Assembly: GCF_010093815.1 (NCBI RefSeq)
Contig: NW_022985554.1
Coordinates: forward strand, 1,334,999 to 1,398,998
Origin: Pseudovirgaria hyperparasitica
Taxonomy: Eukaryota; Ascomycota; Dothideomycetes; Acrospermales; Acrospermaceae
Reading direction: 5' to 3'
DNA: 64,000 nucleotides
The notes under the pieces were generated by a model, which did not search any database, was not told where the DNA came from, and was given only the letters and a program-made list of their open reading frames with translations. Both the position numbers and the translations under genes were made by a program. Below are positions 1 to 64,000 of the stretch, piece by piece; position 1 is the stretch's first letter; every line of letters starts with the position of its first letter.

Positions 1-2063
1 GCAAGCGGCGTCAGGTTGTTTTGGGAGGGCGGAATATGCAGAGATTGCTGGGAGCTATGAGGACAAGCTTACCACATGATGGAAAGGAAATTGAAACGGG
101 ACTGAAACGAGAGAGATGGTATGCGAGGTCAGGAACGATCGTAAGGTAGGATTGGGATTGCGATTGGGTATGAGAGATGGAAGTTGGAGAGTGGAATAGA
201 TGAAGGGAGGCAGAAGAGAGTTGGGGAGGAGGAGGCAGGAGAATATATGTGAAGGTTCGGTGGGGAGGTGGGATGTGTGTGAGGGATGAGCATCAAGTTT
301 AGCGTGCCATCAATGCATCCGCATCTATCAACGACCTATTAATGCCAGCGCCAGTGCCAACACCAGCCCAGCACCACACCAGCACCAGCACCAGCATCAG
401 CACCAGCATTAAACTGTTCGGCCAGGGCTCAAGGCTCAGGGCCCCAGTTGAGCATTTGTTGATGCAGGGCGGCGACAGGGCCACAGACAGCCAAGACCGC
501 TGCCAGCTTTGCCACTCAGCCACTCACAGCAGAGAGGGGCTGCATCTTGTTTGTCTTTGGCCCGGTTTAATTCTGAAACTGCCAACAGTTCCACACCGTT
601 GCCAGGCCTCTGAATAATTATCTCTTGTTGTTGTTATGTCTGTTTATTGTTGTGATGATAATATGTCTCACCTTCTTTGGTAGTGGAGCCTGGCACGTTG
701 CTCAGCGGGTAATACACTTGGGATGGGGGAGGAGGTAATACAGACACCGCTTAAGCCCGTCAGATCCATCATTCCCCCCTCCCGACCTCGTTAACTAACA
801 ACAACCATAGCCTGCTAGCAATCTCGACCGATGCGCCACAAGGGTAAATCCATCTGTGCAGTATTAATTACTGTATACTGCTGCACTGTATTGCCGTTTG
901 CAGTGGGGGTGAATAAGTGTGTGCACTATGGCTCGTAGCACCCGAATGGCAACACAGCTGCTGCCGCTAAACCGGGTGCCTTTCCTCTTTGCTACGCCCC
1001 GATGTTCTTGGTGCCGACCACAATTGAGGCGCAGCTCTTTGCCCAGCTGCTATTAATGGCATCAAATAGTCTACCTGATACTCTATACAACGCCCCAAGA
1101 CCCTCTTTCCGGTACTTGTGAAGACGATCAAGCTTTTCTTCAGGCCCCATTAAGGTTGTTCGATATTGAATATCCTACGCTCTACGCTGTGTCTAGTGTC
1201 CCATGAGCTGCATCTTGCGGCGAACGCGAATACGGATCCGTGCGAACTGGAATGCCGACCTGTCATTGGCATCTGCACCCTTGTCCTTTCTCATCTCTCC
1301 CCTGAATTTGTGCGCGACCGACGTCAGCAGAACAGACCATGTATCTCTGCAGATCCGGTTACGCCTCCGTGAATCGATATATCAACTCCTTTCGCTCGAC
1401 GTCATGCAGCTTGTTCCGATACTGATCAATTATTCAAGTGTGTGTCCTAATGTATTCGCTGGTAATGGAGACTGCCTTATGGAGTGCTGCTAAAGCTCCC
1501 CTCCCTTGCCTCAGCTAGCATATTACGCTTTCACAGTGGCTTCTCAGGCGTCCAATTATTGGCCATGTTTCCTTACACGAACCAAGCAAGCCTCGAATGA
1601 ATGGTGGACTTTGAAGCTTACATCAGGCCTCCCGATCGGATGACTGTAAGGCTGATGATTAGCATCTACCATTCAAGACATGCTTCTCATGACGAACGCC
1701 TAACAGTTAGCATTGACAGCAAAGATTAGGCCTTAGCACCTCAGCCTTGCAATCCCGACGCCCATCCGTATTCCTTGCAAATTATCGCCGAATACCAATC
1801 GAGGACCGCATTCCGCCGATACAGTAACAGTCTAGAAACTGCTCATCGGAACTTAGCGTGTTAATGCTATTTGAGGGGTTCACTTGGCACTAGCGCCTGC
1901 GATGGCGGGGTCTGCAAGGCACCAGATACATTCCATCAACTCTAACCAACCTCTTCACCACCCATCCAATTGCTTTTAGCATTTGCATACACTTTCTAGT
2001 TGAGCCGTCTCAATCACCTCCTTCGCCTAAATCTTCACACACTCTCTCCTCACCTGTTCAAAC
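1..2063. other. intergenic region upstream of RIB4
   Basis: No convincing gene is visible on either strand: open frames here are short, overlap each other and resemble no family I know. A short CCAGCA/CAGCAC tandem tract lies at about 356-410. The last 100 bases before 2064 are pyrimidine-rich, as expected for a fungal promoter and leader. The first 300 bases are purine-rich on the + strand and could be the upstream region of a minus-strand gene beyond the window edge, but this cannot be shown. Confidence 0.5.
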
Positions 2064-2833
<770 letters not shown>

Positions 2834-4068
2834 ATGCTACCTATGTATCGCAGAACATTCGCTCTTTTTATATACCCAGAAACGCCGGCCGCTCTGGTTG
2901 TGCGAATACAATGACGTAAAAGCAAGAGTCTCGTTCTGATCCAACGCGGCTCTTCAACACTATTACAAGCTCTACACTGTCACTAAAGATGTGGTAATCT
3001 CGAGGAGGATCGGAATCAGGCATGACACCAAAAGATCTGGTCTTCTGCTCTTGAGAGATGAATGTTCATGGTAGAACTCGGTTTTTGGCAGTGTGAGATG
3101 GCTTCAAGAGCAGGAATGGTATTGCGGTCCAGCAAGGGCCTGGTCGAGAAATACACCAGCCATCAATCATAGACGGAAAGTGGTCGTGGAGATGCTGCGT
3201 TCCATGTTTGATGACCTCGGTTGATACGCACGCACCGCTACCTCAGAACGGCGACACAATCGAACAGCTCACGTGAGGTACACATATTTGTCGCGCAATG
3301 GCAATTTCATCTTCCATCATCGATACAATACAACGATATATATCCCCATGCTATTACAAGTGTATTCGATGTTTGGATCCAGTAAGATTGGCAGTCTGTC
3401 TACGCGAATATGGGGTTGGTCGAGGCGGAGGCTTGCGGACGTTACGCACAGTGCGCTGATGGACATGCGGCGCGATTGTTTGTGTGAGTCAAATAGCAAA
3501 GCGAAGACTTAATACAAAGATAGCTGGAGGCGCCGGGAACGATTCGACAGTCTGGTTTGACGACGGGTGCATTTATGGGGAGGATGAATGAGTGAGTGGT
3601 GGTTGGAATGGCGACGACGTATTATGACCATTTTTACGACTTGGCGCTAGCGAGGGATGCATGGATCAATTCGCTGGCCGTTGTTCTCCTTTGACCTGGA
3701 CACTAACCTAACCGTGTGAAATCACCTTCACTCTCCGTCGCCGCTACATACCTCCCACATTCCTCCTCATCTGCGTCTTCTGACGTGCCCGGCTCTGCGA
3801 TCCTCGTTCTTTGCGTCTAGGGCCCTTTTCATTCGTCGTTAAACGCCTGCCTTTCCCGCCAGTCCTCCTCACACATTGTCGCAGATTCTCGCGATATCCT
3901 CGCGTTCCCCATCTCCCCACACTTTCGCGACATCCTCGCGCTATCGCGTGCACAAAACATCGTTTGGCCTCTGCAATCATCGAACATACACGTCAGACCT
4001 TTCATCAGTCACTGTACACACGCGATGGTGATGACCCGGGCTGTATACTTGGTATAGCGGCTTCTATT
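2834..4068. other. RIB4-SET1 intergenic region
   Basis: Contains the RIB4 3' region and the presumed promoter and leader of SET1. The frame upstream of the chosen SET1 ATG is open back to an in-frame ATG at 3811, so a longer SET1 N-terminus is formally possible. A duplicated GC-rich 16-mer lies at 3889-3904 and 3925-3940. No other gene is supported. Confidence 0.5.
3889..3940 (+). repeat. duplicated TCGCG-A-Y-ATCCTCGCG element in SET1 leader
   Basis: Two 16-base copies, TCGCGATATCCTCGCG (3889-3904) and TCGCGACATCCTCGCG (3925-3940), differ at one position, and their starts are 36 bp apart. Both carry CGCG at each end, and a further CGCGC-TATCGCG follows the second copy. They sit 130-180 bp upstream of the SET1 start. 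This is either a local duplication or a paired regulatory site; the sequence alone does not decide. Confidence 0.5.
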
Positions 4069-7000
4069 ATGTCGCGCGAAAAAGCCGATACCTCATACAC
4101 TGCTTTCTCGCTCGCAAATTCTAACAAGCGTAACAAGCCGCCTGGCAAAGAGGACCACCCAGCATGGGTTGGGCGAACGTCGCTGACATGGACTGCACCT
4201 AACCGTAAGACGACGCGACGCCCCCAGCCAGAGTCAAGCAATGCCGATGGAAAGTTGATACCGACCTCCAACGAAGAGGCGGATGCCCATCGGGGCGAAA
4301 ATGGTGACACTCTGAATGGTGTGGGCTCCGCAAGCTCTCTCAATAGCACCGTTTCCTCAATCTTCAGCAACAACCTCAACATGCCGTCGTACCCCGGTAA
4401 TACGTCCTCCATCCACGCGCTCACTCCTATAACCAATACAGACTCATCACCACCTGGCAAAAATGCTAGCCCACGGCCTGCTCAAACTTCTGTTGAGGCG
4501 ATCTCGAGTGTCATCGCGACTGAAGAGGTCGCAGAAGCTCCTCGTATCCTTACCTTGGCTACACCTCCGAAGGAAAGGCTACAAGCACGCCCGGGACCTG
4601 GAGAAGATAAGGGCTTCAAAGTCTCATACGATCCTGAGCTCGACCCCACAGCATCCAAACAAGCGAAGAAGAGTTCGAGGGTAACAAAAAAGGCGTTTGG
4701 CGAGAATGTGAGTGGCTCTACAATTATAAAGGTTTTGCGACCTCTGATGCATGGCTTTGCTGACAAAATTTCATTGATAGGCTGATCTCCAAGTCGGCGA
4801 TCCTCGTCTATTAATGCCTGGATACAAGCAAGGTGCCGGCATCAGAGGTCGTAAGACCGTTGTTCGAATTGCGCCATATCTCGTGAAACCTTATGCTTTT
4901 GATGAGAAGCTCTCCGTTCCTGGAACTCAGGCCACCCAGATCATGATCACCGGGTTTGATCCATTTACCCCAGAATCTCGTCTCAGAACTGTGTTCAGTC
5001 AGTGGGGTACAGTAGCCGAGGTCAGAAATCAGACAGATCCGGGAACTGGCAGCTTTCTTGGTATCTGTTTGATCAATTATAGAGATACACTGAATAGCAA
5101 GAAGACCGAGATCAGAGCCACGGCCATCCAGTCGGCGAAAAATGCCGAGCAGTTCGGCAATGGAGCAAAGATTGGGACGTCAATAGTCAAAGTTACACTT
5201 GACAAGACAGGTCGTAAGGCGAAAAAGCTTGTCGATGTCGCTGTCAAGCGCATCCAAGAGGAGAGATCGAAGCTGCGTGTGCCAGAGCCTCATCCACCTC
5301 CAACACTCATCCCAGTTGATCCCATAATCGGAGTGCCGGGTGCACCAAAAGGCCCATCTGGCAAGAAAGCTCCAGAGGGACCTCGAGTAGCAGCTCTACC
5401 AAAGCCTGCCTCCCATCTGGTGGTTGAAACAGACCCGATCATCAACACGATCAAGCGCCAGCCGTACATCTTCATTGCACAGTGCTACGTACCTGTCCTC
5501 GGTACGACGTTACCACATATAAAGAAGCGCCTGAAGAACTACTACTGGAACGACATTCGCTTAGACAAGAGTGGCTATTTCATAATATTCGAGGATTCAC
5601 GAGATGGTGAGAATGAGGCAGGTCGATGCTTCAAAGAATGCCACATGGCAGCTCTCTTTACCTACGTAATGAACATGGATATACACAAAGAAGGAAACCC
5701 AAACTACGTCCGCAGCCCAAGTCCCGAGCGCGTCCGAGCTGAGAAACGCCAGAGAGAGGAAATGGAGAGGTATCAGCGTGAAGAAGAGGAGGATCTACAG
5801 CTGGAGTTGAAAGAACGTGCAGAGAATCTTGACCCAGTCAGAGCTGCCATAGATGCGCTTCGAGAAGAATTGCGCGAGAAAGTTCTCAATGACATGAAGA
5901 CGAAAATCGCGGCACCGTTCCTGTTCGAGTACCTAGATCCTGCGAAACACGTCGAAAAGCGAAGGCGACTTGGCATCGCAGACCCACAGTCGACAGACAA
6001 CAAGCCAACAACATTGTTCGCGAGAGGCGATGAATCTCCCTTGGTTGGCACTCCTGCGTCTAGGCAATCTGGCTTTGCTGGTCGTGGCCGTAAACCCCTT
6101 GGGACCTACGACGCAAACATGCAACCAAAATCCCGCAGGCTGCCAAAGAATGTGAATGCGTTCATGGATGAGCGTCGCAAGCAGCCTCCCAAGCGTCCAG
6201 TTGTGGTTCGTGGTCTCCACAGGCAAATGCAAGGCTTCTGGGGCGATGACGAGGAGGACTCCGAAGATGAGCATCGCAGCGTAGCTACGCGGGAAACTGA
6301 AGAGCAAGAGAGTCGACCGATAAGTCGGGAAGCCTCGATAGAAACGGAAATATTTCCAGAACCGTCCACCCGATTGTCGAGAGCCAAACGGCGCAGGCTT
6401 GAAGCTCACTGGGGTGAAGACGGCGAGGACGATTCCATCGACGATGCCACTGCTCGTAGATTATTGGCACATCTTATCGACAAGGATGTCGAGAAGATGG
6501 CAGAACGAGAGCTGGAGCAAGTTTTGTCCGTACTGCCACGATCATCATCCCTATGGAAACAGGCAGAGAAGGTGCGGAAACGGAATCTGCAGTTTAGAAG
6601 ACATCAAGAGAAGTATGATGAGATCTTCGGACCAGTAGACGTCCCACCTGATACAACAGTCGAAGGAGACTTGTCGGCCGATAAGGCCGCGGAGACCGTG
6701 GAGGGGCATGAAGGGGAAGAAGTTGTGCTTGAGGTCGCTGAAAAGGTCGTCAAACCCAAACGCGGACGCAAACCTAAGAAGAAGCAAGTACCAGAGGAAG
6801 AGGAGCAGATTCTAGAAGAGGCGACCAAGGTTGAAGATATCACAGACATCCCAGAAGAGATTGACATGCGAGATGTGGAAGACGAGACACCCAAAGAAGG
6901 AACACCATTCGAAGGGGTGGTCGACTATACCTTCTCGACAGGCAAAGAACCCCGACGGACCGTTGAGGACGACCCAGAGATTCTTATGGATATCGATGGT

Positions 7001-7975
7001 TGGCAGCATCTTATCAAAGACGACGAAGATCTCAACCTACTTCGCAAGGCTCTCGCCGTGGAGCCCAGTTCAGACCTGGGCGACGTGCACCTATGGGCAA
7101 TGAAACAGAAGGAGATCAAGTCTTTGAACAATGGTGGAGTCACGGGTGTAGTTCGTAGTGCGGCCAAAATCTCAGGCTACTACGTGCCGAACCCGTCAGG
7201 ATGCGCCAGAACGGAGCCGACCAAGAAGATCCGCAACGAAGAAAAGTCCAAATACTTACCTCACCGCATCAAGGTGCTCAAGCAAAGGGAAGAAAGGGAA
7301 GCGCAGGCCAAGAATGATCCTGCTGCTGCTGCCGCCGCTGCCAAGCTCAAGCAAGAAGCCAAGCTTACATCCATGGCTTCTTCTCGACAGAACCGAGCCA
7401 ACAATCGTCGTCTCGCGAATGAGATCAGCACACAGAATCTCAGTATCGAAGGAGATACAATGAAGTTCAACCAGCTCAAGAAGCGCAAGAAGCTTGTCAG
7501 ATTTGATCGTTCGGCCATTCATAATTGGGGTCTGTACGCCGAAGAGAATATTGCACAGACAGATATGATTATCGAATACGTCGGTGAGAAAGTGCGACAG
7601 CGTGTTGCGGATCTTCGAGAGGCAAAATATACGATTCAGGGCGTTGGTAGCAGCTACCTCTTCCGCATAGACGAAGACACGATCATCGACGCGACAAAGC
7701 AAGGTGGCATTGCTCGCTTCATCAACCACAGCTGCTCTCCAAACTGTACGGCCAAGATCATTCGGGTGGACGGCGAGAAACGTATCGTCATCTATGCGCT
7801 GAGAGACATCGCCAAGAGTAGGTCTTATTTGATCACGTGTGCCATACCACCAGACTAACATATATATCTAGACGAGGAACTTACATACGATTACAAGTTT
7901 GAGCGAGAACTCGGCAGTGACGATCGGATACCATGTCTTTGCGGCTCTGTTGGTTGCAAGGGCTTCCTCAACTAA
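4069..7975 (+). CDS. SET1: histone H3-K4 methyltransferase SET1 (COMPASS catalytic subunit)
   Basis: Methylates histone H3 lysine 4 within COMPASS. Exons 4069-4707, 4781-7817 and 7872-7975 give about 1259 aa. An RRM-like domain lies near residues 262-315 ([15 protein letters not shown]). It is followed by a second RNA-binding-like segment, charged low-complexity stretches, an N-SET region ([11 protein letters not shown], near 955) and a C-terminal SET domain from about 1115. The SET domain includes the invariant [10 protein letters not shown], and across the last intron [14 protein letters not shown], the usual form being read here as [14 protein letters not shown]. The final residues form a CxCx4C post-SET zinc motif ending KGFLN. 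The start at 4069 gives MSREKADTS; an in-frame ATG at 3811 would add 86 residues that show no family similarity. Confidence 0.95.
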
Positions 7976-8954
7976 GCTCACCCCAATACTCCAATACCAC
8001 ATCTCCGTCCCCGGGACGACATACATATTGCCCACAGCCTCCGTTGCCCAGCTTTTTTCAACCTGCTTGGCGTTCACGGCTGTACTATTCAACCTCATAC
8101 CTCGGTTCATGAAAAGTAGTCTTCGGCGTTTTTGACTGCATTGATGGCGCTTGGCTTTCCTCTTACTACTCTCCTATTGTCAGGATTCGCACCTGTCCCA
8201 CGGTCGCTCCGCAGCTTCGTGGCGGCACTGGTGTATGTATACTTCGAAGAGAACTACTGCATCACGGCGCGATCCGGGACATGTGGTGCGAGATCTCGCC
8301 GCAGCTTCAGCTTTATTTGTTTGTACAAAACTTCCTGGGTGGTTTGGCTTGTTTGTTGTAAGCCTAGATGGAGATCTGCTACGCGATCACCTCCGGAAGT
8401 GACAACCTGGCGGGGCTGGGATTGGTGCTCACTGAGGGAGAGGGCAGATAGGCTTTGAGGTATGGAAGCAGGATATCTGCGGCTTCTGGGCACGTAGAGG
8501 ACGCGTGAACATGGATATATAAGAATCAATTGAGGGATAATTAGTAATTTCTGCAGCCGAAGTTTGCTTTCTGCCTGCTTGTGACCGCACACGATAATCC
8601 GCCAATCAACTGCCATATATCCGATGGCAACGGACAACAGGGAACGGATCGTTTTTGTGGGGTCGCGAGGTCTCTGACTCGTGATTGTTCCACAGCAGTC
8701 CAGACAAAAGGAAGGTGCCGTAGTTGGCCGGATTAGGCAATCGCCTTGACCCCCTACGTCAATTCAACTCCTTTGTTTGACTTATAAACTCCGAGCTTAT
8801 CCTCTTATGTTGTCAGCATTCCTGCCACCAGACATTCCTACGCTCGACGATGCCAGCATCAATAGGTGAATGAACTGCACCGCCACCTCCTGATTAGCCT
8901 GCCTATTGCCACTTTCCGTCGTCTTCCTACAGACTTGGGTTAGACACAAGAGGA
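7976..8954. other. intergenic region between SET1 and P450
   Basis: Holds the SET1 3' untranslated region and the upstream region of the P450. Short open frames are present on both strands, but none has family features or plausible splicing. An ATG at 8850 followed by a possible donor (8867) could be an alternative first exon of the P450. Confidence 0.4.
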
Positions 8955-10814
8955 ATGCGGTCAGACTTCCTGCAGTCCATGGACCTCGAGCCTCAGTATG
9001 GCATCCTTATCATAGCATCCTCCATCTTTGTCGCCTTTCTTGCTGGAACGTGGCTGCATTCCAGAAGCAAAGATGGGCAACGAGCGCCTCCTAATTCCAA
9101 TTTGCCGTTCGGGGGTGACCTGCTATACGTCATGTGGGATATGAAGGCGTGTTTTGATAGTGTATTGTGAGTCTTTTGGGAATAATCGTTTGGGGGAGAA
9201 ACCGATCTCCCGGACCGTAGATTAATGCTGATTTTCTGGCGCAGAAAAGCATTTGATGGACTCCCTGTGCGACTTCGTCTGATCTTCACCGACATGTTCG
9301 TCGTCTTTGGTCCGGAAAACGTCAATACGGTGTGGAAGTCGCCCAACCTGCACCATCGAGCGTTCCGCAATGCTTCTCTGAACACCATGTTCAAGATCTC
9401 GCAGGCGCAGCATGACTTTTACGTCTCGGACGATTCGGGGCATTCTGAGCGACCGACGCCGGGGTCCAAGAGACCTCCGCATCTGCGTGTTGATTACGCC
9501 GGAATGAATCCGGTCCAGAAACTGCTGACCGGCCCAGCGTCAAAGCTGCTTGAAGATCGCCTCAATGCGAATTTGTGGGAATACTATACCCAGACCAGCA
9601 TCAGCACATCAGAGTGGACTGACCTGGATGATCTATGGTCGTTTGTGCGAAATGCATGTTCGACGTCGATTTTGAGAGCAATATACGGGGAGCGGCTCCT
9701 GGAGGTTATTCCGACGTTTATAGAAGACTTCTGGACCTTTGACAAGACCATCCACAAGCTCTCGCAGCGGACCCCCCGATGGCTCTGTCCACAGGCGTAC
9801 AAGTCGCGCGACAAATGCATTGACGCCGTCATTAAATGGCACGCCGATATCGAGCCTACCGTCAGAAAGGCTACGCCAGGCGAAGTAGCCTGGAGTCCCA
9901 TCTACGGCACCGATGCCATCCGCGCTCGTTTGACTGCTTGGGCTCAGATGCCCGTCTACGTAGAGGATCCGGGCACATCGGCGGCAGACGACCTCGCATT
10001 CATATGGGGGTAAGTCCCCTTTAAGCACTCCAGCAACACCACCAATTAACACCCCACCAGTGCAAACGCAAACTTAATCCCAGCCTCCTTCTGGATGCTC
10101 GTCGAAGTCCTGCACAATCCGGCCCTCCTATCCGACGCCCAAGCCGCCATCGCCCGATGCACGACCACAACCACATCCACCACGCCCAACACCACAACCA
10201 TCCCAATCGACACAACCGCCCTCTCCACAAACCCCCTCCTCCAAGCCATCTACGCCGAAACAATGCGCCTCCACGTCAGCACCCTCCTCCTCCGCAGCCC
10301 AGCCCGCGTCCCCCTCCCCCTAGGCCCCTACTCCATCCCGGCCGACACATCTATCCTAATCTCCTCCCTCCACGCACACACCGACCGGCGCGTCTGGCAC
10401 AGTCCCGCTTGGCCCGTGGATACGTTTCAGCCGCTCCGCTTTCTCTCCCCGGCCTCGGCATCAGCTTCGGCATCTGCGCACAGGGAGCACGTGCCAGACA
10501 CGCCCATAAAAACCAACACAGATAATACTCAGGAACAGCAGCAGCAGCAAGCACAGCAACTTCAAGACCAGCAATTCTCCCTAGCCCCCTACAAAAACGC
10601 CTGGATCCCCTACGGCGGCGGCGCGAATATCTGTCCGGGCAGGCATTTGGCCAAGAAGGCGATGATGGGCCATCTTGCTGTTGTGCTGACGTTGTTTGAG
10701 TTTGATACTGGTGGGGATGGGGGTGTGCCTGGGGATGATATGGAGCGGTTTGGGCTGGGGACGTGTGCGCCGGATCGGGAGGTTAGGGTTCGGGTGCGGA
10801 GGAGGAAGGGGTGA
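8955..10814 (+). CDS. cytochrome P450, CYP7/CYP8-like
   Basis: Membrane-anchored heme monooxygenase, three exons (8955-9166, 9245-10009, 10061-10814), 576 aa. A hydrophobic anchor lies near residues 14-32. The I-helix reads LAFIWGANANLIPASFW and lacks the usual (A/G)Gx(D/E)T, as in the CYP7/CYP8 class (sterol 7-alpha-hydroxylase, prostacyclin synthase). The K-helix ExxR is ETMR, and the heme loop is YGGGANICPGRHLAKK with the ligand Cys near position 10631. A Gln-rich insertion sits just before the heme loop (QEQQQQQAQQLQDQQ). Substrate is unknown. Exon 3 shows an abrupt change from C-ending to G-ending codons near 10.6 kb. An ATG at 8979 is an alternative start. No neighbouring biosynthetic genes suggest a metabolite cluster. 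Confidence 0.9.
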
Positions 10815-11053
10815 AGGGGTGAGTGAGATGGGGGAGTGTGGAGGAAGGAGGAGGTGAGGGGCGTGAGGGAGGGATAAAGGAACTCAGAACATACACCTTG
10901 AGAAGAAGACATCGAGTAAACCCCTATTAGAACAGAAATTATATATAAGAACATACCACATCCTATCTCAGTCTTAGTCTCGGTATGCGTAGACTCGATA
11001 TGTGAGCATCTAGAGAAAAGAAAAGACTAAAACTCCAAAGGAATAAAAAGAAA

Positions 11054-11171
11054 TGCATCGACCGAGAATCGAACTCGGGTCGAGTCGATATCCTGAAAAA
11101 TGCCCCCTTACCGTAGAACAGAGAAGGGAACGAACTGGCAACGACTCAGTATACCACTAACCCACCGATGC
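11054..11171 (-). tRNA. tRNA-Gly (GCC) with intron
   Basis: Read on the minus strand the gene starts GCATCGG and ends TCGATGC plus discriminator A, giving a 7-bp acceptor stem with one G-T pair. The T arm is CCGAG-TTCGATT-CTCGG. The anticodon stem AGTCG pairs fully with CGACT, and the loop is TTGCCA, then T, with anticodon GCC. A 47-nt intron interrupts the loop at the canonical position after base 37, so the mature tRNA is 71 nt without CCA. The D loop TAGTGGTAT contains the GG pair. The D stem is weak (GGT/ACT) and the anticodon stem is less G/C-rich than the usual fungal Gly-GCC form I remember, so the gene could be a diverged copy. Confidence 0.85.
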
Positions 11172-11239
11172 AACTTCCTGTACAGTTCTGTGATGGATAT
11201 GTATTTATTTGTCTCTGTTGGTTTTCTTTTTGCGAATAT

Positions 11240-11345
11240 GAGGGTGTGGGCAGTGGGGAGTGGGATTGGGGAGTGGAAGTGGGGAGTAGGAGTAGGATTG
11301 GGGAGTGGGATTGGGAAGTGGGATTAGGGGAGTGGGGCTAGACCT
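11240..11345 (+). repeat. degenerate GGAGTGGGATTGG repeats
   Basis: Repeated blocks of GGGGAGTGG(G/A)A(T/G)TGG and close variants fill this interval. The tract is G-rich on the + strand and C-poor, and forms part of a longer G/T-rich stretch downstream of the P450. Confidence 0.6.
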
Positions 11346-11586
11346 TGCATTTTTTTTCGCGCATTTGATCTTTGAGGGTTTACTAGGGGGTCCTAATTAT
11401 GGGGAGAGGGGGGTAGGTTCAGAGTGGATTTTTTTGGGGGGGCTTGGGCTTGGTGTGTGCTTTTGTGCGTTTTGTGCGTTTTGTGGGGGCAGGGGGGGTG
11501 TGGACCACCGTAGATGGTGGATGGTGGATCGTGGATCGTGGATAATTATGCACAGGGGGTTTGGAGACGGATTGGGAGGCCGGGGA

Positions 11587-11660
11587 ATAGGGCAGGATGG
11601 GATAGGGCAGGATAGGATAGGGCAGGATAGGATAGGGCAGGATGGGATAGGATAGGGCAA
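11587..11660 (+). repeat. 15-bp minisatellite ATAGGGCAGGATRGG
   Basis: Four head-to-tail copies of ATAGGGCAGGATRGG occupy 11587-11646 and differ only at the R position. A rearranged partial copy follows to about 11660. Each unit carries a GGG run, so the + strand has regularly spaced G-triplets. Confidence 0.85.
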
Positions 11661-12837
11661 GAGAAGAGGGTAAGAAGGTAAAGGTTTAAGCTGAGAGAGA
11701 GTCTGAGAGAGATTGCGATTACGACGACGTCTCCATATGGGCTCGCTACATCAACTGGCAATATATATAGCAAGCATCTTCAGAGACATGTTCAAGAAGC
11801 GAGGAAGTGTGAAGGTGAAGCTGATTTAGAATGTATTATTAAGTTGGACATTCATTGGAGTGTGCGACGATTCTTCTTTTCTGGACTTCGTCGTGTCGTG
11901 ACATGTCTGGCATCATTTCTGTTCTATTCTGTTCTGTTCTGGGTATGATGCACGTGTATGTGTATTTATATGTGAGTATGTCTGACCAGCCAGGCATAAT
12001 CCCTGAAACTCTACTCCCTCCCCCATAGCATGGGAAGGAATATCGTGCGTCTGCCCGCTATCTTATCGATTACACGTGGCTGTAAAACGTGAGATATGTA
12101 CAGAGACAAGCAGAAGATGAGGCGAGAGTCAGAGAGAAAATGAATTTCGTAACAAAGTGTATTGATCAATATCGTGTCCTCTAGCACCCTATATGTATGT
12201 ATCTAAGAGAATGTTTATCAACTTGCGCCCCCCAAAACCCTATATATCCAAACGAATGTATACGAAGAGAGTGTCAACGGTATCTTCTGACATCAAAAAG
12301 CAACAACAACATCGTTATCATCATCATGCGTATCCGCCCAGCACGCTGGTTGAGAGAATGTAATATAGTAGGACCAGCCAGCCAAGCCGGCGCTGAATGA
12401 ATGTATGAATGAATGGGGAAAAGCGAGTGTGTAGAAGCCATGCTCGCAGCAGCAACAACAAAAAGTCCAGTAAATGAGTGTGGTATCAAGGTAAAAGTTT
12501 CGTGCATGAAGAACAATGAAAGAGATAGTTTGCGTGAACCGGTTGGAAGGGAACGCCCGCGAGATGGATGCAAGCAATGATTGGGTGTCGTTACAAATGC
12601 AGGGATATGCACCAAGCCTGGGAAATGCAGCATGAGGGTATGTATGCATGTATGTATGTGGCAAACGCGAACAAACGAGTAAAAGATATCATGGCCTTCG
12701 CGGTGGAACTCGGTTATTTTTGGCGACAAGAACAACAACTGAGGTGGAAAGGTCTCACGGTGCGTGAGCCGGTGCGTCAACTATCCAACATATTAGCCAC
12801 CGCACGCCAATATTCAAAGCTTCAACATTTGCGCATT

Positions 12838-15800
12838 CTACTCACAATCCAGTGTGAACATCATCCGGTTATGGCCCTTGTCGGTCCAGTCCCACTTCCG
12901 CAACTTTGCCAGCTCGTCGTCCAGATCGAACTGCCAGCTCTTGATCTCCGCGACCGTCCGGCCGCCGTGCCCATGTGAGAACCGCACACCTGGACCGTCG
13001 CCCTCGAGCTCTGGTGTGCCAGTTCCAAGGGAGGTCGGAGAGAGCTCCCACCAGTCGAGAGAGTGGTAGTTTGGTGTTTCGATACCAGGAGCGATGTGGG
13101 AGTAGCTTTTGACTGAGACTGCGTCGTCGTCACAACTGTTTTCGTCGTCTTCCATGGAGACTTCGAGCTGGGGAAGGACGGGGGATTCGGGTCCCCAGGG
13201 CGCGTCGTCGGTTGTGGATGCATGCTCGAGGACGACAGCGGCAGTTGGAGATACTAATGTAATTCGTAAGCATCGTTCCAGTGTCACAGCAGAGAGCCGA
13301 CTGTCTTACCGAGATCAGCTATAGAAGGTTCAAAGGCGCTTGGTTGCATGACTGGTGTGTTCTTAGCGAGCAATGGGGAGTGTTGTTGTATTATAAACCC
13401 AGGGCTGACAGGGGAAAAGGTCGTGACTGCGGTAGTGGTGGTGGCTGGAGGAACGTCTATGACTACTTTGCGTCAGCATGTGTTTTACCAACGTAGTAGG
13501 CCATATTGACTTACTAGTCTTTTTTGTTGGTGGTACATATACAGTTGGTGCTAGAGTTGGTAGTACAGGTTGATGACTGACCATTGGAGCTGCTGTCGCG
13601 GTGCAGCTTGCAGGTGGAGGCGCCGAAAGTACTTGATTTGATAGACTGCCCGAGCGAATCGATGTAGCAGCATTAGACTGACCTGCCTCCCCCGGCCCGA
13701 TGATATTGTTGGACGATGCTGGTCCAGTTTGTGTCGGTAGAGAGGCAGCCTGATAAATGCTATGTTAGTACCGTCTGCCTCGATCCCGTCGCAGAGAGAC
13801 GAGCTGGTAGTATCTCACCTTCTTAATGGTGGTCGCCTTGTTGACTGGAAATATACTATACACCGCACCCTTCCCATGCTTGGTGACCGGTGTGCGTGGA
13901 GATCGCATACCATTCCTGTTGAACTTGGTTAGCGACTGGCTTACAACTGAATACAGAAGAAGAGTTGACTGACTTGCTGACGCCCCGGGAACGGCCCCTG
14001 TTGCCTTGTCTTGAGCCGCGTCGAGAGGGTTTTCGATTTACCGTGTGCTGCTACACGCCAAGATTGTTAACGGTGTCCTCCAAGACCCCTTGATCTCAAC
14101 TTACAGACGGGGGAAGTCGCGTATCCAGTCGTAGTGAAATATTCTGCCTTGACGCAGTAGCTGCTAATCTCGATATTGGTGCAGATATGCCCGTATGTGG
14201 TGCGGGTTGGAGAGCCGGCGCAAATGGCATCTGACTCGGCATTGGGTGCTCGGAAGTCTTGACATCAGAAGCTTTTGTGGACTCTTCAGTCTCATACTGT
14301 TGTCTCGAGTACCACGTCTCAAGCGGTGCAGCCCCTTCAATCGTCGTTTTGCGTTCATGCCGGGTATCGTCAATGAGTTGCTGAAGCTTGACTTGGTGCT
14401 CATCTGGATTCTGGATGAACTTATCGAAAAGAGAATTTGCCGCAGCTATTCTCGACTTGTAGTAGCTGCTATCTCGGTTTTGCTCCTCTTTCTGAACCGT
14501 AAGCAAGGACTGGTCTCCCGAAGAAGTTTGTGACTGGTTGACTGGCTCTGACACTCCAGCCTCGTACAGCTCATTCGAGTCCACTTCTACCGCCACGTGT
14601 GATTGGGACTCTTCAATTTTAATTGATGGCGATCTAGCTCCTGACGACGTAGGGACGATGATCTGCGTATTACTTTTAGCTCCGCTGTTGGAAGTGTCGC
14701 TCGGCATCTCACGCTTTCCCATTTGGGTCTCACTACTGCAAACATGCGAAGTGGGCGCAAGTGGTCGCGATGCCAATGCTGCATTGAAGGCGGTAATGTC
14801 AAGTTTGGGAATCTTGTCCCTCGACCCAAGTTTCTCGTGGCGCAGACGCTCTCGCATTTCTGCTTGCTGGGCGGCTGGGACTGCGTTTGGACCACGCATT
14901 GGGATGATTTCGTCTACAGATATCTTTTCCTTGCCCAACGATTTGACCGTTGTATAAGCTCTGGCCCAGCTGACTGAGGTACGGGGACGCTCAAATTGGC
15001 GCGCCTGGGGTTCGTCTTGGATAGACGTACCCTGCCTCGTCAACGTTAGCCGCTTCATGACCTTTGAAGCTATTTTCATCTCGGATCGGGATCCTGAGCG
15101 ACTTGATCCTTCTAGAAGCGACTGTGTCGATGGGCTACTCGCTCTCGGAACAGCTGTGGCGTCATTCTTTATCGCCTCTATTTGCATCGACGGGCCTGCT
15201 ACCTGGGTATCGACGGCCTGTGGTGCTGTTGTTGCCCATTCCGGCACAGCCTCTAGGGGCAGTGGTTCGAACAATGGAGGTAATTTTTCCGTGTGATGTA
15301 AGTCGGCAAGAGATCTACTTCGCCGACGGATGTTGAGAGACTGCGGCATCAGTCCTTCAGTCTCGAGTGAGGATGATACACTATCTGATCTTGTTACAGT
15401 AAGCGGACGGGCGGCCCAGAAAGCTTGACTTTCGACAATCTCGCTGTCTAGATCAGGTGCAGATGAGTCAAGACCTGCAGAGTATACTGAGGACGGACTG
15501 CTGGGAATTCGGGATAGTGAAGATTTCTGGCGGTGGAGAACATGTGATGCTGACGACATTTTTCGTTGGGAGGGCCTCTTGGAGGAGACAGAAGCCATAC
15601 TGCCCGAACTGTCCGATCGTGTTCGCGACGATTGAGTGCTTGATGACTCCCAGTCGCGTCGATGCCCTCTGACACATTGGACGTCTTCTCTCTTGTCTTC
15701 GGCTTTCGAGTTAAAAACGGGCTCAAGATTTTTGGCAGCTGCATAATATTGCTCTTTGTAAAGAGAATCTGGACTCTCCCAGCTGGAAGTATGGTAGAAT

Positions 15801-16234
15801 CGGTTTGTTGACTCTGTTCGGCGGTGACTATGTACCTGAACAGGATCCTCGCCTGTTAAGCCCAGGAGTTGATTCGCCTTTTGGACTCTGGGCCCCTGCG
15901 CGACCTGTGAGATATGTGTAGTAAGTAGCGTGCTCGTTCCCAGGATTTTTGATGCTTTCTCGAGAGATGGTCCGCGGTAGTTAGCTGTCGGCGGAACGGG
16001 AGATGCTCTGGGCTGTTTATAGGGGTTGATGGTCGGGTACATTCTCCTGTCTGTTGGTGGTGGAGGTGGTAATGGCTTGTCCTTGTTTGGAGGGTTTGGG
16101 GTAGTGGACCTAAACTGTGGACTTGGTGCAGAGATGGAGTATGTTGACATTGGCGGAGCAGAACGTGAAGCGGGCCGTGAGGTTGGATTTGTGACCGGCA
16201 ACGCGCCACTCTTCTTGTATTCGTTCAGAGACAT
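12838..16234 (-). CDS. low-complexity Ser/Pro-rich protein of unknown function
   Basis: Six exons on the minus strand join in one frame: 16234-14105, 14050-13974, 13915-13819, 13749-13515, 13462-13310 and 13253-12838, giving 1035 aa. I do not recognise the family. The N-terminal half is rich in Ser, Pro, Thr and Arg, with a poly-Pro run (PLPPPPPTDRR) and many basic/Ser patches typical of disordered regulatory proteins. A short basic stretch (RRGSRQGNRGRSRG) spans exon 2. The C-terminal 140 residues look better folded: they start near SPTAAVVLEHA, are acidic, and end with conserved-looking aromatic segments (NYHSLDWWELSP, IKSWQFDLDDELAKLRKWDW). No signal peptide or membrane segment is visible. 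Start at 16234 is the first ATG of the long frame. Confidence 0.75.
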
Positions 16235-18461
16235 CGCAATTTCGTGCCTTGATAGTGTTCTATAATGAAACCTAGGGACCGAAAAGAGATACAGCGGCAG
16301 TAGCGCTGTTATGCGCTATGTAGCAGTTGCTGGGGAAGAATATGGGAATATCCGCGCCGGCGCGAGGAACAACGATAATGGGCTTCGATAAGTATCTTTC
16401 GACCTGTCGACAGTCAATAGACTGGCAGAGTCGCAAATTGCTCTCGTGATAGCAGGGTAGACGATCCAAGTACGTCGATCAGTGACAGGCGGGACTGGAG
16501 GAACTAGTCACCATTAACCCTGGCGAGCAGCAATGAATCTCGAACTAGACCCAGAAAATTGAGAGAGGGGGGAGAGACAGACAGCAAGACAATGAATGGA
16601 TAATATAATAAAGTGATAGGAGATGTATGCAAGTTCCCATGGATTGTCTAGGTTTCCAGAGGTGACGGTCTAGACAAAAAACCACTGTGGAACAGTATGG
16701 GACAGGGCCAGGCTGGTTAAAGCACGTGGACATGACATGCATTGGCAGGGGGGTACGACAACATGGTCCATTGAATGGGCAAAAGAGAGAATAAGGTTAG
16801 AAGATAGATGGTAGGAAATACGGCCGTCGTAGCAAGGATAGTCTGTCCGAAACAGCACGCAAGACAGTCACGTCGATCATGGAGATGATCCGCGACAACG
16901 TCCGAGACGTTAGTTTTATGAAAAGCCGACGGCTTTCTCGGGCACCAAGTCATGAAGATGATTCATAGCGAGTATGAAAGTGTCATTGCAATGGCTTCGC
17001 TATAGAACCTGAATGGTTCCGCACAATTGGTGTAGCAAGAGATTCGTGGTATAATCTTGGTAAGAGTGTCAAGAGAATGTTCCAAACCAGATTCGTGCGA
17101 TAGACAGCTGCAGATTGTGCCGGGGTTCCTTGATAGGATTAGCACAGTCAGAGAATAGCCATATCGTACTCCTCAGGTGAGTAGCTGGCTGTAGCATGTC
17201 ACAGTATGTAATTGACGTCCACGTACTGGCTCAGATACTATGAGTGACACTAGGTATTCGTCGGCGAACAAATTATCCATGTATAGTTCAGTTTGAGCAG
17301 ATATAAATCTAAAAAAAGTAATGAGACAAATTGTCCTACTTGCGATGCAATTGACAAAGGCGCAATGAAGCAGAGAGGTCAGGGCACACTGGCAGCAGAG
17401 ACAGATCGAGGGGCCGAGGGTTACAGGGCCATGAAGCAAGACGACCGGGGTATGGGTATCGTACAGTCTATCGATTGATCTAGGTGATGATGTACGTGGA
17501 GCAGGATAGTGAGTCGGTGAAGTGTAGAGGTTGAAGTTGAGGACGATGGTGAGAGATGGACTGATGCTTGATGCTGGGGAGAAAGGCGGACAAAGCTCAA
17601 GCGGAATGACCGCTCTGGGCAGTAGTGCGGCCAAGCTAGTCCTAGTCAGGCTAGATGACACGAGCCACAGACCATCCCCACAAACGTCTCCGCACGTTGT
17701 CGGCCGACACTACTTTGTACAACTCGAGTGTTATTCTTGACGTGCGTGTGCTATAAATATCTCATTTCTTGCATACTTATGCAAAGAATTGTCGTATCTG
17801 ATAGTGATAGTGACAGTGACAGTAGTAGTACTCGTGACAGCGATAGTGGTAGTCCTGTCGCTGCGCAGGACTCGTTGTGACTTCCTCCCTATAGTCATGC
17901 AATTATCATTTCACGTCAAGTACACGTCAAGTACACAATTGCAGTCAACACGCATGTCACTAATGCATGCTGTGCCTTATCTCAACAGATTCACGCCGGT
18001 ACTTGCCATCACCAGCGCCGCAACAGACATTCATCGTCAGCAGTGAGCGCAGGAGACTACTACATACCACAGTAGTAGAGTGACAAGACCACACCCTGGC
18101 TTTGGTCGAAGCTCAAGACGATACTCTCATCCTTGCTAGTGTTGCAGCTCACGGGTCTGCCACATTCCCACCCGTATGTCACTCAACCTTACCCCATCAC
18201 CGATGTTTCACGCTGACATCGAAAGAATGTCCATACTTTCCAGCCACTCAGCGGCGCCGTATGTCATTCCTTGCGTCCAATCATGGCACCTGGCTAGACA
18301 GCATGGTCGACGCATCTCACAAGTATAGTGTAATAGTTCTCTTATTCAATTGTGCTTCCATTTTTATTTCTATCTAGTCCCTACCTTGTCACAAGTCGTG
18401 TGCTAAGTCGTCACTTCATCCACATCAATAGTCTGGGGTATTCGGGCCCCGAGGTAAGCTC
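16235..18461. other. large intergenic region, no gene seen
   Basis: About 2.2 kb between the start of the unknown gene and the end of enolase. Open frames up to 162 codons exist on the minus strand (17661-17173), but composition, lack of conserved features and heavy frame overlap argue against coding. A GTGATAGTGACAGT-type tandem tract occupies 17800-17852. Confidence 0.45.
17800..17852 (+). repeat. hexanucleotide-like GTGAYAGT tract
   Basis: Degenerate tandem units of GATAGT / GACAGT / AGTAGT run through this interval. No coding or RNA function is evident. Confidence 0.6.
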
Positions 18462-20852
<2,391 letters not shown>

Positions 20853-22182
20853 ATGAGTGGTGCTATTGACCCTGAGCGTGAGCATGCGTTGGAAGAATAC
20901 AAGAAGAAGCTCCTTGAGTCAAGGGAATGGGAGGCTAAGCTAAAAGCCCTGAGGTTAGAGATAAAAGGGCTGGTACGAGACTTTGATGTGTCGGAAGACA
21001 ATATCAAAGCTCTGCAGAGTGTCGGTCAGATTATAGGAGAGGTTCTAAAGCAGCTTGATGAGGAACGGTGTACGTGACACCTATCCGTCTCATGTCGATG
21101 ACGAGCTGACGCGCATCATAGTCATCGTGAAAGCATCTTCGGGGCCTCGATACGTGGTGGGATGCCGATCGAAAGTTGACAAAGCAAAACTCAAGCAGGG
21201 TACACGTGTCGCCCTGGACATGACCACTCTGACCATAATGCGAATGCTGCCACGAGAAGTCGATCCGTTGGTGTATAACATGTCGTTGGAGGACCCAGGG
21301 CAAGTGAACTTTGGAGGCATCGGTGGTCTTAATGAGCAAATTCGTGAGCTTAGAGAGGTCATAGAGCTGCCGCTGAAGAATCCAGAGCTCTTCTTGCGAG
21401 TAGGTATCAAGCCTCCTAAGGGCGTGCTCCTTTACGGACCACCAGGTACTGGGAAGACTCTTCTGGCTAGAGCTGTTGCCAGCAGTCTGGAAACCAACTT
21501 CTTGAAAGGTCAGTCTGAAGCATCTCTATGCTATCAGCACGCTAACACGCAGTAGTTGTGTCATCCGCAATCGTTGACAAATACATTGGAGAGTCAGCAC
21601 GTCTCATTCGCGAGATGTTTGGGTACGCAAAGGAACACGAACCCTGCATTATATTCATGGATGAGATTGATGCTATTGGTGGTCGTCGTTTTTCCGAAGG
21701 CACCTCCGCCGACCGCGAGATTCAGCGAACGCTAATGGAGCTGCTAAATCAGTTGGATGGTTTTGATTATCTGGGAAAGACAAAAATCATCATGGCCACA
21801 AATAGACCAGATACTCTAGATCCTGCGCTCCTCCGAGCCGGTCGTTTAGATCGAAAGATAGAGATCCCGCTACCCAACGAGGTTGGTCGACTGGAGATCA
21901 TGAAGATTCACGCAGCTGGCGTGCAGACCGAGGGCGAGATTGACTTTGAAAGTATTGTCAAGATGAGCGACCAGTTCAATGGCGCAGATTTGAGGAACAT
22001 TGTCACAGAAGCGTAAGTCTCAAATTGAAAGATGCGTCAATCTCTTACTAATCACCTCCAGTGGTTTGTTCGCTATCAAGGACTACCGCGACGCCATAAA
22101 TCAAGATGACTTCAATAAGGCTGTGCGGAAGATGGCAGAATCGAAGAAGTTGGAGGGTAAGCTAGAATATCAGAAGTTGTGA
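20853..22182 (+). CDS. RPT4: 26S proteasome regulatory particle ATPase Rpt4
   Basis: One of six AAA ATPases that unfold substrates at the base of the 19S particle. Exons 20853-21069, 21122-21508, 21556-22012 and 22062-22182 give 393 aa. The N-terminus is a coiled coil (residues about 5-70), followed by an OB-like region ([17 protein letters not shown]) and the AAA domain with Walker A GPPGTGKT (near 178), Walker [13 protein letters not shown], the NRPD sensor region and the arginine-finger stretch [30 protein letters not shown] and [18 protein letters not shown] are typical of Rpt4 rather than other Rpt subunits. The C-terminal helix ends EYQKL. Confidence 0.95.
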
Positions 22183-22301
22183 GCGGGTACTACAGCATAT
22201 CTCGAGTGCATATCCTAGCCAGAGCGAGGCTGCGACAGCATAGAGGCGGACTCCGATGTATTATACGCATGATCATAGAGAAAAGCAGACTAGCACTGCA
22301 C

Positions 22302-23027
22302 CTATCTATAGGCTTTTATGCGCGGCTCCTGCCATCCTGAAGAAGAGTCTCGAAGCCTTTTCTGCAACTGCTGTATCGATTGATTGCCCACATCCCACGT
22401 TAATTCCAGCTCCCCGAAATAATTCGGTGTTTCGTTCATCATCATGAAGCCCACGCTTTGGAAAAGTCGTATACTTCGTACATTACCCTTACCAACCTTG
22501 ACCCGGAGAAGACGTAGGCGGGCACGCCACTGCTCTCCTTGCTTAACACTTAGGTGAATAAGTATATACCAAAGAAAAGTGAGTAGGACCGCTCGACCAT
22601 AGCCCTTGCCTTGGATATCTTTTCTAGCAATCATGATCTCAATCTCCCCAACCAGCCCAGCATCTGGGCTGCTTTGATCTCCTTCGTCGTCGCCTAGATC
22701 AGCTTCCGCAACAAAGAGATTTACGTCGCCGATCATCTGGTCCGGTCCATCGAACACTGTCGGTCTAATAGCGTCGCCCTGAATGACGTCTTCTGCGGGG
22801 GCCGTACATGCAATAAAGGTCAACTTATCCCCATCCACCCGCCAGCTCTGCTGCATATCAAATTCCTGCTCCAGGGTCAGGGGCTCGGACGCTGTTGCTT
22901 CTTGAAGTTCTGCGTCTTGCATCCATGTGTGATAGGTTGGCACATGACTTCGCGAATAGGGGACGAGGAGCACTTTAGGGGTGACAATGGCTGGGGTATA
23001 ATCAGTACTGGCTTTGAGTATCTTCAT
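22302..23027 (-). CDS. GNAT-family acetyltransferase, NAT9-like
   Basis: Predicted acyl-CoA N-acetyltransferase of the NAT9 group, single exon, 241 aa from the ATG at 23027. The N-terminal VLLVPYSRSHVPTYHTWM and TASEPLTLEQEFDMQQSW match human NAT9 closely, followed by MIGDVNLF, GEIEIMIA and the acetyl-CoA-binding stretch DIQGKGYGRAVL and GNVRSIRLFQSVGF. The frame stays open to an ATG at 23174, which would give 290 aa; the family normally begins just before VLLVPY, so the internal start is preferred. The substrate in fungi is unknown. The 3' end lies 119 bp from convergent RPT4, and the 5' end faces the dehydrogenase across a short spacer. Confidence 0.9.
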   Translation of the reverse strand: MKILKASTDYTPAIVTPKVLLVPYSRSHVPTYHTWMQDAELQEATASEPLTLEQEFDMQQSWRVDGDKLTFIACTAPAEDVIQGDAIRPTVFDGPDQMIGDVNLFVAEADLGDDEGDQSSPDAGLVGEIEIMIARKDIQGKGYGRAVLLTFLWYILIHLSVKQGEQWRARLRLLRVKVGKGNVRSIRLFQSVGFMMMNETPNYFGELELTWDVGNQSIQQLQKRLRDSSSGWQEPRIKAYR

Positions 23028-23283
23028 GCCGGCCACTTGCCAGTATGCTCGTTGACCTTCATGATGGGTAGATATTGTTGAAATATAGTGTTTGTGGTCG
23101 AGAGACCTTCGCTTGCCTAGTTGGTCGGCTCGAAGACGATCCGGTAACGAGTGCGTTGTACCGATGACGGACATGCGACGTTATGCTGGGAAAGTCAATA
23201 GTTGTAAACTTTGTGGCATCAAAAACACACTTGCACCCTTGAGGTAAAAGACCAAATACCGAGACTTAGCAAAATCTATACGA

Positions 23284-24484
23284 ATGGTCGGCGCTAAGCG
23301 AGTTCTGGTCACTGGCGGAAGCGGATTCATAGGCAGTGCCATCATCAAGGCATTCCAGGATCAACGACCAGCATACGACCTCGTTGTCCTCGACGTACAG
23401 CCTCTCAAGGCCAAAATACTTCAAAAGTCCACAGTTCGTTATTTTCACGCAGACATCACAAACGAACATGAGGTCTCCAAGGCGATCGGCGCTGCAAGAC
23501 CAGATGTTATAGTCCATGTCGCCGGATATGTCCCCAGCGGCAACAGCAGATATAACCAAGCCGAGCGAGACTACACTTTCAAAGTCAACGTCCACGGTAC
23601 CGAGAATGTTCTCGCGGCAGCGCGACAATTCGGCGTGCAATCCCTCGTGTATACCAGCAGCTGCACCGCCATCACCGACCACTCCGCGCACGACTACCCA
23701 AACATGACCGAAGCCCTCCCAGTAGGCTCGGCCACACTGATCTACGGCGAGTCCAAGGTCTGCAGAGAACCCACAATCTTCGATCTTGACACTAGCCCTG
23801 CTGACCCCCATCCAGGGCATATCCGAGCGCCTCGTCCTCGCAGCAAACAGCACGCACCTCAAGACATGCGCCCTACGACCCTCGACCGTGTTCGGCGCCG
23901 GCGATACCCAGCTCATCCCAACCATCCACCAGTGTATCGCCAAGGGCGAAACCCCTTTCATCGTAGGCACCGGGTTGAACCTCTACGACTTCAGCTTCGT
24001 GTCCAACATCGCAGACGCCCACGTCCTGGCTGTCGGAAACCTGCTCGACGGGCCCGGCACCGCCGCCGGCGAGGCCTTCTTCGTCTCAAACGGCCAGCCG
24101 GTCCCGTTCCGCGCGTTCTGTCTCGCTGTGTGGGCGCAGTTTGGGCACTATCCCCCCTTTGAGGTCAGGTTGCCTTGGGGACTGGCGTATTTTGCGGGTT
24201 TTGTGGCGGAGATTGGGACGTTTGTGACGGGGAGACCGGCGACGTTGAGTCGTGGTAGTGTGAAGGATGCGTGTCAGACGGCATATGCGAGTATCGAGAA
24301 GGCTAGGACGGTTCTTGGGTATGAGCCCAGGGTGTCGATTGTTCATGGGTTAAGGGAGGCTTGCATGGTAAGGTTCGAGGGTACTGTTGAATTCGTTCGG
24401 CTACTGATTCTATTACTTCAGGACTACAAGCAGCGGCTCGAAATCTGCAACAAGAAGGCTTGTTTGCGAACAGTGCATCAATGA
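23284..24484 (+). CDS. 3-beta-HSD / sterol-4-alpha-carboxylate 3-dehydrogenase-like SDR
   Basis: NAD(P)-dependent extended short-chain dehydrogenase related to Erg26, which oxidises and decarboxylates C4-carboxysterols. Exons 23284-23757, 23816-24367 and 24422-24484 give 362 aa. The nucleotide-binding glycine motif is TGGSGFIG (residues about 10-17), the catalytic motif YGESK spans the first splice junction, and downstream RPSTVFGAGD, DFSFVSNIADAHVLA and GEAFFVSNGQP follow the 3-beta-HSD family. A hydrophobic segment LPWGLAYFAGFVAEI lies near 285-300. It could be a paralogue acting on another steroid or terpenoid rather than the essential Erg26. Exon 2 switches from C-rich to G/T-rich composition near 24120. 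Confidence 0.9.
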
Positions 24485-24780
24485 AAGTATACGTCCTACC
24501 ACGTCGATACCCAGCTAGACCATGTACTTCAGTTCAATTCCAGTCCTATTATGCATCAGTATATTGTACCTGATGAATTAAGGGAGAGACGGTGCACTGC
24601 AGCCAGGAGTGCAACCATATGCTAGCCTAGAGGACTTTAGCCTATTTATACAGGACCGAATTGGATATGCTTTATGTACAAATATGGTTGTGCGCCATTA
24701 TGCCAAACACCCGATTATGCTATTGTTGACAACCGTCAAAAGCTCCACATTGGTACTGTGTGGGTGGAGTTGATGCCTTG

Positions 24781-27725
24781 CTATAGGTACTTGTTTTCTG
24801 CCAACCACGTTTTGACATCTTTGCCATCGCGTTCGACCCATTGTGCTTTAGCCTTCACGGCATCAAGACTTTGGGCAAGCGACTGGTCGAAGCCCTTGGT
24901 GCTCTTCTTAGCGAAGAAGCCCTCGATGTCTTGCATTTGTTCCTTGCTTGTGAAGCTGGAGGTACATATCGAGACAACGGATCCTAGCATTGTCAGGCCT
25001 GGTGGCAGTTTCTTCTCAAGCTCGTCCCAATTCTCCTTTACCCAAGACCACAGCGCAACGATACCTTCCTTGTGAGTGCGTAAGCCCCCCAATGGTAGGT
25101 ATATATCTTGCGACTTGACCTCATCGCTGAGTGGAAAGGTAAGAGTTCGCTTGATCAGTTCGGGAGATTTTGCGCGGCCCAGGACACGCATCGCAGTGTT
25201 ACGCTCATCAGATGTTCCTGCTGTGCGGTACTCGTTCAAAATGAGATCATACTGCCATGGAAGTTAGCCAAGCGTGTAATCAAGGATCAGGCATGTAGGA
25301 AACTCACATATTTTTGATCCGCGAAGCTCAGGCCGATGGCATAGACACTGCTTCGAATGTTTGGATGGATAGCTGTCCGATCGCCGGCCTTGAATTTTTC
25401 GAGCATATCAAATGCTGCAGCTTTGATCTTCTCGTCTCCAGCCAAGCCCGCACTTCCAAATAACATCGATTTGAACTGTTGTTCAAGGTGGCCATCTGTA
25501 TCTTTAAAGGACCATCCAAGTTCATGAGCCTTGTCTTTGATTAGATCAAGTTGAAAGGACTTTAGTGCGTCTTTAGTAGTTTCGTCTTCGAACACCCAAG
25601 CGCCTCTAACTGAGCCAATACGACTGATAATTTCGTCCCATACCACGAATTCAGGCTCAGACTTGAAACCCTGTAGGAGTGAGAGAATTCCGGAGGTCTT
25701 CTGATAGCCTGAAGCGGCCAATGCTCCGGCGTCTGCAATCATGCCTGCCCTATCTTCAACAGATAAAAGCCCGTTCTTGGCGGCCTGCCCAAGTTTTTGT
25801 AGACGCTCAGGTGTGTACGAAGTCCGGTACACACCTGAGTGGTCCGCATTGAGCTTGAAGAAGTCAAGATCTTTGACCTTGAAATTAGCCTCCCTCTCAG
25901 TTAGTGTCAAGTCTTCGTTAATCCCATCTTTGGTCCGAAGAGCTAGTAGGACCGGGTACAAGGTCTTGTCTTCTTCTGGCTTCACGTCAGACGTTCTCAA
26001 AAAGCGATTTTGCTTCACGTGGATAGAGTCCTTGTTCTCGGTGACCGTAACAACGGGGAACCCGACGTTCTTTGTCCATATGTCCATGACTTTCTCAACA
26101 TCTTTTCCACTGGCATCGCTCAGGGCCGCCCAGAGATCTTCAGTCTGGGTATTGCCATATGCATGTTTCTTGAGGTAACGTCGAACTCCCTCCATGAAAG
26201 TCTCTTCTCCGATGTACTTCGAGATCATGCGAAGTACGCATGATCCTTTAGAATATGATATAGCGTCGAAAATCTGGTTGATCTCATCTGCACGTTTGAC
26301 AGGAACCTCTATGGGATGGCTGCTTCGTAGCGAATCCAATGACAGAGCGCTTTGCAGGTTGTCGGTTACATACCCTTGCCATACCTTCCATTCCGGATAG
26401 AAGGCGTTGCATGAGTACCAAGACATCCAGGTTGCGAAACCTTCATTCAGCCAAAGACCATCCCAAAAGTCCATTGTTACTAGATTACCAAACCATTGGT
26501 GGGCAAGTTCGTGTTGGACCACCTCTGCCACTCGTTGCTTGGTTGATGCACCACTGACTTTCTCATCTAGGAGCAAGTCGACTACACGGTACGTTATCAG
26601 TCCCCAGTTCTCCATGGCGCCGGCACTGAAATCAGGGATAGCCACCATATCCATTTTTGGCAATGGAAATTCACTGTTGAACTTTTTCTCGTAAAATTCC
26701 AAAGTCTTCGCAGCAAGCTCCAGGGAGAAACGACCGTGCTCAATGTCTCGGTCAGGTGTCGCGAAGACTCGAACAGGTACGCGAAAAGCATTCGTCTCGA
26801 TGACCTTCAGCTCTCCAACAATGAAGGCCAGGAGATAAGTAGACATCAAAGGTGTCTTATTGAATGTCACTGCCTTCTTCCCACCAGATACCTCTTTCTC
26901 GGATGCAACATCCATGTTGCTCAGGCAGGTTAACGCTTTGTCCGCAACTAGAGTTATGGTGAATTCTGACTTGAGAGCAGGTTCGTCAAAGCAGGGAAAT
27001 GCCCGCCGGGCATCTGTAGGCTCCATTTGTGTGGTGGCAAGGTATTTGGTCGACCCATCTGAGCCTTTGTACGAGGACCGGTAGAAACCCGCCATGTTGT
27101 CGTTCAGTGTTCCTGTGAACGTCTGCTCAAGCCTTGCCTCGCTCCCCGCTGGAAGTACCTCGTTGAAGGACACTTTGGTAGTTTGTGTATCTTCATTATA
27201 GTGTATCTCTGGGGAGGAAGTGATCTCGGTAGAGCCAGAGAAGACTTTGGTGGAATGGATATCAAGCTCCAGGGTATTGAGAGAGATAGAGGTAGTATCG
27301 TCTATAACATCGAGACTATCATGGGGTTCAGCATTCTGTCAACGATATATGCATCTCGAGATGCTGTTGGCGGACGATACATACTCGATGATAACCTTGC
27401 CTCCATATTTGAAAGTTTCGAAGTTGGGCTCAAGAGTCAGGTCGTAGTGTACAGCTTTCACATTCTTCGGCAGAACCTCACGGCCTTTGGTGAAGTCTAC
27501 GGACGAGCCTGGAGCTTCGGCAAAGTGTTTACACATACTGCGCTGGTACGAACAATGTCTGATGGATGGTGATGTTATGATAGTTTTCGCTAGACGAGAC
27601 GAGCGTGGAGTGGGAGGAGTACGGGTTGTGCGAGAGAGTTGGTGGGAAATGCACCTAGAGCTGGCCGAAGGTAGAGCGGTGAACTGAGCCCGGGGAGAGC
27701 GTCTGATGGCGGTGCGAAGAAGCAT
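24781..27725 (-). CDS. M1 family zinc aminopeptidase
   Basis: Cleaves N-terminal residues from peptides; related to yeast Ape2/Aap1. Exons 27725-27381, 27335-25308 and 25251-24781 give 947 aa. Key motifs are the exopeptidase motif GAMEN (SAGAMENWGLITYR) and the zinc site HELAH with the downstream Glu in WLNEGFATWMSW. A C-terminal helical ERAP1-like domain follows. The first 63 residues are Arg/Ser-rich and nearly free of acidic residues, like a mitochondrial presequence. An internal ATG at 27536 (MCKHFAEAP) gives an 884-aa form starting where cytosolic fungal homologues start, so two isoforms are plausible. A 94-codon frame starting at 27874 overlaps the first ATG in another frame and may act as an upstream ORF. 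Confidence 0.95.
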
Positions 27726-28319
27726 CCTCTTGTACGAAGCTCTCTTGAGAGCTCGCCCTTGCCCCTCAAGTACGCAGGAGTGTTGAAAACACGTGCTTGT
27801 TGGCTTGGTCCGAGCGCGCCGCGCGCATTAAAATTCGGATCACAAGCGGCACTCTTCTTCTTACCCATAATCATCGCAAATGGGATTGAATAGCTACACG
27901 TCTTCCGCTTTGCTCCTCGAAGACATTGTCACTCTATCTTTTGCCAGAGCAAATACCGTTCGTTTGAGGCGCCCTTCCTTCCTTTCCGTGGTGGGCACGC
28001 CATAGTTTATGGTTACAATTTTCACTCTTCCTATACGCATGCTCAACCATGAGAGACGAGCGTTGGAACTATGCATGAAGCACACTGGAACGAGTGATCT
28101 TAGTTGGCGGCTGTTACACCAATAAAATTGATGGACAGTCGATCAACGATCCTCCTGTGAATTCTCCTTATCACTTATCGCCATCCTGGCAGGGTTTATA
28201 CCTGTGTGGAGATGTGGGGATCACCTTTGGCCGACGCGCGGCTGTATCATATATCAGTATATTTTCGCTCAGTCAGAATGCTCTACTCTCAAGTCTCATC
28301 GATCCAAGCATTGACATAT
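27726..28319. other. divergent promoter of aminopeptidase and secreted protein
   Basis: About 590 bp between two divergent starts. It holds the upstream minus-strand frame beginning at 27874 (a possible overlapping uORF of the aminopeptidase). It also includes the in-frame 5' extension (28206-28319) of the secreted protein. A GC-rich palindrome, GCGCGCCGCGCGC, lies near 27816. Confidence 0.4.
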
Positions 28320-29846
28320 ATGATGTACCTCCTACTCCTTTTGCCAGCTCTGTTGATTGGCGCGCTTTCAGCAGAAGATGTAAAACCGCAGCAGAATGCG
28401 AACCATATCTTTAATGCAATCCATTCCTCCATGAGACAGTTTGGTTCTTCCTTGAATCACAATGGGATGTCTTTCTTTTTGGCGACCGTTCCTCGCGAGA
28501 CCCGGTTGTATCATGGTACCAACACAGCTTCTCCTGTCCAGGGCATGGAATGGCTCGCTTTTGAAGCCGAACATGCGCTCATGTTTGCCCGTCCTCGATT
28601 TGGTCGACCTCCATCAAGGGGCGGCCACGGAGATCCACATCGAGGGCCTCCTACTTTGTCACCACAAGTTGTGCAGTCGGGGAGCAAGCAGCATGTCCTA
28701 GACGAAGAGTCTTCACACGATCGATCCGACAAGCCTATAAAGCACAATAATCATGGCCATCTACATACCTATCGAACGAAGAGGGACTTACATCTGCTAT
28801 ATATAGATGGCATGTCGGCCGCTAAGACTAGCAATGGTACACTGGACTCAACTGACCACGTTCTGTTGGATTCCTCATTGGTTTGTTCTGGTATATGCGA
28901 ACATGAGCGAGCTACTATGCTTTGCAAGTTGGCAGAAACGGAATGGGGTAATCGTGTGGACGGGATCCTTCGCATGGAAGCTGGGTTCGAGATAATTATG
29001 TGTTCTTTCGAGAAGAACCTCGATATTGTTGCGGTGGCCCGTATTGATAGCCCAAAGCCAAGAAGCGGTGATCACAGGGGGTTTGGGACCTTTCAGCTGT
29101 ACAAAGCTATCAGCGATCGCTTCCACGGTATCGGCGGCACACGTGTGAAGCTTGACTACGAGAACTTTGTGACGGCTTACGACTACCCCATAGACTTGTT
29201 CCGGAACCAAGACAGTAACATTACGATGCCTCGTTTAAGAAACGTATCCCAACCAATTGTAGATCGAATGAGAAAGGACATCAGGGATATGATCATGATG
29301 TCTGATCTGGACAGCTCGATGGTGTCGCATAATTGGCAGGCTACTACCGATATGATCGTTCAGAGATATTCATCTCCTTTGCGATACTTAATTTCGGACA
29401 AAGTCGCAGCATCGAACGAGCTTTTACGGCATACATTAACTCAGTACTTACGATCTTTCATTGACGATGCCAACAGGGACAGGAAAGGAGAGGTCACGCG
29501 ATGTGCAGCACATATGTTCCCAACAGAAACGTTGCGGGACAAGCGTCTAGCCTCTCGCTCTGTGTACGACGTGAGCAAGACCATCTGCAGTACTCTATTT
29601 GAAGCCAGTGCACTCGCTGCGTCTAGATCAGACGCCGGACAAAGCAAGGCTGTTGACATAATTCGCACGCTTGTTGAATATCTACAATGGACGAGCTGGA
29701 AAGAATGCACGACATGTGATGATGAGCACCTGTGCTTCATACCCATCTGGCCAATGGGCAGTATACAAGATCACCGGAATCCTAGTTGTCTCAATGAGAC
29801 TATGCTTGCAACACGACACGGATACTGGGGTAGATGGCAAGGTTAA
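28320..29846 (+). CDS. secreted protein of unknown function (fungal conserved type)
   Basis: Single-exon 508-aa protein beginning MMYLLLLLPALLIGALSAED, a clear signal peptide. I recall similar uncharacterised proteins in other ascomycetes but no assigned function. Distinct segments are RLYHGT followed by GMEWLAFEAEHALMFARP, a DLHLLYIDGMSAA motif, about a dozen cysteines including a C-terminal CTTCDDEHLCFIPIWP cluster, and an end at GYWGRWQG. Possible N-glycosylation sites are NGT, NIT, NVS and NET. Conserved-looking YHGT and DGMSAA blocks suggest an enzyme, but no known catalytic signature is evident. Upstream in-frame ATGs at 28206 and 28278 would put the signal peptide internally and are less likely. 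Confidence 0.8.
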   Translation: MMYLLLLLPALLIGALSAEDVKPQQNANHIFNAIHSSMRQFGSSLNHNGMSFFLATVPRETRLYHGTNTASPVQGMEWLAFEAEHALMFARPRFGRPPSRGGHGDPHRGPPTLSPQVVQSGSKQHVLDEESSHDRSDKPIKHNNHGHLHTYRTKRDLHLLYIDGMSAAKTSNGTLDSTDHVLLDSSLVCSGICEHERATMLCKLAETEWGNRVDGILRMEAGFEIIMCSFEKNLDIVAVARIDSPKPRSGDHRGFGTFQLYKAISDRFHGIGGTRVKLDYENFVTAYDYPIDLFRNQDSNITMPRLRNVSQPIVDRMRKDIRDMIMMSDLDSSMVSHNWQATTDMIVQRYSSPLRYLISDKVAASNELLRHTLTQYLRSFIDDANRDRKGEVTRCAAHMFPTETLRDKRLASRSVYDVSKTICSTLFEASALAASRSDAGQSKAVDIIRTLVEYLQWTSWKECTTCDDEHLCFIPIWPMGSIQDHRNPSCLNETMLATRHGYWGRWQG

Positions 29847-30262
29847 GGTGTGTGGCCGATCATTGAGTTTTGCTCTCATAGAATATGGAGAGAAAACTCA
29901 CCCATAATCGATCACTGAATTTCAGTCTTCGCTCGAATGACGATTCTTGTTATCATGGCGCCTCGCTATGAAGCGGGACTCCTTCAGAAAGCTTTTCTCG
30001 GCGGTATATTTTGCGTTTGTTTGTGAAGAAGAGAACGGTGCCGTGGCCGACGCGCGAAAATATTTGTACTGGAAAGATCTTAGTGGATTACATAATCACT
30101 TTCGTACTCATTGGTGCCTTGTTCATGCCTTGATGCTCAAGACCCCACTGTTAGCGTTGAGCCCCTCCGCGCAATAATAGTCCTGGTCAGAATTTAAAAA
30201 AATGATAACAGCTCACAATCATTGATATTGATGTGCATGATTACAACTCATTGACCAGCATC
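29847..30262. other. intergenic region upstream of ADE16/17
   Basis: About 416 bp with the 3' end of the secreted-protein gene and the ADE16/17 promoter. Only short non-coding-looking frames are present and no RNA gene is seen. Confidence 0.4.
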
Positions 30263-32335
30263 ATGGCTTCAAGAAGCGCGGATAAGATTGGTAAGCCCGT
30301 GTAGTCTATTGCTATAGTATAAATAAACTTACGAAGTGCCCTACGCAGCAATCATCTCGGTCTATGACAAGACTGGTCTTCTGGGTCAGTCAGCGAAGCA
30401 TTCGGGCCCTACCGATCCAGAAGGTTGACCATTTCCTCACTAGATCTCGCAAAGGGCCTTCAAAAGAATGGAGTGCGTATGCTAGCTTCAGGTGGCACTG
30501 CGCGCATGATACGAGAGGCGAACTTTCCTGTAGAAGATGTCTCTGCCATCACGAAAGCGCCCGAGATGTTGGCCGGGCGAGTCAAAACTCTACATCCAGC
30601 GGTACATCTACTCCAGAGTACTGGACTCAACAACTAGTACACTGCTTACAATGACAGGTTCATGGTGGTATTCTCGCCACAGATTCGGAGAAAGACAAGG
30701 AGGACCTCGCACAACAGAACATCCAGAAGGTCGACTACGTTATCTGCAATCTATACCCATTCAAAGATACGGTTGCAAAGATCGGTGTCACAGTGAAAGA
30801 GGCTGTTGAAGAGATTGATATTGGGGGTGTCACTCTTCTTCGTGCCGCTGCAAAGAACCATGCGAGAGTCACCATCCTGACAGATCCCAACGTGAGTTAT
30901 GTGCTAATAATAAACCACGTTACATACTAATCTAGGACTAGGACTACCATGGTTTCCTGCAAGAGCTAGAGAAGGGAGATATCACCGAGCACAATCGACA
31001 ACTCTACGCATTAAAGGCTTTCGAACACACGGCTGACTACGACAGTGCCATAGCAGGCTTCTTCCGCAAACAGTACGCATCCAACGGTATACAGCAGCTT
31101 CCTCTCAGGTATGGCACAAACCCGCATCAGAAGCCTGCATCAGCCTACACAAGCCTTCATGATCTTCCATTCAAAGTATTGAATGGTTCTCCCGGGTACG
31201 TCAATTTGCTTGACGCCCTTAACGCCTGGCCTCTGGTTAAGGAGCTCGATACTGCCCTGTCGCGTGCTGCTGCTGCTTCATTCAAGCACGTGAGCCCCGC
31301 CGGCGCCGCTATTGGGGTGCCGTTGAGCGACGTTGAGCGTAAGGTGTACATGGTCGATGATATCGACGGGATCGACACGTCCGTCCTGGCACAAGCGTAC
31401 GCCCGTGCACGAGGAGCAGATCGCATGTCTTCCTTTGGAGATATGATCGCACTGTCCCGCGAGGTGGATGTTCCAACTGCCAAAATTATATCGAGAGAGG
31501 TATCGGACGGTGTCGTTGCTCCTGCTTTCAATGCTGAAGCCCTCGAGATCCTAAAGAAGAAGAAGGGCGGCAAGTATTTGGTGCTCCAAATGGATCCTGA
31601 CTACGACCCCCCGACCCAAGAAACCAGATCCGTTTATGGAATTCAGCTTTCACAGCACCGTAACGATGCGCTAATCAAGCCTTCGGCATCGTTCGGTAGT
31701 ATTATCACACCAAAAGATGGTTCACTCTCTGAATCGGCCCTTCGAGACCTTACAGTAGCAACCATTGCACTCAAGTACACCCAGTCCAACTCAGTATCCT
31801 ATGCGCTCAATGGCCAGCTGATCGGTCTTGGTGCGGGTCAGCAGTCCCGAATTCATTGCACGCGATTAGCTGGTGATAAAGCCGACAACTGGTGGATGCG
31901 ATTTCACGAGAGAACACTTGGGTTGAAGTGGAAAAAGGGAACGAAAAGAGCAGACAAGAGCAATGCCATTGATCTTTTGACTAGCGGGCTAGTGCCGGAG
32001 TCGGGCATCGAGAGGGAGGACTTCGAGAAACATTTCGAGGAGTCTCCTACCCCTTTCACCGCAGCCGAGCGCAAAGAGTGGTTATCCAAATTGTCCGAAG
32101 TTGCATGCTCCAGCGATGCATTCGTAAGTTCTACCTTACCTTGGTACTGATTTGCCGCATCTCATTGACATATTAATAGTTCCCGTTCATTGACAACGTT
32201 TTCCGCGCTGCACGATCAGGCGTGAAATATGTTGCAGCACCCATGGGCTCACAGAATGATCACCCTGTCGTCGAGACTGCAGAGAAGCTTGGTATCACCT
32301 TCGTGGAGCAACATCTTCGACTGTTTCATCATTAG
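30263..32335 (+). CDS. ADE17: bifunctional AICAR formyltransferase / IMP cyclohydrolase
   Basis: Catalyses the last two steps of de novo purine synthesis, AICAR to FAICAR to IMP, in the cytosol. Six exons (30263-30290, 30349-30384, 30444-30601, 30658-30891, 30942-32123, 32180-32335) give 597 aa, the normal length. The cyclohydrolase domain starts [21 protein letters not shown] and contains [25 protein letters not shown] and CNLYPF. The formyltransferase domain contains [38 protein letters not shown] and the C-terminal PMGSQND. The two smallest exons are 28 and 36 nt. Intron 4 ends in a tandem CTAG-GACTAG acceptor; use of the first AG would introduce a stop. Symbol follows yeast ADE16/ADE17, which cannot be told apart here. 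Confidence 0.95.
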
Positions 32336-32711
32336 TCACACCCATTCTTCATATTTCGCCTCATAGATTGGCGGAAGAAGATGAACCTCCCAACGAGCTT
32401 GTAGATAAACTACCAGAATTTTGATACCATAGATGTGAATATTGAATGCTTTAGAAGACGTGTTAAATATCGACGTCGTTGCGTGAACCATCCGGATTCT
32501 TGTCACGCAGAGCGTGTAACGACCACTCCATGTGACGTTGCTCTAGGTATATATCAGAACGGCGTCTGGCGCCAAGATTTGACTCACACGGTCGACTTTC
32601 TCGTCAAATTACTAACCCCACAGCCATCACCCCCACCAGAACCTCACAACATTCGAAAGCCCATCGCCATAGCAGGAGACTTGGACTGATATAATATACT
32701 CAATCTACATC
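32336..32711. other. intergenic region with eIF2-gamma promoter
   Basis: 376 bp between ADE16/17 and the eIF2-gamma gene on the same strand. It contains a TGACTCA motif at 32580-32586. No gene is seen. Confidence 0.45.
32580..32586. promoter_or_regulatory. TGACTCA bZIP-type site upstream of eIF2-gamma
   Basis: A perfect 7-base Gcn4/CpcA consensus lies 126 bp upstream of the start codon. A heptamer is expected several times by chance in 64 kb, so only the position makes it interesting. Confidence 0.3.
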
Positions 32712-34314
32712 ATGGATTCGGATTCAGACAACCAATACGATGACAGGGGCCCGGAGTCAGAGGTGGAAGAGGAGGCGCCAAAACCCAAATCCGCGTTAAA
32801 AAAGAGTGCGCCTGTCCCAGCCGCTGTACAAAGGCCCGAGTTGCCAGAACAGCCGAATCCAGATACAGTAGACTTCAGTACTCTATCGCCCTTGTCTCCC
32901 GAGATTATATCGCGACAGGCGACCATAAACATCGGTACCATAGGGCACGTCGCCCACGGGAAATCGACTGTGGTAAAGGCTATCTCCGGAGTGCAGACTG
33001 TCAGGTTTAAGAATGAGTTGGAGCGGAATATCACGATTAAGCTTGGATATGCAAATGCGAAAGTCTACAAGTGTAACAACTCAGAGTGCCCACGGCCTAC
33101 ATGCTTCAGAAGCTATAAGAGCGACAAGGAGGTCGATCCTCCTTGCGAGCGCGAAGGATGTTCAGGTAGATACGAGCTAATGCGCCATCTTTCGTAAGTC
33201 TTTCTCGGGAAATTCGTAGCAGCAACTAACTGAAATCATTAGTTTTGTCGATTGTCCCGGTCACGACATTCTCATGAGCACCATGTTATCAGGCGCCGCC
33301 GTTATGGACGCCGCTCTACTTCTCATTGCCGGAAACGAACCGTGTCCTCAGCCCCAGACTTCCGAACATTTGGCTGCTATCGAGATTATGAAGCTCAATA
33401 ATATCGTCATATTACAGAACAAAGTTGACTTGATGAGGGAAGAGGGCGCCGATCAGCATTATCAGTCTATTCTCAAGTTTATTCGCGGCACTGTTGCGGA
33501 CGGATCACCCATCATTCCAATATCTGCTCAGCTGAAGTTCAACATTGACGCGATCAACGAGCACCTCATCTCAAACATTCCGGTTCCAGTTCGTGATTTC
33601 ACTGCTAAGCCTCACATGATTGTCATTCGATCTTTCGATGTCAACAAGCCTGGCGCAGAGATCGAGGAGCTGAAAGGTGGTGTTGCTGGTGGCAGTATTC
33701 TGACTGGTGTGCTCAAGGTCAATGACGAGATCGAAATCAGACCGGGCATTGTCACGAAGGATGAATCCGGCAAAGTGGTTTGCAAACCGATCTTTAGCAG
33801 GGTGGTTTCGCTCTTTGCAGAGCACAATGACTTGAAGTTTGCCGTTCCGGGTGGACTGATTGGTGTGGGAACACGCGTCGACCCTACGTTGTGCCGTGCA
33901 GATCGTTTAGTAGGGTTCGTCCTTGGTCTCAAAGGCCATCTACCTTCCATTTACATTGAGCTGGAAGTCAACTACTTCCTTCTTCGACGTCTTCTTGGAG
34001 TGAAAACAGCCGATGGGAAGCAGGCTAAGGTCGCAAAACTGACCAAGAACGAAGTTCTTATGGTCAATATCGGCAGCACATCAGCAGGCGCTAAAGTCAT
34101 GGCAATCAAAGCTGATGTTGCTCGTCTGAGCTTAACGAGTCCAGCATGTACTGAGATTGGGGAGAAGATTGCGCTTAGTCGAAGAATTGAGAAGCACTGG
34201 AGACTTATAGGATGGGCCAACATTGTCGCGTACGTATCATTTGAATCACCTTTGCTACTGAACTCAACTAACCTAGACGGCAGTGGCTCCACACTTGAGC
34301 CGACCGTTGATTGA
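32712..34314 (+). CDS. GCD11: translation initiation factor eIF2 subunit gamma
   Basis: GTP-binding core of the eIF2 ternary complex that delivers Met-tRNAi to the 40S subunit. Exons 32712-33193, 33243-34229 and 34284-34314 give 499 aa. After an acidic N-terminal tail come G1 GHVAHGKST, a zinc-ribbon insert ([13 protein letters not shown] ... CEREGCSGR), G3 VDCPGHD spanning the first intron, G4 NKVD, and the C-terminal beta-barrel domains with [13 protein letters not shown] and [13 protein letters not shown]. The last intron (54 nt) is a multiple of three and free of in-frame stops, so retention would insert 18 residues before the last ten residues without shifting frame. Confidence 0.96.
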
Positions 34315-35387
34315 AGACGATGAAGTGGGAATAGCGGTGACAAACGTTTGTGGCAGTGGCAGCTTCATAACGTGACGAAAGCACATGATGTCACGCTAAG
34401 CTTTTCAGATGTCTGGGGTATTTCGAGATCTTAGCGGCATCGTAGAGGAAGCTGAGTGCTTCGATAGAGACTCATAAAAGCGAGGGGCTGCCGGCATGGA
34501 GAGTAAGCGCAGCAGGCGTAGGTGGGATTTGCCGAGAAGTCCATTGTATGTATTTATACAAGATCATACTTCACCGTTTGCGCCCTTGACACTTGGCGTA
34601 CCGTTGTACAGTCCTTGCAAGTAGCAATCGACAGACTTTCAGCGAAAGGAGACGAAATTGTTGGTGGTTCTGGCTCCTACAGCATACCTAATACCCAATG
34701 CGAGTGTGATCCGGGACCCGGCCCCTTGGCTCCGCAAGTCGGTCTCGGGGAATATCAACAAACTCCGAATGTCTCCTGGCGGCCCGAAGGCGTAGTAGGC
34801 GGCGCACGTATGAATTAAACATACGTAGTTTGTAGGTAGTTAACCGGTGTTAGAGCGCGTGCGTGTACCTAAGCAGACCGCCTGACCCTTGGATTATCAC
34901 ATGCCTTCCGCCTCCCGCCTTCTCACAGCATCTGCAACTAGAGAACGTGCCACCATAGAGAGCCAGACAACTATAGGAAAAAGTGGGTTTGTTGGGATTG
35001 CCTCTACCCTCAAATAGATACAGTTCAAGCACAAGGCCTGTGAACCGCATCCATAACCCTGGAGAGACCTTTAAGCGGGCGGGGTAGTCGATGCTTTATT
35101 GGAGTACATAACACAGCTTGAGCTTCTCGGGACACGCGCTTCCACGAAACGAGTAACATCCCGGCGCTTGCTCTTGAGAACTTCAACCATAAACCCGGGC
35201 TTCTGCTTGCTAAACCAGAGCAACCGGTCTGCCCGCGGAAGCATTCATTACCTATACCTACTACGACCTCCCTTTACTCTCGCTCGTCTCCAAATTCCCC
35301 TCCTGTTCAACAGACAGCTCATTGTCGTGCCTGACGACGACCTACTACGCTTCCTTCTTCTCCGAACAAACCGTCCGTCGCCGCACG
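34315..35387. other. intergenic region upstream of INSIG gene
   Basis: About 1.07 kb. Contains the eIF2-gamma 3' region and the INSIG promoter with a C/T-rich leader near 35270-35380. Short frames on both strands lack coding features. Confidence 0.4.
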
Positions 35388-36574
35388 ATGGATGAGCCCC
35401 AACTCTTCCGACCGCAGCCACGCCGGCCATTCAAGACCTCCATAGATACTCTCGGCAACCCGAGCTCGTCATCTCAGCAGGACAGCTTCGCAGCACAATT
35501 GGACGAAAGACTCCGGCGCAGCCGTGGCTCTAGCATAAACGATAGCGACAGCCGTGCGCCGTCCCGGAACAGGAGTTTTCTAAACCTCACAGGCTCGACG
35601 CTATTCGGCATATACTCTGGAAATGGTGGGGACGGAGAACAATCTGAGTCTGCAACGCCCTGGGGGACAGGCGCAGAGACTCCTGCGACTCCAGTCAAAT
35701 GGGAGGGCTTTCGCATTCCAACTCCGAGCCTTCCTAGCTTTCCTTCAAGAGGAATAAGCCTGGATGGGACAAGAAGAGGTAACTATACCAGACCAAAGAG
35801 CTTCCCGGTGATGGTCGCAGAGATTCTCTCTAGAACAGCCGCGCTATTCGTGATCGGCCTGGCCTATGGGATCATTGTTGCACATGTGCACGAACACGGA
35901 CAGCTACAGATTGCGCCTGTCCGTGTAGAGGAGTTGGACCACGGCAGTCTGAAAAACCTTTTGGCTTGGGGATTTGCAAGTGTTATTGTCGGGATGCTTT
36001 TCCCCTTGGTCGATACCATGTGGAACACAAGCCAAGGGTCGAATTTAACAGCCTCAGATAAACTAAAGCTCCTTAGACGTGAAGAGGAAGATCGGCTACG
36101 GAATGGAGGGATGTTCGCTCAAGTTGTACGAGCTGTCGGTATATTCGTCGGCTTAGCGTTTGCTATAGTAAGTTGCCTGAAATGTACATCTTTACACGAC
36201 TGCTAATATGCTCCCAGCGCAAACTTCCCTGGCGGTCCACGTTGCAGGTATCAGTGACACTCTCTATGGTTAACCCCGTCCTGTGGTACATCATCGATCG
36301 GACATCACCGGGCTTCGTCATCTCCACCATACTCGCCCTCTCGGGTACCTGCACCTTGCTATTAACAAATCCGGGCGTCGTCCCAGCTTCGTCTTCCGCT
36401 CAAGACCACGTCACGTTTGCCAACGGTACGTCTCAAGCCTTGGGTCAGAGCGATTTGATAGCGGGCGCCCTGAGCTATGAATTTGTTGGTGTTGCAACAT
36501 GGGTCAGCAGTGTCATATTCTGCAGCTGCATCGGGTTTGGAAATATTGGCAGAGCTTTGGCAGGCAAGCGTTGA
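35388..36574 (+). CDS. INSIG-domain membrane protein
   Basis: Fungal homologue of insulin-induced gene proteins, ER membrane regulators of sterol synthesis (HMG-CoA reductase or SREBP-pathway control, depending on species). Exons 35388-36167 and 36218-36574 give 378 aa. The first 140 residues are Ser/Pro/Gly-rich and probably cytosolic. Membrane segments follow: ILSRTAALFVIGLAYGIIVA, a second near LLAWGFASVIVGMLFPLVD, then QVVRAVGIFVGLAFAI running into RKLPWRSTLQVSVTL, with NPVLWYIIDRTSPGFVIS, the family's most recognisable stretch, and two further C-terminal segments. The start at 35388 (MDEPQLFRP) is preferred over an in-frame ATG at 35322. Confidence 0.88.
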
Positions 36575-37307
36575 AGCATTTTACAAAACTGGCTGCCGAT
36601 GTGGTATCAACTTCACACACGCATAAGTCGATACGATGGGAGCGTGCGGTCTGTAACAATATCACAGGCGAAAGTTGGGCGTTCTCGGCTGCATAGGGGC
36701 GGCGTTTTAGGCCCGGATGAATGCAGCACTCAACGTGCGAGATATGCTCATTTTTTGGGAGGAACCATTCTGTCCACAAATCAAATGTACATTATTCTTA
36801 ATTCTCCGCATTCATGGAATGAGGAAAACGGAAAAGCCCTTCTCTAGAATGCTGAAATGCGGGAATGTGACAATGCCAAGAGTTGTACAATCCTGGAGGC
36901 TACCTTAGCCTTGTCTCAGTCATCTCTTATCCCTGTTCGCAGTCGTGGTCATGGATGGCTGTAGCTTCCCTTGACTTTGTTTCAGGAGCTCCCAAGAATT
37001 CACATTCAACCCACGATCAGGCCAATTATCGCGTACTGTTCTTTCGTTCTTCCTCCGCGCCTCGACCTCTCATTCCTTGCGCCCTTCACCGACACGTCCA
37101 CCCTATACAGCCGCCAATACACCTTGTAGATCGTTTCCCGACGGTTTCTCGCTATACGAATAGGTATTGCGTGCTTGGACGCGATTCTCACCTTCAGATT
37201 ACCTACGAGATATATTCATACATGACGCGCTGGACAATCGCAACAACTACAGTCCGTACACGAACATCGAGGGCGGGGACGGAAGAGTAAGCCTCGCGCG
37301 TTGATCC
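36575..37307. other. intergenic region upstream of kinase gene
   Basis: 733 bp between INSIG and the kinase gene. The stretch 37020-37150 is C/T-rich and looks like a promoter or leader. No gene or RNA is seen. Confidence 0.4.
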
Positions 37308-40199
37308 ATGCAGTCAGCTGCGAGAAATCAGACGGAGATACAGTCCCAGAGGACAAAGGTGGGCGCAAGTCGGACTTGAGCGTCGAAGAAGAAGGCTGAC
37401 CTGATGCGCAGCTTACGAACTCGTATAAAGAGCTGCTGGAGTAAGATTATCCCCATCTGAACCTGGTCTTTGCCGAGACATGATGAATTTAGGATGCGCT
37501 CCGATGATTGTTTGGTCTGATACTAAGCTTCGTTTTGCAGTGAATTTTCTTCAAGCGACCTTCGCCATGTAGGAAACTATAGCTTGGGGCGACTCATAGG
37601 GAAGGGCTCGTTTGGCAAGGTGTACCTGGCACACCATAAGTTGACCAATGGCTCGAAGGTGCGAGATCATAAAGAGGCAAAAATGCTCTATACTAAGATT
37701 ACGTTTTCAGGTCGTGCTCAAGTCCGCAAAGAAAGATGATACCAACCTTGCTCGGGAAATACACCATCATCGCCAATTCCTACATCCACACATTGCGCGA
37801 TTGTACGAGGTTATAGTCACTGAGAATCTGGTGTGGCTAGTGCTGGAATACTGTCCAGGTAGGAGATTCTCCCCCAAATACACACACGATGTGATTTGAA
37901 CTGGCCCTGACAAGATTGGTTTTCTTCAGGCGATGAACTGTATAATTACCTCCTCAAGTCTGGGGCCATGGAACCGGTAAAGGTTCAGAAAATCTTCACA
38001 CAGCTCGTAGGCGCAGTGTCGTATGTACACAACAAGTCCTGTGTACATCGAGACTTGAAACTGGAAAACATTCTACTGGACAAGCACGAAAATGTTAAGC
38101 TAGTCGACTTCGGGTTTACTCGCGAATATGAGGGCAAGGCGAGCTATCTTCAGACTTGGTGCGGTACGGTTTGTTATAGCGCCCCGGAGATGCTAAAAGG
38201 CGAGAAGTATGCGGGAGAGAAGGTGGATGTCTGGAGTTTGGGCATCATTCTGTACGCGTTGCTGGCCGGTGAACTACCATTCGATGAAGACGACGAGAGT
38301 GCCACCAAGGTGAAGATTCTCAAGGATGAGCCAAGCTATCCTGACACCTTCCCACCAGCAGCGAAGGATCTCATATCTCAGCTACTGTCCAAGAGACCTA
38401 TCCTTCGACCCTCTCTAGCCGACATTCTCCAAAACCCTTGGCTGGCTGAGCATGCCCCTCAACAGCAGGCAATATTGAAGCTGCAACAACCGGCACCCTT
38501 TACCACAGACATTGAAAAGGAAACCTTGCAGCGCATGCGAAGTGCTGGTGTAGATATCGACACGGTCATCGAGAATGTGCTCGCGCAGCGCTGTGACCCT
38601 ATGGCTGGCTGGTGGGCATTGCTGATAGAGAAGGAGGAAAGGAAAGCGAAGAGAAAAGAGAGAAAGCGTAGGGAACGAGAGGCGGAGGCGAAGAGCTTAC
38701 GGCGCCTTAGTGCGGCCAGCAGTGCGCTTGATAGACTTGCGCCAACGATAAAAGAAGCAGATGAAGGCGAGCCTATGAGCCCGAGGGATGGTGCGCCCAG
38801 AAGTAGAGGCCGGAGTGCGAAGCGGAGAAGTGCCAATTGTATGTGTATATGTCTATGACTAGGTTATGTATTGCTAACGACTTCAGACGCATCTGCAACG
38901 GTGCCAGACTTACCCAAGCTGCCTGAAAAGAACACACTTACTCCTGAGACAGAGAGTGTTCCACCACCTCCCCCTCCTGTAGAAAAGGATGTAGTCCATT
39001 CCAGGGCATCGTCACGATCAAGACCGTTACCGCCACCAAAGGAGAACCGGAGGTCCCGTAGCTCAATGTTGAACGTGGTGCAGACAAATCCAGATCTTCT
39101 CTCCTCCAATGGTTACGTTCCGAAAAGGAGGCGGAAATATCAAGGGCCCTTCTTTGATCGATTCGCAGCTCTCCGAAATTGGTTTGACAAGGCCAAGAGT
39201 CGTTCTCCAGGGTCGAAGAACAAAACTTTGAATGCTTTGGCATCATCGGAGCAATCGAAGAACGGGTCTGACCTTGCGGCTCGCAGAAGGTCCGTGGCCC
39301 AATCGAGTACTCCTCGCGTTGCAAACATTCCCAACCGACCCGACCTGTATAAGCGAACATCCTACCCTTCACGGCCAAGAATCACTACAGCTACTTCTTC
39401 TACGTCGGTCCGTGCGCGACAGTCACTTTCCCCTTCTCCGATAACGCCCCGAGGCTCGTTTCGCCGTGCCTCTGGTCTACGAGGGCGTAAATCAACCTCC
39501 AGCTCCGTGTCGTCTATTCGGAGCCTCCACCACCATCAATATAGCCATTCAAAAGCTTCTTCAACGTCATCAGCATCCATAGCATCACCATCAGTTTCGG
39601 CCTCCGGCAAGCAATCTCGAGGATCCCCACATACATCTGTTAAAGTTCTTCCAGCTATCCCGACAGCATCGTCTACCTTCCCTTCCAACATCCGCCTGGT
39701 CCGTGGATCAAGTGAAGCACAGTCAGCTTTTGGTGGACTACCGCCTCCCTCTCCAGGTCTCATTTTCGCGAAACGGAAACGGAGCCCGTTCAAGGGGCCC
39801 ATGCTGAGTGTCAACACACATAATAGTCCGAGCTCGCTGCCGCATCATCACCATCGATCACATCACACGCGGGATGGTAGCGGTAGCCAGAACAGCCGCA
39901 GTGGTAGCATACAGGGCCGACGGTCTGGCGAGGTCATTCTAGAAGAGGAGGATGAGGAAGAGCCGCTTGGGAGTATGCCTCCAGGCAGAGCCAGTCTGCA
40001 AAGCATGCGAGAGATGGCCGAGGAAGAAGAACTAGAAGAAGACGAGGAAGAAGAGATTGAAGAAGTCGAAGTTTTTAGTCCTGTGGAGGCTGGCAGTACG
40101 GTCGAGATGCTGGTCGAGGAAGAGGGCGGGGAAGGGGAAGAGGAAGCATTGTCAAATGACGGTCCCACCAAAAGCAAGGGGAAGGACACCGCGCTATGA
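37308..40199 (+). CDS. Ser/Thr protein kinase, CAMK/SNF1-related
   Basis: Six exons (37308-37358, 37412-37440, 37541-37658, 37711-37858, 37930-38838, 38887-40199) give 855 aa. The kinase domain occupies about residues 38-300: glycine loop LIGKGSFGKVY, catalytic loop HRDLKLEN, DFG in LVDFGFTREYEG, T-loop TWCGTVCYSAPEML and DVWSLGIILYALLAGELPF. The Lys is probably in KVVLKSAKK. These place it among CAMK/AMPK-like (SNF1, Kin1, Hsl1, Kin4 neighbourhood) kinases; I cannot assign an orthologue. The rest is low-complexity: a basic Arg/Lys helix after the kinase domain, Ser-rich stretches, a His-rich patch and an acidic C-terminus (EEEELEEDEEEE). Exon 2 is a 29-nt microexon. The gene ends 163 bp from the convergent FAD monooxygenase. 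Confidence 0.9.
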
Positions 40200-40362
40200 C
40201 TTGCGTGCTTTCATTTTTCTATTTATATTCTTACTCTAAATGATCTACAACACAGGACGACGCGGAACGATACCCCCTGGGAGAGAGAGTGTGTGTTGTT
40301 GTTAAATAGTTTTATTGATGTACCAGATTACCAAAATACCCCAAACCGCCTTCAGTCGACTC

Positions 40363-41626
40363 TCAGTCCACCACTCTCCTCAACTTCGTCCCCCAAGCCA
40401 TCCTCTCGCCCGCATCCTGCTCACCCGACCCAGCGCCCCGAGATCGCCGCACGGCCTCCCCTCCTCTCTGCAACATCTCAACCTGGTAGGCATCCAAGTT
40501 GGCGAGCAGGTCTGCATCATCAGACTGGATAAGCACACGCGCAAGGTTCAGCGCATCTCGAATCGCCTGACAGCCGCCCTCGCCGCGAACTAATGGACAT
40601 TGTCAGCATCAGCAATCCTCAAAACACAGGGGCACAAGAAGGAGGTAGTGGTAGTCCGGCAAACGTACAAGGCGTCATAGGATGCGCCGCATCCCCCATC
40701 AGCGTCACCCGCGTCCTCGGCATCCCCGGAATCACCGCATCGCGCAACACAAGCCGCGGCCGATGGATCCCCTCCTCGCCCGTAAGATGAATCAACCGCG
40801 TCAACTCCGGCTCAAACGCCGCCGCCATCTCCTTCGCAACACACAGCTGCTCCGCCGCCGACTGTTCTGCGTCAGGCGCGCTTTTCCCCGGCGCATCGAT
40901 GATCATGTCCCAGTAATACGCGCCTTCCGCCCCGTCGTCGGAGATACGGTCGAGCCCGACGAACAGGTGTGTGTTGGACGGCCCAAATGCAACGTACGCG
41001 GAGCGCGCGAGGGAGAGTTGGTGCGCGAGCTCGGTGCCGCGGACGCGGAGTTCGCCTGTGATGAGCGTTACCGGGACGAGGGACGGGTGTGTGTCGGGCA
41101 GGATGTGGGCGCGGACTTTACTCCCGACGCCGTCTGCGCCGACAATAACACGGCCCGTGGCGTGTGTGCCGTCGGCGAAGTGTGCTGTTACGGATGCAGC
41201 ACCGGGTGCTTCGGAGATGGAGACGAGGTGTTTTGCGTATTCGACGGGGATGTGAGTGCGGAGCAGCTGTGTGAGTTTAGCGCGGTTTGCGCGGATGATT
41301 TTGTGCGAGGGCGTGCTTTCGACAATGTGTTTTGTGCCGGATGGGCTGTAGAGGGCCATTTGGGCGGTGTGTTGGGGGAGGGGGAGGAGGTGGTTTGTGG
41401 TGTCGAGGGAGGGGACGTCTGGGGGCATTGCGGTGGTGAGTTCGTCGAGCATGCTGTGGAGGGCGATGGCCCAGCCTTGGGGCCGGGCGGTGGGGGAGGC
41501 GTCGCGCTCGAAGATGCGGAAGGGGATGTTTTGCTTGCGGAGGGCTTGGGCGAGGGTGAGGCCTGCTAGGCCGGCGCCGATGATGAGGATGGGGAGGGTG
41601 GTGGTGGTGGTGGTGGTGTTGGACAT
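40363..41626 (-). CDS. FAD-dependent monooxygenase (PHBH-type)
   Basis: Single-component flavin hydroxylase, exons 41626-40669 and 40589-40363, 394 aa. FAD-binding GxGxxG lies at LIIGAGLAGLTLAQAL, the DG motif at VGADGVGSKVR and the GD motif at LMGDAAHPMTPFRGEGG, the last crossing the intron. A poly-Thr stretch precedes the first beta strand. Substrate is unknown; relatives hydroxylate aromatic or polyketide compounds. No obvious metabolic partner genes flank it. The + strand changes from C-rich (3' half of the gene) to G-rich (5' half) near 40.98 kb. The start is the last Met before the Rossmann strand; an in-frame ATG at 41770 would add a His/Thr-rich leader. Confidence 0.9.
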
Positions 41627-42208
41627 GGTTGGGGATGAGGATTGGGGCTTTTGGTGGTTTGCTTTGTTATTTGTGTGTCTGTGGGTGGGTCGGGATGTGT
41701 GTGTAGGATTATGAGGTTTCTCAGAAGTTTTTATAACTATATGTACGACTATCACGTCACTGGGTGGCATCTCTGTGTGTCGGTGTCGGTGTGCTTTGCG
41801 ACGGAAAAAGATTGTTTGCCAAATGCCGAGAGCGAGATCATCACTTCGGCCTTGGGATGTTGTGCGAGGGAGCCTGGCTCTGCTTAGGCCATATCATATT
41901 GGTAGATAGCTCGCAACGCTCTTATGAGTCAGGTAATTACTACTCGTGTAGGCTGTGGCTTCGGTCATTGAAATGTCTTGCCAGAACGACCGAAAGGGGG
42001 TTGAAGTTGACGATAGAGAGCTGTGCCTTTATGTACGGCCTGAGACAGACGCGCTCAGTAGTTTTGAGACCGGAACCACAGCCTCACATTCTCCTCTGAC
42101 TCTGACTCTGACTCTAACTCCTCCTTCAACTCAGCATCAGATGAAATGTAGTCAGACCTACTATTCCCGTAGTGGACTGCTCTCAAACTTCAACACACCG
42201 ATGCAACC
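41627..42208. other. divergent promoter of FAD monooxygenase and ankyrin gene
   Basis: 582 bp between divergent starts. The first 90 bp are strongly G/T-rich on the + strand, continuing the skew of the monooxygenase 5' half. A (TCTGAC)n tract lies at 42094-42120. No gene is seen. Confidence 0.45.
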
Positions 42209-43994
42209 ATGTTGCTCCAGCTTCCCAACGAGCTGCTGATCGCCATCACGGCAGAGGTCAGTCGAGTGATAGTCGCCATGCCTGGTATCAAGTATCAAGA
42301 GTTGACCGTCTCAGATCAAGGACTTTGTTGCCTTGCTAGCTCTCGCAGAAATTTCGCCTCGCACCTATGCTATCGCCATGCCGTTCTATGAACAGGAAAT
42401 CAAGACCTTTCACCCCCAAGACCCGCTCCTCAAAGCGACGTACCGCGGCTGTACATTCGCAGTCGAAACGCTTTTGAAGCAGCGAAAGGACCCGGCAAGC
42501 AAATGGATGCGTGGCATCAGCAAGGTAACCTCTTGGCCTCCTACTATGCTCCGTCGATATTTCTGACACGCGCAGGGCTATCTCACCCACAACTTCGCGC
42601 TGCTGCATGCCGTCGAACATGGCCAAATGGACATTGCTAGGCTCCTACTTGAGCATGGCACGAACCCAGAGACTAGACGCGGCAGGCAGGGCACCGTTTT
42701 GCAGTTCGCAGCGTGTATTGGCAATCCAGCCATGGCGCAGCTGTTGCTCTCGCACGGAGCAGATCCGAACGCCACGGGCGGCGCGAATGGCTTCGCGTTA
42801 CGCGCAGCAGCGCAAGCCGGTCATCTGGAGGTTATCAAGGTATTGCTTGACGGGGGCGCCAAAGTCAATATGCGACACAGACGCGACTCCGCAACAGCAC
42901 TGCAGTCGGCAGTGCGGAACAGGCACAATGCAGTTGCAATGTACCTGCTGAGTCGTGGGGCCGATGACAACGAACATGACGATGACGATTCCTTTGCGGC
43001 CGGCAAGACATTCCGTGCAGCTCTCGACGTGCATCAGAGGCACGGCAACATGGAGATATTGACGGAGCTCGTGTCCAGGCTGGAAGTCGACTCCCTCGCC
43101 GCAGTCAACAGTCTAGCATCAGCCGCCAAATCCGGCGACGCAGCCATCGTCAACCTCCTCCTCCACCACGGCATCGACATCACCAAGACCGGCGTCCGCG
43201 CCCTCGGCATCGCCGCCCGAGCCGGCCACCTCCCGATCCTCAAAATCCTCATCGCCGCCGGCGCAAACATCAACGGCCAAAACCACACCAAAGGCACCGC
43301 CCTCCTCCGCGCATCCATCGCCGGCCACACCGCCTGCGTCAGCCACCTCCTCGCCCACGGCGCCCTCGTCAACATCACCACCCCATCCGGCGCCCGCCTC
43401 ATCCACAACGGCTGGTCCTGGACCCCGCACTTCAGCACCGCCCTCCAGGCCGCCTGCTGGCACGACCACACCCCCATCGCACAACTCCTCCTCGACGCCG
43501 GCGCAGACCCAAACACCTCCTCCGCCGCCCGCTGGTTCGCCCCGCTCAACCTCGCCGCCTACCGCGGCAACATCGCCCTCGTCCGCCTGCTCCTCGACGC
43601 CGGCGCCGATGCTTCCGCGCGTGGACAAAAGTACGCCGACACCGCCCTCCAGGCCGCCACACAGCGTCGTCGTCACGATATCGTGCAGCTTCTCCTTGAC
43701 CGCGGCGCCCGCATCGATGGCTCTGGCGCGCTGCAGAATGCGTGTGGGGCGCGGTATGCCGAGGTGGGCGATGTCGCGCTTGTGCGTTTGTTGCTGGCGC
43801 GTGGTGCGGATCCGAATGAGCGGGCGGATGCGTATGCTGTTACGGGGTATATTAGTGCGATGAATGGGCCGGGTGAGGTGTTTGTTAGTGCGCTTGAGGT
43901 TGCGAGGCGGCGGGATGGTGGTGGTGGTGAGGGCTTGGGCGGTGATGCGGGGGAGATTGTTGAGTTGTTGCTTCAGCATGGTGCGGTGGGGTGA
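42209..43994 (+). CDS. F-box-like N-terminus plus ankyrin-repeat protein
   Basis: Exons 42209-42256, 42315-42524 and 42576-43994 give 558 aa. The N-terminus LLQLPNELLIAITAE looks like the first helix of an F-box, suggesting a ubiquitin-ligase adaptor, but the rest of the box is poorly matched. At least ten ankyrin repeats follow (for example HAVEHGQMDIARLLLEHG, QAGHLEVIKVLLDGGAKVN, RAGHLPILKILIAAGANIN, RRRHDIVQLLLDRGARID). One repeat is interrupted by an acidic NEHDDDDS insert. Composition changes within exon 3: balanced to about 43.08 kb, C-ending codons to about 43.69 kb, then G/T-ending codons. The stop TGA overlaps GGTGAGT, which resembles a splice donor, so a further 3' exon cannot be excluded. 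Confidence 0.85.
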
Positions 43995-44298
43995 GTGTGT
44001 GTGTGTGTGTTTGTGCTGTATACATGGGCACGTATTCGCTATCTTACTAGGTTGTTGTTCGTGGGGTTTGTTGTGTTGTATTATCACTATACCTCGAGCT
44101 CTGAGGCTCTGACGTTCTGTTCTATTTATAGCAGCAGCAGCAGCAGCACGCTTCCAACACCACACCAACATACCATCATTCAACCATCCATGCTCTCCTC
44201 TCTGAATAATAATAATAAGAATAATAATCACTTATCCATCCATCCATCCATCCACCCACTACACATAGAAAATGCACCTTCCCAATCCCAAACATAAT

Positions 44299-44350
44299 CT
44301 CGATCTCAAATCTCAAATCTCAAACCTCAAACCTCAAACCCCAAACCCCC
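44299..44350 (+). repeat. CTCAAAY tandem heptamers
   Basis: Successive units CTCAAAT, CTCAAAC and CCCAAAC grade into a C-run. The tract lies between a TCCA tetranucleotide tract (44233-44256) and the CA microsatellite. Confidence 0.65.
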
Positions 44351-44414
44351 CCTGGACCCCTGACCCCTCAAAACCCCCAGATCCGGCCCCCTGCAACACA
44401 CCACGCTTCATAAC

Positions 44415-44416
<2 letters not shown>

Positions 44417-44509
<93 letters not shown>

Positions 44510-44519
44510 NNNNNNNNNN

Positions 44520-44611
<92 letters not shown>
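44417..44611 (+). repeat. (AC)n microsatellite with assembly gap
   Basis: An almost pure AC dinucleotide tract of about 185 visible bases is interrupted by ten N at 44510-44519. The N run is a gap, so the true length is unknown. Such long AC tracts can form Z-DNA and are length-unstable. Confidence 0.97.
44510..44519. other. assembly gap (10 N)
   Basis: Ten N bases lie inside the AC tract. This is most likely a collapsed or unresolved repeat, with an arbitrary gap size. Confidence 0.98.
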
Positions 44612-44616
<5 letters not shown>

Positions 44617-45007
44617 TACCCTTCCCATCTCACCCACGCCCTCCACACGCGGCGAATAGTGTGTTAGTAGTGTTGCAGGTTTGTATCGTGTAGTCTTGGT
44701 TTGTGTATGCATGCATGAATTTGGGGGCGTGCTTAGAGAACGGGGGAGATTGTATGCATGTGTGTATAATATCTCATCCTGCCCCGGCCTATGCGATGCG
44801 ATGTATGCTGGTGGATGGAATGAACTTTGCTACTACTAATTTTTCTTGTTTTTTCTGAAAATAGGCGTCTTTTCTTCCTTGGTTTTAAAGCTTGTTGATT
44901 TCAAACGGGTTATCGCTCGTTGTTGCTGTTGAGTGCAGTGACTGGTTCACTGATCTTATTTTATTGTAATACGACGACCAGGCTCAAAGACATCACGAGC
45001 TCGAAAC

Positions 45008-45556
45008 ATGGCGCGACTACAGCAACAAGCTTCCTCTACACCACTTCTCCTCATCCTCCTCGTAACCCTACTGGCCCTCTCCTCGGCTCCCACCCTCACA
45101 CTCGCATCGCCCACCACGAGCAAAACCACAAACCAGCACACGGTAGCACTCATCCACCCCCGCCAAGCAGCCTCAGCAACACCCGACACGCGCTGCACAA
45201 GCTACCTCCAAACTGCACGTCTGGCAACAGTAGGCGGCAACAGCACATACCGCACCGCATACCTACAACTCTCCCGCCAAGGCACAAACGCCAACCGGGT
45301 GCTTCTCAACGCCGCCGTGGCAGCGCTGCCGGCGCTGACGGTGGACAAGGGGCTGAATGCGCAGTGCGGGAACCTGACGGAGCGGGTGGCGGCGCAGACG
45401 GAGGAGGAGTTTTTCGGGGCTGGGGTTGTGCTTGGGATTGGCGGGGTGGGCGGGTTGGACAGTCCGCCAGGGAAGATTGTGGGGAGTGATTGGACGTTGG
45501 TGTTGATTGTGGCGGCGATGTTGGGGGTTATGATGGGGACGTGGAGTATGTTGTGA
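45008..45556 (+). CDS. small secreted or GPI-anchored protein
   Basis: Single exon, 182 aa, function unknown. The N-terminus MARLQQQASSTPLLLILLVTLLALSS is a signal peptide. HPRQ near residue 50 may mark pro-peptide cleavage. The mature part has only two cysteines and N-glycosylation sites NST and NLT. The last 20 residues are hydrophobic (WTLVLIVAAMLGVMMGTW) with small residues before them, consistent with a GPI signal or C-terminal anchor. Codons end in C in the first half and in G in the second half, with the change near 45.31 kb. Only protein features, not homology, support it. Confidence 0.7.
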   Translation: MARLQQQASSTPLLLILLVTLLALSSAPTLTLASPTTSKTTNQHTVALIHPRQAASATPDTRCTSYLQTARLATVGGNSTYRTAYLQLSRQGTNANRVLLNAAVAALPALTVDKGLNAQCGNLTERVAAQTEEEFFGAGVVLGIGGVGGLDSPPGKIVGSDWTLVLIVAAMLGVMMGTWSML

Positions 45557-45682
45557 GGGTGAGGTGGTTTGCAGGCTTATGAGAGATGAGGGATGTGTGT
45601 GTGTGCAGAGATGGGTGGGGTATTTGAGTGTCTATTGTTATATTTTGCTGAATGAATATATGCATACATACATGTCGATACG

Positions 45683-47080
45683 TTAGTACTCGTCGTCGGT
45701 GACGTTCTCGTCGGCCATGCCGGCAAGACGTTCCGTCTCGCCGCCGAGCAAGGGTGCTCTCTCGCCCTCCTTTCTTGCGTAGTGTCCTCCCAAGGAGATG
45801 GCTAGTGTAGACAAGCCATGTACCATCGTCGAGCCAAGCACAATAAAGCAGATGATCGGCCAGACAATGTCTATCGCCCGTTGCTGATCTTCCGGCAAGT
45901 CGTGGGGTGGGTATGGCAGTGGGACGGACGAATCCGTCTCCAATTGCGCACGAGCTTCCATGGCCAGGAACAATGCCCCAACCCCCATGGGCCCGAAGTG
46001 GCCGGTGAAGAGAGCTTCCCACCACGTCTTGATGCTTGGAATCCATGGCTTGAGCACCAGCACGGCTGGAATACGTCGAAATAGCAGCACGAGCACTAGC
46101 AGACCGAAAAGGCGCGGAATAGTGATCGGATCCAGTGTAAAGTCCGCCCAAGGGATGATAGTCCCGAAAAAGATGAACATTGTGGAGTTTAGGAGCAGAT
46201 CGATGATCTGTGAAAGCTGCGACTCCTGAATCGGGGAGACGCCGTCGCGGGAAAAGGCGATGCCGGCACTGAAGGCAACCAGGAAATCGTCGAGGCCTAG
46301 AGTGCTTGCAAGGCCGACGCTGAAAAGGGCAAGGAGAAGATAGGAGACCAGAAACGACTCGCGACCAATGAGTGATGTGTTGCGGGCGTAGTGGAATATT
46401 TTGTTGAAGATATAGCCAACCACGAGACCTGTAATCACACCCAAGATGCACTGGTACAAGATGCTTATCAACAACCACTTCTTGAAGAAACCGCCGATAG
46501 TGAATCGAACAAGAAGACTGAGTCCAACATAAAGAAAAGGAAATGAGATGCCATCATTGCATCCAGACTCTGCTTGTAGGAGAAGTCTCAGTCTCTTTGG
46601 GACTCTCTCAGAAAACTGCGAATGGGCCAGGATACTGGAAGCCAGAACTGGATCAGTCGGCGTGAGGCATGCAGCAACTGTGAGCGCGGTAGGAATGTCG
46701 GTTCCAAAGAGCAGCGCCACAAAAACAGCACATATGAGCCATCCATATGCCATGACCGGGCCAAGGAGCATCGAGAGGCTGCGAATGTTCTTCCTCATGT
46801 ACATACGCGGAAGCTCCACGCCAATAGCGAAACACTCGACGCCGAGGACTACACGAGTCAGCTCTTGAACGACATTATCGCCGTAGCTCCAAGCATGAGG
46901 CTTCAGAATGTCCAGTCCCCTAGGACCACACGCTATCCCAAACAGAGTTGCAAGCGGAGGCTCTGACAGATGCAGACGGTTTCGAATGAAAGCCGAGAAG
47001 ATGGCATAGGCAATGAGGAAGAGTGAGAGAAACAGATAAGTTAGATGAGGCCCAGTAGGCTCAAGCTGCGACCAAGCCAT
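45683..47080 (-). CDS. plasma-membrane Na+(K+)/H+ antiporter, Nha1/Sod2 type
   Basis: Exports Na+, Li+ or K+ in exchange for protons. Intronless, 465 aa, with about twelve membrane segments. The start MAWSQLEPTGPHLTYLFLSL and following FIRNRLHLSEPPLATLFGIACGP are typical for fungal Nha1 proteins, as are LTPTDPVLASSI and the ion-binding ESGCNDG (the Asp pair region), and GHFGPMGVGALF. Family members in other fungi often have a long cytoplasmic tail; here only about 45 residues follow the last segment, ending in acidic NVTDDEY, so this is a short-tailed form. Its promoter lies in the spacer shared with the 3' end of ATP11. Confidence 0.95.
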   Translation of the reverse strand: MAWSQLEPTGPHLTYLFLSLFLIAYAIFSAFIRNRLHLSEPPLATLFGIACGPRGLDILKPHAWSYGDNVVQELTRVVLGVECFAIGVELPRMYMRKNIRSLSMLLGPVMAYGWLICAVFVALLFGTDIPTALTVAACLTPTDPVLASSILAHSQFSERVPKRLRLLLQAESGCNDGISFPFLYVGLSLLVRFTIGGFFKKWLLISILYQCILGVITGLVVGYIFNKIFHYARNTSLIGRESFLVSYLLLALFSVGLASTLGLDDFLVAFSAGIAFSRDGVSPIQESQLSQIIDLLLNSTMFIFFGTIIPWADFTLDPITIPRLFGLLVLVLLFRRIPAVLVLKPWIPSIKTWWEALFTGHFGPMGVGALFLAMEARAQLETDSSVPLPYPPHDLPEDQQRAIDIVWPIICFIVLGSTMVHGLSTLAISLGGHYARKEGERAPLLGGETERLAGMADENVTDDEY

Positions 47081-47673
47081 GATACAGTGCAGTGTAAGGG
47101 ACGAGTTCAGTGGTGTATAGCTCTACAAGGATGCAGAGAATTGACAGGGAGATGCGAAGTATGCATGTGGATGAGAACGAGCAATTGGTGTGAGACAGTT
47201 GGATGTGAGTAAGTAAGAATTAGAACTGTGTTGTAGAAGATAAGAAAAATGTCCCGTCACGACGATGACGACTAAGCTGCTCACTACGATTCGGTACGAT
47301 CTAATCTGAGGGTAACTTAATTATTGATACCTTAGAATTAAGGCTAATAACTCGCTTCCAATCAGAGCCACAAAGCTTAATGCATAATTAATTAGTTTAG
47401 TCATGCACCGGCCCTGACGATCATTATATCACACCCGTTTGTTGCTCCTGTCCACTTTGCGCTGCGTTGTACCAAATCCGTTATCACAGTACAATCTGTC
47501 AAAGGCGAAGTCGGTTCGCCCTTCACGCGCAAGAGTTCTCGACTGAGACAGAAATACATACAGTATGTGATTGGTAATCATTATCGATGTGTACATGTTT
47601 TTTACATAGTCCCGGCGCAAAGATAACCAGCACTTGGTAGTCAAGCAACCAGCATTCATCCAAGCTATCCAGC
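47081..47673. other. intergenic region upstream of antiporter
   Basis: 593 bp between the antiporter start and the end of ATP11, both on the minus strand. Positions 47310-47400 are clearly AT-rich compared with the surroundings. No gene is seen. Confidence 0.4.
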
Positions 47674-48755
47674 TTAGATCCTCTCGGCCTCATCCAAGAG
47701 GGTTTGCAGTTCAAAAGTGCTGTCGCCGCGAGTGAACGACTCCAGCAGGCGTTTCCGCTCAGCCCGTTGCTCGGCTTGTACGCCATAGAACTTCTGCATG
47801 CACATAAGCAGCCATTTCCCCTCATCTACAGTGACGCCTCTGCCCTGCATGACAGTCCCCTGTCCAAGGACGAGTCCTTTCGTTTGCGCGAGCTCGGTAT
47901 GGAATGTGACAGTGGTATGTGCGTTTGCGTATTCACCGCGTAGTTTGTACTCGGCCAGGTGCGTGAAAAGCACTGTCACGGCGTGTTCTGTTGGGAAGTT
48001 CCATTGCATGAAATGGATCTCAGCTGCCGCGTTCGACGCCTGCGCTTCTCCAGCAGTCGCAGCAGCACTACCATCTTCGACGGGCACTTCCCGTGGGAGT
48101 GGCAAGACGAATTGCGGGTGCTGACGGGCCATCTTTACGATTGCACCCCACGTATCTGCGGGCACTGCAAATGACAAAGATTGCTCCTTGTGGGCATGTC
48201 GAAGCCGCCATAGAGGTTCAATCTGCGATGTAGGTAGGTCGGATATTTTTTCGAGGTCGAGGTACGAGGACAGGGGCTTCACGGAGCTGTTTGCTTTGGG
48301 AAAAGAGGATGGCGCTCTTGGGCTCGAGGCTTTCGTTGTATCTTGTGATGGTGCAGATGATGCTGCTGGTTTTGAGTCTGCTTTGGGGGATATAGCTTGC
48401 GCGGTATCGAGTGGCGCTGTCGCTCCAGGCACCGCAGCCTTCTTCCTTAGCTCTTGGATTTTCTCCTTGTAGGCATCTTTCAGGCCTTCAATCGACTCAT
48501 GGCCCTCCCTGCACGACACATTCATCAGCCCCAGTACCATCTCCATGACAAGAGTCTCATAGATGATCTTACATACTCTCTCGCTCTGCGTTCAAGCTGA
48601 TCCCGATATTTCTCTATAGTCCGTTCTTGGACGTTCTGTGTCGCAAGAAAGCGTACGTCCTGTACTTGGGCCCATCGTTTCTGACAGTAGCCCGGTCGTA
48701 ATGAGGACCGCGATAGAATGCGGGGAATCTGTTGTATGTGAGGGAGGAGAGGCAT
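47674..48755 (-). CDS. ATP11: mitochondrial F1-ATPase assembly factor Atp11
   Basis: Chaperone that binds free F1 beta subunit during ATP synthase assembly in the mitochondrial matrix. Exons 48755-48577 and 48508-47674 give 337 aa. The N-terminus is an Arg-rich presequence (RILSRSSLRPGYCQKRWAQ). A helical stretch EKYRDQLERRARE ... IEGLKDAYKEKI leads into a Ser/Ala-rich linker. The conserved core contains LDLEKISDLPTSQIEPLWRLRH, HPQFVLPLPRE, HFMQWNF, VLFTHLAEYKLRGEYA and a C-terminal LLMCMQKFY. The intron joins RARE to EGHESIEG, and no other donor keeps the frame. Confidence 0.93.
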
Positions 48756-50042
48756 GACTGAAGCTTGTGAAAGCTAATTATTGCCTGCGGATTATCGATG
48801 CATCGTGCGTGCCATCATCTCGCCTTGTCCATTGTATATATCTACCGGAGAAACGCCGCAGCCAATCAGAAACGAGGAACCGGGGTTGGATACAGGACGA
48901 TAGACAACAGGCAACAGACAACGAACAAAGAGAAAGGCCAGTCTGATGATACAGGGCTATGTGAGAGTCGTCTTGTGTGTGACTAACAATACATCTCATG
49001 TGACGGAAGTACGTGGTCGTCTTCGTCGATTCACGAGGCTGAGTCTGAGTCTGAGTCTGAGGCTCAGGCACCTGCATAGGTAGAACATGAGAGTTGACGC
49101 GCATGTCACAGGGCTGAATCTATCGGTTGTGTAGCGGCGCCGACGAACAGCTGGTCCGACGGTTGGAGACTTGAGAGATAAGATTGTACGCCATGTATAG
49201 AGAGCGTGGCAGTGTTTACGAGTATATGACCTGCGCGCGGGGATGTGTATTGTTTACTATTATCGAATGAATGAATCAATGAGTGAATAGACTATGCCCT
49301 GAAGATGCGAGAATGAATGAATGCGGCGTAAAGACGCCACCCGCAACTGAGGATGATGATGACGGCGCGAGGGGCTGCAGCTGATCCGTCGGGGGCACAC
49401 AGCCTGACCTTAATGTTATTCACTTTGACCACTGCCTGTAGTAGGAGGCGGAAGACAATGAGTATATCTTCTGCGCAATAATAGTACCACCCACTCGTCT
49501 GCAAGACATCCTTGGCTGACATTTATTGTCTCTTAATCTCACTCACACACTCTCTCTCTTGGACCCTTGGGAATGGTCTACCACTGTTTAAAGCAACACA
49601 CGAATGCGGCCAGAGTAGCTAATTAGGTAGCGGACGTGGGCGCGTCCCCTCTCATCATTTTATTCTCTCTATTTACCCTCACGCACCACCTCTGCCTATA
49701 CATAATAATACACCTACACACACACACCCACCCACTCTTCGATCTCGATCTTCGCCTGTGCCTTGCAGCTCTCCTTACATGCGCTGCTCCTCGCTGTCGC
49801 CAATCCGCCCTTCACCAGCTATTCCCACCATACCCTTGTCCGATCACGCTCGTCCCCTTCATCCACTCGCACACCCTTCAACATCACCACCGTCGGTTCG
49901 CTGTCTCACCACCTCCTCCATTCGAGGAGCAGGCCGTGTACGGATTAAAAGCCTCGCAGCCGTTGCGCCATATAAGGCCACTAGTCATACACACATTTTT
50001 GTCGCATAGAGACTGCACTCAGGGCGTTCGCATCGCGTCGCG
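48756..50042. other. divergent promoter region of ATP11 and ArfGAP
   Basis: About 1.29 kb. A GAGTCT hexamer tract lies at 49038-49062, and 49640-49960 is strongly C-rich on the + strand (pyrimidine leader of the ArfGAP gene). Frames there are low-complexity and not supported as genes. Confidence 0.45.
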
Positions 50043-53000
50043 ATGGGTAACGTTAGCAGTAGGTCCGGGGATGGAGAGGGGCTTCAACTTAGAGATCAGA
50101 GCAGATGTACGTACACTCAAAACACTGACGTTCTTGCGCACTAATCCTCATGTTCAATTCAGTCTCGATAGCATCTGTTGTTATATCAAACTCCTCGCGA
50201 ACTCTCCTCAATGTTACGCCAAATGCCTTCCCTGCAAGTAGATTCAATGTAAAGAGAGATATCGGCGACGACTCCATTGTAGAATATGTACAGGTACGCT
50301 GCGACTCAGCCAGTCACTGAGCGACGAGCTCCAGCTGAATTATATTAGGATCCAGAAAGTGCACTATCTAGCGGCCCACCCGCGTTTCTCTTACGGCTTT
50401 CCAACGACGACACGCTCACTTTTACCTTTACATTCGTACTAAGACAAAGTACGGCATTCAGCAATACTCCAGCTGCCACGAATGGCACTGACAACCCTGC
50501 AATTGTACCCATCGATACAAACGTTAGCAATCTCACATACATTTGCACGTCGGGTACTCGAGAACTCGAGCAACTGGTCAATGTCGAGTTCCATGCGGAT
50601 CCAAACCTTCACAAGAACCCGAAAGTCCAGCTGGTCGGCGACTTCACAACTGGCGGATCGCCTTCGGTGCAAGCACAATGGTCATGGACGTGGAAGCCAC
50701 CAAAGCCAACCGAAGACAGAGGGGGAGGATGGCGCAACAGCTGCAGTGTATGCATTCAGGGTCCTATTGTATGGTCGACTATTGCTAACTTCTTCCAGTT
50801 TGTAGAATATGACCAGCGTGCACATCGCCTGAATACTCTGGCAACATTTGCGTTTTGGGTTCAGAGTAAGTGGAACACGCCTCTGTGTGCGTCTGCCACC
50901 TTTTAATTCACCACCAGATACCCGTCTTCCGCGAACGCCAAATCTCCTCTTACCCCCTTCCGAAATGAATACCCCACAGCGACTACGACTACCCTCGAAC
51001 CAATCAATGGACTCACGACTCAGCGAATCAGACGTAGAAATGGGCCGGGAACCTCAATCACCCGTTTTTGATGCCATTCCTGAAAACAATCTCGGACTCA
51101 TCCCATCGATACCCACAATCAAGTCCGACTCTACAGCTCCTACGCGAACCGGTGATGAACCTGCTTCCCAAGAGCCCAACGATCTACTCTTCCAAGCAGC
51201 AAAACGAGATTTCGAGCAGAGAACCAGCAACATCCGAGCTCGATGGAAGAAAGTTCTCAAGAAAGCGGAGACGGCATTGGACACCAAGGTCGTGGCGAAC
51301 AATGCCATGTCAGAGCTCATGGACGCTCTACGGGAGACCTTTGCGGCGAACGGTTCCAATGCGCTACCGAACATCAACCTCTTCTTCGACAAGACTGCAA
51401 AGGATCTTTTGTCCTACGAGCGGTCAACCACCGTGCAGATGAAAAATCACATTATAGACCCAATCACCAAACTTTATAACATAGACATCAAAGGTGCGGA
51501 CGCCCGCCGAAAAGACTTTGATGAAAAGGAAAAGGAATACAATGCGTGGGTTCGTTGGTATTTGGGAAAGACCGAGACCTCTCTAAAAGAGAAAAAGCGG
51601 GCCGAAACGGACATCAAGTACCAAGCAAAAAAGAAAAACTTTGAGCTCAAGCGCTTCGACTACTCGTCGTTCATCGAGGACCTCCAAGGAGGCCGCAAAG
51701 ATCAAGAAGTCTTTCATCATCTCTTTCAGTACGCCGAGGCCCAGACAAGTAAATATCTCGATACAGCACACAAGATTGAGCAAATGAGGCCACAGCACGA
51801 TGCTTTGCGGCTTGAGATCAAGCAGGCGAACGACGAATTTGACCTGCAGAGGCGACAGCGAGAAGAGAAGCGACGGGCTCTAGAGGTGAATTCCAAGGGA
51901 CTCGGCGAGCAAACTGCATCCCCGAGTCTAGGCAATCACGCTAGCTTAGCACAGCCTACGGTGAGCAGGTCCTTGAGCGAGGATCCAACTCACAACTCGA
52001 GTACGGCAACACCAAGATCTGTTTCTATGGTACCATCAATCCCAGGGCAAACACCAAGTGCTCCTACTGGTAGTACCCTGTCAGCGTATGAGAAGGAAGG
52101 GGTTCTGTATGCTCTGAGTCGTCCTGGAAGTCACGCTGATCCGAAGGGTCTCAACAAGCAAGCATGGCACAAGTAGGTATCGCCGACGGCTTATCAGGAA
52201 GCAAGCCTACTAACGACATTTAGGTTCTGGATCGTACTCAATCAAGGGAAGTTGCTCGAATACGCAAATTGGAAAGTAGCGCCAGAGCTACAAATGACGA
52301 TTGATCTTCGAGTTGCCAGAGTCCAAGAAGCTCGAAACGCCGAGCGACGATTCTGCTTGGAAGTGCAGACTCCAAACTTCACTCGCGTATATCAAGATAC
52401 CAGCGACGAGGGAGTCAAATCATGGATAGGGGCTATCCAAAATGCTATACAGAACGCCCTGGAGGCCCACATAGATAAACCTGCTCCCGATGGGAGTTCC
52501 GATCAGAACCTCAACATCGCCACAGCGCTTACAGGAAAACCGTCCAAGCATTACTCTCTTTCCGGAAACCGCATGTCTTACCAGGGCGGGACTCCAAAGT
52601 CGAGTAATGCACCCTCACGATACAACACAACCGGAGGCAATCTGGCACGGCCCACGATACAGGACCAAGCTGTGTCTCCTCTTCTGCAGAAACTTCGAGA
52701 AGCGGATCAAGATAATCTCTACTGTGCAGATTGTTGTTCTGCAGACAAGAATGACTGGGTCTCGCTCAACTTGGGTATCATCATATGTTTCCAATGTAGC
52801 GGTGTACATAGGGGTCTCAGCCGCGACGTGTCGAAGATCGCTTCTTTGACCCTCGATACGACCCCATTCACACCTGATGTGGTTGAACTTTTGACAAGAA
52901 TTGGAAACCGGAACAGCAACAACGTTTGGGAAGCCAAACTTGACCGGGCGCAACAGATCGGGCCTTTTTGCACCGAGGAACAAAGGAAGCAGTTCATCAT

Positions 53001-53616
53001 TGCCAAATACAAGAAGAAGGCATTTGTTCGAAAGTTACCCGAAGCAATGCCTCACGTCCATTCTCCAGTCGAGCCACTCGTCATGGCGGTCAAGAAGAAC
53101 GACCTCCAAGGGGTTGTGTACGCTCTCGCTGTCCCCAAATCGACGGACACGGATGAAAATGCGGAGGTGACGGCAGCCATCAAGTTTCGAAAAGAGGCAG
53201 TCGACCCATCCCGAAAGACATCTGTAGTCTATCTGGCCCTAGCCGCTGCCGATCCTGCCTCTCCTGCCGCCACTGCGTCACCCCTTCACTCGCCCAACCC
53301 GGCCATAAATCGGCTATCAAACTCGATACGGAAGCTCTTCACTGTTGCTGAGCTACTGCTTCAGAACGGGTTCGAAATCCCCGTAGAAGACTCTCCCTTT
53401 CCCCTCTCACCATCTGCAAAACTATACCTGGAACAAAAGAAAGGCCAGCGATCAGGCATCCCGCCGCCGCTGCCCGTCACAGATGGCGCAGACGAGCAAT
53501 ATACCGCTCTCCCTCCCTTACCACAACCAAGTAACGACCGGTCTAGGTCGGACGGCAAGCTTCAGAAGCGCATCAGCACGACTAATCGGTTAACGAAGCC
53601 GCCCGGGATCCCGTAG
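50043..53616 (+). CDS. BAR-PH-ArfGAP protein (fungal Csx2/ACAP-like)
   Basis: GTPase-activating protein for Arf, acting on curved membranes. Six exons (50043-50106, 50163-50293, 50349-50747, 50799-50865, 50918-52172, 52224-53616) give 1102 aa. The start MGNVSS fits an N-myristoylation signal. Residues 1-220 form a fungal-type N-terminal region of unknown fold (NVTPNAFPASRFNVKRD, LRLSNDDTLTFTFTFVLR). A BAR-like helical region spans about 320-560 (RDFEQRTSNIRARWKKVLKKAE onward). A PH domain spans about 640-760 (KFWIVLNQGKLLEYANWK ... VKSWIGAIQNAI). The ArfGAP zinc finger is CADC-x17-CFQC with the Arg finger in CSGVHRGLS, at about 805-840. A degenerate ankyrin-like tail with Pro-rich end follows. 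Confidence 0.93.
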
Positions 53617-54014
53617 GCCAACTTCACTCGTTGAAGCCGCAATCCTTCTTCTTCTTCTTCTTCTTCCTATCCTGCTTCCCCCTCCTCCCCGGCGCAATGG
53701 CGTTTTGGTTTACTGGGCTCGGCACGGGCAGTCATCTAATGAATGGCATACAAATATGATATCCAATTGCATAACAGCGATCGCACCCTCTTTCTTCCCC
53801 CCAACCCTGCAACCCCCTTCCTTCTATCCGCGGGACCTCAACGAACCTAAACCCAGAATATACTATGCTTTCGCAGTTGATGGCGTTGGTGTTCTTAATT
53901 TTAATTTTTTCTGGATTCGGTGCTTTGGAGAGAGAGAAAGGGGTCTTGGTGTAATGATGATGATTATAAATTTCTGTCTGGGTGGAGGGTGTGTATGGGT
54001 GTAGGCTTTGCGGG

Positions 54015-54095
54015 CTTTGAGGGCTTAAGAGGCATGAAGGCTTGAGGGCTTAAGAGGCATGAAGGCTTGAGGGCTCAAGGGCTTGACGGCTTGAG
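54015..54095 (+). repeat. 25-bp tandem duplication GAGGGCTTAAGAGGCATGAAGGCTT
   Basis: Two near-perfect 25-bp units in direct tandem are followed by degenerate GGCTTGAGGGCTCAAGGGCTTGA remnants. The tract contains the GGCTTAAG core repeatedly. Confidence 0.75.
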
Positions 54096-54348
54096 AGAGT
54101 GTTTGTGTCCTGTCCTGGCCTATCCTGTCTGGTCCTGTAGATTGGATATGATATGTTAGTGATGTGTCGAAATCAGGAATTTGATGAGGTTTTCGTGTGC
54201 GTGTGTGTGTGTGTGTGTACTAATGATATATTCTCGTCCCCCCCCCTTTCCCTTTCCACCTAAAGTCATGCATATCCAAATGCCCGATTGCCTAATCTAT
54301 AACCCTACTACCCACATCTTCAAATGCACTTGGCACATCCACATATAT

Positions 54349-54375
54349 CTCCATCTCCATCTCCATCTCCATCCC
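54349..54375 (+). repeat. (ATCTCC)n hexamer tract
   Basis: Four to five head-to-tail ATCTCC units. This is a simple repeat with no evident function. Confidence 0.8.
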
Positions 54376-54479
54376 TAAACCCCCATCTAAAATCACGGCC
54401 CTAGCCCCAATCCACAATCTGCAATCTCGATCTATATCCATCCACACCATGCATACCCTTCGAATACAAAAGAAAAAAA

Positions 54480-54540
54480 AAAGAATAAAAGAGGAGAAAA
54501 GAGAGGAAAGAGAGGAAAGAGAGAGAGAGAGAGAGAGGGT
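54480..54540 (+). repeat. polypurine GA-rich tract
   Basis: About 60 bp of nearly pure A/G, starting with A-rich units, passing through GAGGAAA repeats and ending in (GA)n. Mirror-symmetric polypurine DNA of this kind can form triplex structures. Confidence 0.8.
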
Positions 54541-55382
54541 GAGAAGAATGCGGGGTGAAGAGAAAAAAGGGTGGGGTAGAACGTGACTTGTGGCTTGATT
54601 TGTATGGTATGCTAGGTGGTTATATAGCTTAGTTGTTGTAGTATGTTATACTAGGTATACTGTGTTGCTATTCATTAGGGAGTGGCAGATGGAGGGAATG
54701 AATGGATTTGGTGGGTGTAATGCATGTGTTTGATGGGTTTGATGGAGGTGTTAATAGGTGGTATCTAGTATGCTCGTTGCGAGTATAATGTGATATAATA
54801 TAGCGTACCGTACTATACTGTACACCGCTGTACTATACTATACGATACATTTAATACATCAACGACCACTCTTTCCTAACCCGAACTCGCGTCGCTCCTT
54901 CCTGCCTCATTCTATGCATAATTAAAAATTGTATTTGTATTCAAAAGCATGATGTTGGTGTTGGTGTTTGGTCTAGTTCTCACGAATGCCTTCTTACATG
55001 ATAGTCTGCGCAGAGCAAAGTGAGAGGCACTGTATCTACATGCTCGTCTGCTTGAGTCTCTCCTTACTGACTTCGTCCTTATTTTCTTGTTTTCTCACCA
55101 GGACGTCTAGAACGTCCCGAAACACAGACTCCAGCGCGGTGGGAGGGTGGTGTCCACGCTGGTTGTTGGAGGAGACGGGAAGGAGAAGGGGAGGGGCAGA
55201 TATTACATCATTCGTGTCCTTCTCCCTCCCGCTCTGGGTCGCCGGGTGGTGTTACCGGCCTGGCCTGCCTAGGAAGGTTGTACGGCGGCGAGGGTATTCA
55301 GGAGGATCCCCTTCCTCGCGTCGTTGGATCGACATATCCACTTCGATCGAGACCAAAAAAGTCCCGTAATAAATACGCCTGT

Positions 55383-56893
55383 TCAAGTCACAGATCCCAC
55401 AACAGCAAGCGGCCAGTCCAGCCAAGACACCCACGAGGGGCCCAATCTGTCAGCAATAGGCCGCACCAGCATCCTGCCAGCATCTCCCACAATCCACACA
55501 TCCGAGTACGGGTGCAGGAGCGCGGCATAGTGCGCAAGCACGACGAGCGCCTGCGCATTACGCTGCGTGAGGAGGGCGGAGTATTCGTCCGTGAGAAGCG
55601 CGGGCCAGTTGAAGAGCATGCTCCGCTGCGAATACGACGATGAGGACGATGACGAGGGGGACGACTTCACGCCTTCGGCATCGGTCGCCTTGCGCGCCTG
55701 GTAGTGCTTCTCTGCCACGGCGACGAGATGGAGGTTACGGATGGCCTCCTTGAGCGCCGTGCGCGCGCTCTCGTCCAAGTCCCCAGAGGCGTCCGGCAAG
55801 CCCCACAGAGGGTCCAGGAACGCCGTCTCGCCGCCCGGTGAGTTTTCCCCTGTGCTCAGTTCTGCCGTCGCCCGCGCGATGAGCGGCGCGAGTTCGCTCG
55901 TGGAGATGTCGTCCCAGGACGTACCGGCGATGGCGCGCACGCCGCGGTGCACATTCATGTAGTCGATGAACTTGTCCAGGAAATCGGGCGTGGCGAGGTT
56001 GTCCATGTCCATGTCTACGTCCGACTCCACCCGGTCCGGGCGCACGATGTCGGCCAGCGTGTGGTTGCTCAGCAGCGAGGCGAAGAGCAGCATCGACACG
56101 CCTTCGCGGCTGTCTGCTGCCGCGACCGAGTCCTGGAAGGCGGCGAGTGCTTGGGTTTGGAGACGGACGGCCTCGCTGCGGTAGTGCTTGCTCTGGGAGG
56201 CGCTGCCGGAGCGGCTCAGGTGCAGTGCTGCGAACGCAAGCACCTCGTACATGAGATATGGCGCTGATGTTGCCTTGGCCATGAATAGCTTGTAGACTTC
56301 TGTGTCGACGAGGTACACGCCCATGCCAGACTGAGGCCCCGCCTCGAGGAGGAAGTGACTCAGCAGGTGCAGATGGTCGATTTGAAGGTCCGGCGAGGCG
56401 TTGGAGCTGTCATTATGGGGCGAGAGGACGTTTTCGGATGGTGGAGTCAGTGTGGTTGCCGAGGGCGAGGCGGAAGTGGCAGTGGCCTTGGTGGTAGTAG
56501 TAGTGGTAGTGGTAGTGGTGGTGGAGTTGGATGCAGGGGTGAATCTGATATAAGTACAAGTAATGCGGGCATGCTGGCAGTTGTTGCATGCTGGCTGGGT
56601 CTCGTCGCACTGTATGGCGGTTTGTCAGTCTCGAGGCGGGTTTTGGCATAATAGCCTGTTCGGTCTTTGACGCTGATAGCATGATGTATATATATATATG
56701 GACGAGGCCCAAGTCAACAGGGGAACAGGTAACCGGTACAACCCAGAACCAGCCCCAAAGCATATCGTTTTCAGCAACACAAGCACTATAGATCCAATAG
56801 CGACGCAAAAAGGGGCATACTGCTGACCTTGATATGACGCCGCTTGCAGTCCTTGCAGCCATGCCTTGACTTGGTATGGGTTCGGCGTGGCAT
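55383..56893 (-). CDS. Zn2Cys6 transcription factor, Upc2-like zinc cluster
   Basis: Fungal binuclear zinc-cluster regulator, exons 56893-56828 and 56609-55383, 430 aa. The zinc cluster reads GCKDCKRRHIK in exon 1 and CDETQPACNNC ... ITC in exon 2, giving six cysteines with the CKDCKRRHIKCDE signature shared with sterol regulators of the Upc2 type and many related factors. A poly-Thr linker follows, then DLQIDHLHLLSHFLLE, typical of the middle homology region of this group, and a helical regulatory domain (VYKLFMAKATSAPYLMYEVLAFAALHLS). The splitting intron is 218 nt, much longer than others here, and lies inside the zinc cluster. Target genes are unknown. The Met at 56324 would give a form lacking the zinc cluster. 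Confidence 0.9.
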
Positions 56894-57763
56894 GATTGAT
56901 AGACACTCTCGACACTAAGCAGCGGGATGGATTTGGCAGGCAGGCTAAGACCGCTCCCGGGACTGTAGTACGACTTGAGACTTGCGATTGGAAATTCTGA
57001 GATGATATTGCCGGACGAAGTGAGTGAAAGAAGAAGCGTAAGGCCGAAGAGAAGAGAGATATGAATACGACGCGTACGTCGTTGCTATTATTGGCCGGGA
57101 GGGGCTGCTAGCCGTTTAAGACTAGACTGGAGACGCTAGTGATACATGCTAGCCTATCCTGGTTAGTCTGAATGTCACTCCTCAGCTCTCGATATCAACT
57201 CTGATTACACATGTAGCCTGTACTTGCACAAGTATATATATATTTCCTCTCTCTTCATAGGATGTGACTCTGAAAATATCGATAACGAGAAACATGGTTG
57301 CCAGTCAGGCACGGAGTGCGATTGTACTGGACATTCTCTAGAGACCGTGGTGGCCAGAAGGGGATTAAGTAAGAAGATGACAGCACTCACGTCTGAATGA
57401 CACCGCAAGACCTCTTAGCAGTCTATCACAGGGGCTACATCTGAGACTGCTGCTCGTCTAGCCATGGTGAGTGAATAATGTTGGAGCTCTGTGTACTAGA
57501 TCTTGTGATACTGATGATACATCAAAGGTCCATCAGACTCGACAGGAGACTTATTTGACATGACTGGACGAAAGCAGATAGTACAGTGTCGTGAGCCTAG
57601 AATCTTTATTTTCTATCCCAACGTCAACTCGAAGACGCAGATCCGCCGTTGCAAGTTCTATGATACGTACGGACGAACGACAAGCACTGTTAGCACAGGA
57701 GAGTATGTGATATAAACAATATACACAACCACAACCACAACATACACACACCCACCCAGCCAC
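56894..57763. other. intergenic region upstream of Zn2Cys6 gene
   Basis: 870 bp between two minus-strand genes. No gene is seen. The right end (57720-57763) is C/A-rich, beginning the skewed block of the HsbA locus. Confidence 0.4.
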
Positions 57764-58339
57764 TCACGCCGCCGAATCCGCATAAAACGCAACCCCATCC
57801 CTCCACGCCAAATCAACCTCCACGGCCCCCGCCCCAGCCTCCGGCAACGCATCAACCGTCAACCGCAACCCCGTCGCCGCACTAAACGAATCATGATCAA
57901 ACAGAATCAAATTCAGCGCACTCAAAATCGAATTATCATACCCAGCAGCCCGGAACTCCGCCTTCTTGGCCTTGACATTCGCAACCAAGACGGGGATGCT
58001 GACGCCGACGGAGCGCGTGACAGCGGTGGCAATGGCGGCGCTCTCGGGCTGTGTGAAGGCGCCGGAGGTCTTTGCGGCGTCGTAGGCGATGCGGTTTACG
58101 CGGTCGATTTCGGCCCAGCCGTGGAGGATGGGGTCGATGGATGAGGTGGGGGTGTAGGCGAGGACGGCGGTGTTGAGGGTGCGGGTTTCGCGGTCGATGT
58201 TGTAGATGCCTTGCTCGACGGCGCGGCCGTTGGAGGGGAGGGATAGGTTTATGGTGTCGGGGGAGGAGGAGGGGGTGGGGAGGCTGAGGGCTGTGGTTGA
58301 GAGGGCGGAGAGGGTGGTGGTGATTGTGCGGAAGAGCAT
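57764..58339 (-). CDS. hydrophobic surface-binding protein A (HsbA) family
   Basis: Secreted or cell-wall protein, single exon, 191 aa. The N-terminus MLFRTITTTLSALSTTALSLP is a signal peptide, and the mature part has no cysteines. The HsbA-type helical domain covers roughly residues 35-170, with regularly spaced Leu/Val/Ile and the segments IDRETRTLNTAVLAYTP, GWAEIDRVNRIAYDAAKT and VTRSVGVSIPVLVANVKAKKAEF. In Aspergillus such proteins bind hydrophobic surfaces and help recruit lipolytic enzymes; the role here is inferred from the family. On the + strand the gene is C-rich at its 3' half and G-rich at its 5' half, with the change near 57.97 kb. Confidence 0.85.
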   Translation of the reverse strand: MLFRTITTTLSALSTTALSLPTPSSSPDTINLSLPSNGRAVEQGIYNIDRETRTLNTAVLAYTPTSSIDPILHGWAEIDRVNRIAYDAAKTSGAFTQPESAAIATAVTRSVGVSIPVLVANVKAKKAEFRAAGYDNSILSALNLILFDHDSFSAATGLRLTVDALPEAGAGAVEVDLAWRDGVAFYADSAA

Positions 58340-59537
58340 TTTTTTTGGAGAGATGGGGAGGTTGTTGTTTGTGGTTGTGGGGTTTTGGGCGGGGGTAAAC
58401 GAGAGTGATGGTTTCAGGCTTTTTGTATATTCATGTCAAAGGGTTTTGGCTGTGGAGCTATATTAGTGTATGATGCGATGGACAGACGGTGCCGAGGCAT
58501 ATCAGATTTTGGGGCATAAGTTGGCATTTGTTGTGGAGGGTCTTGCCCAGCGAGTGACGCTAGCTTCTGAGGAGCCTACTGTTGACGCCAGACTGAGACT
58601 TCAAAGGAGACATCGTATGGGACTTGGGGCTTCGTTATGGCACAATGATGTTGACGATCTATTTGGAATGCACATGTGGTCAAATCAGCGAATGTTCGCC
58701 GGCTACCAAGATCCCGCGCTGTGGTTGATCAAGGCTAAATTAGAGAGGACGCGGATCCGAATGCTAAAGATCTCCCTATCTCTCGCGGGCCTACAGGTAT
58801 GATATCCCTATCATCCAATTTGCATATAGAGAGCGATATAGAAAGACCAGCAACGATGTCAGAGCAGGAAGAAGAAGCCAAAGCTAGCATATACATAGAC
58901 ATTGACAAGTGCAACGTATCGACACGCCCATGGCACAACGCGCCACGATTTAAGAGGCACAATACGCCACAATACGCCACAGTACGCCGCAATGCGCCAT
59001 GATACGCCATGATACGCCACAATACGCCACACAATACTCAATCACGGATCGATGGAACTGCCAGGTATATATATGTATCTATATGTACAGAGAACAAGAG
59101 AAAAAAAGCTGGTGATGGGGGCATCAGGTATGCGTGACAATAGATAACGGTAGGAGGGACCAATATGCTGATGATGATGATAATGATGATGTTCAAAGGG
59201 CAGCTATGACCCGGTATTTCTCTCTCTCGTTCGTTCCGGACTCCCCGCCTCAAATCCCAGTATTCTCCATATACATTTCTCTCTATCTCTCCCGCCGAGC
59301 ACTACATAGATCATACATTATGAAAAAGATGTGCTGCTGCTGCTGGTGCCTGCTGTGGAGAACAAAAGAGAAGAAAAAGCACCTGTATCGGGTGGTAGGA
59401 TTGGCAGCTATTTACTGCCCCGGCGGCTCTCGACCAGGCTCTCATTAAGGATAAATCTCAAGAAATATTCAAACGTGATGTGATTTTAGCAAAGGATTAG
59501 ATGCTGTGGCACACTCTCTGGCGCGTACCACTCTTCA
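58340..59537. other. intergenic region with decamer minisatellite
   Basis: About 1.2 kb between two minus-strand genes. The first 70 bp are G/T-rich, continuing the HsbA skew. A perfect-period decamer array lies at 58961-59030. No gene is supported. Confidence 0.5.
58961..59030 (+). repeat. 10-bp minisatellite, seven AATACGCCAC-type units
   Basis: Seven consecutive 10-base units without a spacing change: consensus AATACGCCAC with substitutions such as AGTACGCCGC, AATGCGCCAT and GATACGCCAT. Degenerate half-units flank both sides (CGCGCCACGA on the left, ACAATAC on the right). The ten-base period equals about one helical turn. Confidence 0.9.
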
Positions 59538-60708
59538 TTACTGCTTGCGTAGCTTACCACCTACTGGCGTTCCTGTGCGTGACAGGTTCTCTCGTACGCT
59601 GGTCGGTGTTCCTCGCCTCTCTAGACTCTCATTGCTTCGCATCTCTCGTATTCGTTGAGCGCCGGCTCCGTCAGTGTGTCGCGGTGGTGATGGCACTTCG
59701 TCGACAGGAGATGGCGGGCCTGGGCTTGCACTTGGGATCGGAGCAGTGTTTACGTCGTTATATACACTGCTGCTCCGGGCGCTCTTCGAAATTGTGGGGT
59801 TGTAATTGCGCTCAGGCATGTCGTGTACGCCGCTGTACGCCGTACCCGGAGGCACAACGTTGCTGTAATCATTCGTTGCAGCCATGTTCTGGTGTGGCCC
59901 CCACACCACAGGCCCAGTACCGTTGTGGTTGCTGGTCACAGTAGACGATCGAGAACGCGTCGAGCGTCCGGTGAAGGCCCTTCGAGGAGGCGCGATGCCC
60001 GAGTCCATCCCCCGATTCCCAAGAACTTGAGTCATGGCTGGTGCAGTAGCTACAGGCATTGTTGCGCTGGTGTTCATTTCTGCTTGATGTGGTACGTTGT
60101 CTGTGGATGCGACGTTTGCGTTCCTTGCATCGACGCGTCTGCGATGGCGTCGCTTGAGCCATGCTCCCCCAAAACCACCTCCAACCATGGCAACAACGAG
60201 TACGACGGCGAAGATGATCCACCCCCAATGCGTCGATATCCTAGATGAGAGTGATTAGCCACAAGCACACAATCATAAGGACGGCCTTGGTTTACCATGA
60301 CTTATCCTCATTATTTTGAGTCGAATTTGGCGAGGGAGAGTTCGTTGAAGCTGCTCCAGCATTGGCAGACGTAGCGCCAGGATTATTTGTGCCCGTATCA
60401 GAGTTTCTCCCACACAGTGTGTTGTATCCGGACTGAATCGCTTGGAAGTCGGAATCGGTCGTGCACACGCTGGCGCAAACAGCCTTTGGGTTCGTGATCA
60501 ATGCAGCCAGGCGATCTGAATTGCACACGCATGTTCTATATGAGTCGGTATTGCCGGCGGGGACAGCAGGCGGAACGCAGACGTCGTTGGCAGCGTTCAG
60601 TTCGGGGCAAGTTGCGGCACAGGCCGGGAGGGACGAGAAGGGAATGATCTTTTCGGTGCTTTGAGCGACGATTGTGGTGGCCAAGATGGCCAGGATGAGG
60701 TTCTTCAT
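59538..60708 (-). CDS. CFEM-like eight-cysteine single-pass membrane protein
   Basis: Exons 60708-60296 and 60240-59538 give 371 aa. A signal peptide (MKNLILAILATTIVAQ) is followed by an extracellular domain with eight cysteines (PACAATC, DVC, TCVC, AVCASVC, TLC), resembling the CFEM/DUF-type domains of fungal surface proteins. A Ser/Thr/Asn linker and one membrane segment follow (GWIIFAVVLVVAMVGGGFGGAWL), then the stop-transfer KRRHRRR and a cytoplasmic tail of about 200 residues rich in Ser, Pro and Thr. The layout is that of a wall or surface sensor or adhesin; ligand and signalling partner are unknown. The intron sits just before the membrane segment. Confidence 0.85.
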
Positions 60709-63021
60709 GGTGTATAGGTATTAAATTGATTTCTTTGTTACGAAGTGTTTTGTAGCGAGGGTGGAGACAGGGTGAGTCGGGGTCTGGTCATCACCGCGGA
60801 TGCGGCGGAATGTTCGATTACGAGAGCGGTACAATAGCGACAGACTTGGACGTATGAATGGGCGTGAGAACGAGTGAAGGCGACAGTACTAAGCTGTCTG
60901 TTGGAAAAAGAGACGCCGACGAAGACGACGACGACGACGAGGTTGAGGAATGTAGAGTGTAGACGGAAAGGAGGGAGCATTCAATGAATTGGATGAGCGG
61001 ATGTGGCACGCGGAAGTCAGGGAACTTTGGCGCTTGGGGGCTGCCGGGCACTCGGGGCGGACCCACCGCCCAGAACCGCCCTTAACACTATTTACCATTA
61101 TTATTATCATCATTTTATCATTGTACTAATTATAATATTAGTATGTAGACGCCTGATTCACTTCAGGCACAGCTGACTTACCACAGAACACTCCGAGATT
61201 GTTTCGTGACAGTCTCATCTATTCCTGCGTTGGCTGTCGTCGCTCTGTCTCTCCTGGAACACCATCACTTCACGTCGATTCGCGCCCAAGACGGGACAGG
61301 ACAAGACGCGTCTCGTGTCATCAGTCCACTGTCCGGCTTGTTCCTGGCTGTGATCGGAGCCTATCTGGGGACTTCCGCGACCTAATTTGTTGATTTGGTG
61401 GAGACAGAAGTTCATTATTGCTTCTGAATGTGCAACATACCTCGAACTATTATACACACCAGAAGGGCCAGTACTGTCGACTCTGGCCACTAAATGATCT
61501 CTTAGCAGCGCACGTTCCGAGCAGATCGCTTTCATCTTTCATCTCGGGCGACACGGACAAAAAAGCATGACGTCTGCAGGAGGATTCCGCTGCTGCAAAG
61601 GCCAATAGACCGCTCGTCGCGCCCTGCATTCAACACCAGGGACCAGGCTGTGTGCTTGTGGCCAGGTCTCGCCCTATGCACGCCCGTGACTGTCTTCTTT
61701 TTCCCAGTTACCAGATTGTGCAGCAAGTGTCTCGCAGCTCGTGTACTGGGATGTGCGATAGAGTGCATTCTCCAGGCTGGAGCAAGTTCTCTCTGATAGT
61801 CAGGGTTCAATCTGATATCTATTGTCCAGATAGCGTCACAGGCCGTTTCAGACCTTTGGAGACAAAAAGTGTCACGGCTGTACTCGCACACTATTATCTG
61901 ATACACAAACCATTGGCCCCTGTTCAGAAGCTTCTCACTTTCGACGACACGGCGACACGGTGACAGTGAAGTGAAAAGCAACCCAGTGCTGAGTTGGACT
62001 GTTTCGGACAATAACATGGACAAGTCCTACTTACCCGCCTGTACTTATCGTCGCTCTTGATGAACTGAGAGCATGTAAAGCCCATTGTCATCACGTGGGT
62101 GGCGTATTCGTATTTTGGTAGAGCGGAGAGAGTCTGAGACGTGGGTAGACTGGCACGGACTGACATGCGGTCTACTTCTGTTTCTGTTTCTGTTTCTGTT
62201 TTTGTTTCTACTATTAATACCAACTATCTATCTTTGCCGGGCGGAGAGGCCGTGGGGACATGGAGACTGGACATGATGCCTGATAAGTCCCCGTCTCAAG
62301 TGTTTACGCTCGAAGGGGTTGAATTGTTTTATATGGCATCTCCATCGAGCTTTGGAGGCTGCTAGGAATGCTTCTCATGCTCAAATTCTACTAAAATTTT
62401 ATCAAATGTCATACATGTCACTGTCTCGACAGCTGTGCGCCTTTTCCTCTCCCGGTATGGTTTGCTTTCGTTTGCTTTGGTTTGGCGCTTCCCCAGACAC
62501 TCACTAGACAGTGCGTCCACTGCGGGCCGTGGCAACTAATCATCTATCCCGCAGCCATGTATATATGCACACATGAGGTAGACCAGAACAAGTCCTAAAA
62601 CAACATCTCCGCCCGACACAGTCTCGACGGCGACGCGCACAGTCATGGCGTCGGGTCAAGCGTCTGAATGCTGACGATGAAGATGATTCAGTCTGCTGAT
62701 ATCTTATCAGCGCTTTGGCATGTCTTCTCCCACGTCCTAGGGGGCCACAACCAATCCTGACCGGTCACTGGTCCACTGCCAGCCCTCCAACGAATCCCTG
62801 TGCATCTCCAAGACCTTCTCGCGGTCTTGGGTGTCTCTCTACTCTGCCGCTAATTTTTTCCTCTCCACCAGACCCGTCCTGTCCCCTTCTAGGGCCGTAG
62901 GAGACGTTCGGGTTTGTTGCGCTTTTAAAGCTGCTGCCTTACCCCCGTTGATCGCCTTTCGAGGCTTTTGCTTCTGTACTTTTGCAAATCTCTCAGGTGC
63001 TGGAGCTTCGAATTCGCTATC
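60709..63021. other. long divergent intergenic region
   Basis: 2.3 kb between the divergent CFEM-like gene and the permease. A (TCTGTT)n tract lies at 62174-62210. Longer frames (for example minus 62023-61532, 163 codons) lack family features. The size suggests a complex permease promoter, which is common for nutrient-regulated genes, but no site is identified. Confidence 0.45.
62174..62210 (+). repeat. (TTTCTG)n tract
   Basis: Five to six hexamer units of TTTCTG or TTTTTG in direct tandem. Simple repeat. Confidence 0.8.
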
Positions 63022-64000
63022 ATGGCAGCAGCGGACAAGTCGGAGATTGATGCCGGGTCGTCAACAACACCAGAGAAGGACGTCGAAAAAGTGCAATCCC
63101 ACAGCAATGTCAGCAACAATGGCGTCCCACGGAGAGGATCCGTGACTGTAGATATTATTCAGCATCAAATGTTCGACGGGCAGTACGAGACGACGCAGCG
63201 TGGACTGAAGTCGAGGTATGTGGCACGCGACACTCCGAGCGTGCGATCTCCGCTGACTGCATCTCAATTGCTAGACATGCGCAAATGATTGCACTGGGCG
63301 GCACAATTGGCACTGGTCTATTCGTCGGTACTGGACAGACATTGGCGGCCGGCGGCCCTGCCTTTCTGCTGGGATGCTTCATCTTCATGTCATTTCTTGT
63401 CTTCTGCATTGTGAGCGCCATTGCTGAAGTCGCCGCATATCTGCCCACGCCCGGCAGGTGAGCTATTCTGGAAGTTACAAATCGCAAAAGATATACTGAC
63501 AGTCTAGTTCCATGAACATGTTTGGTTTCCGCTACGTGTCACGGACGATGGGTTTCTCCATGGGTTATCTATACTTTTACAGCCTGGGCGTCCTCGTTCC
63601 GTAAGTTGACGTTCAACTATCCAGCCTTCTGAGTCCTGCAACTAAAGAACACAGCTACGAGATCACAGCCGCCGGTCTGGTCATCGAGTACTGGAACTCC
63701 CCGGTGAACATTGGCGTGTGGATCACCATCATGATCGTCGTCATCGTAGGCCTCAATGCGCTGCCCGTGAAATTCTATGGAGAAACAGAATTCTGGTTCG
63801 CTGCAACGAAGGTCATCATGATGATCGGCCTGCTGATGGTCTCCTTCATCCTGTTCTGGGGCGGTGGACCAAGCAGAGATCGGCTGGGATTCCGATACTG
63901 GCAGCATCCAGGGGCCGTGAACGAGTATCTGGCAAGCGGAGACCGCGGCCGGTTTCTCGCCCTCCTCCGAACCTTCGTTCTCTCAGCCTTTCCGTTTGCC
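63022..64000 (+). CDS. amino-acid permease, APC/YAT family (partial)
   Basis: Fungal plasma-membrane amino-acid transporter truncated by the window end. Exons 63022-63215, 63275-63457, 63508-63600 and 63655 onward are in frame. After a polar cytosolic N-terminus of about 60 residues comes the family signature LKSRHAQMIALGGTIGTGLFVGTG, followed by AGGPAFLLGCFIFMSFLVFCIVSAIAEVAAYLPTPGS (first and second helices), YEITAAGLVIEYW and WITIMIVVIVGLNALPVKFYGETEFWFAATKV. These match general amino-acid/proline-type permeases (Gap1, Dip5 relatives). Substrate cannot be read from this part. The first three splice junctions fall at residues shared with homologues, supporting the model. Confidence 0.93.

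Follow-up and report, generated by a model that had tools for sequence, protein, structure and literature searches.

A class of genes in Pseudovirgaria hyperparasitica in which the coding strand switches sharply from C/A-rich to G/T-rich

Introduction

Fungal genes have been described as carrying a C bias at transcript starts and opposite GC skews at their 5′ and 3′ ends (McLean and Tirosh 2011, PMC3315797). In C. albicans the skew was reported to change significantly in 33% of the genes, and its cause was left open in 2011 between two hypotheses. Other strand or composition patterns are known from more distant systems. The asymmetry around human meiotic breaks, as summarized in PMC7615360, is absent from the central 100 bp, and grasses have a bimodal GC3 distribution (PMC2895627). 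Two accounts of gerbil GC content (PMC7403616, PMC6573468), in the passages concerned, describe no strand flip and are not used as support here. Among the best matches listed by a literature search on C- and G-ending codons, none was relevant.

Here we describe a pattern found in a 64-kb stretch of DNA from Pseudovirgaria hyperparasitica (the window) and in the 200 kb upstream of it. In the genes concerned, the coding strand consists mostly of C and A up to a sharp point within the gene, and mostly of G and T from there on. As in the skew that McLean and Tirosh present, the coding strand favours C towards the 5′ end and G towards the 3′ end, in many genes and not in all, and the effect reaches fourfold sites, amino-acid use and sequence beyond the CDS. 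Their AT skew is flat, however, with A over T throughout, whereas here the AT skew flips too; and their pattern is a gradual average, whereas in the present sample 18 of 110 ORFs form a strong class of their own, in which the switch is sharp, the bias near-complete and GC3 high, and the other ORFs have just a weak drift from C to G and a flat keto share. The separate class, the sharpness, the simultaneous A-to-T flip and the link to GC3 are what is new. The human asymmetry is similar in that amino and keto bases trade sides around a central point; it spans about 2 kb around breaks and is set by break sites, whereas here the 3′ block end seems tied to the gene end. Grasses, too, have genomes in which some of the genes are GC3-rich; a strand reversal, present here, goes unmentioned in the summary of the grass pattern. 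An earlier reading of the window from its letters alone (the sequence-only reading) had held that the pattern has no standard annotation, which is right, although the general skew has the published precedent cited above (PMC3315797).

Results

The switch has one direction and defines a separate class

Switches were called as the best change point in the keto share at third codon positions, scored by the gain in log-likelihood (LL). The sample is mostly a single 264-kb stretch of one contig (the 64-kb window plus 200 kb upstream) with 110 predicted ORFs. These are predicted single open frames, picked by codon score and length, so that their starts, stops and introns are approximate. A change from C/A to G/T with an LL gain above 20 was found in 18 of the 110, about one predicted gene in six in the stretch examined, and the reverse change in none. 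The block order is the same for genes on both strands, as the sequence-only reading had stated. At LL >10 the numbers are 24 and 2; the two reverse switches are of moderate strength (LL 15 and 18) and count against the transcript-anchored reading discussed below. In 2,200 shuffles of third positions within genes, the 99% point of the gain lay at 6.5 and no gain exceeded 11.3. A mixture analysis separates the strong class from the other ORFs (BIC 92 vs 125). The blocks are a few hundred bases long and the switch is about ±15 codons wide (12 genes, cross-validated); in an odd-codon test of 12 genes the switch centre shifted by between 0 and 23 codons.

A gene-free scan of the 264 kb with 400-bp arms gave 22 upward and 8 downward changes at a threshold of 0.2, and 7 and 1 at 0.3; with 200-bp arms it was hardly directional (24 vs 20 at 0.2). 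We note that several of the scan peaks are simple repeats, such as the AC array at 44417-44616. Clustering of the switching ORFs was considered and rejected: the longest gap spans 29 ORFs (P 0.04), and the test of adjacency gave P 0.29. No shared motif was seen by eye in the 18 switch centres. The idea that antisense ORFs are real genes was likewise rejected, as both of the two tested are without a Pfam family.

Switches in the window

All six switches named by the sequence-only reading exist, and the pattern is stronger than it described. Their LL gains are 39.2-82.2, the shuffle maximum being 11.3. On the plus strand, a P450 gene fragment (Pfam p450, E 1.4e-17) has a 5′ C/A-rich block at 10023..10640, its end being a change-point estimate, and a 3′ G/T-rich block at 10641..10873. 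The change point at 10641 has an LL gain of 50.4, with keto rising from 0.26 to 0.96. The 5′ block takes in part of a predicted C/A-rich intron (about 10010-10061, plus strand; keto 0.24 over 25 inner bases), and the 3′ block ends about 62 bp beyond the stop, where it is poorly bounded because G/T-rich repeats come next.

The second plus-strand locus is the later exon of a 3beta-HSD/epimerase-type dehydrogenase (assigned by Pfam). Its C-rich part covers 23800..24126, where 23800 is simply the start of the tested stretch, and its G/T-rich part 24127..24369 (keto 0.67), which has a predicted G/T-rich intron at its end (0.62). Read in that exon's frame, the sequence switches at 24127 (LL 39.2, keto 0.24 to 0.86, support 24097-24130), and the change of frame in the ORF is presumably an intron. 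The last exon, placed by eye at 24422-24484, has a balanced keto share (0.44). The G/T-rich block ends about 115 bp before the stop, which counts against the transcript-anchored reading.

The FAD monooxygenase gene (FAD_binding_3, E 2e-11) lies on the minus strand. Its 3′ block, C/A-rich on the plus strand, covers 40322..40864 and runs beyond the stop, with a weakly bounded far end; its 5′ block, G/T-rich on the plus strand, covers 40865..41798 and extends about 28 bp beyond the ATG at 41770. The change point at 40865 has an LL of 64.9 (keto 0.21 to 0.89) and support from about 40861 to 40933. The switch had earlier been placed at 40.98 kb, which is off: the support lies 50-120 bp further left.

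Two further plus-strand genes were delimited by change points. An ankyrin-repeat gene (Pfam) has a 5′ C-rich block at 43090..43727 and a 3′ G/T-rich block at 43728..44127 (change point 43728, LL 69.0, keto 0.29 to 0.94), and a small secreted-type ORF has a 5′ C/A-rich block at 44968..45322 and a 3′ G/T-rich block at 45323..45650 (change point 45323, LL 47.9, keto 0.20 to 0.90). The strongest of the six switches is in an HsbA gene on the minus strand (HsbA, E 2.1e-19), at 57989, with LL 82.2 and keto 0.08 to 0.95. Its 3′ block (57714..57988, C/A-rich on the plus strand) ends 53 bp beyond the stop, and its 5′ block (57989..58545) is G/T-rich on the plus strand; third positions on the coding strand of its first half are C 0.84, A 0.12, G 0.04 and T 0.00. 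Against shuffles of synonymous codons with a half/half split, z is 7.5 to 9.9 for the P450, FAD monooxygenase, small secreted and HsbA genes, 2.5 for the ankyrin gene, where the switch lies late in the gene, and 2.65 for the dehydrogenase, where the ORF is partly in the wrong frame.

Base composition

At fourfold sites within 300 bp of the switch (12 genes), the composition is C.63, A.15, G.15, T.07 before the switch and C.08, A.02, G.71, T.19 after it. First and second codon positions shift as well (keto 0.42 to 0.62), and amino-acid usage is altered. The A-to-T change accompanies the C-to-G change in nine of the ten highest-z ORFs, where an A-rich part gives way to a T-rich or neutral one; the exception is the P450 in the window, which stays A-rich. 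Two-fold sites lack mirror symmetry, with A/(A+G) at 0.50 on the 5′ side and T/(T+C) at 0.87 on the 3′ side, which counts against the transcript-anchored reading. The bias increases with distance from the switch, from 0.86 to 0.94 on the right and from 0.46 to 0.23 on the left (12 genes, cross-validated), which fits two domains fed from the gene ends.

High GC3 accompanies the switch when the switching class is compared with other ORFs. GC is 0.62 at the switch and 0.50-0.55 at 1 kb, and CpG observed/expected is raised (1.21 and 1.25 vs 0.92) rather than depleted, so that CpG decay was rejected.

RNA pairing between the two halves, which the sequence-only reading had suggested, finds no support: the fold energies of 12 loci lie close to those of sequences shuffled within each block (z from -2.7 to +0.4). 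A true inverted repeat was also rejected; the local-alignment score was high in two of the 12 loci (HsbA, z 7.8; the -187 kb locus, z 5.2). The HsbA repeat, 25 nt long at 76%, pairs two CA-rich ends that lie outside the CDS.

These results bear on selection on codons or mRNA, acting through a slow start, avoidance of C at the 3′ end, or structure. The effect is indeed strongest at third positions, and the keto share of the 3′ flank (0.67) is weaker than that of the last codons (0.88). Nevertheless, the bias extends into flanks and predicted introns, amino acids change, and there is no extra RNA pairing in the 12 loci. The earlier view that codon choice alone does not account for the pattern is borne out by the flanks, introns and amino acids, and together with the lack of switches in usually highly expressed families described below, we consider such selection improbable.

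Which genes switch

The sequence-only reading had confined the switch to accessory genes. This does not hold, since ORFs matching ATG5, a formyltransferase and a BUD23/WBS methyltransferase also switch. Its view that the flip is not common to all genes is correct: outside the 18, ORFs without a switch are flat in keto at 0.48-0.52 (metagene of 78 of 79 ORFs). The metagene left out 14 of the 110 ORFs, 13 with |LL| of 8-20 and one for a missing flank or start. In the 79, third positions change slightly between the first and last 60 codons, C from 0.30 to 0.26 and G from 0.24 to 0.28. None of five ORFs from usually highly expressed families (GAPDH, three HSP70s and a member of the EF-Tu family) switches, and high expression, inferred here from the family, was therefore rejected as the cause. 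The orientation of the downstream neighbour does not differ between the two groups (8 tandem and 10 convergent for switching ORFs vs 55 and 36 for others; p 0.30), which counts against the transcript-anchored reading.

In both the P450 and the HsbA families, some copies have the switch and others are without it. Among 105 P450 matches elsewhere in the genome, 10 were inspected, chosen for long open frames, and three gave LL gains of 13.7, 41.3 and 69.7. For HsbA, 11 of 12 other places were inspected; one has LL 42.5 and four lie between 10 and 14. The switch column is common to three HsbA copies within 2 codons and to two P450s within 1. The 19 ORFs in 40 kb of two contigs gave best LL values of 19.3 and 12.3.

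Where the blocks end

The sequence-only reading had the blocks passing beyond the CDS, and the metagene and block-end tests agree, mostly by tens of bases. In the metagene of switching genes, keto is 0.67 directly after the stop, then 0.58, and 0.49 from +100; upstream, the 50 bp adjoining the ATG have 0.37 and the next 50 bp 0.43. No promoter-like composition is present beyond the stop in the metagene, which counts against the transcript-anchored reading.

The 3′ block ends at a median of +59 to +104 bp beyond the stop. When only changes in the expected direction were allowed, the distance from switch to block end followed that from switch to stop over all four search spans (rho 0.77, 0.69, 0.86 and 0.45; n 14, 14, 14 and 15 of 18), with p 0.095 in one of them. 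The ends scatter less about the stop (MAD 39-60 bp) than about the switch (82-113 bp), and permuting the pairing gave P 0.009-0.047. Some ends are off the stop (-153; +300), and three or four of the 18 genes have no clear end. The 5′ block end follows the ATG when the search spans are wide (rho 0.55, n 16; 0.72, n 18) and does not track it when they are narrow (rho 0.18, n 9; 0.15, n 10); in the ankyrin and ATG5-type genes the 5′ block begins 463 bp and 209 bp inside the gene, respectively. The sequence-only reading had named a local strand-asymmetric process as possible. Because the 3′ block end follows the gene end better than it follows the switch point, these data favour a transcript-anchored process over a free-standing site.

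One free-standing site would be a long-lived intragenic recombination hotspot, where biased conversion would lift GC and strand-specific handling of mismatches on the two resected sides would give mirror-image skews. The raised GC and CpG at the switch fit this, as do the switch columns common to HsbA and P450 copies and the 5′ block end, which has no clear tie to the ATG at narrow spans. Human meiotic breaks show strand asymmetry on either side, with off-centre peaks for some changes (PMC7615360), and exonic hotspots are known in Zymoseptoria (PMC5844332). Biased conversion was, however, reported to be extremely weak or absent in Zymoseptoria. In addition, the 3′ block appears to end at the gene end rather than at a constant distance from the switch, and we reason that damage to 3′ overhangs would yield the opposite block order. 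We regard hotspots as unlikely. Replication origins within genes appear highly improbable: keto-rich leading strands are the usual sign of an origin, but the blocks are just a few hundred bases long, the 3′ blocks stop at gene ends, and 18 origins in 264 kb would be very dense.

Discussion

The tie to the gene end is also compatible with sense transcription alone, the initiation and termination phases of the polymerase exposing or repairing the strands differently, so that antisense transcription would be unnecessary. The sign and place of the switch match the published pattern, including fourfold sites, flanks and amino acids, and the 79 ORFs without a switch drift weakly from C to G in the same sense. 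The published pattern is, however, described in its main account as a gradual average with flat AT skew (PMC3315797), whereas here the strong class is separate, the switch is sharp, and A changes to T too. We consider this explanation unlikely.

What we tentatively propose, at a little under even confidence and on the basis of sequence, is a separate class of genes subject to a transcript-anchored, strand-asymmetric substitution bias (mutation plus repair) that would be coupled to a rise in GC and would be an extreme form of the fungal 5′-C/3′-G skew. The coding strand would be driven to C, then A, from near the gene start as far as an internal point, and from that point to just beyond the gene end to G, then T. 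In its most concrete version, sense transcription from the promoter and antisense transcription starting at the 3′ end would each drive their non-template strand to C/A, and the two domains would meet at the sharp switch. We infer that substitution rather than selection is at work, that it is brought about by transcription, and that the second process involved is antisense transcription. The presence or absence of the switch among copies of one family is in favour of a transcript-anchored bias. So sharp a boundary is, on the other hand, no obvious outcome of travelling polymerases, and according to the relevant part of Chen et al. (PMC4844684), transcription-linked mutation alone cannot explain skews of transcribed strands, which also counts against it.

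Read more boldly, the switch may be the trace left in the sequence by two strand-specific processes that have long worked in opposite directions on one transcription unit, sense from the 5′ end and antisense from the 3′ end, meeting at a fixed point within the gene; genes would enter this state whole, gaining GC and altering their amino acids. This is possible, if doubtful. If it is true, antisense domains would be readable from DNA alone.

If the share of 18 in 110 holds elsewhere, gene finding based on GC3 or codons would be misled for a sizeable part of the genome, as would measures of codon usage and tests of selection. The sharp and strong version found here, together with switching and non-switching members of the same families in one genome, makes the cause of the fungal intragenic skew open to testing, since each gene offers a coordinate that can be mapped.

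Occurrence of the switch

The genome comprises 35.0 Mb in 59 contigs. Our main sample was the window (G000:C6:1334999-1398998) with the adjoining 200 kb upstream, 264 kb in all, in which codon score and length were used to select 110 predicted ORFs. We also sampled 40 kb from two other contigs, 10 P450 loci (chosen from 105 matches for their long open frames), 11 of the 12 other HsbA loci, and five stretches carrying families that are usually highly expressed. Pfam matches to HsbA, P450, ATG5 and a Mug190-type C2 domain are consistent with a fungus, as are the gene names given in the sequence-only reading.

Third codon positions change at a single point from C/A-rich to G/T-rich in 18 of the 110 ORFs at a log-likelihood gain above 20, while the opposite change (G/T to C/A) is found in none of the 110. 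Lowering the threshold to a gain of 10 yields 24 forward versus 2 reverse changes, and the maximum gain reached by chance in 2,200 within-gene shuffles was 11.3. Shuffling of synonymous codons, with each ORF split into halves, gave z >3 in 21/110 ORFs and z <−3 in 5/110. The sequence-only reading had described switches in a P450, a dehydrogenase, an FAD monooxygenase, an ankyrin, a small secreted and an HsbA gene, and all six were found; that of the dehydrogenase (gain 39.2) is visible only in the frame of its later exon, which is why this gene is outside the 18. Two + strand ORFs show a moderate reverse change, the two gains being 17.6 and 15.3: one is at L015:3629-4753 (a stretch of the 264-kb sample), the other lies upstream, 62.3 to 61.1 kb before the window begins. 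The longest run lacking a switch above a gain of 20 is 29 ORFs (P 0.04); it lies upstream, between about −148 and −64 kb relative to the window.

Switching ORFs have a high GC content at third positions (GC3). The G+T (keto) share differs by more than 0.5 between halves in 12 of 15 ORFs at GC3 0.7–0.8 and 5 of 25 at 0.6–0.7; below 0.6 it does so in 2 of 69, and the single ORF above 0.8 falls short of this difference. A two-component mixture is preferred for these differences (BIC 92 versus 125). ORFs without the switch have a flat keto share of 0.48–0.52 (78 ORFs), with a weak drift of known sign between the first and last 60 codons (C falls from 0.30 to 0.26 and G rises from 0.24 to 0.28; 79 ORFs). 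The strong class is therefore separate from the general trend, yet of the same sign.

By Pfam, the switching ORFs include P450s, NmrA, FAD monooxygenase, ankyrin and HsbA proteins, together with ATG5, a formyltransferase and a BUD23/WBS-type methyltransferase. Families vary internally: 3 of the 10 P450s switch, and among the 11 HsbA loci one has a strong switch and four have a moderate one. None of five ORFs from usually highly expressed families does so. Three HsbA copies (window 57764-58339 and stretches L043 and L038) have switch points that coincide in the alignment to within 2 codons. Two P450s (window 10641 and stretch L032) agree within 1 codon, at what we take to be the haem-cysteine motif; the remaining three switching P450s switch 73–94 columns upstream, mutually within 20 columns.

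Nowhere in the window is local skew stronger than at an array of AC dinucleotides, 200 bp long, that separates the ankyrin gene from the small secreted gene (window 44417-44616); in gene-free scans it gives a false switch. The intergenic DNA following the P450 fragment has a G/T-rich stretch made of G-rich tandem repeats, with GGGAGT-like units and ATAGGGCAGGATAGG units (window 11242-11656). Some switching genes are overlapped by a long ORF on the opposite strand, as at window 40655-41566 (+) and 43122-44231 (−); Pfam gave no match for the similar antisense ORFs L019:7640-8659 (+) and L018:1533-2342 (+).

Shape of the switch and extent of the blocks

The switch was profiled in 12 genes by placing its centre from odd codons and taking composition from even codons. 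The keto share rises from 0.30 at 15–25 codons before the centre to 0.86 at 8–15 codons after it, and farther out reaches 0.23 on the left and 0.94 on the right; in individual genes the support interval for the switch point is one codon at its narrowest and about 160 bp at its widest. Fourfold sites within 300 bp change from C.63, A.15, G.15, T.07 to C.08, A.02, G.71, T.19. HsbA is among the purest genes, with 84% C and zero T at third positions of its first half. First and second codon positions also move (keto 0.42 to 0.62), with Thr, Ser, Ile and Gln commoner before the switch and Gly, Glu, Val and Arg after it. CpG is raised rather than depleted in the blocks.

Pairing between the two halves of the RNA, suggested from the sequence alone, was not borne out: for 600 bases spanning each of 12 switches, fold energies were similar to those of within-block shuffles (z −2.7 to 0.4). 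An inverted repeat at HsbA sits in the CA-rich flanks and was rejected as an explanation of the switch.

Block ends in the 18 ORFs were compared with gene ends and with a fixed distance from the switch, using four search spans and a fixed direction of change. The 3′ end correlates with the stop codon in all four (rho 0.77, 0.69, 0.86 and 0.45, the last with p 0.095; n = 14, 14, 14 and 15), lies a median of 59 to 104 bp beyond it, and scatters less around the stop than around the switch. It therefore seems that the transcript sets the limit of the 3′ side. Individual ends depart from the stop by +300 (FAD gene) and −153 (methyltransferase), and that of the dehydrogenase falls before its last exon. 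The 5′ end lies a median of 78 to 110 bp upstream of the ATG, which it tracks with wide spans only (rho 0.55, n = 16; 0.72, n = 18; versus 0.18, n = 9 and 0.15, n = 10 with narrow spans). Two predicted introns were examined, one in a 5′ block (keto 0.24) and one where a 3′ block ends (0.62), and both match the bias of their block, though this counts for little.

Possible origin of the switch

The switch matches the opposite fungal 5′/3′ GC skews of McLean and Tirosh (2011; PMC3315797) in sign, place and reach into flanks and amino acids. Their skew is a gradual average and AT skew is flat, whereas our genes form a separate strong class in which the change is sharp and near complete, involves A to T as well, and is linked to GC3. 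Among the papers listed by literature searches, no title or abstract opening described a class of fungal genes that switches sharply and almost completely.

The main alternative is recombination. Human breaks have an amino/keto strand asymmetry that is absent in the centre (PMC7615360); by our own reasoning, however, recombination predicts the reverse of the block order found. For transcribed-strand skews, Chen et al. (PMC4844684) argue that mutation alone is insufficient. Judging from sequence composition, we favour a transcript-anchored, strand-asymmetric substitution process as the likeliest of the causes considered. In a convergent version, sense and antisense transcription would share one gene, which would account for the symmetry of the two halves, for a 3′ end bound to the gene and for the outward-growing bias.
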